64,000 nt of DNA from Flavobacterium sp. 140616W15. GTDB lineage: Bacteria; Bacteroidota; Bacteroidia; Flavobacteriales; Flavobacteriaceae. The position numbers were made by a program, and so were the translations under genes. The stretch lies in the NCBI RefSeq assembly GCF_003668995.1, contig NZ_CP033068.1:3224001-3288000 (forward strand), written 5' to 3'. Below, piece by piece: positions 1 through 64,000 of this stretch; the first letter of the stretch is position 1; every line of letters begins with the position of its first letter. The notes beneath the pieces were generated by a model, which ran no database searches, was not told the origin of the DNA, and saw only the letters and a program-made list of their open reading frames with translations.

Positions 1-1396
1 TTTATTCTTATTGTTTTTCAACCAAAATAATGCGCAAGAAAACATACCTACAGATTATCTTTCGAAAGAATTTCACAAAGACAGAAGAGAAGCTTTTAGA
101 AATTTGATGCCCTTAAATTCTGTCGCAATAATTTTTTCGTATCCCGAAAGAAAATTCTCAAGAGATATTAATTATAATTTTCATCAAAATCCTGATTTAT
201 ATTACCTAAGTGGTTACAAAGAACCAGATGCGGTTTTATTATTATTTAAGGAGACACAAGGAAGCGGTGATACTGCTTATAATGAAGTGTTTTTTGTTAG
301 AGAAAAAAATACTGCCCATGAAATGTGGACAGGAAGACGTTTGGGCATAAATGGAACAAAATCTAAATTAGGATTTAAGGCAGTTTACAACGGAAAAGAC
401 TTCAAAGATTTTGATATTGATTTTAAAAAATTTGACAAACTCATTTATGATAAAATCCCAACCGACATTGGCAAAGACTCAAGTGGTTTCGACCTTTTTG
501 GATTATTACAAACATTTAAGACAAAAGCTGCAATTACAAATGAAGATGTCAATTCTTTACTATTATTTGAAAACATCACAGCAACACTACGAGAAATAAA
601 AACCCCTGAAGAGATTGATTTAATGCGTAAATCAGTTAAACTTTCCTGCATTGCACATAATGAAGTCATGAAAGCTATTACTGCTGATATGAGTGAAAAT
701 GAAGCCGATGGTATTCACGCTTATATTCACAGAAAGTATGGAGCAGAAGGAGAAGGCTACCCACCAATTGTGGGTGCTGGAGCCAATGGATGTATCTTGC
801 ATTATGGCGAAAATAATAGCACAAAAATAGACAATCAATTATTATTAATGGATGTAGGTTCAGAATACCATGGTTACTCTGCTGATGTAACTCGAACCAT
901 TCCCGCAAACGGAAAATTCACAGAAGAACAGAAAGCCATTTATCAATTGGTATATGATGCACAAGAAGAAATTTTTAAAATCTGCAAAGAAGGAACCCCA
1001 CTTGCAGATTTAAACATCAAGGCCAAAGAAGTTTTAGCCAAAGGACTACTTAAACTAGGAATCATCAATGATTTAAAAGAAGTAAACATCTACTACCCTC
1101 ACGGATGTTCCCATTTTCTTGGCCTAGACGTTCACGATAAAGGAAATTACAAAGGCCCAACAAGCTTGCTTAAAGAAAACATGGTTATTACAGTTGAACC
1201 AGGAATTTACATTCCAGCAAATAGCAAATGCGATAAAAAATGGTGGAATATAGGCGTACGTATCGAAGATGATATTCTCATAAAAAAAGACTCCTACGAA
1301 AACTTATCTATCGATTCTCCTAGAAAATGGCAAGATATTGAGAAACTAGCTTCTCAAAAAAGCAAATTCAATGAATTCAATCTACCTAAACTATAA
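1..1396 (+). CDS. pepP: Secreted Xaa-Pro aminopeptidase (M24 family), 5' end outside window
   Basis: Hydrolase removing N-terminal residues that precede proline. The reading frame is open to the left edge, and the first residues (LFLLFFNQNNAQ) look like the tail of a signal peptide ending in a NAQ-type cleavage site, so the true start lies outside the window. The TTG at 11 is only the first in-window start codon. An N-terminal aminopeptidase-P domain is followed by the M24 pita-bread domain. Its dinuclear metal ligands are visible: Asp in LLMDVGSEY and in YSADVTRTIP (about residues 279-292), His in GCSHFLGLDVHD (about 366), Glu in VEPGIYI (about 395) and Glu in GVRIEDDI (about 418). A periplasmic or outer-membrane place is inferred from the signal remnant. 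It is followed 48 bp downstream by an oxidoreductase gene on the same strand. Confidence 0.9.
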   Translation, partial: LFLLFFNQNNAQENIPTDYLSKEFHKDRREAFRNLMPLNSVAIIFSYPERKFSRDINYNFHQNPDLYYLSGYKEPDAVLLLFKETQGSGDTAYNEVFFVREKNTAHEMWTGRRLGINGTKSKLGFKAVYNGKDFKDFDIDFKKFDKLIYDKIPTDIGKDSSGFDLFGLLQTFKTKAAITNEDVNSLLLFENITATLREIKTPEEIDLMRKSVKLSCIAHNEVMKAITADMSENEADGIHAYIHRKYGAEGEGYPPIVGAGANGCILHYGENNSTKIDNQLLLMDVGSEYHGYSADVTRTIPANGKFTEEQKAIYQLVYDAQEEIFKICKEGTPLADLNIKAKEVLAKGLLKLGIINDLKEVNIYYPHGCSHFLGLDVHDKGNYKGPTSLLKENMVITVEPGIYIPANSKCDKKWWNIGVRIEDDILIKKDSYENLSIDSPRKWQDIEKLASQKSKFNEFNLPKL

Positions 1397-1444
1397 ACAA
1401 AAATCACTCTCTTCATAAACTTTTACAGCTACAATTAAACAAAA

Positions 1445-2404
1445 ATGAAAGCATTAACTTTTTCCACATTTGGCAATTCCGATGTACTCGAATACATTGA
1501 TATCCCTGATCCGCAATTAAAACACGACGAAATTTTAGTCGAAATGAAAGCCATTGGATTAAATTTTGCAGATGTATATCGTCGAAAAGGAAACTATCAC
1601 CTTAAAGGAAATCCTCCTTTTATAGCTGGTTACGAAGGTTCTGGAATCGTAATAAACACAAACAACCACTCCGAGTTCAAAATTGGAGACAGAATTGCCT
1701 TTGCTGATGTTCCTTTTGCAAATGCAGAACTCGTTGCCGTTAATGTAAATCATGTAATTCCGCTACCAGAAGCAATCGATTTTGAAACAGGAGCTTCTAT
1801 TTTACTACAAGGATTAACTGCGCATTACCTTGCAAAAGATAGTCACAAAACATTAAAAGGAGAAACTGTTATTATTCATGCTGTTGCCGGAGGAGTAGGA
1901 CAATTCCTTACACAAATAAGCAAACTTTTGGGCGCAACCATAATTGGGTTAACCTCATCATCAGATAAAGCTAAAATCGCTATCGAGCAAGGAGCCGATT
2001 ATGTATTCTTATACAATGATAACTGGAAAACATCAATTTTTAAAGTAGCACCAAATGGTGCCGATGTTGTTTACGATAGCATTGGCAGTACCTTAAATGA
2101 TAGTTTCGAAGTAACCAAAAATTGTGGTCAAGTCGTATTTTTCGGAATGGCTGGTGGTGATCCTGAGCCAGTTGATCCAAGAATGCTTATGGATACTTCT
2201 AAAACATTAACTGGTGGCGATTTATGGAGTTATCTAACCACAAAAGAAGAAAGGATTAAAAGAGTCAATCAGCTATTTACATGGATTATCGAAGGAAAAA
2301 TTTCTCTTGCCACACCCACTTCTTTTAAATTATCCGAAGGAAAACAAGCACATGATTATTTAGAAAGCCGAAAAAGCACAGGGAAAATAATTTTGATTCC
2401 GTAA
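1445..2404 (+). CDS. NADPH:quinone oxidoreductase / zinc-independent MDR family
   Basis: Medium-chain dehydrogenase/reductase of 319 aa, the usual size of quinone oxidoreductases. The N-terminal GroES-like domain carries the typical MKALTFSTFGNSDVLEY opening and a GYEGSGIV segment. The Rossmann domain has the NADPH-binding loop AVAGGVGQFLTQISK at about residues 140-154, then VVYDSIGSTL and VVFFGMAGG. The catalytic-zinc cysteines of alcohol dehydrogenases are not evident, which favours a QOR-type NADPH-dependent reductase of quinones or enones in the cytoplasm. The physiological substrate cannot be read from sequence. It lies 48 bp after the aminopeptidase gene and is followed by a terminator-like hairpin. 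Confidence 0.87.
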   Translation: MKALTFSTFGNSDVLEYIDIPDPQLKHDEILVEMKAIGLNFADVYRRKGNYHLKGNPPFIAGYEGSGIVINTNNHSEFKIGDRIAFADVPFANAELVAVNVNHVIPLPEAIDFETGASILLQGLTAHYLAKDSHKTLKGETVIIHAVAGGVGQFLTQISKLLGATIIGLTSSSDKAKIAIEQGADYVFLYNDNWKTSIFKVAPNGADVVYDSIGSTLNDSFEVTKNCGQVVFFGMAGGDPEPVDPRMLMDTSKTLTGGDLWSYLTTKEERIKRVNQLFTWIIEGKISLATPTSFKLSEGKQAHDYLESRKSTGKIILIP

Positions 2405-2410
2405 ATAATC

Positions 2411-2590
2411 TGGGCGTGCCACTAATATAAAAAGGGACTAACTATTGCATCGCTTAGTCGCCCCTTTTTATATTGCTGTCGGGCTTTCACTGCTACTTCG
2501 GTAGCTTAGCTCTATCCCTCATGCGGAACAGTATTCAGTCTCAGCTTTCACTTCTACAGACCTTGTCAAAGTTCTAAACTTTAACAAAGG
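2411..2590. repeat. Probable dispersed flavobacterial intergenic repeat
   Basis: The stretch starts with GGGCGTGCC and continues through GTCGGGCTTTC, CTACTTCGGTAG and ATCCCTCATGCGGAAC, then ends with a palindrome CCTTGTCAAAGTT-cta-AACTTTAACAAAGG (2561-2590). From memory, this GGGCGTGCC...GTCGGGCTTTC...CTATCCCTC architecture and CCTTGTCAAAGTT palindromes recur between genes in Flavobacterium genomes. There is only one copy in this window, so repeat status rests on recall and not on a comparison. No coding potential is seen. Confidence 0.4.
2429..2470 (+). terminator. Hairpin with T-run after the quinone oxidoreductase gene
   Basis: AAAAAGGG plus ACTAA at 2429-2441 pairs with TTAGT (2454-2458) and CCCCTTTTT (2461-2469), with a small CG bulge and a 12-nt loop. 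It begins 24 bp after the stop codon at 2404. It sits inside a longer repeat-like stretch and may be part of that element. Confidence 0.55.
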
Positions 2591-2625
2591 CTATATAAAA
2601 CAATTCATGAATTCGTAGCGACAAG

Positions 2626-3717
2626 CTACAACTGTTCAACTTCAATTTTTGTCAATTCAGATAATTCTAAAATTCTGGCAACATCACTTTTATTTGCCAC
2701 AAAAAACAAATAATTATCTCCGTGCGTATCATAAGTCATTAATTCAAGACCTCTTTTTTCTAAAGCCGATTGAATATAAGGAAACAAATCATGACTATAC
2801 GTTTCTTCAGGATATTCGAAATTAAGATCCTCACCTATCATTTCAGAAATAAAACTCTCAGCATCTTCAGGATCAAATTTCCAATCACTGTTCCAACAAT
2901 CAATACTTTCAAAAAAGGCCCATTGCCCTTCAACTATCGCATGATACTCTGTCGCCTCTTTTTTAAAATTCTTTAAAAGTTTTTTTGACTGTTTTTTAAC
3001 CAATTTTTCATCTACATCTCCTCTAGAAACCAATTTGATAAATTCTTCAAAAGTTTCCTGAGTAACCGCAACTTCTTCTGGCAATAAATTTTCTTGTGAA
3101 GGAAGTGCAACACTATCAGATATTTCAATTCCCATATATTGACAAATCCCCTGCAAGATTCTTTCGAATTCCTTGAATCCTATTTTCTGGATTTCATTTT
3201 TAGGATTATTTACATCAATATATTCCGTATCCAAAATCCCTTTTGTATAATCCAAAAAATAACTGTTATTGTATAAAATTCTGAAATCATTTGTCTCTAA
3301 ACTATTAGTACAACAAAAGAAAATGATAAAATTATGCAAGACATGTTTTAGGTGTTTTTTTGATTCTGGAGTTGGCTCAGAATAAAACTGAATATGAATA
3401 TAATCGTATTCTAATCTCTCTTGTATAACCTCTTCCGAAAGCACTCCGATATCAATCTTTTTATACAATTCATTTAAAACCTCATATGCATTCTTGAAAC
3501 CATTTTTCTTGATTCCATCCCTTCCTTCTTCATGATCAAACGAACTTGGGAATGAATAAAAATTTACAGAAACAGTATCATGAACCCCTTTCATTTTAAA
3601 TTCAACACTATTTACCTCGTTATATAAATAAGAGTAGATGGAATATATAACATCAAAAGAAACAATTGATTTTGGATCATTATTTCTGCCAAAAAAATTA
3701 GAAAAGAAATTTTTCAT
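2626..3717 (-). CDS. Conserved hypothetical protein, possible DUF6630-like C-terminus
   Basis: 363-aa protein without signal peptide or membrane segment, rich in acidic residues, so probably cytoplasmic. The C-terminal half (about residues 215-355) has the segments SIDCWNSDWKFDPEDAES and YDTHGDNYLFFVANK, which remind me of DUF6630-type proteins; that assignment is tentative. The N-terminal half is unrecognised. The gene lies 42 bp downstream of the frameshifted SMI1/KNR4-type gene on the same strand and is probably co-transcribed with it. Small acidic proteins of this kind next to SUKH proteins are often orphan immunity proteins of polymorphic toxin systems, but no toxin is visible here, so the role stays open. 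Confidence 0.6.
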   Translation of the reverse strand: MKNFFSNFFGRNNDPKSIVSFDVIYSIYSYLYNEVNSVEFKMKGVHDTVSVNFYSFPSSFDHEEGRDGIKKNGFKNAYEVLNELYKKIDIGVLSEEVIQERLEYDYIHIQFYSEPTPESKKHLKHVLHNFIIFFCCTNSLETNDFRILYNNSYFLDYTKGILDTEYIDVNNPKNEIQKIGFKEFERILQGICQYMGIEISDSVALPSQENLLPEEVAVTQETFEEFIKLVSRGDVDEKLVKKQSKKLLKNFKKEATEYHAIVEGQWAFFESIDCWNSDWKFDPEDAESFISEMIGEDLNFEYPEETYSHDLFPYIQSALEKRGLELMTYDTHGDNYLFFVANKSDVARILELSELTKIEVEQL

Positions 3718-3759
3718 TACAATTTATTAAGTGATTTAATTTTTAAACGCTAATAAACG

Positions 3760-4457
3760 TTAATTATCTGAATACTCAAAACTAGCATCCATTTTATCAA
3801 ATGGGATAATTTCAACTAATATCTTTTTTAATTCGACATCACTTAATAACCCTCTTTTAGTTTCTTTCGCTTTAGGCAATAAGATTTCATAGTCTATAAT
3901 TTCTCGATTAAATATAGTCTGCAAAATATCATTTTGCTTATCCGTTAGGTACTTTTTATGAGTTTTAAGAACCTTATCAAGATTATCTTTAAACTCCTTG
4001 TCACTTACATCATTATAAATATCTTGATCAGACATATCTGTTAAAAGCATTCTAAAAATAAAATCCTGCATATTCTTTGCTAGATAATTTACTTCATTCG
4101 CATCATGCCAAACAAAAACCACAGGATTCTCTCCATTATTTTCTTCATTTAAAAAAAACAATAATGATCTCCAGCTCCGCTTTGTCCGAATGGTATAAAT
4201 TTGAATTCTTCTTTTATCTGACGATAATCCTCTGGATCTAATAACTCTTCTATTGCTTCATTTACATTATTGAGATCAAGCAACTCAAAATCATAAGAAT
4301 GTAAAAGCAACGGAGGGTTTTCTTTTAATTTAGGATAAACAGTCAAATACCAATCAGGACCATATTCCCCAACAGTAAGCATCCCGTCTAGAGAAAGGTT
4401 CTTATAAATAATTGGATATGTAAATCCATATTTTTCTTCAATATCTAATAACATCAT
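3760..4457 (-). pseudogene. SMI1/KNR4 (SUKH) family protein, broken by a frameshift
   Basis: Two overlapping reading frames form one protein of about 232 aa. The 5' part (4457 to 4149) contains the SUKH core, ending in FIPFGQSGAGDHYCFF. The frame then stops at TAA within T8 (plus-strand A8 at 4151-4158). Adding one T continues it as FFLNEENNGENPVVFVWHD, which runs to 3760. The joined protein keeps the family pattern of FIPFG..GGDxYCFF followed by a VFxWxHD-like strand and a flexible C-terminal half. SUKH proteins are mostly immunity proteins against secreted nuclease toxins or orphan members of that group. Whether the shift is real or a homopolymer miscall cannot be decided here. No promoter was recognised upstream. 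Confidence 0.75.
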
Positions 4458-4470
4458 AATATATATTTAA

Positions 4471-4527
4471 AAAAAATTGCCTGGTAATTAAACCGTAATC
4501 TAAAATTACAATTTAACTACCAAGCAA
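4471..4527 (-). terminator. Rho-independent terminator after the FAD dehydrogenase gene
   Basis: A 16-bp imperfect inverted repeat (4477-4492 with 4512-4527, two mismatches) is followed on the minus strand by T6 (plus A6 at 4471-4476). It starts 44 bp beyond the stop codon at 4571 and lies just upstream of the SUKH gene start at 4457. Confidence 0.75.
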
Positions 4528-4570
4528 CTAAAATAAGAATATTTTTACCGCTATATAAGCATCCCGCAAA

Positions 4571-6130
4571 TTATTTTAAAGCTTCGGCAATCATCAAAGC
4601 ACATTTTTCTCCATCGATAGCTGCCGATATAATTCCGCCAGCATATCCAGCTCCTTCACCGCAAGGATACAACCCTTTTATCTGTAAATGCTCATAAGTT
4701 AATGGATCTCTCGGAATTCTTACTGGTGAAGATGTTCTGCTTTCTGGCGCATGAAGTATTGCTTCATTGGTTAAATAACCACGCATTGATTTACCAAATT
4801 CAGAAAAACCTTCACGTAATATTTGAGATAAGAAACCTGGAAAAACCTGTCCCATTTCTACCGAAGTAGTTCCAGGAACATAAGATGTTTTAGGAATATC
4901 CGATGAAACTTTATTTTGAGTAAAATCAACCATACGTTGTGCCGGAACTTTTTGAGTTTCTCCCGCCAAATGCCAAGCTTTCTGTTCAATACTTTTTTGA
5001 AATTCCATTCCAGCCAAAGCTCCGAATTTAGCAAACGGCTTAAAATCTTCTAATTTTAATTCGATTACAATTCCAGAATTAGCCGTAGCCTGATCTCTTT
5101 TAGAAGGAGACCAACCATTGGTAACTACTTCACCAGGACTTGTAGCACAAGGAGCAATTACACCACCTGGACACATACAAAATGAATACATCCCTCTCCC
5201 TCCCACTTGTTTCACTATAGAATATGGCGCTGGCGGCAAATGCTCTCCACGGTAATCACAACTATATTGTATACTATCTATTAAAGATTGAGGATGCTCG
5301 GCTCTTACACCCAAGGCAAAAGGTTTAGCCTCAATAAAAATTTTCTTTCTATCTAATAGTTCAAAAATATCACGAGCAGAATGCCCCGTTGCTAATATTA
5401 ACTTATTAGCATTTATCGTATCTCCATTTTGAGTTACAACTCCTTGAACTTCGTTATTTTTCAAAAGAATATCAGTCACTCGGGTTTCAAATAAAACCTG
5501 ACCTCCATATTCAATAATTTTCTCTCTAATATCCTGAATAATCTTTGGCAACTTATTAGTTCCAATATGCGGATGCGCTTCTATCAAAATATCTTCAGAA
5601 GCACCAAAAGCCACAAATAACTCAAGAATCCTTGTTACATCTCCACGTTTTTTTGAACGAGTATATAATTTACCATCTGAGTATGTTCCTGCCCCACCTT
5701 CTCCAAAACAATAATTAGAATCTTCATTTACAAAATGCTCTGTGTTTATTGCTTTTAAATCTCTTCGACGACCACGAACATCTTTTCCTCTTTCAAGTAC
5801 AATTGGTTTCAATCCTAATTCTATTAATTGTAAAGCTGCAAAAAGACCCGCAGGACCTGCTCCCACAACAATTACTTCTTGTGCTCCCGATACATTTTTG
5901 TAATCTGGAATTTCAAATTTAACTGGCTTAAAAACTTCATCTTGCAAATAAATCATCACTTTCAGATTGATTTTTATTGCTTTCTGTCGGGCATCAATCG
6001 AACGCTTTAAAATAGATACATGTTGAATTTCCTTTGGAGAAACCTTAATTTGTTTCGACAAATGTTCTTTTAGCAACAACTCGTTTGCGGCTATTTCGGG
6101 CGATACTTGAAGTAAAAGTTCTCTTGGCAT
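4571..6130 (-). CDS. FAD-dependent dehydrogenase (COG2509-type)
   Basis: 519-aa flavoprotein. An N-terminal region of about 90 residues precedes the dinucleotide-binding motif VIVVGAGPAGLFAALQ (about residues 86-101), and the ADP-ribose-contacting Glu follows at the end of IVLERG. Other family hallmarks are CFGEGGAGTYSDGKLYTR, ILATGHSARDIF, FALGVRAEHPQ, the Cys-rich SFCMCPGGVIAPCAT, and the C-terminal FAD-closing YPCGEGAGYAGGI. This is the uncharacterised COG2509 family of bacterial oxidoreductases; the substrate is unknown. It appears monocistronic: a clear terminator follows and a repeat-filled region lies upstream. The ATG at 6130 fits the family's N-terminus. Confidence 0.85.
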   Translation of the reverse strand: MPRELLLQVSPEIAANELLLKEHLSKQIKVSPKEIQHVSILKRSIDARQKAIKINLKVMIYLQDEVFKPVKFEIPDYKNVSGAQEVIVVGAGPAGLFAALQLIELGLKPIVLERGKDVRGRRRDLKAINTEHFVNEDSNYCFGEGGAGTYSDGKLYTRSKKRGDVTRILELFVAFGASEDILIEAHPHIGTNKLPKIIQDIREKIIEYGGQVLFETRVTDILLKNNEVQGVVTQNGDTINANKLILATGHSARDIFELLDRKKIFIEAKPFALGVRAEHPQSLIDSIQYSCDYRGEHLPPAPYSIVKQVGGRGMYSFCMCPGGVIAPCATSPGEVVTNGWSPSKRDQATANSGIVIELKLEDFKPFAKFGALAGMEFQKSIEQKAWHLAGETQKVPAQRMVDFTQNKVSSDIPKTSYVPGTTSVEMGQVFPGFLSQILREGFSEFGKSMRGYLTNEAILHAPESRTSSPVRIPRDPLTYEHLQIKGLYPCGEGAGYAGGIISAAIDGEKCALMIAEALK

Positions 6131-6207
6131 TTTGTTTTATTTATTCAATTAGCTTTTCTATTTATGAAAAGAACGTGCAAAAATAACATTTTGAACTGAC
6201 TTTATAT

Positions 6208-6356
6208 AATTAACCGCAAAGTGCGCTAAGTTTTTTTTAAAGTTATGTTTTTACAAAACACAAAGTTCGCAAAGCTAGATCAACACAAAGCTTTGCGAAC
6301 TTTGTGTTTTCTATACATGAAATAAAATTAGCTCTTTGCGCACTTTGCGGTTAATT
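6208..6356. repeat. Nested double palindrome (two hairpins, one inside the other)
   Basis: The outer arms are a perfect 19-bp inverted repeat (6208-6226 with 6338-6356, AATTAACCGCAAAGTGCGC). The inner arms are a perfect 22-bp inverted repeat (6255-6276 with 6289-6310, core CACAAAGTTCGCAAAGC). Both arms share the ACCGCAAAGT / CACAAAGTTCGCAAAG word family that I remember as a common flavobacterial intergenic repeat. This element fills most of the 300-bp gap between the divergent genes at 6130 and 6431; otherwise that gap holds only a promoter element. Confidence 0.8.
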
Positions 6357-6394
6357 CCACAATAAGTTTTTCAGTCTTCATAAGAAAGACTTTG

Positions 6395-6402
6395 TACCTT
6401 TG
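6395..6402 (+). promoter_or_regulatory. -7 promoter element TACCTTTG
   Basis: TACCTTTG matches the Bacteroidota -7 consensus TAnnTTTG and lies 28 bp before the ATG at 6431. A clear -33 TTG at the right spacing was not seen, so this is a partial match. Confidence 0.5.
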
Positions 6403-6430
6403 CCTCATTGAAACTTTGTACCTATAAATA

Positions 6431-6676
6431 ATGTCAAGAAAAATAAAACTAATATGGGATTTCCGTGGTCCTGCCTCAGCAAAAACTGCAGAACATCATG
6501 AGATTCATTTAAAAGAATTCATTGCTATCGAAAAGCTACCTTTGAATATAACTGGATTTACAATCCTAAACGATATGTATGCTATTGCCTATATGGTTGT
6601 AACCGATGAAAACATGATTCAGGTACGTGATGCTTTAAAACCGCACCGAGGGGAAGTATTCCCTGAGACTTCTTAG
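6431..6676 (+). CDS. Small conserved hypothetical protein
   Basis: 81-aa protein (MSRKIKLIWDFRGPASA...), no signal peptide, no membrane segment, no cysteine. The sequence looks like a compact ferredoxin-like alpha/beta fold, with WDFRG, HEIHLKEF and ITGFTILNDMYAIAYMVV strands, but I do not recognise a named family. Good support for a real gene comes from the promoter element 28 bp upstream, an ATG start and the compact ORF. It is monocistronic, convergent with recQ, with a hairpin-rich spacer between them. Function unknown. Confidence 0.65.
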   Translation: MSRKIKLIWDFRGPASAKTAEHHEIHLKEFIAIEKLPLNITGFTILNDMYAIAYMVVTDENMIQVRDALKPHRGEVFPETS

Positions 6677-6760
6677 TTTGCAGTCACATTTTTCAGTCGC
6701 AGTACTGAACTTGATTCAAAACAACAGTTGCAGTTTTCAGTTGCAGTGCAGAACTTGAAA

Positions 6761-6818
6761 CAAAAAAACAGTCGCAGTTATAATCTCAGTAAAACTGAAA
6801 ACTAAAAACTGCGACTGT
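6761..6818 (-). terminator. Terminator of recQ, shared with the convergent small gene
   Basis: A perfect 12-bp inverted repeat ACAGTCGCAGTT (6768-6779) / AACTGCGACTGT (6807-6818) lies just after the recQ stop at 6825, followed on the minus strand by T7 (plus A7 at 6762-6768). The wider 6677-6824 spacer contains several degenerate CAGTCGCAGT / CAGTTGCAGT words; the same word forms the lptB terminator at 12,133. Confidence 0.65.
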
Positions 6819-6824
6819 ACACTT

Positions 6825-9020
6825 TTAATTAGCTACTTCACTAATAAATTTTATTCGCATTAGGCGTAATTCATCGATATCATATTCTCCATCAAATTCT
6901 TTAAGAGCATCTTCTATTTTATCTGATTCTGATTCCATAAAGTATTCGTGAATTTCTTCTTGCTGATCGTCATCAAGCATATCATCTACCCAATATTTTA
7001 TATTAAGTTTTGTTCCTGAATATACAATTTGCTCCATTTCTTTAATCAAGGCATCCATCGAAAGTCCTTTTGCTGAAGCAATATCATTAAGTGATAATTT
7101 TCGGTCGATGTTCTGAATAATGTATAATTTATTTACAGAATTAACTCCTGTAGATTTTACAACCAAGTCATCGGGACGAATAATATCGTTTTCTTCAACA
7201 TACCTATTTATTAAGGCTACAAAATCTCCTCCATATTTTTTTGCTTTTCCTTCACCTACTCCATGAATATTATACAATTCGGCAATAGAGATTGGATATT
7301 TTAAAGCCATATCCTCGAGTGAAGGATCTTGAAAAACCACAAATGGAGGAACACCTAATTTCTTAGCAACTTTTTTTCGTAGTTCTCGTAACATCCCCAT
7401 CAAAACTTCATCGGCAGTACCTCCTGATTTTGATGCCGTTACTATAGCTTCATCTTCACTTTCATTATATTCATGATCTTCTGACATCATAAACGAAACT
7501 GGTTTTTTAATAAAATCCAATCCTGCCTTGGTGATTTTTATGATTCCGTAGGTTTCTATATCTTTTGACAAATAGCCTGCTACTAATACTTGACGAAGTA
7601 ATGCCATCCAGTATTTTTCGTCATGATCTGAACCTGACCCGAAATAAGATTGCGAATCAGTTCTGTGTGCTTTAATTACTGCATTTACACGTCCTATTAA
7701 TGTAAATACTATTTCTTTAGATTTATAAATATGTTTTGTATCACGTACAATTTCCAATAATTTCACCACTTGATCTTTGGCTTCGATTTTGGTTTTCGGA
7801 TTACGAACATTATCGTCCATATCAGCTCCTTCTCCTGTTTCGCTGTCGAATTCTTCTCCAAAATAATGAAGTAGGAACTTTCTTCGTGACATCGATGTTT
7901 CGGCGTAAGCCACAACTTCTTGCAACAAGGCAAATCCAATTTCTTGTTCAGCAACTGGTTTTCCTGACATGAATTTCTCTAATTTCTCTACATCTTTATA
8001 GGAGTAATATGCCAAGCAATGTCCTTCACCTCCATCTCGTCCTGCACGACCTGTTTCTTGGTAATAACTTTCGAGTGATTTTGGAATATCGTGATGTATT
8101 ACAAAACGCACATCGGGTTTATCGATTCCCATTCCGAAAGCAATAGTTGCTACTACAACATCTACATCTTCCATAAGGAACATATCTTGATGTTTTGCTC
8201 TTGTTTTTGCATCCAATCCTGCATGGTAAGGAACTGCACTAATTCCATTTACTTGCAAAACCTCTGCAATTGCTTCTACTTTTTTACGGCTTAAGCAATA
8301 TATAATTCCGGATTTTCCTTTGTGTTGTTTTATAAAACGAATAATATCCGATTCTATATTTTTAGTTTTCGTACGAACTTCGTAATATAAGTTTGGTCTG
8401 TTAAACGACGCCTTGAAAGTATTAGCGTCGGACATGTCAAGATTTTTTAAAATATCTTCTTGAACTTTCGGTGTAGCAGTTGCAGTAAGACCAATAATTG
8501 GCACATCACCCAACTGTTTAATAATATGTTTTAGATTTCTGTATTCAGGTCTAAAATCATGTCCCCATTCTGAAATACAATGCGCTTCATCGATAGCGAC
8601 AAATGAAATAGGTACATTTTGAAGAAACTGAACATATTCTTCTTTGGTTAATGATTCGGGGGCAACATATAACAATTTTGTCAAACCAGAAGTAATGTCC
8701 TTTTTTACTTGAGCAATTTCTGTTTTGGTAAGTGAAGAATTCAGAACGTGAGCGATTCCGTTTTCTGAAGAGAGACTCCGAATAGCGTCTACTTGATTTT
8801 TCATCAAAGCAATTAAAGGAGATACAACTATTGCTGTTCCTTCCTGAATTAAAGCGGGCAATTGGTAGCAGAGCGATTTTCCTCCCCCAGTGGGCATAAT
8901 GACAAAAGTATTTTTTTTATTGAGTATACTTTTTATAACCTCTTCTTGCAATCCCTTAAATTGGCTAAAGCCGAAATACTTCTTTAATTCTTTATGTATT
9001 TCAATTTCGTTTGAATTCAT
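6825..9020 (-). CDS. recQ: ATP-dependent DNA helicase RecQ
   Basis: 731-aa 3'-5' DNA helicase of recombination and fork repair. SF2 core motifs: Walker A MPTGGGKSLCYQLP (about residues 42-55), the DEAH box AIDEAHCISEWGHDFRPEY (about 141-159), GLTATATP, motif V around VVATIAFGMGIDKPDVR and motif VI QETGRAGRDGG. An RQC region follows, then an HRDC domain (MLRELRKKVAKKLGVPPF) and a C-terminal extension. The RQC zinc site appears to be missing: where E. coli RecQ has its cysteine cluster this protein reads ETSMSRRKFLLHYFGE and then an acidic stretch with no cysteine. The gene is convergent with a small hypothetical gene and divergent from kdsD, and has its own terminator. Confidence 0.95.
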   Translation of the reverse strand: MNSNEIEIHKELKKYFGFSQFKGLQEEVIKSILNKKNTFVIMPTGGGKSLCYQLPALIQEGTAIVVSPLIALMKNQVDAIRSLSSENGIAHVLNSSLTKTEIAQVKKDITSGLTKLLYVAPESLTKEEYVQFLQNVPISFVAIDEAHCISEWGHDFRPEYRNLKHIIKQLGDVPIIGLTATATPKVQEDILKNLDMSDANTFKASFNRPNLYYEVRTKTKNIESDIIRFIKQHKGKSGIIYCLSRKKVEAIAEVLQVNGISAVPYHAGLDAKTRAKHQDMFLMEDVDVVVATIAFGMGIDKPDVRFVIHHDIPKSLESYYQETGRAGRDGGEGHCLAYYSYKDVEKLEKFMSGKPVAEQEIGFALLQEVVAYAETSMSRRKFLLHYFGEEFDSETGEGADMDDNVRNPKTKIEAKDQVVKLLEIVRDTKHIYKSKEIVFTLIGRVNAVIKAHRTDSQSYFGSGSDHDEKYWMALLRQVLVAGYLSKDIETYGIIKITKAGLDFIKKPVSFMMSEDHEYNESEDEAIVTASKSGGTADEVLMGMLRELRKKVAKKLGVPPFVVFQDPSLEDMALKYPISIAELYNIHGVGEGKAKKYGGDFVALINRYVEENDIIRPDDLVVKSTGVNSVNKLYIIQNIDRKLSLNDIASAKGLSMDALIKEMEQIVYSGTKLNIKYWVDDMLDDDQQEEIHEYFMESESDKIEDALKEFDGEYDIDELRLMRIKFISEVAN

Positions 9021-9043
9021 TCTTTATTTTATGGTATTTTGTA

Positions 9044-9051
9044 TAAATTTG
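9044..9051 (+). promoter_or_regulatory. -7 promoter element TAAATTTG for the kdsD operon
   Basis: TAAATTTG fits the TAnnTTTG consensus in the recQ/kdsD divergent spacer. It lies inside the extended kdsD frame (upstream TTG at 9039), so transcription should begin about 9057. This argues for the later TTG start at 9105. Confidence 0.5.
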
Positions 9052-9104
9052 CATCAATAAAGATACAACTTTCTTTTACACTTACAAATTTTAACTATTC
9101 TGTT

Positions 9105-10070
9105 TTGATAACAAAAGAAAATATATTAGCTATTGCTAAAAAAACAATACTATCTGAAAGTGAAGCAATTGCAAAGCTAATAAATTTTTTAGATGAAAAT
9201 TTCACTCAAGCTGTTCAACAGATATACGAAACAAAAGGTCGATTAGTAGTCACCGGAATAGGAAAAAGTGCAATAATTGCACAAAAAATGGTTGCTACTT
9301 TCAACTCTACTGGAACACCTTCATTATTTCTTCATGCCGCTGAAGCAATTCATGGTGACTTAGGAATGATTCAGAATAAAGACGTAATCATTTGCATCTC
9401 TAAAAGCGGTAACAGTCCAGAAATCAAAGTTTTAGTTCCGTTATTAAAACGTTTTGGTAATACACTAATTGCTATTACAGGAAACACAACTTCTTTTTTA
9501 GCAAAAGGCAGTGATCATGTCTTAAACACTACTGTTGAGATGGAAGCTTGCCCGATAAACCTAGCTCCAACCAATAGCACTACTGCTCAACTGGTAATGG
9601 GAGATGCTCTTGCGGTTTGTTTGATGGAAATGCGTGATTTTAAACCAGAAGACTTTGCTGTTTATCATCCAGGAGGCGCATTAGGGAAAAAACTTTTACT
9701 TCGTGTAAAAGACATGATTGAACATTCGTTAAAACCTGCTGTTGCCCCCGATTCTCCAATCAAAAAAGTTATATTTGAAATATCAGAAAAACGACTAGGC
9801 GTAACTGCTGTTGTAGAAAATGATAAAATAATCGGAATTATCACTGATGGTGATATCCGAAGAATGCTAAACGACAGAGATACTTTTGCCGATTTAACCG
9901 CAATAGACATTATGACTAAAAATCCAAAAATGGTATCATCAGATACAATGGCTGTCGACGCATTGAACATATTAGAAGATTTCTCAATTACGCAACTAAT
10001 TGTTTCTGACAACGGAGAATACAAAGGCGTATTACACTTACATGACATTTTAAAAGAAGGAATCGTATAA
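9105..10070 (+). CDS. kdsD: D-arabinose 5-phosphate isomerase (KpsF/GutQ/KdsD family)
   Basis: Converts D-ribulose 5-phosphate to D-arabinose 5-phosphate, the first step of Kdo synthesis for LPS. A SIS sugar-isomerase domain (GRLVVTGIGKSAIIAQK, EAIHGDLGMI, ISKSGNSPEI) is followed by two CBS domains (about residues 205-320). I place the start at the TTG at 9105, giving about 321 residues as usual for the family. The frame is open back to a TTG at 9039, but that would lie within the promoter element. The gene overlaps tatC by one base and heads a run kdsD-tatC-AhpD-like-lptB that links Kdo/LPS supply with LPS transport. Confidence 0.9.
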   Translation: MITKENILAIAKKTILSESEAIAKLINFLDENFTQAVQQIYETKGRLVVTGIGKSAIIAQKMVATFNSTGTPSLFLHAAEAIHGDLGMIQNKDVIICISKSGNSPEIKVLVPLLKRFGNTLIAITGNTTSFLAKGSDHVLNTTVEMEACPINLAPTNSTTAQLVMGDALAVCLMEMRDFKPEDFAVYHPGGALGKKLLLRVKDMIEHSLKPAVAPDSPIKKVIFEISEKRLGVTAVVENDKIIGIITDGDIRRMLNDRDTFADLTAIDIMTKNPKMVSSDTMAVDALNILEDFSITQLIVSDNGEYKGVLHLHDILKEGIV

Positions 10071-10891
10071 TGACAAAGAAAAAAAACCTAGGCGAAATGT
10101 CGTTCTTAGACCATCTTGAAGAATTAAGATGGCTATTAGTTAGAAGCACAACTGCCATAATCATAATGGCCTTTTTAACTTACTTTATAAGTGACTACTT
10201 ATTTGACGTAATTATTTTCGGACCAACAAGACCAACTTTCTTCACCTACCAGTTTTTTTGTGAGTTATCGCATAAACTAGGATTTGCTGAGAACATTTGT
10301 ATTACCGAAATGCCATTTATCATTCAGAATACGCAAATGGAGGGTCAGGTAAATGTCTTTGTATGGATGTGTATTTTAGCAGGATTCATCTTGAGTTTTC
10401 CATATATTTTATACGAAATATGGAAGTTTATTAGTCCAGCACTATACGAGAAAGAGCGTAAAAATGCCAAAGTATTCATTTTTGTTTCCTCATTACTTTT
10501 CTTTTTAGGCGTAATATTTGGTTATTTTGTAGTAATACCAATGTCAGTAAACTTCGTAGCGACTTTTACAGTAAGTGATATTGTAAAAAATCAATTCACA
10601 CTAGAGTCTTATATGGGAATGGTAAAAACAAGTATCCTAGCTGGCGGACTATTTTTTGAGCTACCAATCGTTATTTATTTCCTTACCAAATTAGGATTGG
10701 TTACTCCTCGTTTTTTAAGAAAATACTGGAAATATGCTGTGATTATAATTTTAATTGTAGCAGCAATTGTAACTCCTCCAGATGTTGTGAGTCAGACAAT
10801 TGTAGCTGTACCAATGTTACTAATATATGAATTAAGTATCTTCATTTCGGTACTTGTATATAAAAACCAAAACAAAGAATTAAATGTCTGA
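10070..10891 (+). CDS. tatC: Sec-independent protein translocase TatC
   Basis: Core receptor subunit of the twin-arginine translocase in the inner membrane. The 273-aa protein has the TatC signature opening (MSFLDHLEELRWLLVR, about residues 9-24), six hydrophobic segments, and the conserved CILAGFILSFPYILYEIWKFISPALYE split over the second helix and following loop, with the conserved FxxPxL-type segment. The periplasmic loop after the first helix is longer than in E. coli TatC, as I recall for Bacteroidota. The start overlaps the kdsD stop and the end overlaps the next gene by 8 bp. No tatA/tatB is present in the window. Confidence 0.93.
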   Translation: MTKKKNLGEMSFLDHLEELRWLLVRSTTAIIIMAFLTYFISDYLFDVIIFGPTRPTFFTYQFFCELSHKLGFAENICITEMPFIIQNTQMEGQVNVFVWMCILAGFILSFPYILYEIWKFISPALYEKERKNAKVFIFVSSLLFFLGVIFGYFVVIPMSVNFVATFTVSDIVKNQFTLESYMGMVKTSILAGGLFFELPIVIYFLTKLGLVTPRFLRKYWKYAVIIILIVAAIVTPPDVVSQTIVAVPMLLIYELSIFISVLVYKNQNKELNV

Positions 10892-11234
10892 TATCATTCA
10901 AGAATTTAACGATTATCGTTCTAAAATGAACGAGAAATTACTAGCAGATAACAACAAAATTGTAAAGCGAATTTTCAACCTAGACACTAACGCATACGCT
11001 GCAGGTGCTCTTGATGTTAAGACAAAAGAACTTTTAGGCTTAGTTGCCTCAGCCGTTTTACGTTGTGATGATTGTGTAAAATACCATCTTGAAACTAGTT
11101 TTAAAGAAGGTGTCACCAAAGAAGAAATGATGGAAGCAATGGGAATAGCAACCTTAGTCGGTGGCACGATCGTAGTTCCTCATTTGCGAAGAGCATACGA
11201 ATTTTGGGAAGCACTAGAAGAGCAAGGGAATTAG
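10884..11234 (+). CDS. Carboxymuconolactone decarboxylase / AhpD-like protein
   Basis: 116-aa all-helical protein of the CMD/AhpD superfamily. The redox CxxC motif RCDDCVKYHL lies at about residues 58-67, followed by GVTKEEMMEAMGIATLVGG. This CxxC plus downstream His pattern is typical of AhpD-like disulfide/peroxidase-linked proteins and not of true decarboxylases. Probably cytoplasmic; substrate unknown. It overlaps tatC by 8 bp and so is translationally coupled to it. The 133-bp gap to lptB contains an AT-rich 11-bp inverted repeat (AATTAGATAAT / ATTATCTAATT) but no clear promoter. Confidence 0.82.
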   Translation: MSDIIQEFNDYRSKMNEKLLADNNKIVKRIFNLDTNAYAAGALDVKTKELLGLVASAVLRCDDCVKYHLETSFKEGVTKEEMMEAMGIATLVGGTIVVPHLRRAYEFWEALEEQGN

Positions 11235-11367
11235 AAAGTGGGATAATTAGATAATTTTCTTGACAATATGTTAATTCATTTATTCTATTGATTTATTTTC
11301 TTTTATTTTGCTCATTGGAGATATAATTATCTCATTATCAAATTGACATATTATCTAATTAAAAAAA

Positions 11368-12108
11368 ATGAAACTAAGAGCCGATAATTTAATCAAAACC
11401 TACAAAGGCCGTAGTGTAGTAAAAGGTATTTCTGTCGAGGTAAATCAAGGAGAAATAGTTGGCCTTTTAGGTCCAAATGGTGCTGGAAAAACCACATCAT
11501 TTTATATGATTGTAGGATTGGTAAAACCCAACTCGGGTAATATTTATCTTGATGATTTAAACATCACCGATTACCCTATGTACAAAAGGGCACAGCACGG
11601 AATAGGGTATTTGGCACAAGAAGCATCTGTTTTTAGAAAACTAAGCATTGAAGACAATATATTAAGCGTACTACAATTAACAAAGTTATCCAAAGCAGAA
11701 CAGGTGGCAAAAATGGAAAGCCTAATTGAAGAATTCAGCTTAGAACACATTCGTACTAACCGAGGGGATTTACTTTCGGGAGGAGAACGTCGTCGTACCG
11801 AAATTGCAAGAGCTCTTGCTACTGATCCTAAGTTTATCTTACTAGATGAGCCTTTTGCAGGAGTTGACCCTGTTGCCGTAGAGGACATTCAGCGAATTGT
11901 AGCTCAATTAAAAAATAAAAACATCGGAATCCTAATTACTGACCATAACGTACAAGAAACTCTTGCTATCACTGATAAAACATACCTAATGTTTGAAGGA
12001 GGTATCCTAAAAGCAGGTGTACCTGAAGAATTGGTAGAAGACGAAATGGTACGTCGTGTATATCTAGGTCAAAATTTTGAACTACGTAAGAAGAAATTGG
12101 AATTTTAA
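11368..12108 (+). CDS. lptB: LPS export ABC transporter ATP-binding protein LptB
   Basis: Cytoplasmic ATPase of the LptB2FG complex that extracts LPS from the inner membrane. 246 aa, the normal length. Walker A GPNGAGKTTSFYMIVG (about residues 36-51), Q-loop near YLAQEASVFRKLS, ABC signature LLSGGERRRTEIARAL (about 136-151), Walker B FILLDEPFAGVDP and switch His in ITDHNVQETL. The signature and the VDPVAVEDIQ segment are typical of LptB/YhbG rather than general amino-acid ABC ATPases. A strong terminator follows. Confidence 0.92.
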   Translation: MKLRADNLIKTYKGRSVVKGISVEVNQGEIVGLLGPNGAGKTTSFYMIVGLVKPNSGNIYLDDLNITDYPMYKRAQHGIGYLAQEASVFRKLSIEDNILSVLQLTKLSKAEQVAKMESLIEEFSLEHIRTNRGDLLSGGERRRTEIARALATDPKFILLDEPFAGVDPVAVEDIQRIVAQLKNKNIGILITDHNVQETLAITDKTYLMFEGGILKAGVPEELVEDEMVRRVYLGQNFELRKKKLEF

Positions 12109-12132
12109 AACGAATTCATATTCAGTATCCAG

Positions 12133-12178
12133 TCGCAGTATTCGGTCTAAAAAAACTTGAATACTGCGATTTTTTTTT
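12133..12178 (+). terminator. Rho-independent terminator after lptB
   Basis: A perfect 11-bp inverted repeat TCGCAGTATTC (12133-12143) / GAATACTGCGA (12159-12169) is followed directly by T9. It is built from the same CAGTCGCAGT word as the recQ terminator at 6761-6818. Confidence 0.85.
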
Positions 12179-12212
12179 ACTGAGACTGTAATCTTCAACT
12201 AAAAACTAAGAC

Positions 12213-13070
12213 TTAATCGACTGTTATAAATTGTAATTGCTGTAAATCTCCGTTGTAGATATTTACATCTACTGTATGTTTAATTCCTGGCACAGTTGCT
12301 TTTTCTGTAAATTGCCAAAATAGCCAATCCTCATCGATTTTTTCTCTGTAAAAATTATAATTGGCTATCCAAAAAAGATAATCACTAAATTCTTCTTTTA
12401 AGAAATCATCATAATAACTTTCGCCTGAATAAATTATTGGGCGCACTTTATAATGTGCTTCAACCTTATCCAACCATCTTCTTAATCCCTTTTTCAAACT
12501 ATCAAGAGATTGATTTTTCGGCAATCTTTCGATATCCAAAACGGGAGGTAAATCGCCTTTTTCTAGTTTAACTGTTTTAATAAAAAGGTCTGCCTGCTCA
12601 ATAGAATTTTCATTTGGACGATAATAATGATACGCTCCACGAATTGTTTTATTTTTTTTAGCTCCTATCCAATTTCGTTTGAACTGATAATCTTTTCTAT
12701 CTTTTCCAACAGTTGCTCTAATAAACACAAAATCTATAGGGTATTTTTGCTCTAAGGTATCAACATAAGACCAACTAATTTTTCCTTGATATTCGGACAC
12801 ATCTAATCCAATCGATTTACCTTTGTGATTTGCTAAAACCTGAAAATTTCTAACATCAGAAAGACGTTTATCATCGGTTTCTTTTTCGACAACTTTGTCT
12901 GTTTTAAAACTAAAGTAATAAGCTAAACCATTACGATAATGATAAACAGCTCCTAGAAAAAGACCTATAAAAATTGATACTATAAGAAACCGAAAAACGC
13001 GACCAAATGAACTACTTGATTTTGATTTACGATTTGAAGTTTGCTTTCTTTTAGTAACTTTTCTTTTCAT
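12213..13070 (-). CDS. Glycoside hydrolase family 25 lysozyme-like protein, membrane-anchored
   Basis: 285-aa protein with a Lys/Arg/Ser-rich cytoplasmic tip (about 25 residues), one transmembrane segment (FLIVSIFIGLFLGAVYH, about 28-44) and an extracytoplasmic GH25 domain. Family motifs are visible: GLDVSEYQGKI with the conserved Asp, DFVFIRATVG, GAYHYYRP, the catalytic-pair segment PPVLDIE (about residue 178-184), RPIIYSG and LFWQFTEKATVPG. GH25 enzymes cleave the MurNAc-GlcNAc bond of peptidoglycan, so the likely role is cell-wall remodelling. The start is 12 bp after the pssA stop, so the two genes are probably co-transcribed. Its end is near the lptB terminator, which could act in both directions. 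Confidence 0.88.
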   Translation of the reverse strand: MKRKVTKRKQTSNRKSKSSSSFGRVFRFLIVSIFIGLFLGAVYHYRNGLAYYFSFKTDKVVEKETDDKRLSDVRNFQVLANHKGKSIGLDVSEYQGKISWSYVDTLEQKYPIDFVFIRATVGKDRKDYQFKRNWIGAKKNKTIRGAYHYYRPNENSIEQADLFIKTVKLEKGDLPPVLDIERLPKNQSLDSLKKGLRRWLDKVEAHYKVRPIIYSGESYYDDFLKEEFSDYLFWIANYNFYREKIDEDWLFWQFTEKATVPGIKHTVDVNIYNGDLQQLQFITVD

Positions 13071-13082
13071 TCAATAAAAAAA

Positions 13083-13799
13083 CTACTTTTTAGAGAACTT
13101 ATTGTTTATTACAGACAATAATACATAAGTAATAATTACTAATGGAATTCCTAGATATTTAAAGAAAATCAATAGCAATAATGAGAACACTAAAAACCCA
13201 ACCTGTAAAGCATTATCTTTTAAATTGAATTTTTTAATTTTCAATGCAAACAAAGGAATTTCAGCATTTAAGATATAAGCACTAAATAATGCTATTGCCA
13301 ATAAAATCCATTGATTTGTTAGAATTTCAAGAATCATCAATGAATCTGAATATTTCAAAACTAAAGGTAAACTCAAGATAAACAATGCATTTGCAGGAGT
13401 TGGCAGACCAATAAAAGAGTCCGTTTGACGTGTATCAATATTAAAATTTGCCAATCGATAGCAAGAGCCTAAAGTAACTATAAATCCTAAAAATGGAGTA
13501 AATACAGGTCCTAATATATCATGAGAGCTTGAACTACTAATAAACAAGCTGTACATTACATAACCAGGCACAACACCACTAGTTACCATATCTGCCAATG
13601 AGTCTAATTGTAAACCAAGCGGGCTGGATACTTTGAATAATCTAGCAAAAAACCCATCAAAAAAATCAAAAAATATTCCTAAACAAACAAAATAGAAGGC
13701 CATTTCATAATCTAATTTAGAAACAAAAACAACTGCTATACAGCCACAGAAAAGATTAATTAATGTAATAGCGTTAGGAACATGTTTTTTAATATTCAT
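13083..13799 (-). CDS. pssA: CDP-diacylglycerol--serine O-phosphatidyltransferase
   Basis: Integral-membrane enzyme making phosphatidylserine, the precursor of phosphatidylethanolamine. 238 aa with multiple hydrophobic segments. The CDP-alcohol phosphotransferase signature DGx2ARx8Gx3Dx3D is complete, in two parts: FFDGFFARLFKV and then PLGLQLDSLADMVTSG (about residues 47-76). The start MNIKKHVPNAITLIN matches the family. A -7 element lies immediately upstream, suggesting a very short or absent leader. The GH25 gene follows closely. Confidence 0.92.
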   Translation of the reverse strand: MNIKKHVPNAITLINLFCGCIAVVFVSKLDYEMAFYFVCLGIFFDFFDGFFARLFKVSSPLGLQLDSLADMVTSGVVPGYVMYSLFISSSSSHDILGPVFTPFLGFIVTLGSCYRLANFNIDTRQTDSFIGLPTPANALFILSLPLVLKYSDSLMILEILTNQWILLAIALFSAYILNAEIPLFALKIKKFNLKDNALQVGFLVFSLLLLIFFKYLGIPLVIITYVLLSVINNKFSKK

Positions 13800-13801
13800 T
13801 G

Positions 13802-13809
13802 CAAATATA
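13802..13809 (-). promoter_or_regulatory. -7 promoter element TATATTTG directly before pssA
   Basis: On the minus strand TATATTTG (TAnnTTTG consensus) ends only 2 bp before the ATG at 13799. If used, transcription would start at or within a few bases of the start codon, giving a leaderless mRNA. Confidence 0.45.
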
Positions 13810-13941
13810 TTTTAAGTATGATAAACGACAAATTTACTATAATAACTGAATGACTTGTACGTTTTCATTAGAGTTTTTTACACAAAAGTGAGACTTTAGC
13901 ATTATTTACTAAAAGGGATAAATAAGCTCAGTAAAATATTA

Positions 13942-13949
13942 TATTTTTG
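13942..13949 (+). promoter_or_regulatory. -7 promoter element TATTTTTG
   Basis: Matches TAnnTTTG and lies 39 bp before the TTG start of the PorV2-like gene at 13989, a normal leader length. No good -33 TTG was seen. Confidence 0.4.
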
Positions 13950-13988
13950 ATAAAAATTAAACAGACTTCGGTTTATAAAAATTAGCTC

Positions 13989-15059
13989 TTGAAGAAAATT
14001 TTATTGTTTTTACTGTTTTGTGTTTACACAACCAATTACAGCCAATCTGTTCGAAAATACTCTAATGAGTTTATGAATATTGGTGTTGATGCCGCAGCTC
14101 TCGCTATGTCGAGCGCAGTTGTTGCTTCTACTAAAGATGTAAATTCAGTTTACTGGAATCCAGCCGGATTAGCCAATTTAGAAGATCATCAAGTTGCTTT
14201 AATGCATGCAAATTATTTTGCCAATATTGCGCAATATGATTATATTGGCTATGCGAGTCCAATAGATGATCGAAGTGCATGGGGAATTTCATTAATTCGT
14301 TTTGGTGTAGATGACATTTTAAACACGACTGAATTAATCGATAGTCAAGGCAATATTGACTACAATCGAATTAGTCTTTTTTCGACTGCCGATTATGGTT
14401 TTACTTTTTCTTATGCTAGGAAATTACCTGTTGCAGGATTTCAATATGGAGTAAATGCTAAAGTTATCCGACGTATTATTGGAAAATTTGCTAACTCTTG
14501 GGGCTTTGGATTTGATTTAGGGTTGCAATTTGAAAAGAATGACTGGCATTTTGGTTTAATGATACGCGATATCACAACGACTTATAATGTTTGGAATATT
14601 GATGAGAAAGAATACAAAAAAATATCGGATGCGATTCCTGGAGAAAATCAAGATTTACCCGAAAGCACCGAAATTACATTACCTAAAGCACAATTAGGTA
14701 TTGCGAAAAAATTTATAATTAGATACGATTATAGTGTTTTGGTTGCTACAAATATGAATATGCGTTTTGAAAGAACAAAAGACATCGTTTCTAGTAACTT
14801 TGTTAGTATTGATCCTGCGTTAGGATTAGAGTTTGGTTATACTGACCTTGTTTTCTTAAGAGCTGGTGTTGGAAATTTTCAAAATGTAACACAATTAGAC
14901 AATTCTGAAAAAGTTGGTTTTCAACCTAACATCGGACTCGGTTTTAAATACAAAGGTATTCAGGTAGATTATGCCTTAACGGATTTAGGAAATCAGAGTG
15001 CAGCTTTATATTCAAATATATTCTCGCTGAAAGTTGATTTAGGCGTATTCAGAAAATAA
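13989..15059 (+). CDS. PorV/PorQ-family outer-membrane protein (PorV2-like)
   Basis: 356-aa protein with signal peptide (MKKILLFLLFCVYTTNYSQS) and a beta-barrel-like sequence of alternating strands ending in an aromatic-rich C-terminus. AALAMSSAVVASTKDVNSVYWNPAGLA is characteristic of the UPF0164/PorV-PorQ group (FadL fold). PorV is the shuttle protein of the type IX secretion system in Bacteroidota; this one resembles what I recall being labelled PorV2, whose exact role is unsettled. The start codon is TTG, chosen because it gives a canonical signal peptide. The DUF4105 gene follows 42 bp downstream on the same strand. Confidence 0.75.
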   Translation: MKKILLFLLFCVYTTNYSQSVRKYSNEFMNIGVDAAALAMSSAVVASTKDVNSVYWNPAGLANLEDHQVALMHANYFANIAQYDYIGYASPIDDRSAWGISLIRFGVDDILNTTELIDSQGNIDYNRISLFSTADYGFTFSYARKLPVAGFQYGVNAKVIRRIIGKFANSWGFGFDLGLQFEKNDWHFGLMIRDITTTYNVWNIDEKEYKKISDAIPGENQDLPESTEITLPKAQLGIAKKFIIRYDYSVLVATNMNMRFERTKDIVSSNFVSIDPALGLEFGYTDLVFLRAGVGNFQNVTQLDNSEKVGFQPNIGLGFKYKGIQVDYALTDLGNQSAALYSNIFSLKVDLGVFRK

Positions 15060-15101
15060 AAATATCAAAAGAGTATTGATAATTCATTTAAAAAAATATT
15101 T

Positions 15102-16241
15102 ATGAAAACATATTCATCGAAAAAAACATTGTTACTACTTTTATTTTTTGTGTTTATCAACCATAGTTTTGGACAAAGTCTTGTATTGTCTAATGATGCC
15201 AAAGTTAGCGTTATAACTTGTGGTACTGGTAATGAATCCTATTCTCTTTTTGGTCATACAGCTATTCGAATCGAAGATTCTATCAATGCTATTGACTTAG
15301 TTTATAATTATGGAACTTTTGATTTCAGAACGCCAAACTTTGTTGCTAAATTCACAAAAGGGGACTTACAATATTATGCTACCGTACATCCATACATCGA
15401 TTTTATAAATGAATACGATAATGACAAACGAAGTGTTTACGAACAAGAATTAAATATTCCGGAAAATCTGAAACAAAAGTTATTCGATAATTTAAATAAA
15501 ACACTCCTATCAGAAGACAGATATTATACTTATAAATTTATTGATAAAAACTGTACTTCGATGGTTGTTGACGTTATCAACAAATCTCTCAACGGAACAG
15601 TAATTACAAAAAAGGGGGATACAGACAAAACCTACCGAACAATTCTTTATCCTTACTTTGACGGACATTTTTATGAAAAATTAGGTATTAGTATCATTTT
15701 TGGAAAGAAAGTAGACGAATTAGGAACAAAAATATTCTTGCCTTTTGAGCTAAAAAACAGTTTAGCTAAAACAACTTTTCAGAATCACCCTTTAGTTAAA
15801 GAAACTAAAACTATTTTATCTTTTGATAAAGTGCCAAGTCACTCTTGGTGGAATAATTGGTACACTTACATTATTGTATTAGCATTTATCATCTTCATAA
15901 ATAAAAGAAGTGTTGATAAATTTTATCTTTTAATAATGGGACTATTGGGTCTATTTTTCGTCTTTGTCAGTTTCTATTCTCTACACAAAGAATTAGAATA
16001 CAATTACAACATCCTATTATTTAGTCCTTTCTTATTAATTCTTTTGGTTCTTAATCTCATGAAAAATAAAAAATGGACGTATCGTTTTTCATTAATACAT
16101 CTAATTTCACTAATTACGTATGCGTTATTTATGATTAACAAAGCGTCATTCCTAATCGTTTTACCTTTGATTATAACTAGTGGAGTTGTCCTTATACGTA
16201 TTGCTATTAAGAATAAGAAACCAATACCTATTATTATATAA
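15102..16241 (+). CDS. DUF4105 / Lnb-type periplasmic domain membrane protein
   Basis: 379-aa protein. A signal peptide ends near HSFGQS; the DUF4105 domain follows (about residues 30-230), with the family's Ser/His segment GNESYSLFGHTAIRIED, the YNYGTFDF motif and a Cys in YKFIDKNCTSMVVD. About four transmembrane helices fill the C-terminal 130 residues. The Lnb N-terminal periplasmic domain belongs to this superfamily; Lnb of Gram-positives is a lipoprotein intramolecular transacylase using Cys/His. A lipid- or lipoprotein-modifying role is therefore an inference. The stop codon abuts the stop of the convergent glycosylphosphotransferase gene with no bases between. Confidence 0.8.
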   Translation: MKTYSSKKTLLLLLFFVFINHSFGQSLVLSNDAKVSVITCGTGNESYSLFGHTAIRIEDSINAIDLVYNYGTFDFRTPNFVAKFTKGDLQYYATVHPYIDFINEYDNDKRSVYEQELNIPENLKQKLFDNLNKTLLSEDRYYTYKFIDKNCTSMVVDVINKSLNGTVITKKGDTDKTYRTILYPYFDGHFYEKLGISIIFGKKVDELGTKIFLPFELKNSLAKTTFQNHPLVKETKTILSFDKVPSHSWWNNWYTYIIVLAFIIFINKRSVDKFYLLIMGLLGLFFVFVSFYSLHKELEYNYNILLFSPFLLILLVLNLMKNKKWTYRFSLIHLISLITYALFMINKASFLIVLPLIITSGVVLIRIAIKNKKPIPIII

Positions 16242-17636
16242 TTATTGTCCTCTATAAAATAAAACTGTAGTGATCGTTTTAAAGGTAATACTCATATCAA
16301 GGAAAATGCTTCTGTGCTTGATGTAATATAAATCGTATTGTAGTTTTATTAAACTTTCCTCTAATGATTCTCCATAGGGATAATTTACCTGTGCCCAACC
16401 TGTTAAACCTGGCTTTATAATATGTCTTGTTTCATAAAATGGCATAACCTGAGCAATCTCTTTTACAAAAAAAGGACGTTCTGGTCGGGGGCCTATAACT
16501 GCCATATCTCCTTTTATGACGTTAATAAACTGAGGTAATTCATCAATTCTCGATCTACGCATCATTTTACCAAAAGGAGTTATTCGGACATCATTTGTTC
16601 TAGCAAAAGCAACTCCTTTAGATTCGGAATTCTTTACCATTGTTCGGAACTTGTATATTTTGAAAACTGCCCCGTCTTTCCCTATTCTTTCTTGGGTATA
16701 AAAAAGTTCTCCCCTGTTTCCTATACAATTTCCAATAAAGATAAATGGTATTAAAATCAATCCCGTTAAGAGTCCAAACAAAGAAAAAACAAATTCAAAA
16801 AGACGTACAGCCACTAAATACAACTTGTTACTGTTGCTACGACTAAATGGAAAAAAGCGATAAAAGTCTCTCGCTATATATTGCAAAGCAATTCGTTGTG
16901 TCTTACTTTCGTATACTTGAGTATATTCTCTTATTATTTTACCCGACTCAAGTAAATGTAATAATTGCTTATATAAACCAGCAGTAATTCCGTCTGCCTT
17001 TTGTGATGCAATAACAATTTCTGAAACTCCATTTTCAAGAACAAATTCTTTTAACTCTTTCTTTTTAATTTCTTTTATATACCGATACACTATTGGATTC
17101 TTACTTGGAGTATCTAAGTTTACAAAGGCAATTATTTTATAATTAGGATCAACATTCTCTAATCCCAGAACTAATTCTTCTAATTGGTCTTGCTCACAAA
17201 TTAAAACTACATTTTGAAAAAAACGATGTGAGGCAAGAAAGTAAACATAAAAAAAACGCCAAAAAAGGAGAACAAACAGTATCGTAAAATAGAATATAAT
17301 TATCGAAACTCTTTGTTTTGGTAATTCTGGTGATAAAACTGGGGTTAGCAAATAAACCAAAACTGTAGTGGAAACAGTAATAACAGTACTTCTAAGTATT
17401 AGAAACTGATTACTTGCTACTTGCAAATTATACATTTCGAAAATTAGCCCAAAAGTATTGAGATATATTACCAATACAATTGCTCCAAGATAGTTAGTAC
17501 TTAAAACATTAAAATAATGGTAATCAAAAACATGACCTAGAAAATACAATGCTACTAAGACAAAAAAAGAATCAAAAAATCGAAGAAGGACTTTTCGTTC
17601 TGATATATCAAAATGGATTTTATTTTTTTGAGGCAT
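16242..17636 (-). CDS. Polyprenyl glycosylphosphotransferase (initiating sugar-phosphate transferase)
   Basis: 464-aa inner-membrane enzyme that loads the first sugar-1-phosphate onto undecaprenyl phosphate. Four N-terminal transmembrane segments and a CoA-binding-like middle domain (about residues 140-240) precede a re-entrant membrane helix and the bacterial sugar-transferase domain. That domain has YTQERIGKDGAVFKIYKFRTM, the catalytic Asp-Glu pair in RRSRIDELPQFINV, GDMAVIGPRPERPFF and KPGLTGWAQVNYPYG. It is the WcaJ/PglC-type fold; the sugar cannot be read from sequence. It is the last gene of the polysaccharide locus, separated from the Wzy/ligase gene by 118 bp holding a 16-bp palindrome, so it may have its own promoter. 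Confidence 0.9.
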   Translation of the reverse strand: MPQKNKIHFDISERKVLLRFFDSFFVLVALYFLGHVFDYHYFNVLSTNYLGAIVLVIYLNTFGLIFEMYNLQVASNQFLILRSTVITVSTTVLVYLLTPVLSPELPKQRVSIIIFYFTILFVLLFWRFFYVYFLASHRFFQNVVLICEQDQLEELVLGLENVDPNYKIIAFVNLDTPSKNPIVYRYIKEIKKKELKEFVLENGVSEIVIASQKADGITAGLYKQLLHLLESGKIIREYTQVYESKTQRIALQYIARDFYRFFPFSRSNSNKLYLVAVRLFEFVFSLFGLLTGLILIPFIFIGNCIGNRGELFYTQERIGKDGAVFKIYKFRTMVKNSESKGVAFARTNDVRITPFGKMMRRSRIDELPQFINVIKGDMAVIGPRPERPFFVKEIAQVMPFYETRHIIKPGLTGWAQVNYPYGESLEESLIKLQYDLYYIKHRSIFLDMSITFKTITTVLFYRGQ

Positions 17637-17655
17637 TAAAATTATATCAATTATG

Positions 17656-17690
17656 TTGTATGATTAAATTTACTAAATTAAATCATACAA
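17656..17690. promoter_or_regulatory. Operator-like palindrome upstream of the glycosylphosphotransferase gene
   Basis: Arms of 16 bp with a single mismatch (TTGTATGATTAAATTT, 17656-17671, and its complement at 17675-17690) flank a 3-bp centre, 20 bp before the start codon at 17636. No T-run follows on either strand, so it does not look like a terminator. On the minus strand its first TTG and a TAAATTTA word 15 bp later resemble a degenerate -33/-7 promoter, so it could be a promoter with an overlapping binding site. Confidence 0.4.
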
Positions 17691-17754
17691 GAGAAAATAA
17701 TCTAAAATTAATCGCTCAGAATGCTTACTATAAATACTAGTCCTTTTTGTGTAA

Positions 17755-19081
17755 TTACCTACTTTTATTCTTAATTACGTTAACAAGAGTTAATGCATAA
17801 ACAAATGCAGGCGCTGCGGTTCGCATAGCAGCATGATTAATTGTTAAAAGCCAAAAGGCATAAAATGACAAAAAGTATAGGTTACTTGTGTGGGTATAAT
17901 ACAATACAAAAGGCATTATGATAAGTATCAGTAATCCAGTTATTCCAAATACTCCATGCTCACTTAACAGACGCGTTATTTCATTATGTGATGCAACATC
18001 TACTCCAAAAGCCTCTTTCCTATATTCTTTACCAAGTCCAGCTCCAACTCCCATTATCGGGTTGTCAAAAAAGGTTTTAATATCTACAGCAATAATTGCT
18101 TCCCTACCTCCTAATCTATCTTTTTTGACTCTTCCTGCTGCGTCCTGATTAGCATAACGCTTCTCTATCAATCCAGAAGTCTGCATAGAAGTATAACTCC
18201 AAATTCCTACTCCCATTATAGCAGTAACGATAAATACTAAAGCCAGTTTATAATTTACTTTTGTACTCGAATAATAATACAGTAACAATAATAATATAAC
18301 AATCATAACTACCCCAGTAATTACACCTCCTCTAGAAAAAGTAACAATTGCTCTATAACTAATAACTAAAAGTAATATCCCGTTGAGGATTTGCATCTTT
18401 TTTGATTTGGAAAGAGAATCAATTGAGTAAAAAACACAAACATTCCTAATCCTAAAATAGTAGAAACCTGGTTAGGTCCAAATCCTCCTGAAGTTTCAAA
18501 ATTAGACTGAGTTCCTGTAACAACACTCTGTACACTAGGATTATATAAGAACAAATAAGTAGTAATTGATATGATCGGCAATCCCATTGCAATAATTATC
18601 TTCTGTAATTCTTGAAAAGTTATCTTTCTATTAAAAGTATATATCGCACAAAAGGCCAAACAAAAAGGACCCGATAAATTAAAAACTAAAACTTTTTTTA
18701 TATCTACAGATAAAATATCTGCAGTGGCCGTTAATAAAATACCTGGAATTAATAACACCAAGAAAAACCAATATAGAAATGAGTTAATCGTAAAGCTACT
18801 ATAGGCCATGCCTAATATCATAAAAAAAAGCACACTTAACTTAATATACTCATTATTAAAATTCCCTCCAGTCATTCTTAAAAAAACCTCAACTCCAACT
18901 AAGTAAGCGACTACTAAAAGCACTTCATTATTTTTGTTCTTTGTTTTAACAACGAAGAACATACCAATGATTGGTATTAAAAGTGCGTAAATTTTAGAAG
19001 AAAAAGGCACTACAAAAACCACCAAAGCAATCAATGTGTGGATAAAAACTAATCTGTAATACGAAAAAAATATTTTTTCAT
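17755..19081 (-). pseudogene. Wzy / O-antigen ligase (WaaL) family membrane protein, frameshifted
   Basis: Polytopic protein of about 440 aa in at least two frames. The upstream frame ends in FGPNQVSTILGLGMFVFFTQ and then FPNQKR at 18,400. Adding one base to the six-base tract at 18398-18403 continues it as KKMQILNGILLLVISYRAI. The C-terminal part has the Wzy_C-like loop FSRGG and GVGAGLGKEYR with SHNEITRLLSEHG. A further one-base shortfall at 19064-19070 (T7 in the coding strand) probably separates an ATG at 19081 (MKKYFFSYYRLVF) from the main frame; without it the gene would start at TTG 19034. The ATG start is 2 bp after the preceding stop, as usual in this operon. Family members join O-antigen to lipid A or polymerise repeat units. 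Confidence 0.8.
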
Positions 19082-19083
19082 AA

Positions 19084-20157
19084 TTATAATCTGTTATAAG
19101 CTAAAATTAATTTCTGAATTACAACATCCTCTACATAATTTTCTAATACAGTTTTTTTTAAATTCAATCCTAGTTCATTTCTTAGTTCCTCATCTAAAAT
19201 TAACTTAATTATCTGATTTTCTAATTCCAATATTTGTAAAGGATTAAATAATAAACCTGAATTATTGTTATTGATTATTGAAGAACAATACCCTGTATTT
19301 GTTGAAACTACTGGCAATGAAGCAAGTCCATATTCTAATAAAGTCAACGGAAAACCTTCATGTGTAGAAGTTAAAACTCCTATTGTTGCTTGAGATAAAA
19401 TAGAAGTAATATCACTCCTTGAATTATACAAATGGATATCATTTTCTAGAGCATGTTTTTTTATAAATATTTTTATTGATTTCGAATAATCATCTAAATA
19501 GTCTTTACCTATTAAATGCAAACTCCATCCTAAATGATTTAATTTCAAATTCTCAAAAGCCTTTAGCATTATACTATGATTTTTGGGCTCCTTTAAATTT
19601 GCTAAAAATAGTATCCGTTTACCAGCAACGCCTTTTAAAGATGGATCTTTTTCAACTTTATTTATAATTTTTATAAAATTAGGAATAAAATACACTTTTG
19701 AACACAGCATATTTTTTTTATTCCATTGTTCCAATAACGGATTAACCACAAAAACAGATGAAAAAAAAGGAGACAACAGAATTAAATATCTGTTTTTAAT
19801 TTGAGTTTCATCTATGCGTTTACCATAATGATCGTGCCAAGTAATTTTAATTTTTGGCAATGTCAGTTTTAGCAAAACTGCAATAAAAAAAGAGGAGCTA
19901 TGAGCATGAATAATAGTAACTTTATTCTTTATTATGAACTTTCTAAGCCTTAAAATTGCTTTAAAATCTATTACTAGTTTTCTATTTAAAAACAAATAAG
20001 AAACATCTGAATCAATTTGTGTCTTAAGACTACCTTCTTTACGCGTAGCTACTAATCCTGAAAATTCAATCGTTTTGCCAAGGGCGTTAGCAAAATTTAC
20101 TGCCATCCGTTCGGCCCCACCAGCCTCTAATGAATCTATGATTTGCAAAACCCTCAT
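19084..20157 (-). CDS. Glycosyltransferase family 4 protein
   Basis: 357-aa cytoplasmic GT-B enzyme. The N-terminal acceptor domain begins MRVLQIIDSLEAGGAERMAVNFA, and the donor-binding C-terminal domain carries STHEGFPLTLLEYGLASLPVVST with the E-x7-E type pair (about residues 262-285). Retaining GT4 enzymes use nucleotide-activated sugars; donor and acceptor are unknown. The gene overlaps the upstream (frameshifted) glycosyltransferase by 4 bp (ATGA), showing translational coupling, and is followed 2 bp later by the proposed ATG of the Wzy/ligase gene. Confidence 0.88.
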   Translation of the reverse strand: MRVLQIIDSLEAGGAERMAVNFANALGKTIEFSGLVATRKEGSLKTQIDSDVSYLFLNRKLVIDFKAILRLRKFIIKNKVTIIHAHSSSFFIAVLLKLTLPKIKITWHDHYGKRIDETQIKNRYLILLSPFFSSVFVVNPLLEQWNKKNMLCSKVYFIPNFIKIINKVEKDPSLKGVAGKRILFLANLKEPKNHSIMLKAFENLKLNHLGWSLHLIGKDYLDDYSKSIKIFIKKHALENDIHLYNSRSDITSILSQATIGVLTSTHEGFPLTLLEYGLASLPVVSTNTGYCSSIINNNNSGLLFNPLQILELENQIIKLILDEELRNELGLNLKKTVLENYVEDVVIQKLILAYNRL

Positions 20158-21271
20158 GATTGCAGTATTTTTTTTATTTCAGTTTCAAAGATATCTTTTG
20201 TGAATTGTTGCGACCATTCTGATGCTTTTATACTTTTATCCACATAACATTTCCTGTCTTCTATAATTGCTTCTAACTGAATTGTATCATTAGACAAATT
20301 CATCTCTAATAAAACTCCTCTATCGCCATGATTTAACATAAATGGCACACATGAAACAGCTGTCACTACGGGAACACATCCCCAAAACATTCCCTCTGCA
20401 ATCGCTTTTGGCCATCCTTCACTTTTAGATGGGAGCAATACGAAATGACTTTTTTGATATGCCTTTTTAATTGTCTCTTGGTTTTGATTTCCTTTTAAAA
20501 AGATGTTTTTTTCTAATTGATTATTTTGAATGTATTCTTCTAAAACAGTTCTTTCAATTCCCTCACCATATAAATTTAAATTTACATTTTTTCCTTTTCT
20601 AATAAGTTGTTCAACTAGTTGTATTGCATAGAGCGGATTTTTACCCCTAACTAAATTTCCAACAAAAACAAATTCTATAGTTTTATTAAAATCTGTTTTT
20701 TGAATAACTTCTTTATCTTTTTCAGAATAGGTAGCCGTAAAAAAAGGTTTACAGTTTTTAGATTGCCTTGGCCATTCTCCATAAACCAAAACCTGTATAT
20801 TTTTAGTTAAGAAAGTATTACTTAAAATATATTTCTGCAATTTATAAGACCATGGTTGCTTACTCTTAGGGTCCCAATTTCCTGCGTATTTAGCAGTCTT
20901 TTTTTGTTGGGAAAAAGAATTTGGACAAAACATCCCAATAAACCAATATTTCCTGGGCAACGTAAATGAATATGATCTGCATTTTTCATTGCCTGATAAA
21001 TAATTTTCATGTTTACAAAAACACTATAGAATGAATTCAATACCGCGGCAACTGATTTAATATTAAATTTTATTAATTGAATTGGCGGAAGCATATTGAA
21101 TGGAATTTCTGAAATTAATAAACCTTCATCTGTTTCCCAAATAGGAGCACAAAATTGTACTTCATCTACATAATGACTCCAAATCTTAATTTCGTTTATA
21201 TAAGGACTATAGGCATACCATTTATCATGAGAAGCTATTAAGGGAGCAGAAGATATGATAAGTAATTTCAT
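20154..21271 (-). pseudogene. Glycosyltransferase family 4 protein, frameshifted
   Basis: One GT-B enzyme of about 372 aa split in two frames. The first frame (from 21271) runs through HIHLRCPGNIGLLGCFVQIL and FPNKK, then goes astray. One extra base in the seven-base tract at 20899-20905 continues it as KTAKYAGNWDPKSKQPWSY in the frame ending at 20154. The donor domain has VFVGNLVRGKNP, LYGEGIER and LPSKSEGWPKAIAEGMFWGCVPV. The start at 21271 overlaps the stop of the acetyltransferase gene by one base. The frames join without loss of any expected residue, which favours a single-base miscall over decay. Confidence 0.83.
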
Positions 21272-21825
21272 TAAATATAGCCCTCCGAACCTTTATCTGA
21301 AATTCTAATAGCTGGTACTCCTAATACAACTCCATTATCTAGGACATTTGAATTCACAAATGTATTTGCTCCAATTAGAACATTATTACCTACAGTAATT
21401 TGTCCGACAACAGTCGCATTTGCTCCAATATAAACATTATCACCAATGCTCGGTACTCCTCGTTGCATTGCAAGTCCTGAAACCCCTATTGTAACCCCTT
21501 GAGAAAGATTACAATTATTGCCCATTACAGTTTTACTGTTCAATATTATACCTCCAAAATGACCTATGTAAAAAGATCCTCCAATTTTAATTGATGCTGG
21601 TAAAGAAATACCAGTTAAGATTTCAATTGTTTTTTGCCATAATAAACAACCAAATAATAGAACCTGTCTTATTCCAATTATCTTTACATTTCTATAAATA
21701 AAACTTGCAATACGATATTGAAATATTGCCCAAAAACCTTGGGTAAGAAATAAGATGACAAAAAAATTGCCTCCATATTTTTTATACTTTTTATAATCTG
21801 ATTCTATCAATTGAAATAAATTCAT
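21271..21825 (-). CDS. Serine acetyltransferase-like hexapeptide O-acetyltransferase
   Basis: 184-aa protein with a helical N-terminus (about 85 residues) and a left-handed beta-helix of hexapeptide repeats (SFYIGHFGGIILNSKTVMG, GDNVYIGANATVVGQ, VGNNVLIGANTFV). The overall build is CysE-like, but the genes around it are all for glycan assembly, so it more likely acetylates a sugar residue, as WcaB/WcaF-type enzymes do. Acetyl-CoA is the expected donor. It sits 43 bp after a GT4 gene and is coupled to the next glycosyltransferase. Confidence 0.8.
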   Translation of the reverse strand: MNLFQLIESDYKKYKKYGGNFFVILFLTQGFWAIFQYRIASFIYRNVKIIGIRQVLLFGCLLWQKTIEILTGISLPASIKIGGSFYIGHFGGIILNSKTVMGNNCNLSQGVTIGVSGLAMQRGVPSIGDNVYIGANATVVGQITVGNNVLIGANTFVNSNVLDNGVVLGVPAIRISDKGSEGYI

Positions 21826-21868
21826 ATAACTTTTGTCTTTACTAATTTAATTCACTAATCAAAAAATA

Positions 21869-23017
21869 TTACTCGTTAATCACTGATTGATAAAAACAAA
21901 TATTCTGAGAAACAACAGGACTTAGTCCATATTTCTTAAGTACAAACTCTCTTGCCTTTTCCCCTATTTCTTTTGCTTTGTTCTGGTTTGAAAAAACCCA
22001 AATGATTTTCTCGGCTATATCTTCAGGATCATATGGATCGCATAACAATCCTGTTTTATAATCTTCTATTGTTTCTGGTCCAGGTCCTAATTTTGTAAAT
22101 ATAACTGGTCTTTCCATTGCCATGGCTTCTGGTGCTACTAAGCCTTGAGTTTCTATATGGGATGGAAAAACACATATGGAAGCTTTTTCATAAATTTCAG
22201 GTAACTGTGTCTGCGAAACAGCTCCATAAAAATGAATATCTTTTGAAATCTCACCTAATTTAGGCAATTCTTTTTCTTTAAGTAACTGAATATAAGAACT
22301 TCCATCTAAAAAAAACCAATCTCTACCGTATATTTCTAATATTGCTTCAGGATATATGTCTTTTACGAATGGGAAAGCCTGAATTAATTGACGTATTCCT
22401 TTTTTTTCGCAAACGGTACCAACAAAAACAATTTTAGCTTTAGCTAAATACTTTTCAGTGGGTTTAAAAAGTTTACTATTTATCGGATTATTGATATAGC
22501 CTAGTGGTTTATCATAATAGCTTAAATACTTCTCGGTATGATTTTTTACATATCGAGAAACTGCTATAAATCCATCACTGTTTTTGAAAGATTTTTTTTC
22601 TTGAAATCCTTTCCATTTACTAATTCCTCTGTTTTCGCCTTCTGCAAAAAAGTGATGTCCTCCGTGCAGTCTGATGATATATTTAATATTTTTTATTTTT
22701 GATATAAAAGCCAGACCTAATTCAGAAGTTTCAATAATATTAATGGGATGCTCTCTATGAATTTCTTTAATTTTATTATTAATTGCTTTAAAATTAAAAT
22801 GCCAGGAAATCATTTTTATAGTACTCCTTTTAAGGCGATGAATATGAACTCCATATACAATTTCGGTTTCATTATTCGAAGTATAATTCAATCCTATTAC
22901 CGAAACTCTGATTCCCTTGTCAATTAATGCTACAGCCAATGTTTTTGTAAAGCTTCCTATTCCCCCATGCGGGAAGCCTTCTTTTGGATATTCATTTGTT
23001 AGGAAACAGATGTGCAT
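21869..23017 (-). CDS. Glycosyltransferase family 4 protein
   Basis: 382-aa GT-B enzyme beginning MHICFLTNEYPKEGFPHGGIG, with the glycine-rich acceptor loop. The donor domain has KIVFVGTVCEKKGIRQLIQAF, LEIYGRDWFF and the Glu-pair segment FPSHIETQGLVAPEAMAM (about residues 284-301). Cytoplasmic, peripheral to the inner membrane by family analogy. The start codon is one base from the upstream gene's stop. Donor and linkage unknown. Confidence 0.88.
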   Translation of the reverse strand: MHICFLTNEYPKEGFPHGGIGSFTKTLAVALIDKGIRVSVIGLNYTSNNETEIVYGVHIHRLKRSTIKMISWHFNFKAINNKIKEIHREHPINIIETSELGLAFISKIKNIKYIIRLHGGHHFFAEGENRGISKWKGFQEKKSFKNSDGFIAVSRYVKNHTEKYLSYYDKPLGYINNPINSKLFKPTEKYLAKAKIVFVGTVCEKKGIRQLIQAFPFVKDIYPEAILEIYGRDWFFLDGSSYIQLLKEKELPKLGEISKDIHFYGAVSQTQLPEIYEKASICVFPSHIETQGLVAPEAMAMERPVIFTKLGPGPETIEDYKTGLLCDPYDPEDIAEKIIWVFSNQNKAKEIGEKAREFVLKKYGLSPVVSQNICFYQSVINE

Positions 23018-23018
23018 T

Positions 23019-24398
23019 TTAGTCTGTATTAATAATTTCTTTTATTTTAACCGAAGAATTTTTATAATCTTCTAGAACAATAGCTCTCCATATAACCATA
23101 ACTGGGCTACAGTTCGTATCTAAAGTTAATTTTTCTACAATTTCATCTTTACTATCGAGCCAAATCACTGCATTTTTACTCGGCATGCTTCTAAAATGTT
23201 GAAATTGATAAATTGTTTTAATTGACCAATCTTTTACTTTTTTATTTTGTTGCACATAATTAATAAACACACACGGTTTATTAAACATTGAAAAATCAAA
23301 AGCCATTGTAGATCCTACATTTACAACTATATCAGAATAAAAAGCAGTACTGACAAGTAGTTTCACATCTTCGGCAGAAGGATAAATAGCATTCCATTCT
23401 TTTGATGAATTAAAGTGCCACAAAGGGGTTGCTTCTTTGATAAAGTTACTATAATTTTTTACTACCGAGTCAAATCTTCCTGAAAAATCTACAGGACATC
23501 TTCTTAACAGAATTTGATATTTATTCTGCAAGTTGGCTTTCGTTAATTCTGTAGCGATGTCTGTTAAATAACTCGGATCATCAGGAGACGTTTTAGTATC
23601 ATCACCCGAGAAACAAATGATTCTTTTATTTGGGTCTAAATTATATCTTCTATAAAAAACTTCTTTATCAATTATATTTTCATCATTTTCATAGAACTCA
23701 AATTGAGGGGTTCCAGTAATATGAATATTACTCAAAGGAATTTCAGGATAATACAACCTCAATTCTTTTTTCATATAATCTGACCATACTAAATAAGTAT
23801 CTGCTCTTAAGGCCATACGCGCTTTCGGTAAATTATCCCATGAATAAATTACTGTTGTCGTTTTGATTCCAAGATCTGAAGCAACTGCAAAAATTGTAGC
23901 CGCTTTTAGAGCTCGTTGGTGTGAACAAAAAATAGTCTTTGGTTTATTTTTTATTAAGATCTCTTTTACCTCATCATAGAAACTATTTTGACGAATAGCC
24001 TTTTGATATTTCTCTTCTAATTTTAAAATGCTAGAATACATCTTAAAAAAAGGAGCTAGTCTCTCAATTATCTTGTAAAATATTTTTTTGGAAATACTTC
24101 TTTGGCTCCAGTTCCAATTAGTTAATAAGGATTCATTGTTAACTAATTGGGTATTATAACGTAATCTCGAAAGACAAATTAATTCTCTTAAAAACTTCTC
24201 TTTGGCAGACTCTCTATAAGTAGGAATTGTGATTTCGTATTCAATTACTGCATTGCTTTGTATTGCATTTACAGTTTCGGAGTCGAAGTTATGAAACAAC
24301 ACTAAATCCTTGTCAGTATCCTTAAATACATTAGAATAAAGGTAATTCTTAATTCCGACCCCATCTGGGAAGAGTAAAAAAATCTTGTCTTTTTTCAT
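23019..24398 (-). CDS. GT-B fold glycosyltransferase-like protein, CDP-glycerol/surface-glycan type
   Basis: 459-aa protein without signal peptide. The middle has an FCSHQR...GIKTTTVIYSWDNLPKAR region, and the C-terminal part contains SDIVVNVGSTMAFDFSMFNKP (about residues 367-387). This last motif resembles the nucleotide-binding end of CDP-glycerol glycerophosphotransferases and related polymer transferases (D-x-x-S-S-x-x-x-D pattern). I do not recognise an exact family. It lies between a GT4 gene and the MBOAT/SGNH pair, shortly after neuABC, and is one of few unassigned transferases that could use CMP-sialic acid; that is a guess from context. Confidence 0.6.
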   Translation of the reverse strand: MKKDKIFLLFPDGVGIKNYLYSNVFKDTDKDLVLFHNFDSETVNAIQSNAVIEYEITIPTYRESAKEKFLRELICLSRLRYNTQLVNNESLLTNWNWSQRSISKKIFYKIIERLAPFFKMYSSILKLEEKYQKAIRQNSFYDEVKEILIKNKPKTIFCSHQRALKAATIFAVASDLGIKTTTVIYSWDNLPKARMALRADTYLVWSDYMKKELRLYYPEIPLSNIHITGTPQFEFYENDENIIDKEVFYRRYNLDPNKRIICFSGDDTKTSPDDPSYLTDIATELTKANLQNKYQILLRRCPVDFSGRFDSVVKNYSNFIKEATPLWHFNSSKEWNAIYPSAEDVKLLVSTAFYSDIVVNVGSTMAFDFSMFNKPCVFINYVQQNKKVKDWSIKTIYQFQHFRSMPSKNAVIWLDSKDEIVEKLTLDTNCSPVMVIWRAIVLEDYKNSSVKIKEIINTD

Positions 24399-24470
24399 TC
24401 AAAAAATCAATAAATACTATTAATTTAATAAACCTACATACCAAGTATTCCTCTTTAAAACTATATCTCG

Positions 24471-25355
24471 CTAGTTTTTAACAAAAAAATCTTTCAAGAT
24501 TCTAGCTGTAAAAATTTTAGCACCAGCATCATTCATATGTCCGCAGGACGAAAAATACTTATCCTCAACAACTACGTTTTCATAATTATGAATTTCTGGA
24601 TACGCTTTTTTAACTTTATCAAAATATTCCATTCCTTTAACATTTTCGCACATAGGTGTCATTACAGCTATAAAGTTGATGTTATTGGTTTTACAAATAT
24701 TTTTAATTTCTTCATAATATTTATTACGAGGCAAAGGGTTTAGATTAACAATATTGTTTTTCATATTCCCATTTTTATATTTTCCCAATGGATAATATCC
24801 CAGATTGTCTAACGCATTTGTTTTAGCGCCAATAGTTGTAAAGAAAATTTCTCTAAATCCAATCTTACCATCGTACTTTACATATCTATAAAATGGGATA
24901 TAATATAACTCATTAAAATTTTCTTGTGATGAGAAATGTTCTTTTATAACTTCTGAATTACGAATATAAGGCAAAAATTTAGTTGCAACACCTTCTGCTT
25001 CCTCATCATTTGACAAATTCAAATCAGCTTCTAAAATTACATTCTTAATAACATATTTTCTTTCAATCATTAATTTCAGCATTAATGAAGCCTCAAACAA
25101 ATGCCCTCCACTCATTCCATAATTAAATGCCTTTAGTCCTTTATCCTCAAACATTTGTGTTACAAAATGATTATTGGCACGAGAAGAACCTAAAATAACT
25201 ACGTCATATTTTTTAGCTTTAGAATTAAAAACGGTCTCGATCTTTCCTCTATTCTTAGACTGTAAAAAAACATACGTATAAAGTCCATCTAAAATTACTG
25301 AAACCAAAATTATTATGGCCAATATTTTTGCTGTATAAACTAAAAAATTCTTCAT
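24471..25355 (-). CDS. SGNH-hydrolase-like partner of MBOAT acyltransferase
   Basis: 294-aa protein with one N-terminal membrane anchor (about residues 7-30) and an extracytoplasmic domain. SGNH-type landmarks: block I VVILGSSRANNHF (Ser in GSSRA, about residues 52-64), GMSGGHLFEA and a C-terminal HMNDAGAKIF block V. It overlaps the MBOAT gene by one base. In alginate, teichoic-acid and exopolysaccharide systems, MBOAT proteins (AlgI, DltB) pass acyl groups to such a partner (AlgJ/AlgX, DltD), which puts them on the polymer. I infer the same here: O-acetylation of the exported glycan. Confidence 0.72.
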   Translation of the reverse strand: MKNFLVYTAKILAIIILVSVILDGLYTYVFLQSKNRGKIETVFNSKAKKYDVVILGSSRANNHFVTQMFEDKGLKAFNYGMSGGHLFEASLMLKLMIERKYVIKNVILEADLNLSNDEEAEGVATKFLPYIRNSEVIKEHFSSQENFNELYYIPFYRYVKYDGKIGFREIFFTTIGAKTNALDNLGYYPLGKYKNGNMKNNIVNLNPLPRNKYYEEIKNICKTNNINFIAVMTPMCENVKGMEYFDKVKKAYPEIHNYENVVVEDKYFSSCGHMNDAGAKIFTARILKDFFVKN

Positions 25356-26788
25356 TAAAACTGAAAATATATAAATTCTTTATAATCTGAGTAGGTCCCG
25401 AAAGCAATTATTGCTGTTATCGCTAAAGCTAATTTTAACATGTTCCTTTTCCCCGATAAGGGCTCTATCTTATCACGATTGTTCCATTCGACTAAAACGA
25501 ATATTCCAATCAGTGCTAGCAACTCATAATTATATCGTTCATTCGATAAATATTGAGCTTTAAAACTCCCATCTGTAATTATTCTTTTCAGATATAAAAC
25601 TGCATCAGAAATAGATCTCGCTCTAAAAAATACCCACGCAACACAAGTGAGTAAAAAAGTATATAGAATACTCATAATTACTCTGACAGAATCAAAATTA
25701 AATTTTAACTCAATAGCACCCATATTGTTTCTGTTACTGCTTGATAATAGTAAAGGCAAGAAATAAATGGCATTAATAAGTCCCCAAACAACATAAGTCC
25801 AATTTGCTCCATGCCAAAATCCGCTTACTATAAAAATGATAAAAGTATTTCGGATTTTCATCCAAATTCCTCCTTTGCTACCTCCCAATGGAATGTACAA
25901 ATAGTCCCGAAACCAAGAAGAAAGCGAAATGTGCCAACGACGCCAAAACTCGGCAATATCTCTAGAAAAATAAGGATAATTAAAGTTTCGCAATAAATCT
26001 AAACCAAAGAGCTTAGAAACCCCAAGTGCAATATCTGAATACCCTGAAAAATCACCATAGATTTGAAATGCAAAATATACTGCGCCTAAAACAAGCGAGA
26101 AAGAATTCATTGAAGGATAATTATCAAAAATCGCATTAGCATAAGTGGCACAAGTATCTGCAATAACAACTTTTTTGACTAATCCCCAAATGATTTGATA
26201 TACACCTTCTTTAGCCAACTCAGAGTTAAATTCTCGTTTTACTTTTACTTGAGGTAATAAGTGAGTGGCTCGCTCTATTGGTCCTGCAACCAATAACGGA
26301 AAATAACTCACAAACAAAGAGTAATCTACAAAGTTATATTCGGCTTTTATTCTTTTATAATAGATATCAATCACATAGGACAATCCATGAAAAGTATAGA
26401 ACGAAATTCCTACTGGCAGAATTACATCTAATAAAATAGGGCTTGCCTTAACTCCTACCGAATTTAATAAATCGGAGAAAGAAGCTGCAAAGAAATTGTA
26501 ATATTTAAAAATTCCTAAAAAACCTAAATTGATTATAATACTCAACCAAAACCAGAATTTTCTACTCTTTTCTGATTTTCCTTTTTCTATTTGGATTCCT
26601 GTATAATAATCCAAAAAGGTAGAAAAAACCAAAAGAAATAGAAATCTCCAATCCCAACAAGAGTAGAAATAATAACTCGCAACAATTAATAAAGCATTTT
26701 GTGAACTTTTTGTTTTATTGAAAACAAACCAATACAAGAAGAAAACGATTGGCAAAAAAATAGTAAACGCTAAGGAATTAAAAAACAT
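25355..26788 (-). CDS. MBOAT family membrane O-acyltransferase (AlgI-like)
   Basis: 477-aa polytopic membrane protein with about eleven hydrophobic segments. The MBOAT signature region is intact: GDFSGYSDIALGVSKLFG, FSRDIAEFWRRWHISLSSWF, RDYLYIPLGG and the catalytic His in SGFWHGANWTYVVWG (about residues 318-332). AlgI/DltB-type members carry acyl groups across the inner membrane. Directly coupled to the SGNH partner gene downstream and 87 bp after neuC, so it probably acetylates the sialic-acid-bearing or neighbouring glycan. Confidence 0.92.
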   Translation of the reverse strand: MFFNSLAFTIFLPIVFFLYWFVFNKTKSSQNALLIVASYYFYSCWDWRFLFLLVFSTFLDYYTGIQIEKGKSEKSRKFWFWLSIIINLGFLGIFKYYNFFAASFSDLLNSVGVKASPILLDVILPVGISFYTFHGLSYVIDIYYKRIKAEYNFVDYSLFVSYFPLLVAGPIERATHLLPQVKVKREFNSELAKEGVYQIIWGLVKKVVIADTCATYANAIFDNYPSMNSFSLVLGAVYFAFQIYGDFSGYSDIALGVSKLFGLDLLRNFNYPYFSRDIAEFWRRWHISLSSWFRDYLYIPLGGSKGGIWMKIRNTFIIFIVSGFWHGANWTYVVWGLINAIYFLPLLLSSSNRNNMGAIELKFNFDSVRVIMSILYTFLLTCVAWVFFRARSISDAVLYLKRIITDGSFKAQYLSNERYNYELLALIGIFVLVEWNNRDKIEPLSGKRNMLKLALAITAIIAFGTYSDYKEFIYFQF

Positions 26789-26875
26789 AAATTATTATAA
26801 TGATATTAATGAACATCAGGCTTTGCAACATAGATTCCGATTTTTTTAATTCTAAAAAACTTGAATTTTATTCCG

Positions 26876-28009
26876 TTAAATATCTTTAAATTTCTTCTGA
26901 TGATTGAGCTGCCAAATATCGTTTTTCTTTAGCGAATCTAAAAACATTTTTTTGCTATTTCCTTGACCAAAATCAGTAGTTTTTACTTTAACTTTATGTG
27001 AATTTATAATAGAAAGTGCCTCTTTTATACTTACCATAGAATAGCCTGTATTTACAATATCCGCATTTATTACTCTATTTTGCTGGCGAGTACCTACATT
27101 AATTATTGGGATTCCGTAATATGGGGCTTCACGAATTCCAGCGCTACTATTACCTATAATAAACTGACTGTTTTTTAATAAAGTCAAAAAATACTCAAAA
27201 CGAAGCGATGGAAAAATTCTGAATCTTGTGTTCTGCCTCAATCTTTTAAATTCATCAAGAATAAATTGACTCCCTAAATCATTATTTGGAAAAATAACCA
27301 CATAATTACGATAATCTTGTAACAGACAATCAACAAAAACTTTCGCAGCCTGTTGCATTACTTGAAATTCTGTAGTTACAGGATGAAACATAACTAGTGC
27401 ATAATTTTCAAACGAAATTTGATAATATTCCTTAACCGTTTCTAAGCTTGGAAGCGTATTTGAAAACATAACATCGATATCTGGAGATCCAATTGTAAAA
27501 ACAGATTCCGAAATTTCTCCCATTTGAATAAGTCTTTTCGCTGCTTCTGTATTCGACACAAAATGTATATGACTTAGTTTACTAACACTATGCCTAATTA
27601 ATTCATCTACAGTTCCCGAAACTTCTCCGCCTTCAATATGAGCAACAAGAATATTATTTAGAGATCCTACAATAGCACCCGCAAGCGTTTCTACACGATC
27701 ACCATGCACAACAATCATATCAGGTTTTATGCTTTTACAATAATTAGACAAGCCTTCAATCGTTTTGGCTAATGTTAAATCCATTGTTGTTTCATGAGTA
27801 TGATTCTCGAATATAAAGACATTTTTAAAATTACAACGCTCAATTTCAATCAGTGTATATCCATAAATTTCTTGTAGATGCATTCCGGTAACAAAGACAA
27901 AAACTTCAAATTCGGGTTGGTCTTCCAGAATTGAAATTAATGGTTTTATTTTACCAAAATCAGCTCGCGTCCCAGTTAGGAAAAGTATTTTTTTTATTGA
28001 ACTACTCAA
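26876..28009 (-). CDS. neuC: UDP-N-acetylglucosamine 2-epimerase (hydrolysing), NeuC
   Basis: Converts UDP-GlcNAc to ManNAc and UDP, the entry step of bacterial sialic acid synthesis. 377 aa, GT-B-like epimerase fold. Motifs: [14 protein letters not shown] at the N-terminus, [34 protein letters not shown] (about residues 131-150), IGSPDIDVM and [14 protein letters not shown] near the C-terminus. The TRADFGK form is typical for NeuC/NnaA-type hydrolysing enzymes and differs from the GTRPEAIK of the non-hydrolysing WecB at 58,875. Overlaps neuB by 8 bp. The MBOAT gene follows. Confidence 0.92.
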
Positions 28010-29042
28010 AATCTATAAAATCTAATTGCTCATCATTATCAATATCTCTCGTAGCTACTTTCCCAATTAAATCATTAAAATATGCTGCTAAGATTTTACC
28101 TGTTCCTGGTCGTTTTACCCAAATATTTTCTTTTGATAATTTTTCTCCTTTTTTTATTGGAGCTATTGTACAGACTGTCGCAAAAGCAAAATCAATTGTT
28201 ACTTGTTCTTCTGTTGCTGGTTTTTTTGTACCTCCACGCATTAAAGCGATCTCTGAAGATGAAACAATTAATTCCTGACAACTTTTTTCATCCATACTAC
28301 AAATAATATCTGGACCGACACGTTGCATATGATCTGTAAAATGTCTTTCTAAGACACTTGCTCCTAATGCCACGGCACCTAAACAAGCATTATTATTTAA
28401 CGTATGGTCGCTTAAACCAAATACTTTATCTGGAAAAGCCTGATTTAATTCTAACATTCCACCAAATCGAACTAAATGGGCTGGCGTTGGGTATAAATTT
28501 GTAGTATGCAATAACACTACAGGAATACTATGTTTATCAAAAATTGCTACTGCTTTTTGAACACTTTCTATCGTATTCATACCAGTACTTAATATAACTG
28601 GTTTTCCAAATGAAGCAATATGCTCTAATAATGGATAGTTATTACATTCACCAGAACCTATCTTATAAGCTGGAACATCAAATTTTTTCAATCGTTCGGC
28701 TGCCGCTCGTGAAAAAGGCGTTGATATAAAAATCATTCCTTTATGTTCAACATAATTTTTAAGTTCAAGTTCATCAGCTTCATTCAATGAACATCGTTCC
28801 ATAATTTCATAAATAGAAACAGTGGCATTACCTGGAATCACTTTTTTTGCTGCACCACTCATTTCATCTTCTACAATATGAGTTTGATGCTTTACTATTT
28901 CAACTCCAGCTCTACAGGCTGCATCAACCATTTCTTTGGCAACTTGTAGAGACCCTTCGTGATTAATTCCAATTTCTGCAATAACTAAAGGTGGAAAATC
29001 CGGTCCTATTTTCCTTCCAGCAATTTCTATATATGGTTTCAT
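28002..29042 (-). CDS. neuB: N-acetylneuraminate synthase NeuB
   Basis: Condenses ManNAc with phosphoenolpyruvate to Neu5Ac. 346 aa. A TIM-barrel domain with [59 protein letters not shown] and [15 protein letters not shown] is followed by a C-terminal SAF (antifreeze-like) domain ending around VKRPGTGKI. From memory these segments are very close to Campylobacter jejuni NeuB1, the enzyme of LOS sialylation, and less close to E. coli NeuB or to legionaminate/pseudaminate synthases. Neu5Ac is therefore the best guess. Overlaps neuA by 4 bp. Confidence 0.93.
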
Positions 29043-29716
29043 AAATATGGGGCGTTTTTTTGAAAAAGATATTCTGCATAATCTAGATCTTCTGGCAGAT
29101 CAATATCAACATTGGCAAAAGCATGATTTACTACATACGGACAAGCATTTTCTGAGATAATAATATTTTCAAAAATTAAAGAAGCTTTAGTAATATATAA
29201 TAATCCATTTTCTGAAAAAATAGGAACTAAATCCTGACTTCGCTGTCCGATTGTATAATTAAATGGAATAAATTTATTTTCTGATATTTTTCCAAATTTT
29301 TGATAATTTCTTGAAACAGTAAATAAGCTATCCAGATTTTCATTTTGATAAAGGCTAAATGTTTCCTTCAATAAATTTTCTGGCCGCAATGGATTTGTTG
29401 GTTGTAATAAAATAATATTTTCTATCTCATCATTATCTATATATTCCAAAGCATGAATTAATGCAGTAATAGTAGGTTCTAAATCACCCGAAAGTGATGC
29501 TGGTCTATCAATAACTTTAGCCCCGTACTGCAGTGCAATAATTTTTATCTCATCGTTATCTGTTGAAACATAAATATCATCAATGATGTCACTATTCTTT
29601 TGCGCATATAAAATTGAATGTACCATTAGTGGCAACCCTCCAAAGATTTGAATATTCTTCTCTGGTATTCGTTTTGAGCCTCCTCGTGCTGGTATTATAG
29701 CAATTGTTTTACTCAT
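29039..29716 (-). CDS. neuA: CMP-N-acetylneuraminic acid synthetase (acylneuraminate cytidylyltransferase)
   Basis: Activates sialic acid with CTP. About 225 aa with the nucleotide-binding start [17 protein letters not shown], the YVSTDNDEI segment, IDRPASL and [11 protein letters not shown] place the start at the ATG at 29716, which overlaps the upstream acetyltransferase stop by 8 bp; an alternative in-frame start lies at 29731. It completes the neuA-neuB-neuC set in one coupled block, so the cell can make CMP-sialic acid from UDP-GlcNAc. Confidence 0.92.
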
Positions 29717-30341
29717 AGATACTATTTGCATTTGTGAATTTCTTAAAAAACAATGGCTTCAATTTTTCTATTTCAGCTTCGTTTTTATCCCACCATTTCA
29801 AATCCTCAATTTCTTTAATTATTGTATTAGAAAAACGTTTGTGTAATAATTTAGCAGGTACCCCTCCCACTACAGAATAAGGCTCAACATTTTTTGTTAC
29901 TACACTACCAGCTGCTAAAACTGCACCGTTTCCGATAATTACATTTCCAACTATAATTACCCCATGTCCAATCCAAACGTCGTTGCCTATTATTACCTTA
30001 TTCTCCTCTCGCAACTGTTTTAATTCACCGTTAAAAAGATTCTTACCAATATATATTGACATATTATTAGTTGGGTGATTTTTTGTAAAAATAGCCACAT
30101 CGGCTCCTATTTGGCAATATTTACCAATACTCACTTCACCATGTATATAATTATTATAGCCTAAAGTAGTAGCATATCCGATATGTATTCTGCCAGAAAA
30201 ATTGCATCTATCAGGTATCCCATTTTTGCCCTCAAATACAACATTTTGAATACCTCTTGAATAACCAAAAGACTCAAACTTATCGTTTGACTCGACTGAG
30301 TTTAAAATCTTATATATTATTTTCTTTAGAAACTTCTTCAT
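29709..30341 (-). CDS. Hexapeptide-repeat O-acetyltransferase (CatB-related)
   Basis: 210-aa left-handed beta-helix acyltransferase of the xenobiotic/CatB-like type. Motifs: VSIGKYCQIGADVAIFTKNHP with the catalytic-type His (about residues 72-92), IIGNDVWIGHGVIIVGNV and VEPYSVVGGVPAKLL at the C-terminus. Directly upstream of and overlapping neuA, so acetylation of sialic acid (NeuD/NeuO-like role) is a context-based possibility, but another sugar of the repeat could be the target. The start overlaps the GT2 gene end by one base. Confidence 0.85.
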   Translation of the reverse strand: MKKFLKKIIYKILNSVESNDKFESFGYSRGIQNVVFEGKNGIPDRCNFSGRIHIGYATTLGYNNYIHGEVSIGKYCQIGADVAIFTKNHPTNNMSIYIGKNLFNGELKQLREENKVIIGNDVWIGHGVIIVGNVIIGNGAVLAAGSVVTKNVEPYSVVGGVPAKLLHKRFSNTIIKEIEDLKWWDKNEAEIEKLKPLFFKKFTNANSIYE

Positions 30342-31276
30342 TACTGTACAAAATATAGTCCTTTACCAATAATTTTAAACGAAAAATAACCTACCATCAA
30401 CTTCAAAACCCATTTTAAATAATCGGATCTAAAAACAAATGTCTTTTTTATTAAGCTCAAATACAAATAAATACTTCTAGGATGCTTGTGTAATATAACT
30501 AAATTTTGCACTTGATGTTTGAATAAATAAAATTTAATATTTTTGGAAAGTTTTCCTTTTTCATTCAAAACAATAACAATTTTAACAATTGCATTATGCC
30601 GTGATTCTGCTACATTAATATTATTATTAGATGAATTAGAATTTTCATGAATTCGATATAAAGATAAATACTCATTAACAAACGCTAATGCAGGATTCTC
30701 AGATAACCTTCTTATATGAAAATCTCTGTCTAACATTTTCAGTAACTGTTCGTCGTATAAAACCTTATTCTCAAAAAAAGACCTCCTCCACATTATATCA
30801 TGCATATACCAAGAAACTCTCAACGAAATAAAATCCTCTAAGATGTTTTTGGTCAAACGAGTACGCTCTTCTTTTTTTATTATGAATTTGTTACTATCAA
30901 CCATTATTGTTTTAGACAATACCCCATCGATTGCAGGATCTTTTTTTAAAACCTCAACTTTTAATTCCAAATGTTCAGGCAAAATCCAATCATCTGAATC
31001 TAAAGATAAAACATAATCGCCAGTAGAATTCTCAATACCAAAATTTCGAGCTGCATTAGGTCCTTTAGGTCTTTCTGATGGCCTATTCAAAAATATAAAC
31101 CTACTGTCTTTAGAGACTAAATCATTTACAATTTTTTCTGTATTGTCTGTAGAACCATCATCTACAATTATACATTCCCAATTGGTATACGTTTGGGCAT
31201 AAACACTTTCTAGAGTGTCGAGAATAAGATGAGCTCGGTTATAAGTGGCGATAATTATTGAAACTTTATTTGCCAT
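30341..31276 (-). CDS. Glycosyltransferase family 2 protein
   Basis: 311-aa GT-A enzyme. N-terminal VSIIIATYNRAHLILDTLES, then CIIVDDGSTDNTEKIV, and the metal-binding DxD-type segment YVLSLDSDDWILPEH (about residues 89-103). The C-terminal third is basic and aromatic, probably membrane-associating. Inverting mechanism by family. Donor unknown. Lies 6 bp after the frameshifted GT2 gene and is coupled to the acetyltransferase gene. Confidence 0.88.
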   Translation of the reverse strand: MANKVSIIIATYNRAHLILDTLESVYAQTYTNWECIIVDDGSTDNTEKIVNDLVSKDSRFIFLNRPSERPKGPNAARNFGIENSTGDYVLSLDSDDWILPEHLELKVEVLKKDPAIDGVLSKTIMVDSNKFIIKKEERTRLTKNILEDFISLRVSWYMHDIMWRRSFFENKVLYDEQLLKMLDRDFHIRRLSENPALAFVNEYLSLYRIHENSNSSNNNINVAESRHNAIVKIVIVLNEKGKLSKNIKFYLFKHQVQNLVILHKHPRSIYLYLSLIKKTFVFRSDYLKWVLKLMVGYFSFKIIGKGLYFVQ

Positions 31277-31282
31277 ATAAAA

Positions 31283-32247
31283 TTAAATAAGAGAACATTT
31301 TCTTATCAGCCTAACAAAATATCCCTTTAAGAAATAGGGAATTACATTTATAGGATTTCGTTTTTCAGAATTTCTTTTACTAATTAATCTATCATTTTTT
31401 AAAATACTAAGATCTAAATTTTGATCAATAGTATTTCCCATATGATATGCAAATGCTTTGGGCAAGGAAACTCTATAATATCCTAATTTATCTATTGGAA
31501 TATCCAAAAAATCTAATTCACCTCCAGGAAAAACATAAATTGGTTTTTGAAATGGTAATTTTTTAAATATTTTTTTTCTGTAAGTAGATGCAAAGTGATT
31601 TGCTCCTACGATAACTCTGACATCCTCTTTTTCAAGATAATATTGTTTCTCTTTCCAATTTGTTTTTTGGGTTACAAATAAATTTGCATTACCAATACTA
31701 TTCTCAAATAATTCTAAATCGGTATCGGCTACAATTTTTCCTTTTTTAATTTTAAAATATTCTGAATAGAAAATAGAATTATTACAGTAAAAAGCCATAT
31801 TGGGATCAGGTGTTAAACCTACAACTCCAACCTCTTTAAATTTTTCAAAAACGTCTTGAACTTTTGATTGCCAATTATTTAAAAAAAACACATCTGCATC
31901 TGCAATGGTTAAAAAATCTTCATAAGAAGCTCTTGCTTCTTGTAAAACAGCATATACTTTACCTTTATTCTCAGCGTATTTTACATACTTATCAATTATT
32001 TTTTATCAAAATAACTTTCAATTAAACATTGAACATCATAATTTGAATTATTGTTTAATATAGTAATTGCAGTGTTGTCTGTATCTATTGTTCTAATTAA
32101 AGACTCAATACAAAATTTAAAAACATCCAAAGATTCTTTATAATAATCATCTTCATTTTTCGGTATAAAAACGGGGATAATTATCCTGTGTTTTTTATAC
32201 ACTAATTTTCTAGATTCTTTTTTCTCTGGATTTTGACCTACTCGCAT
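31283..32247 (-). pseudogene. GT2-like glycosyltransferase, frameshifted
   Basis: A protein of about 321 aa split in two. The first frame starts at 32247 (MRVGQNPEKKESRKL) and stops at YFDKK because the six-base tract at 31999-32004 is one short. With one more A it reads on as IIDKYVKYAENKGKVY, then AVLQEARASYEDFLTIADAD, then VFFLNNWQSKVQDVF, joining the frame that ends at 31283. The ADAD segment is a plausible GT-A metal-binding motif. The reader should ignore the apparent short start near 31891; it is internal. The gene lies 14 bp after the GT14 gene. Confidence 0.8.
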
Positions 32248-32261
32248 CTTTATTAATTCTT

Positions 32262-33194
32262 TTAAGAATGAAAAGCATCTATTTTATCTAAAATTACCTC
32301 ACTGATATTACTATCAAATTTTCTAGCAAACAATTTATAATCAGATTGGGAGATTAACTCTTCAAAATCTGCTGTACTGAATGTAACTGGTAAATCGCAA
32401 TTTTTCTTCTCCCAATTAACATAAGTGAGAAATGGCATAATTTTAATTTTGTTATTCTCCTCTATCAAGTACATAATAATCGATTGAAAAAACATCTCAT
32501 CTGGAATTAATGAATAAGTATGATATTTAACAAAATCAGGATATTCATCAACAAACTGGATTATTTTTTCAGCTGTTTGTGTTGTCAAAGCCCACCATTG
32601 GCTTCCTCCGTAGGGTTTAATATAATTAGGATATTTTCTTCTTTTTAAAACTTTTAAAATAAAATCGTAACGCCCAACTCTAATTAATCGATAGATTTTT
32701 TTTAGTGTCTCTTTTGTAAAAAAATCTGCTTCTAGAATCGCCCCAATCTGAATAAAATCCTCTTTTCTAGAAGATAAATTAAATTTATACTTTTCAATTC
32801 TATCTATCGACAAATGTTTTGTTGGTAACGGAACAATGTCAATAAATTCATTTCCTAAATTTGATGCAAAATAAAATTTAATATCATCATTTGACTTAAT
32901 CGGGTAATCTTGACCACTCAGCAGTACACAATAACCATCTTTCTTATCTCTTACTATTTGTTTTAAAGCATTCACCGTAGCATTAACAATTCCTATATCT
33001 CCCCATATTCCTTGCTTACGATCCCCAACAAAACTTATATTTGGTAAATCAGCTAGTTCTTTTGCAAATAAATCTATTGAAGTATTTTTATCTATATGAA
33101 CATAAAAAAATGCTTCAGGAGTGGTTAATTTCTGAATTAAACGTCTTAATTGTTTTGGATATCTATGAGCTAATATGATATAGTTTATTTGCAT
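32262..33194 (-). CDS. GT14 beta-1,6-N-acetylglucosaminyltransferase-like (core-2/I-branching type)
   Basis: 310-aa glycosyltransferase of the family that in animals includes core-2 and I-branching GlcNAc transferases and xylosyltransferase. Motifs: INYIILAHRYPKQLRRLI at the N-terminus, FFYVHIDKN, GIWGDIGIVNATVNALKQIV, VLLSGQDYPIKS (about residues 90-101) and GGSQWWALT. Bacterial GT14 members occur in surface-glycan loci, where they add branch sugars. Together with neuABC it could shape a host-like sialylated branch, but donor specificity is not known. Confidence 0.85.
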   Translation of the reverse strand: MQINYIILAHRYPKQLRRLIQKLTTPEAFFYVHIDKNTSIDLFAKELADLPNISFVGDRKQGIWGDIGIVNATVNALKQIVRDKKDGYCVLLSGQDYPIKSNDDIKFYFASNLGNEFIDIVPLPTKHLSIDRIEKYKFNLSSRKEDFIQIGAILEADFFTKETLKKIYRLIRVGRYDFILKVLKRRKYPNYIKPYGGSQWWALTTQTAEKIIQFVDEYPDFVKYHTYSLIPDEMFFQSIIMYLIEENNKIKIMPFLTYVNWEKKNCDLPVTFSTADFEELISQSDYKLFARKFDSNISEVILDKIDAFHS

Positions 33195-33205
33195 ATATTA
33201 GGCGT

Positions 33206-34102
33206 TCATTCAATTAACTTGCTTTTTAATTTTTCATTAATTCCAATAGTCAATTCTCCTTCATTAACGATTGTAAATCCATAATTATCCAGAACTGCAT
33301 AAATTTCTTGTCTACAATCAAACTCGTCATGAATCTCCATAGCAATACATTTTGTTTTACTTAAGAATTCCAAATTCGAGACAGAAGATACAAAAATTTG
33401 TTTTTCGGCACCTTCAATATCTATCTTTAGTATATCAATATACTGAAAATGATTCACTTCTGCCAAATGATTTATTGTATATGCCTGCAAAGCATTACTT
33501 TCATCAGACTCTTCAACTCTAAATGACCAATCTGACCTGTCTCTAAAATCATTTATAACTTTTATTTTTGAGTTTGAAGACCATACTGCTCCATTAACTT
33601 TAATAAACTCAAAATTTGTTTTCTCTTTTAAATTATAATTCAACATTTGGAAATTTTTAGTATCAGGCTCAACAGCTATTATTCTTGCACTTTCAAAATG
33701 TTCTGTAAAAAAAAGAGACGTTAATCCTATATTAGATCCCGCATCTATTATATTGAGAGAGTAGCTTTCTTTATATGTAAAATTATTTTTATAATACGTT
33801 ACTACCGAAAGATATTCACTACATTCATTAACTTGATAAAAAACATCAAAATCACTTGATGGACGTTTTCTAAGCTTTACTAAATTAGAAAACTTAGTTT
33901 TAAAATCTGTTATATAATATTTTTTAGTTTCCTCAACTAAAAAGCCATCATACTTTACTAAATAAGAGTAATAAAGATATAAATCTGACTCTTCTTTTGA
34001 AGGTTTAATCTTTATCTTTTTTTTAAATTTATATATAACTAGTTTCAATAAATTTTTAAAATCAAATCTTTTCAGATTCTTAATCATTTTATTTATCTTC
34101 AT
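33206..34102 (-). CDS. FkbM family methyltransferase
   Basis: 298-aa protein with a basic N-terminus and a class I SAM-dependent methyltransferase domain (about residues 100-290). SAM-binding NIIDAGSNIGLTSLFF (about 118-133), acidic turn IIAVEPDTKNF, and the FkbM signature YIDILKIDIEGAEKQIF. FkbM-type enzymes O-methylate hydroxyls, often of sugars in surface glycans, so methylation of a repeat-unit sugar is the likely job. A 92-bp AT-rich gap without a recognised motif precedes it. Confidence 0.87.
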   Translation of the reverse strand: MKINKMIKNLKRFDFKNLLKLVIYKFKKKIKIKPSKEESDLYLYYSYLVKYDGFLVEETKKYYITDFKTKFSNLVKLRKRPSSDFDVFYQVNECSEYLSVVTYYKNNFTYKESYSLNIIDAGSNIGLTSLFFTEHFESARIIAVEPDTKNFQMLNYNLKEKTNFEFIKVNGAVWSSNSKIKVINDFRDRSDWSFRVEESDESNALQAYTINHLAEVNHFQYIDILKIDIEGAEKQIFVSSVSNLEFLSKTKCIAMEIHDEFDCRQEIYAVLDNYGFTIVNEGELTIGINEKLKSKLIE

Positions 34103-34194
34103 TTTTAAAGGTATATATAGAATTTAATATTGATCAATTAAAGTTAGATTCTGAAATAAACTAAATGCTTATAGTTTATTTCATTGCAACATAA

Positions 34195-35061
34195 TCATCC
34201 AAAATAACGATTCAGGAAATAGTCTGGTCGAAAATAAATATGCATTCTAGAGATATTTATTTTTGCTTCTGGATATATAAAATTATTTTTTTTGATAGCT
34301 TTTTTCAAAAGTTTAACTGCGATTAAATGTAAAATAAATGGATTTTTAATTCCCATTTTCTTTAAATTCAAAAACATTTTATTTTCAATTCCAATGTATT
34401 TTTTAAGCTGAAGCGAAAGTCTTTCTGTATTATTATGTTCTCTATAAAATGCTAAAGGTTCATTTATGTAATGTAGCTTATGTCTGTAAAACATTCGTTG
34501 GTAAAAATCGATATCCTCCCCTACTTTGATCGTTTCATCAAATAATAAGTCAGATTGAAAAACATTTTTTCTGATTAAAGGTGTTGGTGACTTGACTACC
34601 CAGCATCCTAAAGCATTCCAAAAAACATATCCTGAGCGTTTATCTATTTTATTTTGAGCGGCTCCAAAATAGCTTCCTGTTAATTCTCCCTTTTCATTCA
34701 CCACAGCAACTGAAGAATGCACACAATCAACAGAATGATTTTCAAGTAGTATCTTTACTTGTTTTTCTATTTTTGAACTTTCCCAAAAATCATCATCATC
34801 TAAAAAGGCTATGAATTCACCTTCCGACAAATTAATCCCATAATTTCTGGCTGATGACAAGCCTCCATTCTCTTTATAAAAATAAGTACAATTTGAAAAT
34901 TTATCACAAATTGATACTGCATAATTATCTGTAGAACCATCATCAATTACTATTATTTCAATATTTTTATAAGACTGATCTACTACCGATTGAATAGCAG
35001 TTTCTAAATATTCCTTTCGATTATAAGTTGGTATAATTACAGTTACTAAAGGAGTCATCAT
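34195..35061 (-). CDS. Glycosyltransferase family 2 protein
   Basis: 288-aa GT-A enzyme with VTVIIPTYNRKEYLETAI, IEIIVIDDGSTDNYAVS and the DxD-type FIAFLDDDDFWESSKIE (about residues 89-105). Another ATG lies one codon in; the first overlaps the upstream stop as ATGA, which fits coupling. Donor unknown. It is the second of three consecutive GT-A genes. Confidence 0.88.
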   Translation of the reverse strand: MMTPLVTVIIPTYNRKEYLETAIQSVVDQSYKNIEIIVIDDGSTDNYAVSICDKFSNCTYFYKENGGLSSARNYGINLSEGEFIAFLDDDDFWESSKIEKQVKILLENHSVDCVHSSVAVVNEKGELTGSYFGAAQNKIDKRSGYVFWNALGCWVVKSPTPLIRKNVFQSDLLFDETIKVGEDIDFYQRMFYRHKLHYINEPLAFYREHNNTERLSLQLKKYIGIENKMFLNLKKMGIKNPFILHLIAVKLLKKAIKKNNFIYPEAKINISRMHIYFRPDYFLNRYFG

Positions 35062-35981
35062 TTTCTGAAAATTTTAGAAACAAAAAAACAGATCAATTTA
35101 TAAAAATATAATGCTTTGATTTTCTTGCCAGATTGAATTTCCTGAATACTTGATGTGTTCAAAAAATCATTCTTATGCGTCCAAATGTAATATTTTATGT
35201 AATACTCTATAAATTGACCGTACTTATCCGTTTGTTTAAAATAATTTAAATATTGTGCTTTCTCATGATAAACTTCTTCTAATTTATTTTTGTTTAAATA
35301 GGATGAAGTTGATCCTTCATGCCTTCTAAAAAAATTCAAATTTTTATTATGAAAAACAAAGGAGCTATTTTGTAATAAATGAGACCATAAAAAAATATCC
35401 GAACATAATCTATTACTAAACACTTCAGACGGAATTCCTGTCTTAGGCTTTCTAAAAACTACAGCACTCCCATTCGTTATATAGGTATTAAAAGGCATTC
35501 TGCCTAAAAAAACACTACTATCTAGAACTTTATAATCATTTATTTGAACATTTAAATCTTTTGTTCTATTGACTGAATCATAAATTATTCTATTATTTTC
35601 AATATAATTGCTTCCCGAAAAAGCCAAAGAAACTTCTTTATTTATATCTAAAATAGAAACCAATTCTTCTAAGAAAGTCGATTCTGAATAATCGTCTGTT
35701 TCGGCAATCCAGATGTATTCAGTTGTTGCTAGTTCAATTCCTTTTTGCCAAGAGAAATAACCGCTTCCAGAATTCACATCGTTTATAATAAAGCGTTTTA
35801 AATTAAAATTTGGATTCTCTACAAGAAAACTCCTAATTATCTGAACACTATTATCTGACGATTGATCATCAATTATAATAGCTTCCCAATTTTTATAGGT
35901 TTGATTAGAAATACTTTTTAATCGATCTAATAAAAATTTACTATGGTTATAGCTTGGAATTATTATAGTGACATTAATCAT
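35058..35981 (-). CDS. Glycosyltransferase family 2 protein
   Basis: 307-aa GT-A enzyme: VTIIIPSYNHSKFLLDRLKS, AIIIDDQSSDNSVQII and YIWIAETDDYSESTFLEEL as the metal-binding region (about residues 90-108). It has the PSYNH form of the N-terminal motif and a downstream RRHEGSTS segment common in O-antigen transferases. Zero-gap after the deacetylase-GT2 fusion gene, coupled to the following GT2. Confidence 0.88.
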   Translation of the reverse strand: MINVTIIIPSYNHSKFLLDRLKSISNQTYKNWEAIIIDDQSSDNSVQIIRSFLVENPNFNLKRFIINDVNSGSGYFSWQKGIELATTEYIWIAETDDYSESTFLEELVSILDINKEVSLAFSGSNYIENNRIIYDSVNRTKDLNVQINDYKVLDSSVFLGRMPFNTYITNGSAVVFRKPKTGIPSEVFSNRLCSDIFLWSHLLQNSSFVFHNKNLNFFRRHEGSTSSYLNKNKLEEVYHEKAQYLNYFKQTDKYGQFIEYYIKYYIWTHKNDFLNTSSIQEIQSGKKIKALYFYKLICFFVSKIFRK

Positions 35982-37463
35982 CTATTTAGTTTTCGTTATT
36001 CTTTTAATATATCTTAAAACTTTTTTCTTGTTAAGGTTAACTACTTTTTCTTTGATTATGTATGTTTTCCAGAAGACTTTAAATAAAAATGATTTCTCGA
36101 ATGTATTCTTTCTACTATAGGCAGATTGATAAAAATTAAGTTTATTCTGTAAACTTAAAACATTGTTAGCTTGCCCTATATTATGTTGTCTGTACTCCAA
36201 ATTTGTATTTTTAACTTTCTCGGCTCTCCATCCTTTTTCTACTATTCTTCTAAATAAATTATAATCTTCGGGAGTACCCGTTTTATGATACCCTCCAACT
36301 TCATTAAATGCAGTTCTTTTGAACATGGAAGATCCATGAATAAAATTTTCTTTTGAAAGATTTTCTAATGACTCTTCTCGATTATTAAAATCGGGGAAAC
36401 AAATCTGATAAAATGTATTTTCAATAATTCCTGCTCTTCTATCTTCAGAAAATTTAGAATAAGCTAGTCTTGCTCTCGGACCAAAAAAAGTATAGTCCGT
36501 GTATGCAATTGCAGTATTTATATTCGCATCTAATTTTCTAGCACACTCTTCAACATAGTTACTTAAAAGTCTATTATCTGCTCCTAAAAAAAATACATAT
36601 TCTGATTTTGTCAAAGAAATTGCTTTGTTAAAATGAGCTACAATTCCCATGTTAACATCGTTCCGATTATACGCTATCAGTTGTGGATATTTTTTAACAT
36701 ATTCATTTGCAATTATTCCTGTTTCATCGTCAGAACAGTCATCAGAAATAAGAATTTCATCTGGAACTATTGTTTGCCTTAATACTGATTCAATAGCTTC
36801 TATAAGATAATCTCCATAATTATAGGAAGCAATAATACATGCAATTTTATTAGCTCGCAGTTTTGTGTCATTAACAACTGTAAGTCTATTGTAAACAAAT
36901 TTATCTTCATTGTTTCCTTGTATGCAGGAAACAGCACCTTCAAATCGCTTTCGCACTTCTTGAATAACCAATTCATTAAATTCTCCATGCGGATAAGCAA
37001 ACCAAGTAAATCCACTAACATCTAATTGCTTCACTTTTTCTGGAACAGTAAGTTCTGCAATTATAACATCCAAATCCTGAATATTTTTTAAATTAAGATG
37101 ACTTTTAGTGTGCCATTGTAATCTTCCTTTATTCGCAACCAACAATTGCAATTCTTCATAATTTACAAATGGAGCAATTGGTTCTATCGAATCGAACTCA
37201 TTATCTAAACCTATATAATCTGAAGTCAAAAACAACTCAAATGGATAATCAAAATGTCTTAAAATAGGTAGTCCATATTCTAGAACATTTTTGTAAATAC
37301 CATCAAAAGTAATTACAACATGATTTGGATTTTTTGAATCATAGTCCTTTAAATACACAACCTCTTTACTTGAAATTTCAGACATTTGTCTATAAAAATC
37401 ATTTACTGTAACCCACCACATTGATGGACTACTAAGATGTATTTTATGATACATTAAAATCAT
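35982..37463 (-). CDS. Polysaccharide deacetylase-like / GT2 glycosyltransferase fusion
   Basis: 493-aa two-domain protein. Residues 1-200 resemble a NodB/CE4 deacetylase: MILMYHKI start, NHVVITFDGIYKNV, LQWHTKSHLNL (H-T-x-x-H metal site, about residues 115-125) and FAYPHGEF. The canonical TFDDG motif reads TFDGIY, so the second, metal-binding Asp is absent. Residues 205-493 are a GT2 domain: KIACIIASYNYGDYLIEAIE, ILISDDCSDDETG and YVFFLGADNRLLSNY. The domain may be an inactive or altered deacetylase, or may only bind glycan. It overlaps the methyltransferase gene by 4 bp. Confidence 0.83.
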   Translation of the reverse strand: MILMYHKIHLSSPSMWWVTVNDFYRQMSEISSKEVVYLKDYDSKNPNHVVITFDGIYKNVLEYGLPILRHFDYPFELFLTSDYIGLDNEFDSIEPIAPFVNYEELQLLVANKGRLQWHTKSHLNLKNIQDLDVIIAELTVPEKVKQLDVSGFTWFAYPHGEFNELVIQEVRKRFEGAVSCIQGNNEDKFVYNRLTVVNDTKLRANKIACIIASYNYGDYLIEAIESVLRQTIVPDEILISDDCSDDETGIIANEYVKKYPQLIAYNRNDVNMGIVAHFNKAISLTKSEYVFFLGADNRLLSNYVEECARKLDANINTAIAYTDYTFFGPRARLAYSKFSEDRRAGIIENTFYQICFPDFNNREESLENLSKENFIHGSSMFKRTAFNEVGGYHKTGTPEDYNLFRRIVEKGWRAEKVKNTNLEYRQHNIGQANNVLSLQNKLNFYQSAYSRKNTFEKSFLFKVFWKTYIIKEKVVNLNKKKVLRYIKRITKTK

Positions 37464-37987
37464 TTCGAGTACGTTTCTAAGTTGTGAGTATATTTTCTAT
37501 AATTATAAAAAAGTTGTTTTGTTTTTAAGTACGGAAATTGAGCATTATACCAATCATTTATATGTACAGACACAAGAACACCTTTATCTTCTAGTATTTT
37601 ATCAATTAGTAAATAAATTAAACTCGAAGATTTTCCTATATATTGAGGATAAAGAACTCCTGTAATAATTATCAAATCAAACTTAATATCAAATAATTTG
37701 TCAATATCATATATTGACCCTTGTTTAAAAATTAAATTGTCTCTTCTTATTTTATTTGCAAAATCTATTGCTGCTTGTGATATATCAATTCCGTATACCA
37801 TCTCACCAGGTAAATTTTCAGTAATAAACCCTTGTCCACATCCGATGTCTAATACGTTTTTATACTTTTTGTCTGGAATTTCAGCAAGCAAAATTTCTTT
37901 TCTTAATACGTCTTCCTTATTTTCATTATATCCCCAAGGATCTTCTGTTTCATACCATTTCTCTAACGCTTCTTTTTCTTGTATCAT
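37460..37987 (-). CDS. SAM-dependent methyltransferase (class I)
   Basis: 175-aa small methyltransferase. Motif I NVLDIGCGQGFITENL (about residues 40-55), VYGIDISQAAIDFA and the motif near FDLIIITGVLYPQY. It resembles NodS-type small SAM methyltransferases (opening with EKWYETEDPWGYNEN). It sits between Wzt and the deacetylase-GT2 fusion. Methyltransferases next to Wzt often cap the non-reducing end of O-antigens exported by ABC transporters, so a chain-terminating or repeat-decorating role is likely. Confidence 0.83.
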   Translation of the reverse strand: MIQEKEALEKWYETEDPWGYNENKEDVLRKEILLAEIPDKKYKNVLDIGCGQGFITENLPGEMVYGIDISQAAIDFANKIRRDNLIFKQGSIYDIDKLFDIKFDLIIITGVLYPQYIGKSSSLIYLLIDKILEDKGVLVSVHINDWYNAQFPYLKTKQLFYNYRKYTHNLETYSK

Positions 37988-37996
37988 AATGCGTAA

Positions 37997-39256
37997 TTAT
38001 TGAATCCAATTATGTTCAACTGCAATCATTCCCCATTCTGGATTTACTGTTTTTCCATTTCCATAAATATCATTATCCTCTACGTCAAAACTTAATACAT
38101 CAAGAATATAATCTTCTAATCCAAAAATTGAACTGACAAAGCAATTAATAACATAACTACCTTTTACTAATGGAAGATTCGGCAGCTCACAAATTACTTT
38201 ACCTTTATTAGAGATGTCTTTTAATTGATTTTTAAAAGTAGAAGAAATGCTTATTATTTTATCCTCTCTAGTGTTCCAAATACTCATTCCAAATTCATTA
38301 ATTTCTATTTCTTCATCAATATTATTATATTCAATCTGAACTGAAAATTTAGATCCTGTCATCACCTTAAAATTATTAAGAATAATAACATCTGAAATTC
38401 TTATTCTACCTCTCCCAACCCTATCTTTTCTTTCTTTAATATTTACATTCGAAATGTTATTTTTATCAGATAAATATTTCTCTATTGCAGGTAACACCTC
38501 TCCTTCAAAAACCACTTTGCCGTATTCCAAAACAATTGCTTTAGTACACAAACTTTTAACAGCAGCCATATTGTGACTAACAAATAAAACGGTGCGTCCT
38601 TCGCCTTTTGAAATATCTTGCATTTTACCGATTGCTTTTTTTTGAAATTCGGCATCGCCAACAGCTAAGACCTCATCTACAACCAATATTTCTGGCTCTA
38701 AAAAAGCGGCAACAGCAAAAGCTAACCTAACAGTCATACCGCTACTATATCTTTTAACTGGTGTATCAATATAACGCTCACAGCCTGAGAAATCAATAAT
38801 TTCATCTAATTTTGATGTAATTTCTTTTTTGGTCATTCCTAAAATAGCTCCGTTGAGATAAACATTTTCTCTTCCTGTAAGTTCAGGATTAAATCCTGTA
38901 CCGACTTCAAGTAAAGATGCAATACGACCTCGAGACTTAATACTCCCCGTAGTTGGTGCCGTAACCTTCGATAAAATTTTTAGCAACGTAGATTTCCCTG
39001 CTCCATTTTTTCCTATTATACCTAGAACTTCTCCACGTTGAACTTCAAAATTAACATCTTGCAAAGCCCAAACGTAATCACTAGTCCCTTTTGTACTACA
39101 ATCATTTGCTTCACCAATTTTTAAATATGGATTTTCTTTTCCGCGTATGCGATGCCACCACCGATTTAAATCATGACTTAAAGTTCCTGTACCCACTTGT
39201 CCTAAACGATATTGTTTAGAAATATTTTCAACCTTTAATATAATATCTGTATCCAT
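37997..39256 (-). CDS. wzt: Polysaccharide ABC exporter ATP-binding protein with C-terminal glycan-binding domain (Wzt)
   Basis: 419-aa ATPase. The nucleotide-binding domain (about residues 1-250) has Walker A GIIGKNGAGKSTLLKIL, signature RYSSGMTVRLAFAVA, Walker B EILVVDEVLAVGD and His switch LFVSHNMAAV. The N-terminal SKQYRLGQVGTGTLSHDLN region is typical of the TagH/Wzt type. The C-terminal beta-sandwich (about 275-419) matches the position and size of the Wzt carbohydrate-recognition domain that selects terminally modified chains. It works with the permease gene 57 bp upstream, which is frameshifted as given. Confidence 0.92.
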   Translation of the reverse strand: MDTDIILKVENISKQYRLGQVGTGTLSHDLNRWWHRIRGKENPYLKIGEANDCSTKGTSDYVWALQDVNFEVQRGEVLGIIGKNGAGKSTLLKILSKVTAPTTGSIKSRGRIASLLEVGTGFNPELTGRENVYLNGAILGMTKKEITSKLDEIIDFSGCERYIDTPVKRYSSGMTVRLAFAVAAFLEPEILVVDEVLAVGDAEFQKKAIGKMQDISKGEGRTVLFVSHNMAAVKSLCTKAIVLEYGKVVFEGEVLPAIEKYLSDKNNISNVNIKERKDRVGRGRIRISDVIILNNFKVMTGSKFSVQIEYNNIDEEIEINEFGMSIWNTREDKIISISSTFKNQLKDISNKGKVICELPNLPLVKGSYVINCFVSSIFGLEDYILDVLSFDVEDNDIYGNGKTVNPEWGMIAVEHNWIQ

Positions 39257-39313
39257 TTTATTAAAAATTATTTTAAACCAAATAGTAAGGATTCTTATAA
39301 AAAATATTATAGA

Positions 39314-40182
39314 CTATACCGTATCGATAAAACTTTTTTCTGTTTTATTGAAGACTAATAATCCTGCAAAAAAAATAATAACTGTTATAATAAAAGTATA
39401 AAGAAGACCATAGAAAGAAATATCACCTATATTCAAAAGCATATATCTTGATGTCTCAATTATATAGGCTAACGGATTGTATTGTACTATCCACCCATAA
39501 TTGGGTAATTTATCTTTAATTAATGCCATTGGATATACAACTGCAGAAAGATACATTAGTAGTTGTACTCCAAAATTAATTAAATTACTAAAATCTCTAT
39601 ATTTAGTAACGAGCGAAGATATCAGCATACCTAAACCTAACGCAAGAACCCCCATTAAAACAACCAATAGAGGAAAAAAACTGTTACAGCATTTAAACTA
39701 ATAACAGCTCCTTGAGAATAATAGTAAATATAGGAAGCGATAAAAATCAAAAACTGAATTCCAAATTTTATCAAATTTGAAATTACAATGGATAAAGGTG
39801 TAATTATTCTTGGGAAATATACTTTTCCAAAGATTCCAGCATTAGCTCTAAAAGTGTCGGAGGTTGCTGTAAGACAAGATGTGAAGTAGTTCCAAACAGT
39901 AATTCCTGCAAGGTTGAATAAAAAAGGAGGTACAGATTCGGTATCGATTCCGGCAATGTTATTAAATAGTATAGTAAATATTATAGATGTAAGTAAAGGC
40001 TGGATTAAATACCAAAGTGGCCCTAAAACTGTTTGTTTATAAACCGTTACGATATCTCTTTTAACAAAAAGAAACAACAAGTCACGGTATTGCCAAACTT
40101 CTTTTATATGTAGCGAAAAAAAATTATTCTTAGGTGTTATTTCAAACAACCAAGGAGCCGAAACATCTTTTGATTTGTTCAT
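39314..40182 (-). pseudogene. wzm: Polysaccharide ABC exporter permease (Wzm), frameshifted
   Basis: ABC-2 type permease of about 289 aa with six transmembrane segments, split in two frames. The N-terminal frame (from 40182) has WQYRDLLFLFVKRDIVTVYKQ and LGPLWYLIQPLLTSIIFTI, then stops at VTVFFLYWLF. One extra T in the seven-base tract at 39674-39680 gives VTVFFPLLVVLMGVLALGLG and joins the frame ending at 39314. No domain is lost. Partner of the Wzt ATPase in exporting an undecaprenyl-linked glycan to the periplasm. Without an intact permease the exporter would be dead, so a miscall is a serious possibility. Confidence 0.85.
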
Positions 40183-40311
40183 GAATAGCTTTAAAATTCA
40201 GTATTAAAAGCGAGCAACCAATATATTTTAATAACCTAAATTATGGAATATTTTCACAACAAAATAATAATTAGATACATTTTTACTGTATCTTTTTATT
40301 TTCACAGAAAC

Positions 40312-40344
40312 AAAAAAAGGTGTTTTTATTCAAAAAAACACCTT
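40312..40344 (-). terminator. Rho-independent terminator after the CapD-like gene
   Basis: An 11-bp stem AAGGTGTTTTT (40317-40327) / AAAAACACCTT (40334-40344) is followed on the minus strand by T7 (plus A7 at 40312-40318). It starts 35 bp past the stop at 40380 and splits the locus into two transcription units, with the ABC-exporter part beginning downstream. The rest of the 197-bp gap (40183-40379) holds a small 7-bp palindrome at 40273-40293 and no convincing promoter. Confidence 0.8.
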
Positions 40345-40379
40345 AAATATTTAAACTTAAATAAACTTAAATTAAAGAA

Positions 40380-42386
40380 TTATTTATCAAGAATTTCAAA
40401 ACTAGAGTTCATACTTTTAAACTCTGGCACTATTTTTTTCATTTTGGCAACAATATCATCGTTATCAAAAAATTTAGATATCCCTATTAACTCATCGATT
40501 TCCACGTGTAGGGTCTCATATTCATCTTGAATTTCTTCAGCAATCATAATTTTGTTATGATATGTTGGTAGCGTTTTTGATGTATCATTTAATAATTCTT
40601 CAAAAAGTTTTTCTCCGGGTCTTAGTCCAACAATTTGAATCTTAATTTCTTTATCTGGAATAAACCCTGCTAATTTTATCATTTTTCTAGCCAAATCAAT
40701 AATTCGAACTGGTTTACCCATATCAAATATATAAATTTCACCTCCATTACCCATTGCTCCAGCCTCAAGAACTAATTGACATGCCTCCGGAATGGTCATG
40801 AAATATCTAATAATATCAGGATGTGTTATAGTAAGAGGACCACCTTCTACAATTTGTTTGGTAAATAAAGGCACTACCGATCCATTGGAACCTAATACAT
40901 TTCCGAAACGTGTTGTAATAAATTTTGTAGTATCGTTTCCTTTTTCTTTTTGATTTTTTAAATGTAGTGACTGCACATATTTCTCAGCAATTCGCTTGCT
41001 TGCTCCCATAACATTGCTAGGGTTAACAGCTTTGTCTGTAGAAACCATAACAAACTTCTTTACTTTATATTTACAGGATAGATCTGCTAAATTTTTAGTA
41101 CCTTCTATATTTGTCAATATAGCCTGAGATGGATTTTCTTCCATTAAAGGCACATGTTTATAAGCAGCAGCATGAAAAACGACTTGTGGCCCGTAAACTT
41201 TGAATACTCTCTCCATTGCTTCTTTACTTTTAACATCAGCAATTACAGCATGAATTCTACAACTCGAGATTATATTTTGAGTTTCTAAACAAAGACTATG
41301 TAATGGAGTTTCTGCTTGATCTAATAAAATTATATTTTTAGGGTTAAAACCTATTACCTGTCTTACAATTTCACTTCCTATTGACCCTGCAGCTCCTGTA
41401 ATTAAAATAGTTTTATCTTTTAATTGCTTAGATATAGATTTACTATCTAATACTATGGGTTTTCTTTCCAGTAAATCTTCAATTTGAATATTCTTTACCT
41501 TTTGAGAAATTTCTTTTTGGTTTTCCCAATCCGAAATTAAAGGCACGGTGTACACTCGATAATTAAATTCTAAGCACTGATCTACAATGATCAATTGCTC
41601 ATCCTTAGACAAACTTTTATCTGCGATAATAATCCCCTCAGCAGCAACCGACCGCATCAATGCAGGCAATCTTTTCTTTTGAATCAATATGGGTAAATCC
41701 AACATTCTCTTTGAAGCATTTTGATTGTTTTTATCCACAAAACCTACAATTTTGAAACGAGATGGTGTTTCAAATTTTAATGCATTAGCAACCGATATCG
41801 CATTGGCGTCAGTCCCATAAATAATAGTCCTTATCAACTTAGCATTAGTCTTTTCAGCAAAATAAAGTTCAAATGTTTGTTTAACAACAACTCTATATAA
41901 AAACAAACCACAGAATGAAAGCACTATATTTATAAAAAGCGCTGTATTTAAAAATGCTTTATCACCATGATATAGTTCAAATAAAAAATTAAAGAACAAG
42001 AAAACAATCAGCACTGACATTTGTGAAAACAACAGCTTAACAGCATCAATATATGATGAATGTCTAATTATACCTGAATAAGTCCTAAATAACCAGAAGA
42101 AAAAAATATTAACGCCCAAAAGCGAACCTACAAAGTAAAACTCATGATGTGTTATAATGTAACCTAAACCTGTACCCTTAAATAATAAATAAGTAAAAGT
42201 AAAAGAGAAAATCAACACCATAACATCCATAAAAACTATAATCCACCTCGGCAAATAACTCAGATTATGAATATTAAGCCTCAAGTTGGTTACAGAAAAA
42301 TACTTAGCAAATAAAATTGCAAGATTGGTTGGTTTATTATTCAAATTAGTTAGTCTTAGAATTAAAGAGTTCCATAGTAAGTACAA
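40380..42386 (-). CDS. CapD/WbpM/FlaA1-like nucleotide-sugar 4,6-dehydratase, membrane-bound
   Basis: About 668 aa. Four N-terminal transmembrane segments (about residues 48-160), a CoA-binding-like Rossmann domain with IIYGTDANAISVANAL, then an extended SDR dehydratase domain: ILITGAAGSIGSEIVRQV (about 330-347), AAAYKHVPLMEENPSQAI, MVSTDKAVNPSNVMGASKR. The MxxxK active site instead of YxxxK is typical of WbpM/PglF. It dehydrates UDP-GlcNAc to the 4-keto-6-deoxy sugar used for QuiNAc, FucNAc or bacillosamine-type sugars. The start is uncertain: the longest frame begins at TTG 42386, with another TTG at 42344, and no in-frame ATG lies near. Confidence 0.88.
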   Translation of the reverse strand: MYLLWNSLILRLTNLNNKPTNLAILFAKYFSVTNLRLNIHNLSYLPRWIIVFMDVMVLIFSFTFTYLLFKGTGLGYIITHHEFYFVGSLLGVNIFFFWLFRTYSGIIRHSSYIDAVKLLFSQMSVLIVFLFFNFLFELYHGDKAFLNTALFINIVLSFCGLFLYRVVVKQTFELYFAEKTNAKLIRTIIYGTDANAISVANALKFETPSRFKIVGFVDKNNQNASKRMLDLPILIQKKRLPALMRSVAAEGIIIADKSLSKDEQLIIVDQCLEFNYRVYTVPLISDWENQKEISQKVKNIQIEDLLERKPIVLDSKSISKQLKDKTILITGAAGSIGSEIVRQVIGFNPKNIILLDQAETPLHSLCLETQNIISSCRIHAVIADVKSKEAMERVFKVYGPQVVFHAAAYKHVPLMEENPSQAILTNIEGTKNLADLSCKYKVKKFVMVSTDKAVNPSNVMGASKRIAEKYVQSLHLKNQKEKGNDTTKFITTRFGNVLGSNGSVVPLFTKQIVEGGPLTITHPDIIRYFMTIPEACQLVLEAGAMGNGGEIYIFDMGKPVRIIDLARKMIKLAGFIPDKEIKIQIVGLRPGEKLFEELLNDTSKTLPTYHNKIMIAEEIQDEYETLHVEIDELIGISKFFDNDDIVAKMKKIVPEFKSMNSSFEILDK

Positions 42387-42412
42387 AAATACAAAATAAT
42401 AGATTTAAAAAA

Positions 42413-43297
42413 TTAAATTTTATTTCCAGCTCTCTTTTGTTTTAAAAAATCCATTAAATAAGCTCCATAACCAGACTTAACCAGGGGTAGCGCTAGCTGT
42501 TCAAGTTGAGTATCATCAATGAAACCTTGCCTCCAAGCAATTTCCTCAATACAACCAACTTTTAAACCTTGTCTTTCTTCTAAAACCTGTACAAACTGCC
42601 CAGCTTGCATCAAACTATTAAAAGTCCCCGTATCAAGCCAAGCTGTTCCTCTGCTTAAAATTCCAACTTTTAATGCGTCTTTTAGTAAGTATACTTTATT
42701 TACATCGGTAATTTCATATTCTCCACGGGCACTCGGCTGAATATTTTTGGCTATTTCAACAACTGAATTATCATAAAAATATAAACCTGGAACTGCATAA
42801 TGAGATTTAGGGCTCTCTGGTTTTTCTTCTATCGAAATGGCTTTTAAATCATGATCAAATTCTACAACCCCATAACGCTCTGGGTCCGAAACATGATATG
42901 CAAAAACGACCCCTCCATTTGGCTTTGTATTTGAACGCAAGAGCTCTTGCATATTGGCTCCAAAAAATATATTATCTCCTAATATCAAAGCGACATCATC
43001 CTCTCCAATAAATTCTTCTCCAATTACAAAAGCCTGTGCTAAACCATTTGGAATGGCTTGTTCGGCATAACTAAATTTACAACCCAAATTCTCACCATTC
43101 CCTAATAATTTTTTAAAATTTGGTAAATCATGAGGCGTTGAAATAATCAAAATTTCATTTATCCCTGTCATCATCAAAGTCGATAATGGATAATAAATCA
43201 TTGGCTTATCATACACAGGCATCATCTGCTTGCTCATTGCCAGTGTCAACGGATGCAATCTTGTACCAGAACCTCCTGCTAAAATAATTCCTTTCAT
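42413..43297 (-). CDS. rfbA: Glucose-1-phosphate thymidylyltransferase RfbA
   Basis: 294-aa enzyme making dTDP-glucose from glucose-1-phosphate and dTTP, first step of dTDP-rhamnose. N-terminal [21 protein letters not shown] pyrophosphorylase loop, [30 protein letters not shown] and [10 protein letters not shown] near the C-terminus. Full family length. It closes the rfbC-rfbD-rfbA block, 26 bp before the CapD-like gene. Confidence 0.95.
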
Positions 43298-43339
43298 TTC
43301 TTTTAATTAAATCAATTTATATTAACAAAAAATCAACAA

Positions 43340-44191
43340 CTATAACTGTGTCATCATTTTTTTTAAACTCTCTTTGTAATTTGGAACATCTACAGCATAA
43401 ACTTCCATTATTTTATTTTTATTTAATAAAGAAAATGAAGGACGTTTCGCAGGAGTAGGATATGCTGAAGAAGGAATACCTTCAACTTTACAATCATACC
43501 CTCCAACTTCTTTTATAGCCAATACAAACTCATACCAACTAATTTCTCCTTCATTCGAATAATTATAAATTCCTGAAATCCATTTCTCTGATGAAATGAT
43601 TTGAATCATTACTAGTGCTAAATCAGCTGCGTAAGTTGGCGATCCGATTTGGTCATTAACTACACTTATCGAATCTCTTTCCTGCATTAATCGTTGCATT
43701 GTTTTCACAAAATTATTCCCAAATTGGCTATAAACCCACGATGTTCTTATGATAATAGCATTTGGATTCTCTTGCAAACAAACTATCTCCCCTGCTCTTT
43801 TAGTAGCTCCGTAAACATTTATAGGTTCTGTTGGAGCTTCTTCATCAAGAGCCACAGAAGATGCCCCATCAAAAACATAATCTGTAGAAACATGAATTAA
43901 TTTAACTGTATTTTTAGCTGCATATTTAGCCAATACTTCTACTGCTAAGTGGTTAATTACATTAGCTAATTCCTTCTCCGTTTCTGCTTTATCAACAGCT
44001 GTATAAGCACCACAATTTAAAATAATTGAGGGGTTTATATCATTTAATTGTACTTTAAGTAAATCTAGATTGTCTAAAGTAATTATGGTTCTATCTGCAA
44101 AAACCCATTGAAATTGAGGGTAATTTGAGGACAACAAAGAAAGCTCAGATCCTAGCTGTCCATTTGCTCCTGTTACAAGTATTTTCTCCAT
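43340..44191 (-). CDS. rfbD: dTDP-4-dehydrorhamnose reductase RfbD
   Basis: 283-aa SDR reductase, last step of dTDP-L-rhamnose. NAD(P)-binding ILVTGANGQLGSELS, NCGAYTAVDKAETE, STDYVFDG and the YGATKRAGE active site (Tyr and Lys, about residues 128-136). The start overlaps the rfbC stop by one base. Normal length. Confidence 0.95.
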   Translation of the reverse strand: MEKILVTGANGQLGSELSLLSSNYPQFQWVFADRTIITLDNLDLLKVQLNDINPSIILNCGAYTAVDKAETEKELANVINHLAVEVLAKYAAKNTVKLIHVSTDYVFDGASSVALDEEAPTEPINVYGATKRAGEIVCLQENPNAIIIRTSWVYSQFGNNFVKTMQRLMQERDSISVVNDQIGSPTYAADLALVMIQIISSEKWISGIYNYSNEGEISWYEFVLAIKEVGGYDCKVEGIPSSAYPTPAKRPSFSLLNKNKIMEVYAVDVPNYKESLKKMMTQL

Positions 44192-44739
44192 TAAAACAAA
44201 CTATTGCAATTGTCAATAAAAGGGAGAATTTGATCTTTTTCAGAAACTATCGCCTCCTCTAGATTCATTCCCCAATCAATATTTAACGATGGGTCATCAT
44301 ATTTTATTCCGCCTTCCGAAGCTTTATTATAGAATTCATCACATTTATACATTACCGAAGCTGTTTCACTGATGACTGAGAAACCATGAGCAAAACCATG
44401 AGGTACTAGCAATTGTTTTTTATTTTCAGCAGATAGTAATACACTAAATGCTTTTCCATAAGTAGAAGAGTCTTTTCTTAAATCTACCGCAACATCAATT
44501 ATTTCTCCCTCTAAAACACGTACCAATTTAGTTTGTGTGAAAGGAGGATTTTGATAATGTAATCCTCGCAAAGTTCCTTTTTTAGAAAAGGATTGATTAT
44601 CCTGCACGAAATCAATATCAATTCCTAAATCTTTAAACTTAGTCTTACTATATGATTCAAAGAAATACCCTCTTTCGTCTCCAAAAACGGTTGGCTCCAC
44701 AATTACCAAATCTTTTATAAATGTTTGTTCAATTTTCAT
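44191..44739 (-). CDS. rfbC: dTDP-4-dehydrorhamnose 3,5-epimerase RfbC
   Basis: 182-aa cupin epimerase. Motifs: DERGYFFESYS, FVQDNQSFSKKGTLRGLHYQ with the catalytic His (about residue 62), LVPHGFAHGFSV and MYKCDEFYNK with the conserved Tyr. The gene is coupled to rfbD. The aminotransferase gene lies 23 bp upstream. Confidence 0.95.
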   Translation of the reverse strand: MKIEQTFIKDLVIVEPTVFGDERGYFFESYSKTKFKDLGIDIDFVQDNQSFSKKGTLRGLHYQNPPFTQTKLVRVLEGEIIDVAVDLRKDSSTYGKAFSVLLSAENKKQLLVPHGFAHGFSVISETASVMYKCDEFYNKASEGGIKYDDPSLNIDWGMNLEEAIVSEKDQILPFIDNCNSLF

Positions 44740-44762
44740 GGTAAAATATAATTCTTATTTTA

Positions 44763-45902
44763 TTATTTAAAAAAAGTTTTAATTACTTCTTCAATTCTAT
44801 TTTTATCTTCGTTTGTAAGGTTCGATCCAGAAGGCAAGCACAAACCCTTTTCGAATAAACTTTCGGCTATTTTTTCTCCATAATATGGATATTCTACGAA
44901 TAGAGGTTGTAAATGCATCGGTTTCCAAAGCGGACGCGTTTCAATATTTGCCTCTTCAAAAGCCAACGTTAAAGCCTCTCTATTAATTTTCTTCTCACAG
45001 TCATCTTCAATCAAAATTGAACTCAACCAATAATTAGAGAAATAATCTTCATTTGGTTCTTCGAAAACAGAGACTTCATCTATGTCTTCAAATACTTTTT
45101 TATAAAAATCATGCATAGCTCTACGCAAAGTAACGTTTTTATCCAAAACTTCCATTTGCCCACATCCTATTCCTGCACAGATGTTGCTTATTCTATAATT
45201 ATAACCTATTTTACTATGCTCATAATGCGACGCATTATCTCTAGATTGAGTTGCATAAAAAATGGCCTTCTCCTTTAATCCTTGTGAATCACAAACTAAC
45301 ACACCTCCGCTCGATGTCGTGATTATCTTATTGCCATTAAATGACAAAACACCGTAATCACCAAACGTTCCACACTTTTTACCTTTGTAACTACTCCCTA
45401 ATGCTGCTGCGCTATCTTCTATTATTGGAATTCCATAACGATTAGCAATTGAAAAAATTTCATCTATTTTATATGGCATCCCATACAAATGAACAGCAAT
45501 AATGGCTTTAGGCTTCTTGCCTCTTGCAATTCTATCTTTAATTGCAATTTCAAGAAATTCTGGACAAATATTCCAAGTATCAAGCTCACTATCTACAAAA
45601 ACAGGAATTGCTCCTTGATATAAAATAGGATTGGCAGATGCTGCAAATGTCATACTTTGACAAATAACCTCATCCCCCAACTTAACCCCTAATAAAATTA
45701 ATGCTAAATGAATGGCTGCAGTACCTGAATTTAAAGCTACAATAGATTTGTTTTTTTCAAAAAAGCCTTCTAGTTTATTCTCGAATTCATCAACATTTGG
45801 TCCGCCAGTAGTTATCCAAGAATCATTCAGTGCAGTTTGAATGTATTTTTCTTCAAATCCACTTTGCTGGGACAATGACAAAAAAATTCTTTTATTATTC
45901 AT
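44763..45902 (-). CDS. DegT/DnrJ/EryC1/StrS sugar aminotransferase
   Basis: About 379-aa PLP-dependent aminotransferase. Conserved segments: WITTGGPNVDEFE, ALNSGTAAIHLAL, PIIEDSAAALGSSY (Asp and the region stacking PLP) and FNGNKIITTSSGGVL with the Schiff-base Lys (about residue 184). I start it at the ATG at 45902 (MNNKRIFLSLSQQSG), overlapping the cupin gene by 8 bp; upstream residues in the longer frame are the antisense-free tail of that gene. Similar to PglE/EpsN-type 4-aminotransferases for UDP-4-keto-6-deoxy-GlcNAc, which would be the CapD-like product made in this locus; a dTDP-keto-sugar is the alternative. Confidence 0.88.
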   Translation of the reverse strand: MNNKRIFLSLSQQSGFEEKYIQTALNDSWITTGGPNVDEFENKLEGFFEKNKSIVALNSGTAAIHLALILLGVKLGDEVICQSMTFAASANPILYQGAIPVFVDSELDTWNICPEFLEIAIKDRIARGKKPKAIIAVHLYGMPYKIDEIFSIANRYGIPIIEDSAAALGSSYKGKKCGTFGDYGVLSFNGNKIITTSSGGVLVCDSQGLKEKAIFYATQSRDNASHYEHSKIGYNYRISNICAGIGCGQMEVLDKNVTLRRAMHDFYKKVFEDIDEVSVFEEPNEDYFSNYWLSSILIEDDCEKKINREALTLAFEEANIETRPLWKPMHLQPLFVEYPYYGEKIAESLFEKGLCLPSGSNLTNEDKNRIEEVIKTFFK

Positions 45903-46320
45903 TAATTTTCCAATAATCTGAATCATAACGAACATCATCTTCACTAACATTTACTAAGGGCAAAGTCGAAAATGAAATTAATTTGGAGTCTTTTTCCAAT
46001 GCCTGAATCGCGTTAGCATATCCTGCAGGTATATGAACAATTTTACTTTCGGAAGCAGAAACGGTAACTGTTTCAATTAATAAATCTTTAGAAGGATTCT
46101 CCCAATTATCTACTTTTACAAAATGAATTTTGAAGCTTCCGCTTAAACAATAAAAATTTTTAGCATCTAATTTATGTCCTTGCCAAGCACGAATAGGATT
46201 ATCATCTGAATTACTAATAATGTAAAACCTTTCAACAGCTGTAAAACTAAAGTCATTTACATACGAAATAGTCCCACGATGGTCTGAGAAATTTCCTCCT
46301 TGAATTATTTTTGGAATCAT
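45895..46320 (-). CDS. WxcM/FdtA-like cupin, probable sugar isomerase or epimerase
   Basis: 141-aa single-domain cupin. N-terminal FSDHRGTISYVNDF and RAWQGHKLDAKNFYCLSGSF, then VHIPAGYANAIQAL. These match the sugar-cupin group with FdtA (3,4-ketoisomerase) and RmlC relatives. Where FdtA-type enzymes have RGFHAHK, this reads RAWQGHK, with Gln in place of one His. It is next to the sugar aminotransferase, as FdtA is to FdtB, but the exact reaction cannot be assigned. It overlaps the WecA-like gene by 4 bp. Confidence 0.7.
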   Translation of the reverse strand: MIPKIIQGGNFSDHRGTISYVNDFSFTAVERFYIISNSDDNPIRAWQGHKLDAKNFYCLSGSFKIHFVKVDNWENPSKDLLIETVTVSASESKIVHIPAGYANAIQALEKDSKLISFSTLPLVNVSEDDVRYDSDYWKINE

Positions 46321-47282
46321 ATATTGACTTTTAAGTTATTTTTATTCAACAAATAAAATTTCATTGAATAGATCAAAAGTAGCGGTGTGATTACGATTAT
46401 GAATAATACTATATCATTAACCTTTTGATATAAAAAAACAACCAAAACCGAAACAACTGCTTGTACAATTGCGTAATATAAAGCAACTAATCTATGTTGA
46501 ATTTTATATTCGTTACTTAAAACCTGATATAAGTGCAAACGATGGGCTTCAAAAATATTTTGTTTTAAATACAAACGATGCATAATTGTACATATTGCAT
46601 CCACTCCATATACAGCCAAAAAAAGAAGCCAAATAAGAGAATTTGTGATTACAATAAGCCTTAATACTAGATAGATAACCCAAAAAGCAATAGCTATGCT
46701 TCCAACATCTCCAGCAAAACATTTGGCTTTTTTTCTATAATTAAAAAATAAAAAAACTAAACTAGCTATCATTGCATATTTTATAAAACTACTATCAATA
46801 AATAGCTGAATGTTTTTATTTACATACAGTAATGATCCCATAACAACCAAAGTATACAAACCAGTTATTCCATTAATCCCATCCATAAAATTATAAGCAT
46901 TAATTAAGCCTATTGCAAGAATGTATGCGATAGCAACTGTCCATACAGGCATAAAATTAAAAACTCCTGAGTCATAAAAAACAAGAGTTATAGCTATAAA
47001 ATGTATTGAAATTCGAATTTTATTAGATAAACTCTGTATATCATCCCAAAAACTAACTAAAGTAACTAAAGTAATCCCTGTAAAGAAAAAATAATTACTT
47101 TGGATATGCTGTGCAAAGTACAGCAAGGCAGAAAACCAAAAAATAATTCCCCCTCCTCTTAAAGTAATTTCTGTATGAGAGCTTCTCTCATTGGGTTTAT
47201 CTATGATATTAAAATGATTCGCTACTTTAAAATAAAGTAACATTATAATCATCAGTAGAAGTCCTAGTATTATGTATTGCAT
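46317..47282 (-). CDS. WecA/WbpL-like undecaprenyl-phosphate HexNAc-1-phosphate transferase
   Basis: 321-aa polytopic enzyme of the MraY/WecA family with about ten transmembrane segments. Motifs: DKPNERSSHTEITLRGGGI (about residues 27-45), the first Asp-rich loop LVSFWDDIQSLSNK, AYNFMDGINGITGL (about 128-141), and the C-terminal cytoplasmic His loop EAHRLHLYQ. It starts a glycan on the lipid carrier. The neighbouring SDR gene makes a WbpL-WbpV-type pair, suggesting FucNAc or QuiNAc as the first sugar. It is one of two initiating transferases in the locus. Confidence 0.9.
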   Translation of the reverse strand: MQYIILGLLLMIIMLLYFKVANHFNIIDKPNERSSHTEITLRGGGIIFWFSALLYFAQHIQSNYFFFTGITLVTLVSFWDDIQSLSNKIRISIHFIAITLVFYDSGVFNFMPVWTVAIAYILAIGLINAYNFMDGINGITGLYTLVVMGSLLYVNKNIQLFIDSSFIKYAMIASLVFLFFNYRKKAKCFAGDVGSIAIAFWVIYLVLRLIVITNSLIWLLFLAVYGVDAICTIMHRLYLKQNIFEAHRLHLYQVLSNEYKIQHRLVALYYAIVQAVVSVLVVFLYQKVNDIVLFIIVITPLLLIYSMKFYLLNKNNLKVNI

Positions 47283-47285
47283 TAT

Positions 47286-48185
47286 TTACTTTATGAAGCT
47301 TTTTATTGTTTTCTCTAATCCGTCTTGGGCCGTATTTGGAAGTTTATCAATTCCTATCGCAGTTTTAATTTTTTGATTAGAAACTCTATAATTTTCAGTC
47401 AACTTTTGCACTGTCTCAGAATTCAAAGGAAATCTAATTACATCTCCAATTTTAGCAATTCCATTTATAATTACTTTAGGAATTGCAATAGATAAGTTTT
47501 TTTTGTTTGAAACAGAAGATATAATTTGAACTAATTCGTTTGTAGATAAAACCTCATCATCAGCAAAATTATAAACTCCTGATGGAATTTCTTCATTTAA
47601 AAGAATCTCTCTAATCATAAAATTAAGATTATCAATTCCTAAAAATGACCTATGATTATCAAATGCGGCCAAAGGATAAGGAATTCTTTTCTTAACCACA
47701 TTATAAAGAAGATTCAAATTTCCCTTATTTCCAGGGCCATGAATCATACAAGGCCTAATAATAAAAATTCTTTTACCGTGTGGAATTTCTTTCGATAAAA
47801 TATATTCTTCCGCTTTTAATTTCGACTGTCCATAAGGTGTCTTGGGACTAGGTTGAATATCTTCATATAAAACCTCCAAAACATCATCAGCAACTGCTTT
47901 TACACTACTAAAATAAATAAAATTTTTTATTTCACTTTCTAAGAAAGCATCGAATAAGTTTTTGGTTAAATCTGTATTAACTTTAAAATATTCTGACGCA
48001 TTACTTGTGTTTTTTGTATCATGTGCTTTGCCAGCAAGATGGATAATTACATTAGCTTTAAAATTTAATTTCCAGTTTGGATTTCTTAACGAAATAGAAT
48101 CTACTAAATAAGAGTGGTCCGATAAATAATTAAAAACATTTTTCCCTACAAAACCTGATGCTCCAGTTATTATTACTTTATTCAT
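47286..48185 (-). CDS. NAD-dependent epimerase/reductase, WbpV-like
   Basis: 299-aa extended SDR. N-terminal KVIITGASGFVGKNVFNYL, IIHLAGKAHDTKNTS, active site Tyr-Lys in YGQSKLKAEEYI (about residues 138-149), FIIRPCMIHGPGNKGNL. Proteins of this type paired with a WecA/WbpL-like transferase reduce UDP-4-keto-6-deoxy-HexNAc (the product of WbpM/CapD-like dehydratases) to UDP-QuiNAc or UDP-FucNAc. All three genes are present here, supporting that role. It lies 3 bp before the WecA-like gene. Confidence 0.85.
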   Translation of the reverse strand: MNKVIITGASGFVGKNVFNYLSDHSYLVDSISLRNPNWKLNFKANVIIHLAGKAHDTKNTSNASEYFKVNTDLTKNLFDAFLESEIKNFIYFSSVKAVADDVLEVLYEDIQPSPKTPYGQSKLKAEEYILSKEIPHGKRIFIIRPCMIHGPGNKGNLNLLYNVVKKRIPYPLAAFDNHRSFLGIDNLNFMIREILLNEEIPSGVYNFADDEVLSTNELVQIISSVSNKKNLSIAIPKVIINGIAKIGDVIRFPLNSETVQKLTENYRVSNQKIKTAIGIDKLPNTAQDGLEKTIKSFIK

Positions 48186-48189
48186 TTAT

Positions 48190-49356
48190 TTAATCTAACT
48201 TATTTTGCTTTTTAAAATCATTAATTAAACTTAATTGCTCTTGAACAAAAAATGAACGGGAGTATATTTCTCTATCTAACATACAATTTGAAGATAAAAT
48301 TTTAAGAGCATGATTCTCTTCATTTAAGTATTTTAATTTCTCTACAATTTCATTAGCGTCATTGCTTTTTGAAACTGATTTGATTAAATATCCATTAAAG
48401 TTGTTCTTTACTATATCTGAATTTCCTCTCTCATCTAAGGTAATAACTGGCACTCCCATAGCCAGAGATTCAACTATACATACAGGTAATCCTTCTTTCT
48501 TACTTGGGAATAGAAAAACATCTGATATTGCTAAATATTTCTCTACTTCCGAAGTATAACCAATATTAATTATTGATTTATTATTATTTAAATCTCCTTC
48601 TTCATTTAAAGTCAGTCCTGTAATATGTATTGGATCTTTTCCTCCAACTAATAATAACGCAAATTCGTTTGGATATTCTTTAATTAACTTTGCAAAGCTA
48701 TGAAAGACTAAATCAAATCCTTTAAATTCTACAAATCTACCTGTATAAGTGATAATAAATTTACTTTCTAATTTTAAATCCTTTCTTATGTTCTCCTTAT
48801 CGCTTTCTTGGAATTTATTCCCATCAAATTTATCAATATTACACCCGACGCCGCAGGACTGATATTTATTTGCTTTATTACTGAAAAATCTTTTAACTAA
48901 ATCAAAATCTTTATTATTTATAAGAAATATCTTGTCCAGCCTAATAAAACTAAACATTTCAACAAAACTAAACATTATTTTTCTGAGACCAGTGCTAGCA
49001 TTCATCCCCAATCCATGAAAAGTCCCCCAATACTCAACATTTTTATTTCTAAGTAAAATTACTGGAAAAATCCCAGTTGTAAAATGAGCATAAACTAAAT
49101 TTGGTTTAATTTCTTTTACCAACTTCCTAATCCTAAAACTACTCTTTATTAATTTTGTTATAGAAGTAGTCCTTGGTATATCTAAAAAATGAAATGTTAA
49201 ATCATATTGGGTATAATCAAATTTGTCGACAATATTGATTACATTAGAACGAGAGCAAATGATATGAATTTCATTTTCTAAACTTAATGCTACACTTATT
49301 TCTGCTAAAAAATTATTAAAACTACCATAATCTGTAATAACAATTAAAATCTTCAT
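48190..49356 (-). CDS. Glycosyltransferase family 4 protein
   Basis: 388-aa GT-B enzyme: MKILIVITDYGSFNNFLAE, acceptor-side FHGLGMNASTGLRKI, donor domain FIITYTGRFVEFKGFDLVF, LLLVGGKDP and FPSKKEGLPVCIVESLAMG (about residues 290-308) with the conserved Glu pair. Often the WbpY/PglA-like second transferase acts right after a WecA-type initiator; position supports that. Overall donor unknown. Confidence 0.88.
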   Translation of the reverse strand: MKILIVITDYGSFNNFLAEISVALSLENEIHIICSRSNVINIVDKFDYTQYDLTFHFLDIPRTTSITKLIKSSFRIRKLVKEIKPNLVYAHFTTGIFPVILLRNKNVEYWGTFHGLGMNASTGLRKIMFSFVEMFSFIRLDKIFLINNKDFDLVKRFFSNKANKYQSCGVGCNIDKFDGNKFQESDKENIRKDLKLESKFIITYTGRFVEFKGFDLVFHSFAKLIKEYPNEFALLLVGGKDPIHITGLTLNEEGDLNNNKSIINIGYTSEVEKYLAISDVFLFPSKKEGLPVCIVESLAMGVPVITLDERGNSDIVKNNFNGYLIKSVSKSNDANEIVEKLKYLNEENHALKILSSNCMLDREIYSRSFFVQEQLSLINDFKKQNKLD

Positions 49357-49368
49357 ATTTTAAATAAT

Positions 49369-50460
49369 TTACTCTAACAATCTTTTGTATAAATTTATTT
49401 GTTTATCTATCATAAAATTTATGTCAAATTCTCTTGCTCTTTCAAAACCGCTATCTGATATTTTATTATAAAGATGACTATCTTCTAATAATTCCTGGAT
49501 TTTTTTTGCCAGTTCCATTTCATTACCTTTTTCGAATAAAATACCACCACCATTTACAACATTTGCTAATCCCACAACATTTGACGCTATTAATGGTCTT
49601 CTTACTGCCATACCCTCAACAGCCGCCAAACCAAAACCTTCCCAATGCGAGCTAATTACTGAAATATCAGATGTTTTTAATAAGCTTGGTACATCAATTC
49701 GAACTCCAAGAAAGAAAACACGTTCTTTCAGACCTAATTTACCTACTAATTCTTCACATTCATCTTGCAAGGGTCCATCCCCAATCAACAATAATTTCAC
49801 ATTTAAATCTAGGTATTGCAAAGCTTTAATTACAGTTTTTTGATCTTTTTGAGGTCTAAAACCTGCTACCTGAATTAATAATTTATTAGATTCTAAAATC
49901 CGATTATCAATTTGCATTTTATGCATTACTTTCGCTCCCATAATTGAATGCAAATTAACACCATTTTCAATTACACAAATATCTTTTGATTTGAATTCAC
50001 AGTGTTTAAATAAAACCTCCTGTACCTCATTAGTTATACAAACAATTTTATCATAAAATCTATAAATGTTTTTATCTAACATCTTAAAAAAAGGTTTTTG
50101 CATTCTCCTATTAGATGTACTATGTTCTGTAAAAATAAGTTTAGTTTTAGAAAAACTTATAAATTTTGCAATTCCTACCCAATATTGAGCAGGAAATAAA
50201 TGAACATGAACCAAATCATATTTTTTCAAATATGGAATGATTTTAAAAATATGTGTTGGATTATAAGGTGAGCCTTTACCTAATGAAAAAATATTACAAC
50301 AATCTAATTTCTGTAATTCTTTCATATAAGGATACTGAGTATCATCCAAAACCAACAAGTCAACTACTATTCCTTTTTCTTTCAATAAAGGAATAGTTTC
50401 TAAAATTAATTTTTCTGCTCCTCCTGTAGAAAGATTATTTATTATTTGCAAAATTTTCAT
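49369..50460 (-). CDS. Glycosyltransferase family 4 protein
   Basis: 363-aa GT-B enzyme: MKILQIINNLSTGGAEKLIL opening, FTEHSTSNRRM, donor-side VAGFRPQKDQKTVIKAL, LLIGDGPLQDE and SSHWEGFGLAAVEGMAV (about residues 268-284). Three bp after the upstream GT4 gene. Donor unknown. Confidence 0.88.
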   Translation of the reverse strand: MKILQIINNLSTGGAEKLILETIPLLKEKGIVVDLLVLDDTQYPYMKELQKLDCCNIFSLGKGSPYNPTHIFKIIPYLKKYDLVHVHLFPAQYWVGIAKFISFSKTKLIFTEHSTSNRRMQKPFFKMLDKNIYRFYDKIVCITNEVQEVLFKHCEFKSKDICVIENGVNLHSIMGAKVMHKMQIDNRILESNKLLIQVAGFRPQKDQKTVIKALQYLDLNVKLLLIGDGPLQDECEELVGKLGLKERVFFLGVRIDVPSLLKTSDISVISSHWEGFGLAAVEGMAVRRPLIASNVVGLANVVNGGGILFEKGNEMELAKKIQELLEDSHLYNKISDSGFERAREFDINFMIDKQINLYKRLLE

Positions 50461-50463
50461 TAG

Positions 50464-51579
50464 TTAAATGGCTTTTAATAAATTTTCCCATTTCATTAGA
50501 ACTTCTTCAGCAGAGAATCTAGCAACCTCACTTTTAGCAGAATTACTCATACTACAGCGTACTTCTGGGTTATTCATTAAATAATGAACTTTTTCACTAA
50601 AACTTTTAAAATCATTCATATCTACTAAAAACCCTGACTCCACAGAAATAATTTCCTCAGGGCCTGTAATACAATTATAAGAAATTGTAGGTAATCCAAA
50701 AGATTGTGCTTCAATCAAAGTCATTGGAAGTCCTTCAAATCTAGAGGTCATACAGAGAAAAGAAGCATTTTCATAAAATTTATCGATTTTATTATTACTT
50801 GGTACAAGAATAATTTTATCCGAAAGATTATAATTGCTGATTTTTTGTGCTAATTCAGAATAATCTGGTCCATCTCCAATAATCTGGAGATACCAACCAT
50901 CTTGTATATCATAATTATCATATAAATATTTCCAAACATCAATTAACAAATCAAAACCTTTTTGCGGAACTAACCTCCCAATTGCGACTATGTTTTGGGA
51001 ATTACTATTATATATCTTATCAGTAACCGGAAAAGGTGATGTATTTGGAATAGACATTATTCTCCCTTTAATAGATAAATTTTTACACCACATTTTTTTA
51101 TCTCTCTCTGTCAGTGTTATTATTATATCAGCACTTCTAGCTGCAATCTTTCGAGAAAAATTTCTAACACGTAAACCTAAATTAACAGTAAAATTAAAAT
51201 GTTCCCAAACCACATACTTAATATCCCCAAACAAACGTAAATAGGCGACTACTGGGTACGTAAAAATAGTTGACAATACTTCTACACTAATTAAAAGATT
51301 AACTTTGTTTCGCTTTACAAAAACTAGTAATCTATAAATTGTATTAAAATAAAATAAAACTTTAGAAAAAGTATTTCTTGATTTTGGTTTTACACTATGA
51401 AGAGATTCCTGAATTACATTTTCATCAATTTTAAAAGAATCATTGGACACACTTCTATAAATAGATAAAATGAAAATTTTGTTATTTTCATTATGTGTCA
51501 ATTTATTTGCAATCTCTATGGTTGATCTCTCGGTACCTCCTTTTAGGCTAGAATCTGGAAGTAAAAATAAAATATTCAA
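50464..51579 (-). CDS. Glycosyltransferase family 4 protein
   Basis: 371-aa GT-B enzyme: MNILFLLPDSSLKGGTERST, WEHFNFTVNLGLRVRN, VAIGRLVPQKGFDLLIDVW, QIIGDGPDYSEL and TSRFEGLPMTLIEAQSFGLP (about residues 281-300). The AIGRLVPQKGFD and SRFEGLPM forms resemble GalNAc transferases of the PglA/WbnH kind, a weak hint. It follows the EpsG-type gene by 23 bp. Confidence 0.88.
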   Translation of the reverse strand: MNILFLLPDSSLKGGTERSTIEIANKLTHNENNKIFILSIYRSVSNDSFKIDENVIQESLHSVKPKSRNTFSKVLFYFNTIYRLLVFVKRNKVNLLISVEVLSTIFTYPVVAYLRLFGDIKYVVWEHFNFTVNLGLRVRNFSRKIAARSADIIITLTERDKKMWCKNLSIKGRIMSIPNTSPFPVTDKIYNSNSQNIVAIGRLVPQKGFDLLIDVWKYLYDNYDIQDGWYLQIIGDGPDYSELAQKISNYNLSDKIILVPSNNKIDKFYENASFLCMTSRFEGLPMTLIEAQSFGLPTISYNCITGPEEIISVESGFLVDMNDFKSFSEKVHYLMNNPEVRCSMSNSAKSEVARFSAEEVLMKWENLLKAI

Positions 51580-51602
51580 TATTTTTAATTATTAGTGAAT
51601 TA

Positions 51603-52689
51603 TTAATCGAAAACAGACTGATAAGGAAAATAAGTAAAACTAATTGCCTCATCATTATACCTCGTATTTAAAGTTTTAAATGTATTTAACAAAATTAGAA
51701 CAAGTAACAACAATCCTATAATACGATATCTAAAATTATAAATCAAGATAGGTAATATAATAATATCTAACATCCTAAAATAGACATTTGTACGAAGTGA
51801 AAATTCCGAAATGGAGTTAAAAACCATAAAATAAATTAAACCTAAAAAATAAATATTAACAAAAACGTTAATTATCTGAGGTTTATAAGTGGTTCTATAT
51901 TTCAAAAAAAGTAAAATACAAAACATAATGATTAATAAAAAAAATGTAGAGCTAAATCCAATTCTATTAGCAAATTCGGAACCAGAATATAATTCTGCTT
52001 TTGAACTAAAGCTTTCAATTGGCAAAAGAGACATCAATTTAAAAATCATCCCTTTTATGTCGAAAGCAACAAACGGGAGCAATAAAAATATTGAAGTAAA
52101 GTAAAAAAATATAGATTTTTTTAAATTATAAATAAAATATAATGGTAAAACACAAATAGCTGAAAAATGAAATAAAGTCGCCAATAAAACTACTAATAAA
52201 AACTTCTTCTTTTTTTCATTTATAAGACAATCGTAAGCATAAAAAATAATCCCCATACCAATACCATGACGAATTTGCCCCATCTCTTTTATCATAAAAT
52301 CAGTAGAAAAATATATAATTAAAGAAAGAAACACAAATGGAGAATATTTTAAAAAAAATTAATTTTAAATAAAACTCCTATTGCTGCAATAACCAATAAA
52401 CTAATTTGAAAAGAAGAAATACTTAAAATCCGTAATAAAAAAATATATCCTGGCTCAGTAAACTGAATCATCCAACTATCTAGATTACCAGACTCAACCT
52501 CTTTAAACATAGCCTCATAAGCATCAATGTCAGGGCTTAAAGTTCTTAATCCGGCAAAAAAAACAAAAAAACAGAAATGGAAATAAATAAAAACTTCTTA
52601 CCTATTGAATTTTCAAAAAGATTAAAGAAAAAAAAATCAAATACTGAAAGGAAACACAGTATTAATAATATTAATATATAAATTCCCAT
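51603..52689 (-). pseudogene. EpsG-family polysaccharide polymerase (Wzy), broken by two frameshifts
   Basis: Polytopic membrane protein of about 362 aa in three frames. It starts with ATG at 52689 (MGIYILILLILCFLSVFDFF). A first single-base shortfall lies in the T7-G-T8 coding stretch (plus strand 52556-52571); repairing it yields AGLRTLSPDIDAYEAMF. A second lies in the T8 at 52351-52358 and gives INFFLKYSPFVFLSLIIYF. The rest (IRHGIGMGIIFYAY and following helices) is intact to 51603. The GLRTxxxDxxxYxxMF segment is typical of the EpsG/Wzy group. It would polymerise repeat units in the periplasm after the Wzx flippase. The 357 bp at 52335-52692 that look gene-free in any single frame belong to this gene. 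Confidence 0.82.
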
Positions 52690-52692
52690 TCT

Positions 52693-53778
52693 TTAATTAA
52701 TCAAAATTTCATGCTTAAATTCTTCTTCATTATAACTATTAAAAATGTCAGCCACCACTTGTTCATTATTAACACATTTAAAAGTATGTAAAATATCTTC
52801 TAGATATTTATTTAGGCACATATATGAATAATTATATATTTTAAAATCTCCAATTTCTTCAAGTTTAACAATAGGGGTGATTCCGTAAAACAAATACTCA
52901 ATTAATTTTGTAGGATTTGCAACTCGATTTACAATACTATCGTCTCGTAAAACAAAACCATAATGTGATAATGTATAAAAATTAGCTAATTCATCAGGAT
53001 GAACAGAATCTAAATAAATTCTTTTATTAATATTAAATTTATTTAATATTTTCTTCATTTCAACAATATCATTAACTAATAAAATATAAACAACATTTTG
53101 ATCATTCTTTTTGTTATTAATAGATTGTAACATCAAATCTATATTTTGCCAAACATGTAAACCTCCACTATAAATAACAACTACATCATTTGTACCAATA
53201 CCAATCTTTTCTCTAAGTTTGTCTAAAATTAATTTATCTACATCATCACCTTTTCTTATGTTATCTGGCCAAATACCATAAACCAAAGACTTAAAACTTG
53301 CATTAGCATATTTTTCTAAATAATATTGATGCATACTTTCAGTTACAAAAACAGCCGTATTTATATTATTAAAACATAACTTTTCCGCAAAACTCAAAAT
53401 TTTTGAATAACCAATCTTACCTCCCATTTCTTGCTCTTCAGGAACAGTACCATGCACATCAAGAATAACTTTAGATTTATTAATCGGAAAAAAAGGAATA
53501 ATCCACATTAGATTATAAATCGTATGTGCATAAACCATATCGCTTTTGCATAACTGATAGAATAAAAAAAAGAAACCTGTAAAGAAATTAAGGTTCCAAA
53601 CAACTACTCCATCAGTATCATGATTAACTTTTTCTGGAACAATATAATGCTTTAAAGAAATCTGGATGTAAACACGTTTATTTTCCTTAATCAGATAGTC
53701 TACTTTTTTTATTCTTTGAAGGAAACCATCTTTTTCATTTTTACTATTTGGAAATGGCGCTATTACTAATATATTCAT
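52693..53778 (-). CDS. Glycosyltransferase, GT4-like
   Basis: 361-aa GT-B protein: MNILVIAPFPNSKNEKDGFL at the N-terminus, LDVHGTVPEEQEMGGKIG, the donor-side VVIYSGGLHVWQNIDLMLQS, and RVANPTKLIEYLFYGITPIV near residues 292-311 in place of the usual FEGLP motif. That makes family membership less certain than for its neighbours; it resembles GT4-type proteins with an atypical C-terminus. Three bp before the EpsG-type gene's ATG, so the two are translationally close. A 277-bp gene-poor gap precedes it. Confidence 0.75.
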   Translation of the reverse strand: MNILVIAPFPNSKNEKDGFLQRIKKVDYLIKENKRVYIQISLKHYIVPEKVNHDTDGVVVWNLNFFTGFFFLFYQLCKSDMVYAHTIYNLMWIIPFFPINKSKVILDVHGTVPEEQEMGGKIGYSKILSFAEKLCFNNINTAVFVTESMHQYYLEKYANASFKSLVYGIWPDNIRKGDDVDKLILDKLREKIGIGTNDVVVIYSGGLHVWQNIDLMLQSINNKKNDQNVVYILLVNDIVEMKKILNKFNINKRIYLDSVHPDELANFYTLSHYGFVLRDDSIVNRVANPTKLIEYLFYGITPIVKLEEIGDFKIYNYSYMCLNKYLEDILHTFKCVNNEQVVADIFNSYNEEEFKHEILIN

Positions 53779-54055
53779 GTTTAATTATCTTCTAATAATA
53801 ATTTTATTTTTTTCTAATTCTTGATAACTCACCTAAAAAAAAATGGCACAGTATAGTCCACTACGCAATGAAATTATTCTTTTTGTATTTATAATTCCAA
53901 TCTTATCATTTTATCTTGTGGCAAATAAGCTTTGCAAACTTCATTATTTGACAGTTGTTTTATAAAGTTTAACATACTTTGACCTTTGGGTATATTGATA
54001 AAGACTTATTCAAAAGAAATAGACACAAAGAAATTGAGTGATTAACTCAATAAAA
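53779..54055 (-). other. AT-rich gap with a possible short gene remnant
   Basis: No full gene. On the minus strand a 39-codon open stretch (54005 to 53889) encodes MLNFIKQLSNNEVCKAYL followed by PQDKMIRLEL and a stop, which looks like a plausible C-terminal protein fragment, but I recognise no family. It might be a remnant of a lost gene or chance. No terminator hairpin or TAnnTTTG element was found, so whether transcription continues through the gap is unclear. Confidence 0.3.
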
Positions 54056-55135
54056 TTATTTTATTTCATTGTATCTTTTTGCGAAGTCCAATAACATAAA
54101 ATCTGCTTTTAATTTTCTTTCTTTCAAAGTATCCCCATAATCAATATCATAGTTTAACTGACCAACTAACTTTTCCAACATTTTAATATCAAAAGGTTTT
54201 TCCCAAAGTTTTATTTCTTTAACTTGTTCTGTTAAAATTTTTAATTTTGGTTCTACCTCAACACATATAACAGGTTTTTGCAGTAAAGCTGCTACAATTG
54301 CACCATGATAACGGGCACTTATAAATCCATCAAATTCATTTAATTCTTCCAAAAATGATTTGATCGAATATTTTATAGGATCCCAAATTAAAACTTTTTC
54401 ATTTTTCGTTTTTAATATCCAATCCTTGTCTTTTGAAGGTGCGAAGATAATAAACTGTAATTCAACATTCGAATATGACTTATAGAATCCTATTAAGTTA
54501 TTAATATAATTTTTTCCTGATTCTTCCCAGTTCCAATCTCTTACAATGATTCCTATTTTCTTTTTTGGTTGTCTATCAGTAGTTGTTTTCAATTCAACTT
54601 TTGTGAAATAAGAAGAAAAAACGACATCAGCCCCTAAGGTTGCAGGAATATTCCAATCAGTACAATACTGATTCGAAACTTCATCTCTAACTCCAACAAA
54701 TTCAGCCTTAGAAATTTTTTCTTTAGCATTTAAAATTGCAACTTGATTTTCGTAAAATGGTCCAATTCCAAAACCTAAAAAAGCAATTTTAGATTGATTT
54801 ATAATATTTTTAGTAAAAATATTTTTTATTTTACTTTTAATAAGACTCGGATTCCTAAGAGCAACATTAATTTTTTTAAGTAAAGATGTGTCATATTTAT
54901 TTTGGAAAGCAAAGAACTGAGTTCCACCTCCATATACCTCCCAATCTGGTAAAAAATTTGGTTCTAAATAAGTACTATTAACTAAAAGATTTTGAACGTA
55001 ATCATTATAATCACCAACAAAATTCAATTGAACATTTTCAAATTCTTTTAAAAAAAAATTTTCAAATACACACATTAACAAATCATCTCCAAAATTAGTT
55101 TCTCCGTAAGCTCCTTTTATAGTAATTTTTGTCAT
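54056..55135 (-). CDS. Polysaccharide pyruvyltransferase family protein
   Basis: 359-aa protein of the PS_pyruv_trans/CsaB family. N-terminal KITIKGAYGETNFGDDLLM (glycine-rich, with Asn-Phe-Gly-Asp-Asp), WEVYGGGTQFFAF, FLGFGIGPFYENQ, KKIGIIVRDW and FISARYHGAIVAALLQKPV (about residues 292-310). Enzymes of this family ketalise sugars with pyruvate from PEP, adding negative charge to surface glycans; some members are transferases of other kinds. It directly follows the FAD-oxidoreductase gene by 4 bp. Confidence 0.88.
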   Translation of the reverse strand: MTKITIKGAYGETNFGDDLLMCVFENFFLKEFENVQLNFVGDYNDYVQNLLVNSTYLEPNFLPDWEVYGGGTQFFAFQNKYDTSLLKKINVALRNPSLIKSKIKNIFTKNIINQSKIAFLGFGIGPFYENQVAILNAKEKISKAEFVGVRDEVSNQYCTDWNIPATLGADVVFSSYFTKVELKTTTDRQPKKKIGIIVRDWNWEESGKNYINNLIGFYKSYSNVELQFIIFAPSKDKDWILKTKNEKVLIWDPIKYSIKSFLEELNEFDGFISARYHGAIVAALLQKPVICVEVEPKLKILTEQVKEIKLWEKPFDIKMLEKLVGQLNYDIDYGDTLKERKLKADFMLLDFAKRYNEIK

Positions 55136-55139
55136 TTTT

Positions 55140-56798
55140 TTATTGCAATACTATTTTTTTTTCCAACAATGCATTTCTTAACAACTCATATGGTAACTCT
55201 TGTACAGTTGTACCGTTTTTTAAGGCTAATACAGCAGCAACTGCTGAAACCTGACCTAGTGACATATAAACAGGCTCCATCCTTATAGAGCTAAAAGCAG
55301 GACGTGTTGCAGACAGACAAACGGGTACAAATAAATTAGTACATTGTATTCTTTTTGGGACTATTGCACGATAATCAATCGGATATGGCTTAGGGGTTCT
55401 CGCCATAAATTGACCTTCATTCTTTATATTTCCCTTAATATCGATATAGCGTTGAACAATATGAGAATCCATGGGATAATCACCCAAGGAGATTCCTCTA
55501 TCAGCAACAATCTTACCAGCACAGTTTCCTTCAGTCATAATATACTCACTTATCATTCTTCTTCCTTCCCTAATATACAATTGGTTAGGCCAATTGTCAG
55601 TTTCTACAAATTCATCTTTTGCTAACCCCCATTGTTTGTAAAAATTACGGATTCTTTCTGGTACTTTTGGATGATTTGTCAAAGTCCACAAAAAACCCAT
55701 CTGATAACGCTTATGGTCTGCAACTATCATTTCTCTTTCTGCATAATTTGCTTCAGGATAATTATAATTTTTACCTACATAATCTGTTGAAATAGGCCCC
55801 ATATTATTCGAATCTGTTTTTCCATTAGGCAATGGCATTAAATCAAAAAAAGAATGACCTTCATACCTCTTGATGTACTCAAACAATAAATCATAATCAT
55901 CTTCATTATAGTCGAAAGGCTTTTTTATTGGCACCTTATTTATTTCTACGTTAGTTAAGCACATTCTATAACAGTAGGCTTGTATTTTTCTATCTCCGGT
56001 TCCGTTACTAGGTATATTTAATGGAAATCCTGTGCCTAAACCTTTTATTCCATCTGGAAATTGGTTGCGATCACCATTAGCCATAGTGTACACTCCGTTT
56101 ACTTGTTCATTATATTGGCTATTATTTTCTCTCCCATATGTATATGAAACTCCTGATTTTGCCATAAGATCCCCTTCGTAAGATGCATCAATAAACATTT
56201 TCCCTTTTATGACTAAACCTGATTCCATTTTTATGGAAGTAATAGCATTTAAACCGTTTTTATTAACACCTGTAGCTAAATTAAGCCTTTCGTTATGCAA
56301 AATCGGAATAGCATTTTCGATGATAAAATTCCTAAGTATATACTGAGCTGCCTTAGGCTCAAACCATATCATTACATCTCCATTATATGAGTATCTTTCA
56401 TAATTACTTGCTTTTCCGCTAAACCAATTATGGGAATTACTATAATACTTTTTTATTGTTTTATAAAAATCCCTCGTAATACCTCCTAATATACTAACAT
56501 TAAGCACATCCGTTATTCCAAGTCCATTTGCAGTCATACCTCCCAAAGCAGTATTCAAAGGCTTTATAAGTAGAACACTTTTACCAGATTTGGCAACTTC
56601 AACAGCTGCAATAATTCCAGAAGCTGTACCACCATAAACAACCACATCATATTCTTTAGCAGTATCAATATTTTTAACACCATTGGTCGTATCGAAATGT
56701 AAAATAGGTTTTATTTCGGCTATATAGTCCTCTTTAGAGCAAGAAGAACACAAAATAAAACAGAACCCCAAAAAAAAGTGAAACGTAAATTTAAACAA
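55140..56798 (-). CDS. FAD-dependent oxidoreductase, predicted lipoprotein
   Basis: 552-aa protein of the FAD_oxidored type (PF12831-like). The signal peptide ends in a lipobox-like LCSSCSKED (Cys at about residue 20), so it is probably lipid-anchored outside the cytoplasm. FAD binding: YDVVVYGGTASGIIAAVEVA (about residues 48-67), then LGGMTANGLGITDV, FIDASYEGDLMAKSG and a C-terminal ARTPKPYPIDYRA region. Such proteins occur mostly in carbohydrate-degradation loci; here it lies among glycan-synthesis genes between an acetyltransferase and a pyruvyltransferase, which is unusual. An oxidation step on the exported glycan or its lipid-linked repeat unit is one possibility. Confidence 0.82.
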   Translation of the reverse strand: MFKFTFHFFLGFCFILCSSCSKEDYIAEIKPILHFDTTNGVKNIDTAKEYDVVVYGGTASGIIAAVEVAKSGKSVLLIKPLNTALGGMTANGLGITDVLNVSILGGITRDFYKTIKKYYSNSHNWFSGKASNYERYSYNGDVMIWFEPKAAQYILRNFIIENAIPILHNERLNLATGVNKNGLNAITSIKMESGLVIKGKMFIDASYEGDLMAKSGVSYTYGRENNSQYNEQVNGVYTMANGDRNQFPDGIKGLGTGFPLNIPSNGTGDRKIQAYCYRMCLTNVEINKVPIKKPFDYNEDDYDLLFEYIKRYEGHSFFDLMPLPNGKTDSNNMGPISTDYVGKNYNYPEANYAEREMIVADHKRYQMGFLWTLTNHPKVPERIRNFYKQWGLAKDEFVETDNWPNQLYIREGRRMISEYIMTEGNCAGKIVADRGISLGDYPMDSHIVQRYIDIKGNIKNEGQFMARTPKPYPIDYRAIVPKRIQCTNLFVPVCLSATRPAFSSIRMEPVYMSLGQVSAVAAVLALKNGTTVQELPYELLRNALLEKKIVLQ

Positions 56799-56915
56799 TA
56801 CATTCCAAACTGATGAAAAACAAATAAATTCAGATAATTCATTTTTAACAAAATTGATACATTATACAACTCTTCAATATATTACTTCACAACGAACTAA
56901 CTCATAACATCCTAA

Positions 56916-57482
56916 TTATTCATTATAATTCAGGTTTATTTCTGGCTTTAAATTCTTTATTAATTTTTCTTTAAGATAGATTTTATTTTCATTCTTTAGT
57001 CGATAATAATGTTCAGAATCCCTACTTTTTATAACTTTACAAGGATTACCAATAACAATTGATAATGGAGGAATTGTTCCTGACACTACACAACCAGCGC
57101 CAATAATACAACCCTCCCCAATATTGCTTCCTGGAGTAATAATTACATTTCCACCAACCCAAACATTTTCCCCAATTATAACTCTTCTAAAATCAAATGT
57201 TTCATCGTAAGGAATGTACTTTGAATTTTTAAAATTATGATTTGCCGAATGTATAACTAAATTTGGTCCAATAATAACACCGTTCATTATTTCCACCTCA
57301 CCTAGTCCATTTATTTCAGCATTAGGTCCAATGTAAATATAACTACCAAGTGATACTCTTTCTGGGTAAAATATTAATGTTGAAGAACTAATTTTATTAT
57401 TAACACCAATTATTTTGAGTCTATTCAATAATCGTTTTAATTTAGCATTTTGATAAAATTCAAATATCATTTTTCTAATCAT
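56916..57482 (-). CDS. Hexapeptide-repeat acyltransferase
   Basis: 188-aa left-handed beta-helix acyltransferase. Repeats: VSLGSYIYIGPNAEINGLG, VIIGPNLVIHSANHNF with the active-site His-containing SANH (about residues 88-103), VIIGENVWVGGNVIITPGS and the C-terminal LSIVIGNPCKVIKSRD. This is the maltose/colanic-acid acetyltransferase type (WcaF/WbbJ-like). It probably acetylates a repeat-unit sugar, or N-acetylates the 4-amino sugar formed by the aminotransferase. Overlaps the Wzx gene by 8 bp. A 117-bp AT-rich gap without a motif precedes the next gene. Confidence 0.85.
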   Translation of the reverse strand: MIRKMIFEFYQNAKLKRLLNRLKIIGVNNKISSSTLIFYPERVSLGSYIYIGPNAEINGLGEVEIMNGVIIGPNLVIHSANHNFKNSKYIPYDETFDFRRVIIGENVWVGGNVIITPGSNIGEGCIIGAGCVVSGTIPPLSIVIGNPCKVIKSRDSEHYYRLKNENKIYLKEKLIKNLKPEINLNYNE

Positions 57483-58872
57483 TTTTTAAAAAATTTAATA
57501 TTATTTTTTTATTAATAAACGATACCAAAATTAACATTAAAACTAACAAAAGTAACTGAAATTTGAATCCTAAGATATTCATTAAATAAATCGTAGCAAT
57601 GATGAAAATTAAAGACATTATATAATAAAACTCATTTATCCCAAGTTTTAATTCTTTTTTTAAATCAAAATATCTCAATAGATATACAACAAAGAATCCC
57701 GAAAAATAAGATACCGATATGCCATATAAACCCCATCGTTCTACCAATAGAAATCCTAATACGATAGATACAACACCTCCAATTATTGTAGTAGAAGTTA
57801 TTTTTGCAGTGCTTCTTCTTTTTTGATAAATAAGACTAATTAATGCTGCTACGGTGTTAAAACCTACACCTAAATACAGGAAAGGCATATATTTCCAAGA
57901 TTCATAAAACTCATTATTAACAACGTATTTAGTGTAAATAGGTGCTCCTGCAATAAGAATAAGGATTACACTAAATTCTATTTTTATAAAGTGAACCAAT
58001 AAGTTACTAAAATCTTCCATTTTAATATCTTTTTTAAGGAAAGCATCTTGTATAGGTAAAACAAAAACTGAATTTATGATAACTATTATCGATGGAAATC
58101 TAGACGAAATGGCATAAATTCCGTTAGCTTCAGGTCCTAAATAATGCAAAATTATAAATTTGCTTGCTGAACCTATAGCCCACCAACTCATCAAATTAGG
58201 AATAAGAGGAAGTGAATAATGACACATCTCTTTTAATAATTTTTTATTCAAATATTTAAAAGAACAATATTTAAATATTCTAATTTGAAAAATCATGAAT
58301 AAACTAGCAATCGTGTAGGCAACAATATTAGCAAGTAAAATCCCTTCTACTCTTAAATGAAGTACATATATGAATACAACATTAAAGATGATTACTAAAA
58401 ATGTGGTAATAAAACCATTTACTGCAAATTTTTTAGTATCTCCTTCACCTCTTAAAATACTTTGCAGTATTGGTAGTAAACAATTTAAAAACATTAAAGT
58501 AAAAAAATATTCTTTGTATTCAAAAGTTTCAAACACACTGTAAATTAGAAAAAGAAAAGAAAAAAAGAAAAACCCAACACCAAACGCAATCATGGTATTG
58601 GTAATTATTTCTGCTTTTAATCTTTCATTTTGTTTGTCTCTATCAATTAACCAGCGATAAGCAGAATCCGATATTTGCAAAGAAACGAGAGGAACAAACA
58701 AAGTAATTGTAGTGATAAAGATATCATATTCACCTAAATCTTTTTTAGTTAGTAAAAAGGTGTAAAATGGAAGGAGTAAAAAAGATATTATTTTTGATCC
58801 AAAACTTCCTATAGAATAAATTAATGTTTCCTTAAACAGTTTTTTCCCAAGGTGGTCAGAAGAATCTCCCAT
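57475..58872 (-). CDS. wzx: Wzx-type oligosaccharide flippase
   Basis: About 465-aa polytopic membrane protein of the MOP/PST flippase superfamily, roughly 12-14 hydrophobic segments. N-terminal KETLIYSIGSFGSKIISFLL and PFYTFLLTKKDLGEYD, and the mid-protein YSLPLIPNLMSWWAIGSASKF, are typical of PST flippases. It moves the undecaprenyl-linked repeat unit to the periplasm. I start it at the ATG at 58872 (MGDSSDHLGKK), 2 bp after the wecB stop; a longer start at 58911 would overlap wecB by 37 bp. Works with EpsG-type polymerase, Wzz and the SLBB exporter of the same operon. Confidence 0.9.
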   Translation of the reverse strand: MGDSSDHLGKKLFKETLIYSIGSFGSKIISFLLLPFYTFLLTKKDLGEYDIFITTITLFVPLVSLQISDSAYRWLIDRDKQNERLKAEIITNTMIAFGVGFFFFSFLFLIYSVFETFEYKEYFFTLMFLNCLLPILQSILRGEGDTKKFAVNGFITTFLVIIFNVVFIYVLHLRVEGILLANIVAYTIASLFMIFQIRIFKYCSFKYLNKKLLKEMCHYSLPLIPNLMSWWAIGSASKFIILHYLGPEANGIYAISSRFPSIIVIINSVFVLPIQDAFLKKDIKMEDFSNLLVHFIKIEFSVILILIAGAPIYTKYVVNNEFYESWKYMPFLYLGVGFNTVAALISLIYQKRRSTAKITSTTIIGGVVSIVLGFLLVERWGLYGISVSYFSGFFVVYLLRYFDLKKELKLGINEFYYIMSLIFIIATIYLMNILGFKFQLLLLVLMLILVSFINKKIILNFLKND

Positions 58873-58874
58873 AT

Positions 58875-59996
58875 TTAATTTGTTCTTATGAATTCTACTA
58901 TCCTTTGGCAAGCTTTACCATCTCCATAAGGATTATGTAAAGCACTCATGTACTTATAGTGCCCAATATTTATTAATAAATTATTTGTTTCTGAAACAAT
59001 TCTCTCTTTATTAGTTCCAACTAAAATTACCGTTCCGGCATCAACTGCTTCTGGTCTTTCTGTTGTATCACGCATTACCAAAACAGGTTTACCTAAACTA
59101 GGTGCTTCTTCCTGTACACCACCAGAGTCTGTTATAATCAAATACGATTGTTTCATTAACCAAACAAAGGCTGGATACGTTAAAGGGTTAATCAAATTAA
59201 CATTAGAAATATTTGATAAAATTTCATAAACCGGTTCTTTTACATTCGGATTTAAATGTACTGGATAAATCACTTGAACATTTAGATGTTGTTCTGCAAT
59301 TTCTTTTAAAGCCTCGCAAATATTATTAAACCCTTGTCCATGATTTTCACGTCGATGGCCAGTCACTAAAATAATTTTTTTAGAAGAATCAATTATTGTT
59401 TTTAAATAATCTATTTCCTCATTATCAACATTATCAACTATTGAAACACTTGCTAATAACGCATCTATTACAGTATTTCCAGTTACTAATATGCTATTCG
59501 GGTTGATGTTTTCTGCTAATAAATTATTTTTTGAAGCAGTTGTAGGAGCAAAATGAAAATCTGCAATACGTCCAGTTACTTGGCGATTAATTTCTTCTGG
59601 AAATGGAGATCGTTTATTATGTGTACGTAAACCTGCCTCTACATGACAAATTTTTGCACCTGAGTAAAAAGCTCCAATGCTAGCTGCCATTGTAGTAGTT
59701 GTATCACCATGAACATAAACATAATCAGGTTTAAAATCTTCTAAAATTGATTTTAATCCTGAAATAATATCTGCAGTTAAAGAATATAAATTCTGATTAG
59801 CTTTCATTAAATCTAAATCATAATCTGGAGTAATTTTAAAGAAATGTAATACTTGATCTAACATTTCACGATGTTGGGCTGTTACACAAACTCTGGTTTC
59901 AAAATGATTTGTATTTTTTTGAAATTCTTTAACTAGAGGAGCCATTTTAATAGCTTCTGGTCTTGTCCCAAAAATGATTAAATTTTTAATCTTCAT
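58875..59996 (-). CDS. wecB: UDP-N-acetylglucosamine 2-epimerase (non-hydrolysing), WecB
   Basis: 373-aa GT-B-like epimerase giving UDP-ManNAc. Motifs: NLIIFGTRPEAIKMAPLV, VYVHGDTTTTMAASIGAF, CHVEAGLRTHNKRSPFPEEI, VTGHRRENHG and TDSGGVQEEAPSLGKPVLV, RDTTERPEAV. Full length. No UDP-ManNAc dehydrogenase (WecC) is present in this window, so UDP-ManNAc may be used directly, reduced elsewhere, or WecC is encoded outside. A second, hydrolysing epimerase (NeuC) is in the other half of the locus. Confidence 0.94.
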   Translation of the reverse strand: MKIKNLIIFGTRPEAIKMAPLVKEFQKNTNHFETRVCVTAQHREMLDQVLHFFKITPDYDLDLMKANQNLYSLTADIISGLKSILEDFKPDYVYVHGDTTTTMAASIGAFYSGAKICHVEAGLRTHNKRSPFPEEINRQVTGRIADFHFAPTTASKNNLLAENINPNSILVTGNTVIDALLASVSIVDNVDNEEIDYLKTIIDSSKKIILVTGHRRENHGQGFNNICEALKEIAEQHLNVQVIYPVHLNPNVKEPVYEILSNISNVNLINPLTYPAFVWLMKQSYLIITDSGGVQEEAPSLGKPVLVMRDTTERPEAVDAGTVILVGTNKERIVSETNNLLINIGHYKYMSALHNPYGDGKACQRIVEFIRTN

Positions 59997-60041
59997 ATAT
60001 TAATTGATATTAAAACTTTAAATTAAATAATAGATAGTATA

Positions 60042-61114
60042 CTATGAAGAAAGGGCTTCTTTAATATATTTTTTAACAATGATAACTAAAACACAAATGA
60101 ATCCAAAAATAAAATATCCAATTATCATTCCTTTAGCTTTACCAAAATGCTCTTTTGCCAATGGCAAGATAGGCCTGTCTATCACCTGAATTAAAGGTGT
60201 TTCTTTACGTAATGTCACTTTAGCTAATTCGGTTTGCTTTACTAATTCAGTTAAAATTGCTGTATTAGCTTGAACATCTACTTGCCTTCTAGAAGATGGG
60301 GCCCGTCTCACATTTAAAGCTGGATTTAAGTTAAACGTTTTGTCCGTAGCTATAGCTACCCCAGTAATTGCTCCATTAAGTTCTCTTCTAATAGAGTCAG
60401 TTTGTCTTTCTAAAATCAACATGTTCATTCTAGATTTTTTACTTTTAGTAGCCACATAAAAATCTGATACCTCTTTAGCTAATGCTTCACAGAAATATTT
60501 AGCAAATAATTCATCCGTAGAAGAAACATCAATATTGATTATCGCTATTTTTTTATCTTTTTGTCCAACTACCAATCCCCTTTTAGATAATCCTTGATAG
60601 ATTGAGCCTAAAATACTATCATGCACTCTTGTAAAATATTTACGTTTTGTATTAGGTAAGAAATGAATATTAGCTAGTTTCGGTTTTTCTTTCCAGTTGT
60701 CTCTAAACTTATTAATATCAATATACATTTCGGCCAAAGAAATTTCCTTGTCTTTATAGTTTACAGAAGTTAATAAAGTTTGCTCTACCATTCTACGAGA
60801 TTTAAGCAACTGTGTTAAATTGGAACCTGTAAAAATACTTCCTCCACCTCCTCCAAGATCTAAACCTAAAGAGCCCGCTAAACCTAATGCACTTCCTAAA
60901 CCTCCTCCCGATTTTTCTTCTTCTAATGCAAATGTCAAAGTAGCTGTATAAACAGGTTTTTTATCAAAGAATATACAATTCCCAAAGATGCTCCAATTAT
61001 CCCTGCTAAGACAATAATTTTCCACTGTGATAACAGATAAAAATACCATTCTTTTACACTTAATACTAATCCTTTTAACGAAATTTCATCGTCTTGAATT
61101 GATCTCTTATCCAT
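60042..61114 (-). pseudogene. wzz: Wzz-like chain-length regulator, one frameshift near the N-terminus
   Basis: About 357-aa inner-membrane protein. An ATG at 61114 opens MDKRSIQDDEISLKGLVLSV, followed by a transmembrane helix IIVLAGIIGASLGIVYS. The frame then fails by one base at 60966-60968 (T3 in the coding strand); repairing it joins FDKKPVYTATLTFALEEEKS. A glycine-rich stretch (SALGLAGSLGLDLGGGGG), a coiled-coil periplasmic part and a second helix near the C-terminus (MIIGYFIFGFICVLVII) follow. The main frame alone reaches only an internal ATG at 61049. It lacks a visible BY-kinase domain. It tunes chain length with the EpsG-type polymerase and SLBB exporter. Confidence 0.82.
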
Positions 61115-61128
61115 TTTAAAACTTATTA

Positions 61129-63574
61129 TTATTTAAAAGCAGTGATAATTAATAATGCTAAACTAGAAATCACACTACCAATACCAACCCATTCTCCCGT
61201 TGTCATCTTTTTAACTACTGGTCTTTCAGGAACTACAATTTGAGAATCCGGAGTTACCTTGGGATAGGACCTAAAGAATAAGAAAGAACTTGCTACAGCA
61301 GCTTTTCCATTCGGGTAAATTATATAGGCTTTTTTCTTCCACCCCATATTATCAACACCTCCAACAGCATTTAAATAGTACTTGAAGCTTTTCCCGCTTC
61401 TATAGGGTATTTCCGAAGTCAACAATACATTACCTGTTACTTTTACTCCTTCATTATAGGTAGCAACTTCTATTTCATCCCCAGGAAACAAAGTAACATT
61501 TGAGTAATGATTTTTATCTTTTACAATTCTTTCCCAATCGATTGGAATCGTTGCATATTTCAGTTCGTCTTTTAATTTTTTAACTAATTGTTTCTCCTTT
61601 AAAGAATCGCCATTTCTCAAATTTAAATCAATACTTTCTAATTTCTCTATTTGTTCTTCTTTAATAGGTCTTTTTATTTTCAATCCATCCAAATTAGCAA
61701 TAGATGTTAATCCTCCAGCACGCATTACAACGTTATATACCGTTTCTTTTTTGTTTGCCAAAACATATTTACCAGGATAAGAAATTGCACCACTTATTTT
61801 AACCATCTCTGGTTTTTCATAAACAGCCATTCTTCGTATGTTAATAACATCAAAAGGCATTAACGCGAAGTTTTTAATTTGTTCATTATTTCCATCATTA
61901 ATTTCCAACTCAAATACATCTACTCGTTTTGGGTCTGCATCATTAATAGCATCCGATTTTTTCATTCTAGCAATTTCAACTCGTTTTGATGCTGAACCTG
62001 TTAAACCTCCAACTTCAACAACCAAGTCGTTCAATGTTAAGTTTTCATAAAACTCGTACTCACCTGGATTTTTAACTTCTCCATCAATCGTAACTTTGTA
62101 TTCTTCTCTAAAATCCAAAATAGAATATACTGTTACAATATCTTCTCTTTTAATAATACGTCAGAATTTAAATCCCCTGAAAGTGCTTTTGCTAAATCAA
62201 CATTTACAATTTCTGTCGTTAAATCCGATTTTAAACGAATAATCCTGGCTCGTTTTGTATAAGCATCTTCTTTTAAACCTTCTGCTCTTGTTATTAATTC
62301 AGAGATACGCATTCCTTCTGTAAAAGAATAGAAATCTGGTCTAAACACTGCTCCTTCAACTTGAATACGATTTTCAAATCGATTTAATATTTTTGCCACT
62401 TTAACAACATCTCCAGATTGAGGTTGGTATATGTTAAATTCACTTTCATTAACATCATGAACCTTAAACTCTTTTCCTGTTTTCTGTAAAACATTTACCG
62501 AAGCTGTATAAGCTAAGTCATTAAATCCTGATGTAAAAGATAATAAATCATTAAAAGTCTCCCCTTTTTTCATCTCAAAAATTCCTGGACGTTTCACCTC
62601 TCCTGTTACTGTTACTCGCATGCTGTAAGCTGGAATTCGAATAACATCATTTTCTTTCAAGCCAACATTATCTGATTGATCTCCTTTTAGTAAAAACTTA
62701 TATATGTCTATATTTCTATAAACCCTGTTATTACGAATCAATTCAATATTCCTATAGCTACCATTTTTGCCTGGTCCACCTGCTAAATGCAAAGCATTAT
62801 ATACTGTCGCCAAAGAAGACACTGAATAATTACCAGGTTGTTTCCCTCCAACAATAGTAATTTTGATTGTTCTTATTTTTGCTAAACTAACACTTACTTG
62901 CGATTGACCTGATCTAACCGTACTATACACTTTTGCAATAGCAGCTTTAATTTTTGTGTAGCTGCCTCAATAGTCATTCCCGATACAGCAATTTGACCGA
63001 CATATTGTATCGTAATCTTTCCTTCAACACTTACAGGAATATTATCTTCAAATTCCTGAACACCATAAACACTAATTTGTAATTCATCTCCAGGCCCTAA
63101 AATATAATTCATTGGCGTTGCCAATTTCAGATCAGGCTCAAAATTCAATGTAGGATTATCAAATAACTCGGAACCAAAGATTAAAGCATTTATAGAATCT
63201 TTTATTTTAACATTGATAATTTCTTGCTGTTTCCTTCCGAATTCAGTCTTTTTATTTTTGCCATCCTTACCATCTAAATCTTTATCTTTTGGATCTTTAT
63301 CTTTCTGGTCTTTTTTAGAAACCTGATCTAATCTTATTTTCAATTTAGAAAACTCAGATTTACTCATTCCTTTTGATAGAATTGCTTCCTCTGCATCGTC
63401 TATACTAAGACTTTTAGCTTCTAATTGATTTTTGATTTTATTAATATCACTATCTGATAAATAATCAACTTTAACAGCACTTAAATCTTTAGACTTTAAA
63501 ATATCTTGAGCTGACATATTTAATGATACCAAAAGAGCAAAAAATAATATAAATACTGCCGTTATCTTTTTCAT
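61129..63574 (-). pseudogene. SLBB-domain polysaccharide export protein (Wza-like), two frameshifts
   Basis: One gene for about 815 aa in three frames. ATG at 63574 begins a signal peptide (MKKITAVFILFFALLVSLNMSA). A Lys/Asp-rich linker precedes the polysaccharide-export domain (ILGPGDELQISVYGVQEFED). A one-base shortfall at 62946-62955 breaks EAATQKLKAAIAKVYSTVRS; several SLBB beta-grasp domains follow (GNYSVSSLATVYNALHLAG, GEVKRPGIFEMKKGETFND). A second shortfall at 62148-62151 breaks LLKREDIVTVYS; further SLBB domains (GEVKNPGEYEFYENLTLND) lead to a C-terminal hydrophobic segment (GIGSVISSLALLIITAF). This is the outer-membrane conduit and periplasmic stack of the Wzx/Wzy route. Confidence 0.87.
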
Positions 63575-63644
63575 ATAGTTTATTTTAATAAAATTCATTT
63601 AGGTAACTTCTAATTCAATACCCTGAATTAAAAATTACAAATAT

Positions 63645-64000
63645 CTAAGAATATTGTTTTTTATAATAATCTTTATAAGTTCCAGAAGTCACATTTTGCA
63701 ACCATTGTTCGTTACTTAAATACCAATTTATAGTTTTTTCTAATCCTTCTTCAAAAGTGACTGAAGGCTTCCATCCTAATTCTCTATTAATTTTAGAAGC
63801 ATCGATTGCATACCGCAAATCATGCCCGGGTCTATCTTTTACGTAAGTTATCAATTCTTGAGAAGTGCCTTTATCTCTTCCTAATTTCTCATCCATGATT
63901 TGACACAATAATTTAACCAAATCAATATTCTTCCATTCATTAAAGCCTCCAATATTGTACGTTTCATGATTTTTCCCTTCATGAAATACTAAATCAATAG
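63645..64000 (-). CDS. rfbB: dTDP-glucose 4,6-dehydratase RfbB, C-terminal part (cut by right edge)
   Basis: The frame is open to the window edge; only about the last 118 residues are visible. They read DLVFHEGKNHETYNIGG, FNEWKNIDLVKLLC, the RPGHDLRYAIDASKI signature and ELGWKPSVTFEEGLEKTINW, all typical of RfbB. The internal ATG at 63920 is not the start. Together with rfbA, rfbC and rfbD 19-21 kb away it completes the dTDP-L-rhamnose pathway. It is the first visible gene of the operon in transcription order and is followed by a 70-bp AT-rich gap. Confidence 0.93.
   Translation of the reverse strand, partial: IDLVFHEGKNHETYNIGGFNEWKNIDLVKLLCQIMDEKLGRDKGTSQELITYVKDRPGHDLRYAIDASKINRELGWKPSVTFEEGLEKTINWYLSNEQWLQNVTSGTYKDYYKKQYS

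What the first reader, a model, noticed from the sequence alone, without database searches (positions are those of the whole stretch)
3760..63574. Eleven single-base shortfalls in A/T homopolymers split eight genes
I re-joined the frames by hand. In every case one extra A or T in a short A/T run restores one continuous, family-like protein. Sites (plus strand): 4151-4158, 18398-18403, 19064-19070 (probable), 20899-20905, 31999-32004, 39674-39680, 52351-52358, 52556-52571, 60966-60968, 62148-62151 and 62946-62955. All are in the same direction (one base short), none removes a domain and no other stop codons appear. This is the mark of homopolymer under-calling in a 454, Ion Torrent or uncorrected nanopore assembly. 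Real decay would also give point nonsense mutations and insertions. Slippage-driven phase variation is possible but would not be expected twice in one gene or in runs of 3-5. Anyone reading this locus as degenerate would probably be misled.
Basis: partly seen in the sequence, partly recalled or inferred. Interest (0 to 1): 0.7.

Follow-up and report, generated by a model that had tools for sequence, protein, structure and literature searches.

The report
Genome-wide one-base-short assembly errors
The eight split genes are most likely not broken in the living bacterium: the assembly drops single bases here and there across the genome, even inside genes the cell cannot live without, so the damage is a sequencing artefact.

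Summary
Ten of 11 sites are confirmed by intact relatives or homologues; the eleventh (19064-19070) fits by codon spacing only. The window lies in a single-contig 4.94 Mb Flavobacterium genome, in a polysaccharide locus.

Frame-split tests on 0.8 Mb of this genome (about 0.52 Mb of comparable coding sequence) find the same shifts outside the window. They hit rpoC (two frames, 732 + 771 aa; 1449-1453 in 5 of 5 relatives) and tsaD (203 + 190; 354-365 in 5 of 5), and probably rho. Every counted shift leaves this assembly short. Three relatives against each other give 0 splits in 1,095 gene comparisons. Outside the window the hits do not avoid conserved genes. A cell cannot live with rpoC frameshifted, so consensus error is the explanation.

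Corrections: run lengths are not generally compressed, so the errors are sparse and the platform cannot be named; and the window is enriched about threefold (7 events, 2.3 expected, p about 0.006, uncorrected for how it was picked), perhaps from uneven read support. Ordinary artefact; low interest.

The parts
3760..4457 (-). SMI1/KNR4 (SUKH) family gene in two frames; break at 4151-4158
   Evidence: orthologues of 232-233 aa whole in frig, hyd and kms; PF09346 in the frig orthologue
17755..19081 (-). O-antigen ligase/polymerase-like gene (Wzy_C) in two or three frames; breaks at 18398-18403 and, weaker, 19064-19070
   Evidence: 452-aa frig orthologue switches frame in 18396-18432; spacing from the start codon one base short
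20154..21271 (-). group 1 glycosyltransferase in two frames; break at 20899-20905
31283..32247 (-). family 2 glycosyltransferase in two frames; break at 31999-32004
   Evidence: four 321-aa homologues switch frame at 31996-32002; PF00535 listed for most homologues
39314..40182 (-). ABC-2 membrane protein (polysaccharide exporter permease, beside a Wzt_C ATPase) in two frames; break at 39674-39680
51603..52689 (-). EpsG family gene in three frames; breaks at 52351-52358 and 52556-52571
   Evidence: 362-aa homologues at 83-91% identity over the C-terminal piece
60042..61126 (-). 356-361-aa protein beside the wza-like gene, no Pfam match in its larger piece; in two frames, break at 60966-60968 (upper end approximate)
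   Evidence: 59 relatives' ORFs switch frame here
61129..63598 (-). Wza-like polysaccharide export protein (Poly_export plus SLBB) in three frames; breaks at 62148-62151 and 62946-62955
   Evidence: whole at 817-830 aa in frig, hyd and kms

Best explanation
The eight genes are whole in the organism. The assembly has sparse residual consensus errors, nearly all single-base deletions in or beside short A/T runs, spread over the genome (20 events in 478 kb of comparable coding sequence outside the window) and denser in some stretches, this locus among them. Shown: the same errors sit in genes needed for life, are private to this assembly and go one way only. Inferred: that uneven read support makes the density vary, and that each of the 11 window sites individually is an error.
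For: rpoC is in two frames here (732 + 771 aa) and one frame of 1449-1453 aa in 5 of 5 relatives; tsaD is 203 + 190 aa here, 354-365 aa in 5 of 5; rho's open frame is 443 aa here, 614-621 aa in 4 of 4 (pieces in two frames). As target this assembly shows 9 of 150, 13 of 243 and 12 of 230 split genes against kms, frig and hyd; the six comparisons among those three give 0 of 1,095. Regions B and C: 8 of 144 and 4 of 114 genes split, reverse 0 of 148 and 0 of 117. All 27 events leave this assembly short. 24 of 27 have an A/T run of 5 or more within 15 nt, against 25% of random coding positions. Outside the window, 9 of 20 events are in genes at least 96% identical, which are 261 of 478 kb. Of 19 in-frame stops found on region A, 12 lie in shifted stretches of one multiply gapped gene, 3 at counted shifts, 2 about 14 residues from a gene start and 2 in a gene only 60% identical. 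Kastor (PMC12007338, passages seen): in a MinION assembly false deletions were the majority of indels, most after four to five like bases.
Against: Run lengths are not compressed overall, so a grossly under-called assembly is ruled out; only runs of 10 or more are fewer (4 here, 8, 7 and 8 in relatives), too few to weigh. The window holds 7 of 27 events on 8.4% of the run-weighted exposure (p 0.006, uncorrected for its having been picked for this). Over all 27 events the struck genes are slightly less conserved than expected (p 0.065); the tendency is absent outside the window (p 0.43). No reads were available.
Confidence: 0.94

Rival explanations
1. Real loss of function: the polysaccharide locus is decaying or was lost in laboratory culture, perhaps in a mutator strain, and the shifts are real mutations.
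For: The window is enriched (7 of 27 events on 8.4% of exposure), and surface polysaccharide genes are a usual target of real loss (recalled).
Against: The same shifts hit rpoC and tsaD; all 27 counted go one way; no clear nonsense codons; outside the window conserved genes are not spared.
Confidence: 0.03
2. Slippage-driven phase variation of surface polysaccharide genes, the sequenced clone being in the off state at several genes.
For: Most struck window genes make or export polysaccharide, and some runs reach 7-8 bases.
Against: Several sites are runs of 3-5; relatives keep the frames open; the same shifts occur in rpoC, tsaD and an aconitase B. One paper search (Flavobacterium, phase variation, polysaccharide, homopolymer) listed 2 papers, neither on this by title and abstract start (listing only).
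Confidence: 0.02
3. Real frameshifts in the DNA rescued by slipping RNA polymerase or ribosomes, as proposed for A runs in insect endosymbionts (recalled; search listing).
For: Would explain broken essential genes in a living cell; AT-rich genome (GC 0.32 in region A).
Against: Most runs here are short for this (recalled); five close relatives have open rpoC and tsaD frames; the 4.9 Mb genome is not a reduced one.
Confidence: 0.01

Closest known systems
Gene-fragmenting indel errors of long-read assemblies (Kastor, PMC12007338; Homopolish, PMC8011154; passages seen)
   Same: Single-base deletions, mostly in or beside short homopolymers, private to one assembly, cutting genes that relatives keep whole.
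   Different: Far fewer than the thousands of indels reported for some nanopore drafts: 20 events in 478 kb of compared coding sequence outside the window, and no loss of runs of 5-9. The platform is unknown.
Phase-variable homopolymer (contingency) genes (recalled)
   Same: A change of run length puts surface polysaccharide genes out of frame.
   Different: Here housekeeping genes are hit too, many runs are short, and all counted changes go one way.

Membership tests
Assembly consensus deletion error | Also in genes that cannot be lost | tested here: met
   rpoC and tsaD in two frames, 5 of 5 relatives in one
Assembly consensus deletion error | Private to this assembly | tested here: met
   0 of 1,095 gene comparisons among three relatives split
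Assembly consensus deletion error | One direction of change | tested here: met
   all 27 counted events leave this assembly short
Assembly consensus deletion error | Hits independent of gene conservation | tested here: met
   outside the window mean identity of struck genes 93.60, expected 93.72, p 0.43; all 27 events 90.91 against 93.08, p 0.065
Assembly consensus deletion error | Reads disagree with the consensus | not testable with these tools
   no reads held
Systematic homopolymer under-calling | Long A/T runs depleted against relatives | tested here: not met
   runs of 8 or more in region A: 170 here; 166, 196 and 170 in kms (379 kb), frig and hyd; runs of 10 or more 4 against 8, 7 and 8
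Decaying pseudogenes | Nonsense mutations and insertions beside deletions | tested here: not met
   no insertion-type events among those found; no clear independent nonsense codon among 19 in-frame stops of region A; regions B and C not scanned for stops
Phase-variable contingency genes | Mixed run lengths within one culture | not testable with these tools
   no reads held
Phase-variable contingency genes | Confined to surface or other non-essential genes | tested here: not met
   rpoC and tsaD struck, also an aconitase B and a methylglyoxal synthase

The most novel reading that the evidence does not exclude
Within an error-laden assembly, a few of the window's shifts are real: the excess over the genome background reflects true run-length switching or recent loss in this polysaccharide locus, which would make it a homopolymer-switched surface locus in Flavobacterium.
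Probability: 0.05. Interest if true: 0.4.

Novelty: not a real feature. Interest (0 to 1): 0.12.

Why it matters
A genome listed as 99.96% complete in one contig still carries frame breaks in rpoC and tsaD. Anyone using it to infer loss of surface polysaccharide, pseudogene load or gene content would be misled; the essential-gene test used here is cheap and needs no reads.

Tried and rejected
Run-length compression as the signature of under-calling: looked for and not found. A plain nucleotide-gap count against kms was noisy in diverged stretches, with paired compensating gaps, so it was replaced by frame-split tblastn. Selection against hits in conserved genes: none outside the window, slight and non-significant overall. 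Spatial clustering: heterogeneity p 0.043, largest 20-kb bin not extreme (p 0.24). The EpsG search in 60 relatives gave only weak distant hits and was followed by the protein search. Counting details: of 16 clusters in region A one (genome 3447767) fell outside the gene table and was dropped, leaving 15; with 8 and 4 from regions B and C that makes 27. Rho (not passed by the gap rule) and GAPDH (seen only in the reverse comparison) are not among the 27, nor are the window sites 19064, 31999, 52351 and 52556, which the three relatives did not show at the filter used. The region-A cluster in the 401-aa gene is a net -2 and counted once. The exposure weights by run length were set by hand from the same events, so those p values are approximate.

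Full report
What was claimed. Eleven single-base shortfalls in A/T runs split eight genes, and this is sequencing error rather than decay.

Where it is. The window is bases 3,224,001-3,288,000 of a single-contig genome of 4,935,222 bases listed as 99.96% complete. The closest named loci by the first piece of the wza-like gene are Flavobacterium frigoritolerans (85%), F. sp. ALJ2, F. sp. KMS, F. shii and F. hydatis (77-79%); RecQ is 99% identical in all five. The window holds a polysaccharide locus between recQ (6825-9020) and a wza-like gene (61129-63598): glycosyltransferases, nucleotide-sugar enzymes, Wzt- and ABC-2-type exporter parts, a flippase-like protein, EpsG and an O-antigen ligase-like gene.

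Checking the sites. Runs and frames are as stated. I aligned relatives' whole ORFs to the window by tblastn and looked for colinear pieces in different frames, never joining the pieces. Of 1,011 ORFs from 86 relatives' loci, 18 span the break at 20899, 59 that at 60966, 62 that at 62148 and 64 (from 63 loci) that at 62946. Three of three close relatives confirm 4151, 39674 and the last three sites, and one confirms 18398. Database homologues confirm 31999 (4 of 4 tested, 321 aa), the EpsG break at 52351 (P0002-P0004) and that at 52556 (P0002 and P0004). The 19064 site rests only on codon spacing against one orthologue. For the ABC-2 gene 174 of 249 genus genomes have a match; the list is cut, and nearly all rows shown have open frames of 263-355 aa against 180 here; three rows (G177, G224, G267) are shorter.

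Is it the locus or the genome? I took 400 kb of this genome around the window (region A) and the matching contigs of KMS (379 kb), F. frigoritolerans (400 kb) and F. hydatis (400 kb). Against these, this assembly shows 9 of 150, 13 of 243 and 12 of 230 genes split, every shift making it short. The three relatives against each other show 0 splits in 150, 174, 149, 224, 174 and 224 genes. In reverse, ORFs of this assembly on the relatives give 0 of 160, 2 of 254 and 1 of 236 splits. Those three come from two ORFs of this assembly that run past a shift: a TonB receptor already counted, and a GAPDH whose tail changes frame. Sixteen clusters of events result, seven of them in the window.

The decisive part. 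Two further 200-kb regions of this genome, near rpoB (B) and rho (C), were compared with 200 and 164.5 kb of F. frigoritolerans: 8 of 144 and 4 of 114 genes are split, all -1; the reverse gives 0 of 148 and 0 of 117. One of the eight is rpoC: a family search gives two frames of 732 and 771 aa here and 1449-1453 aa in five of five relatives. One of the four is tsaD: 203 + 190 aa here, 354-365 aa in five of five. In the atpD search a weak second paralogue has a frame of 443 aa here and 614-621 aa in four of four relatives; I name it Rho from its sequence by recall, and its 609-aa frig relative lies in two frames here. Other struck genes by best family model: methylglyoxal synthase and a UDP-sugar dehydrogenase (over cut-off), and, below the curated cut-offs, aconitase B (only 721 of 923 residues scanned), methylmalonyl-CoA mutase small subunit and a ketoacyl-ACP synthase III relative. 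rpoB, dnaN and atpD are whole here. That a cell cannot live with a frameshift in the middle of rpoC is established knowledge, not a result of mine.

Pattern. All 27 events used leave this assembly short. 24 of 27 have an A/T run of 5 or more within 15 nt, 15 of them with 5 as the longest; among random coding positions 25% do. One event (a MoxR-like gene by recall) sits at a G run. Nineteen in-frame stops were found on region A: 12 in the shifted stretches of one multiply gapped 401-aa gene, 3 at counted shifts, 2 about 14 residues from a gene start and 2 in a gene only 60% identical; none is a clear nonsense mutation of its own. Outside the window there are 20 events in 478 kb, and 9 fall in the 261 kb of genes at least 96% identical, so conservation does not shape their position. 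The A/T run-length spectrum for runs of 3-9 resembles that of the relatives, also in noncoding DNA; runs of 10 or more are 4 here and 7-8 in the relatives, too few to weigh. So the errors are sparse, and a generally under-called assembly is excluded. The published profile of gene-fragmenting errors in a MinION assembly, mostly deletions after four to five like bases, fits (PMC12007338, passages).

What is left over. The window carries 7 of 27 events on 8.4% of the run-weighted exposure (p 0.006, not corrected for the window having been chosen because of the breaks). Events are uneven elsewhere too: all 8 of region B lie in its first 65 of 200 kb, and overall heterogeneity has p 0.043. Uneven read support is the likely reason but is not shown. 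I cannot exclude that one or two window shifts are real.

Verdict.

Noticed in passing
own genome 3210721-3211920 (about window -13279 to -12082; L109): A 401-aa LCAT-like gene carries several small gaps, some outside homopolymers, against kms and hyd; either a dense patch of errors or a real pseudogene.
   Followed up: partly
own genome 2526467-2527117 (L211): The Rho-like open frame is 443 aa here and 614-621 aa in four relatives, with pieces in two frames; the break lies in a poorly aligned stretch and was not counted.
   Followed up: partly
own genome 3163132-3164235 (L107:3132-4235 +): The type I GAPDH frame runs to 367 aa because its last residues change frame against F. frigoritolerans; a further likely one-base shortfall.
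   Followed up: partly
own genome 265000-400000 (L189-L195): About 135 kb with comparable genes and no frame split, next to 65 kb with eight; event density is uneven along the contig.
   Followed up: partly
window 31283-32247: A database protein (P0016, 98% identical, 321 aa, 9 cluster members, longest contig 115,277 bases) shows that a close relative with the gene whole exists; its source is not shown.
   Followed up: no
window 17755-59996: The locus holds both ABC-exporter parts (Wzt_C ATPase, ABC-2 permease) and flippase/polymerase-type parts (Polysacc_synt, EpsG, Wzy_C), so possibly two polysaccharides are made from one locus.
   Followed up: no
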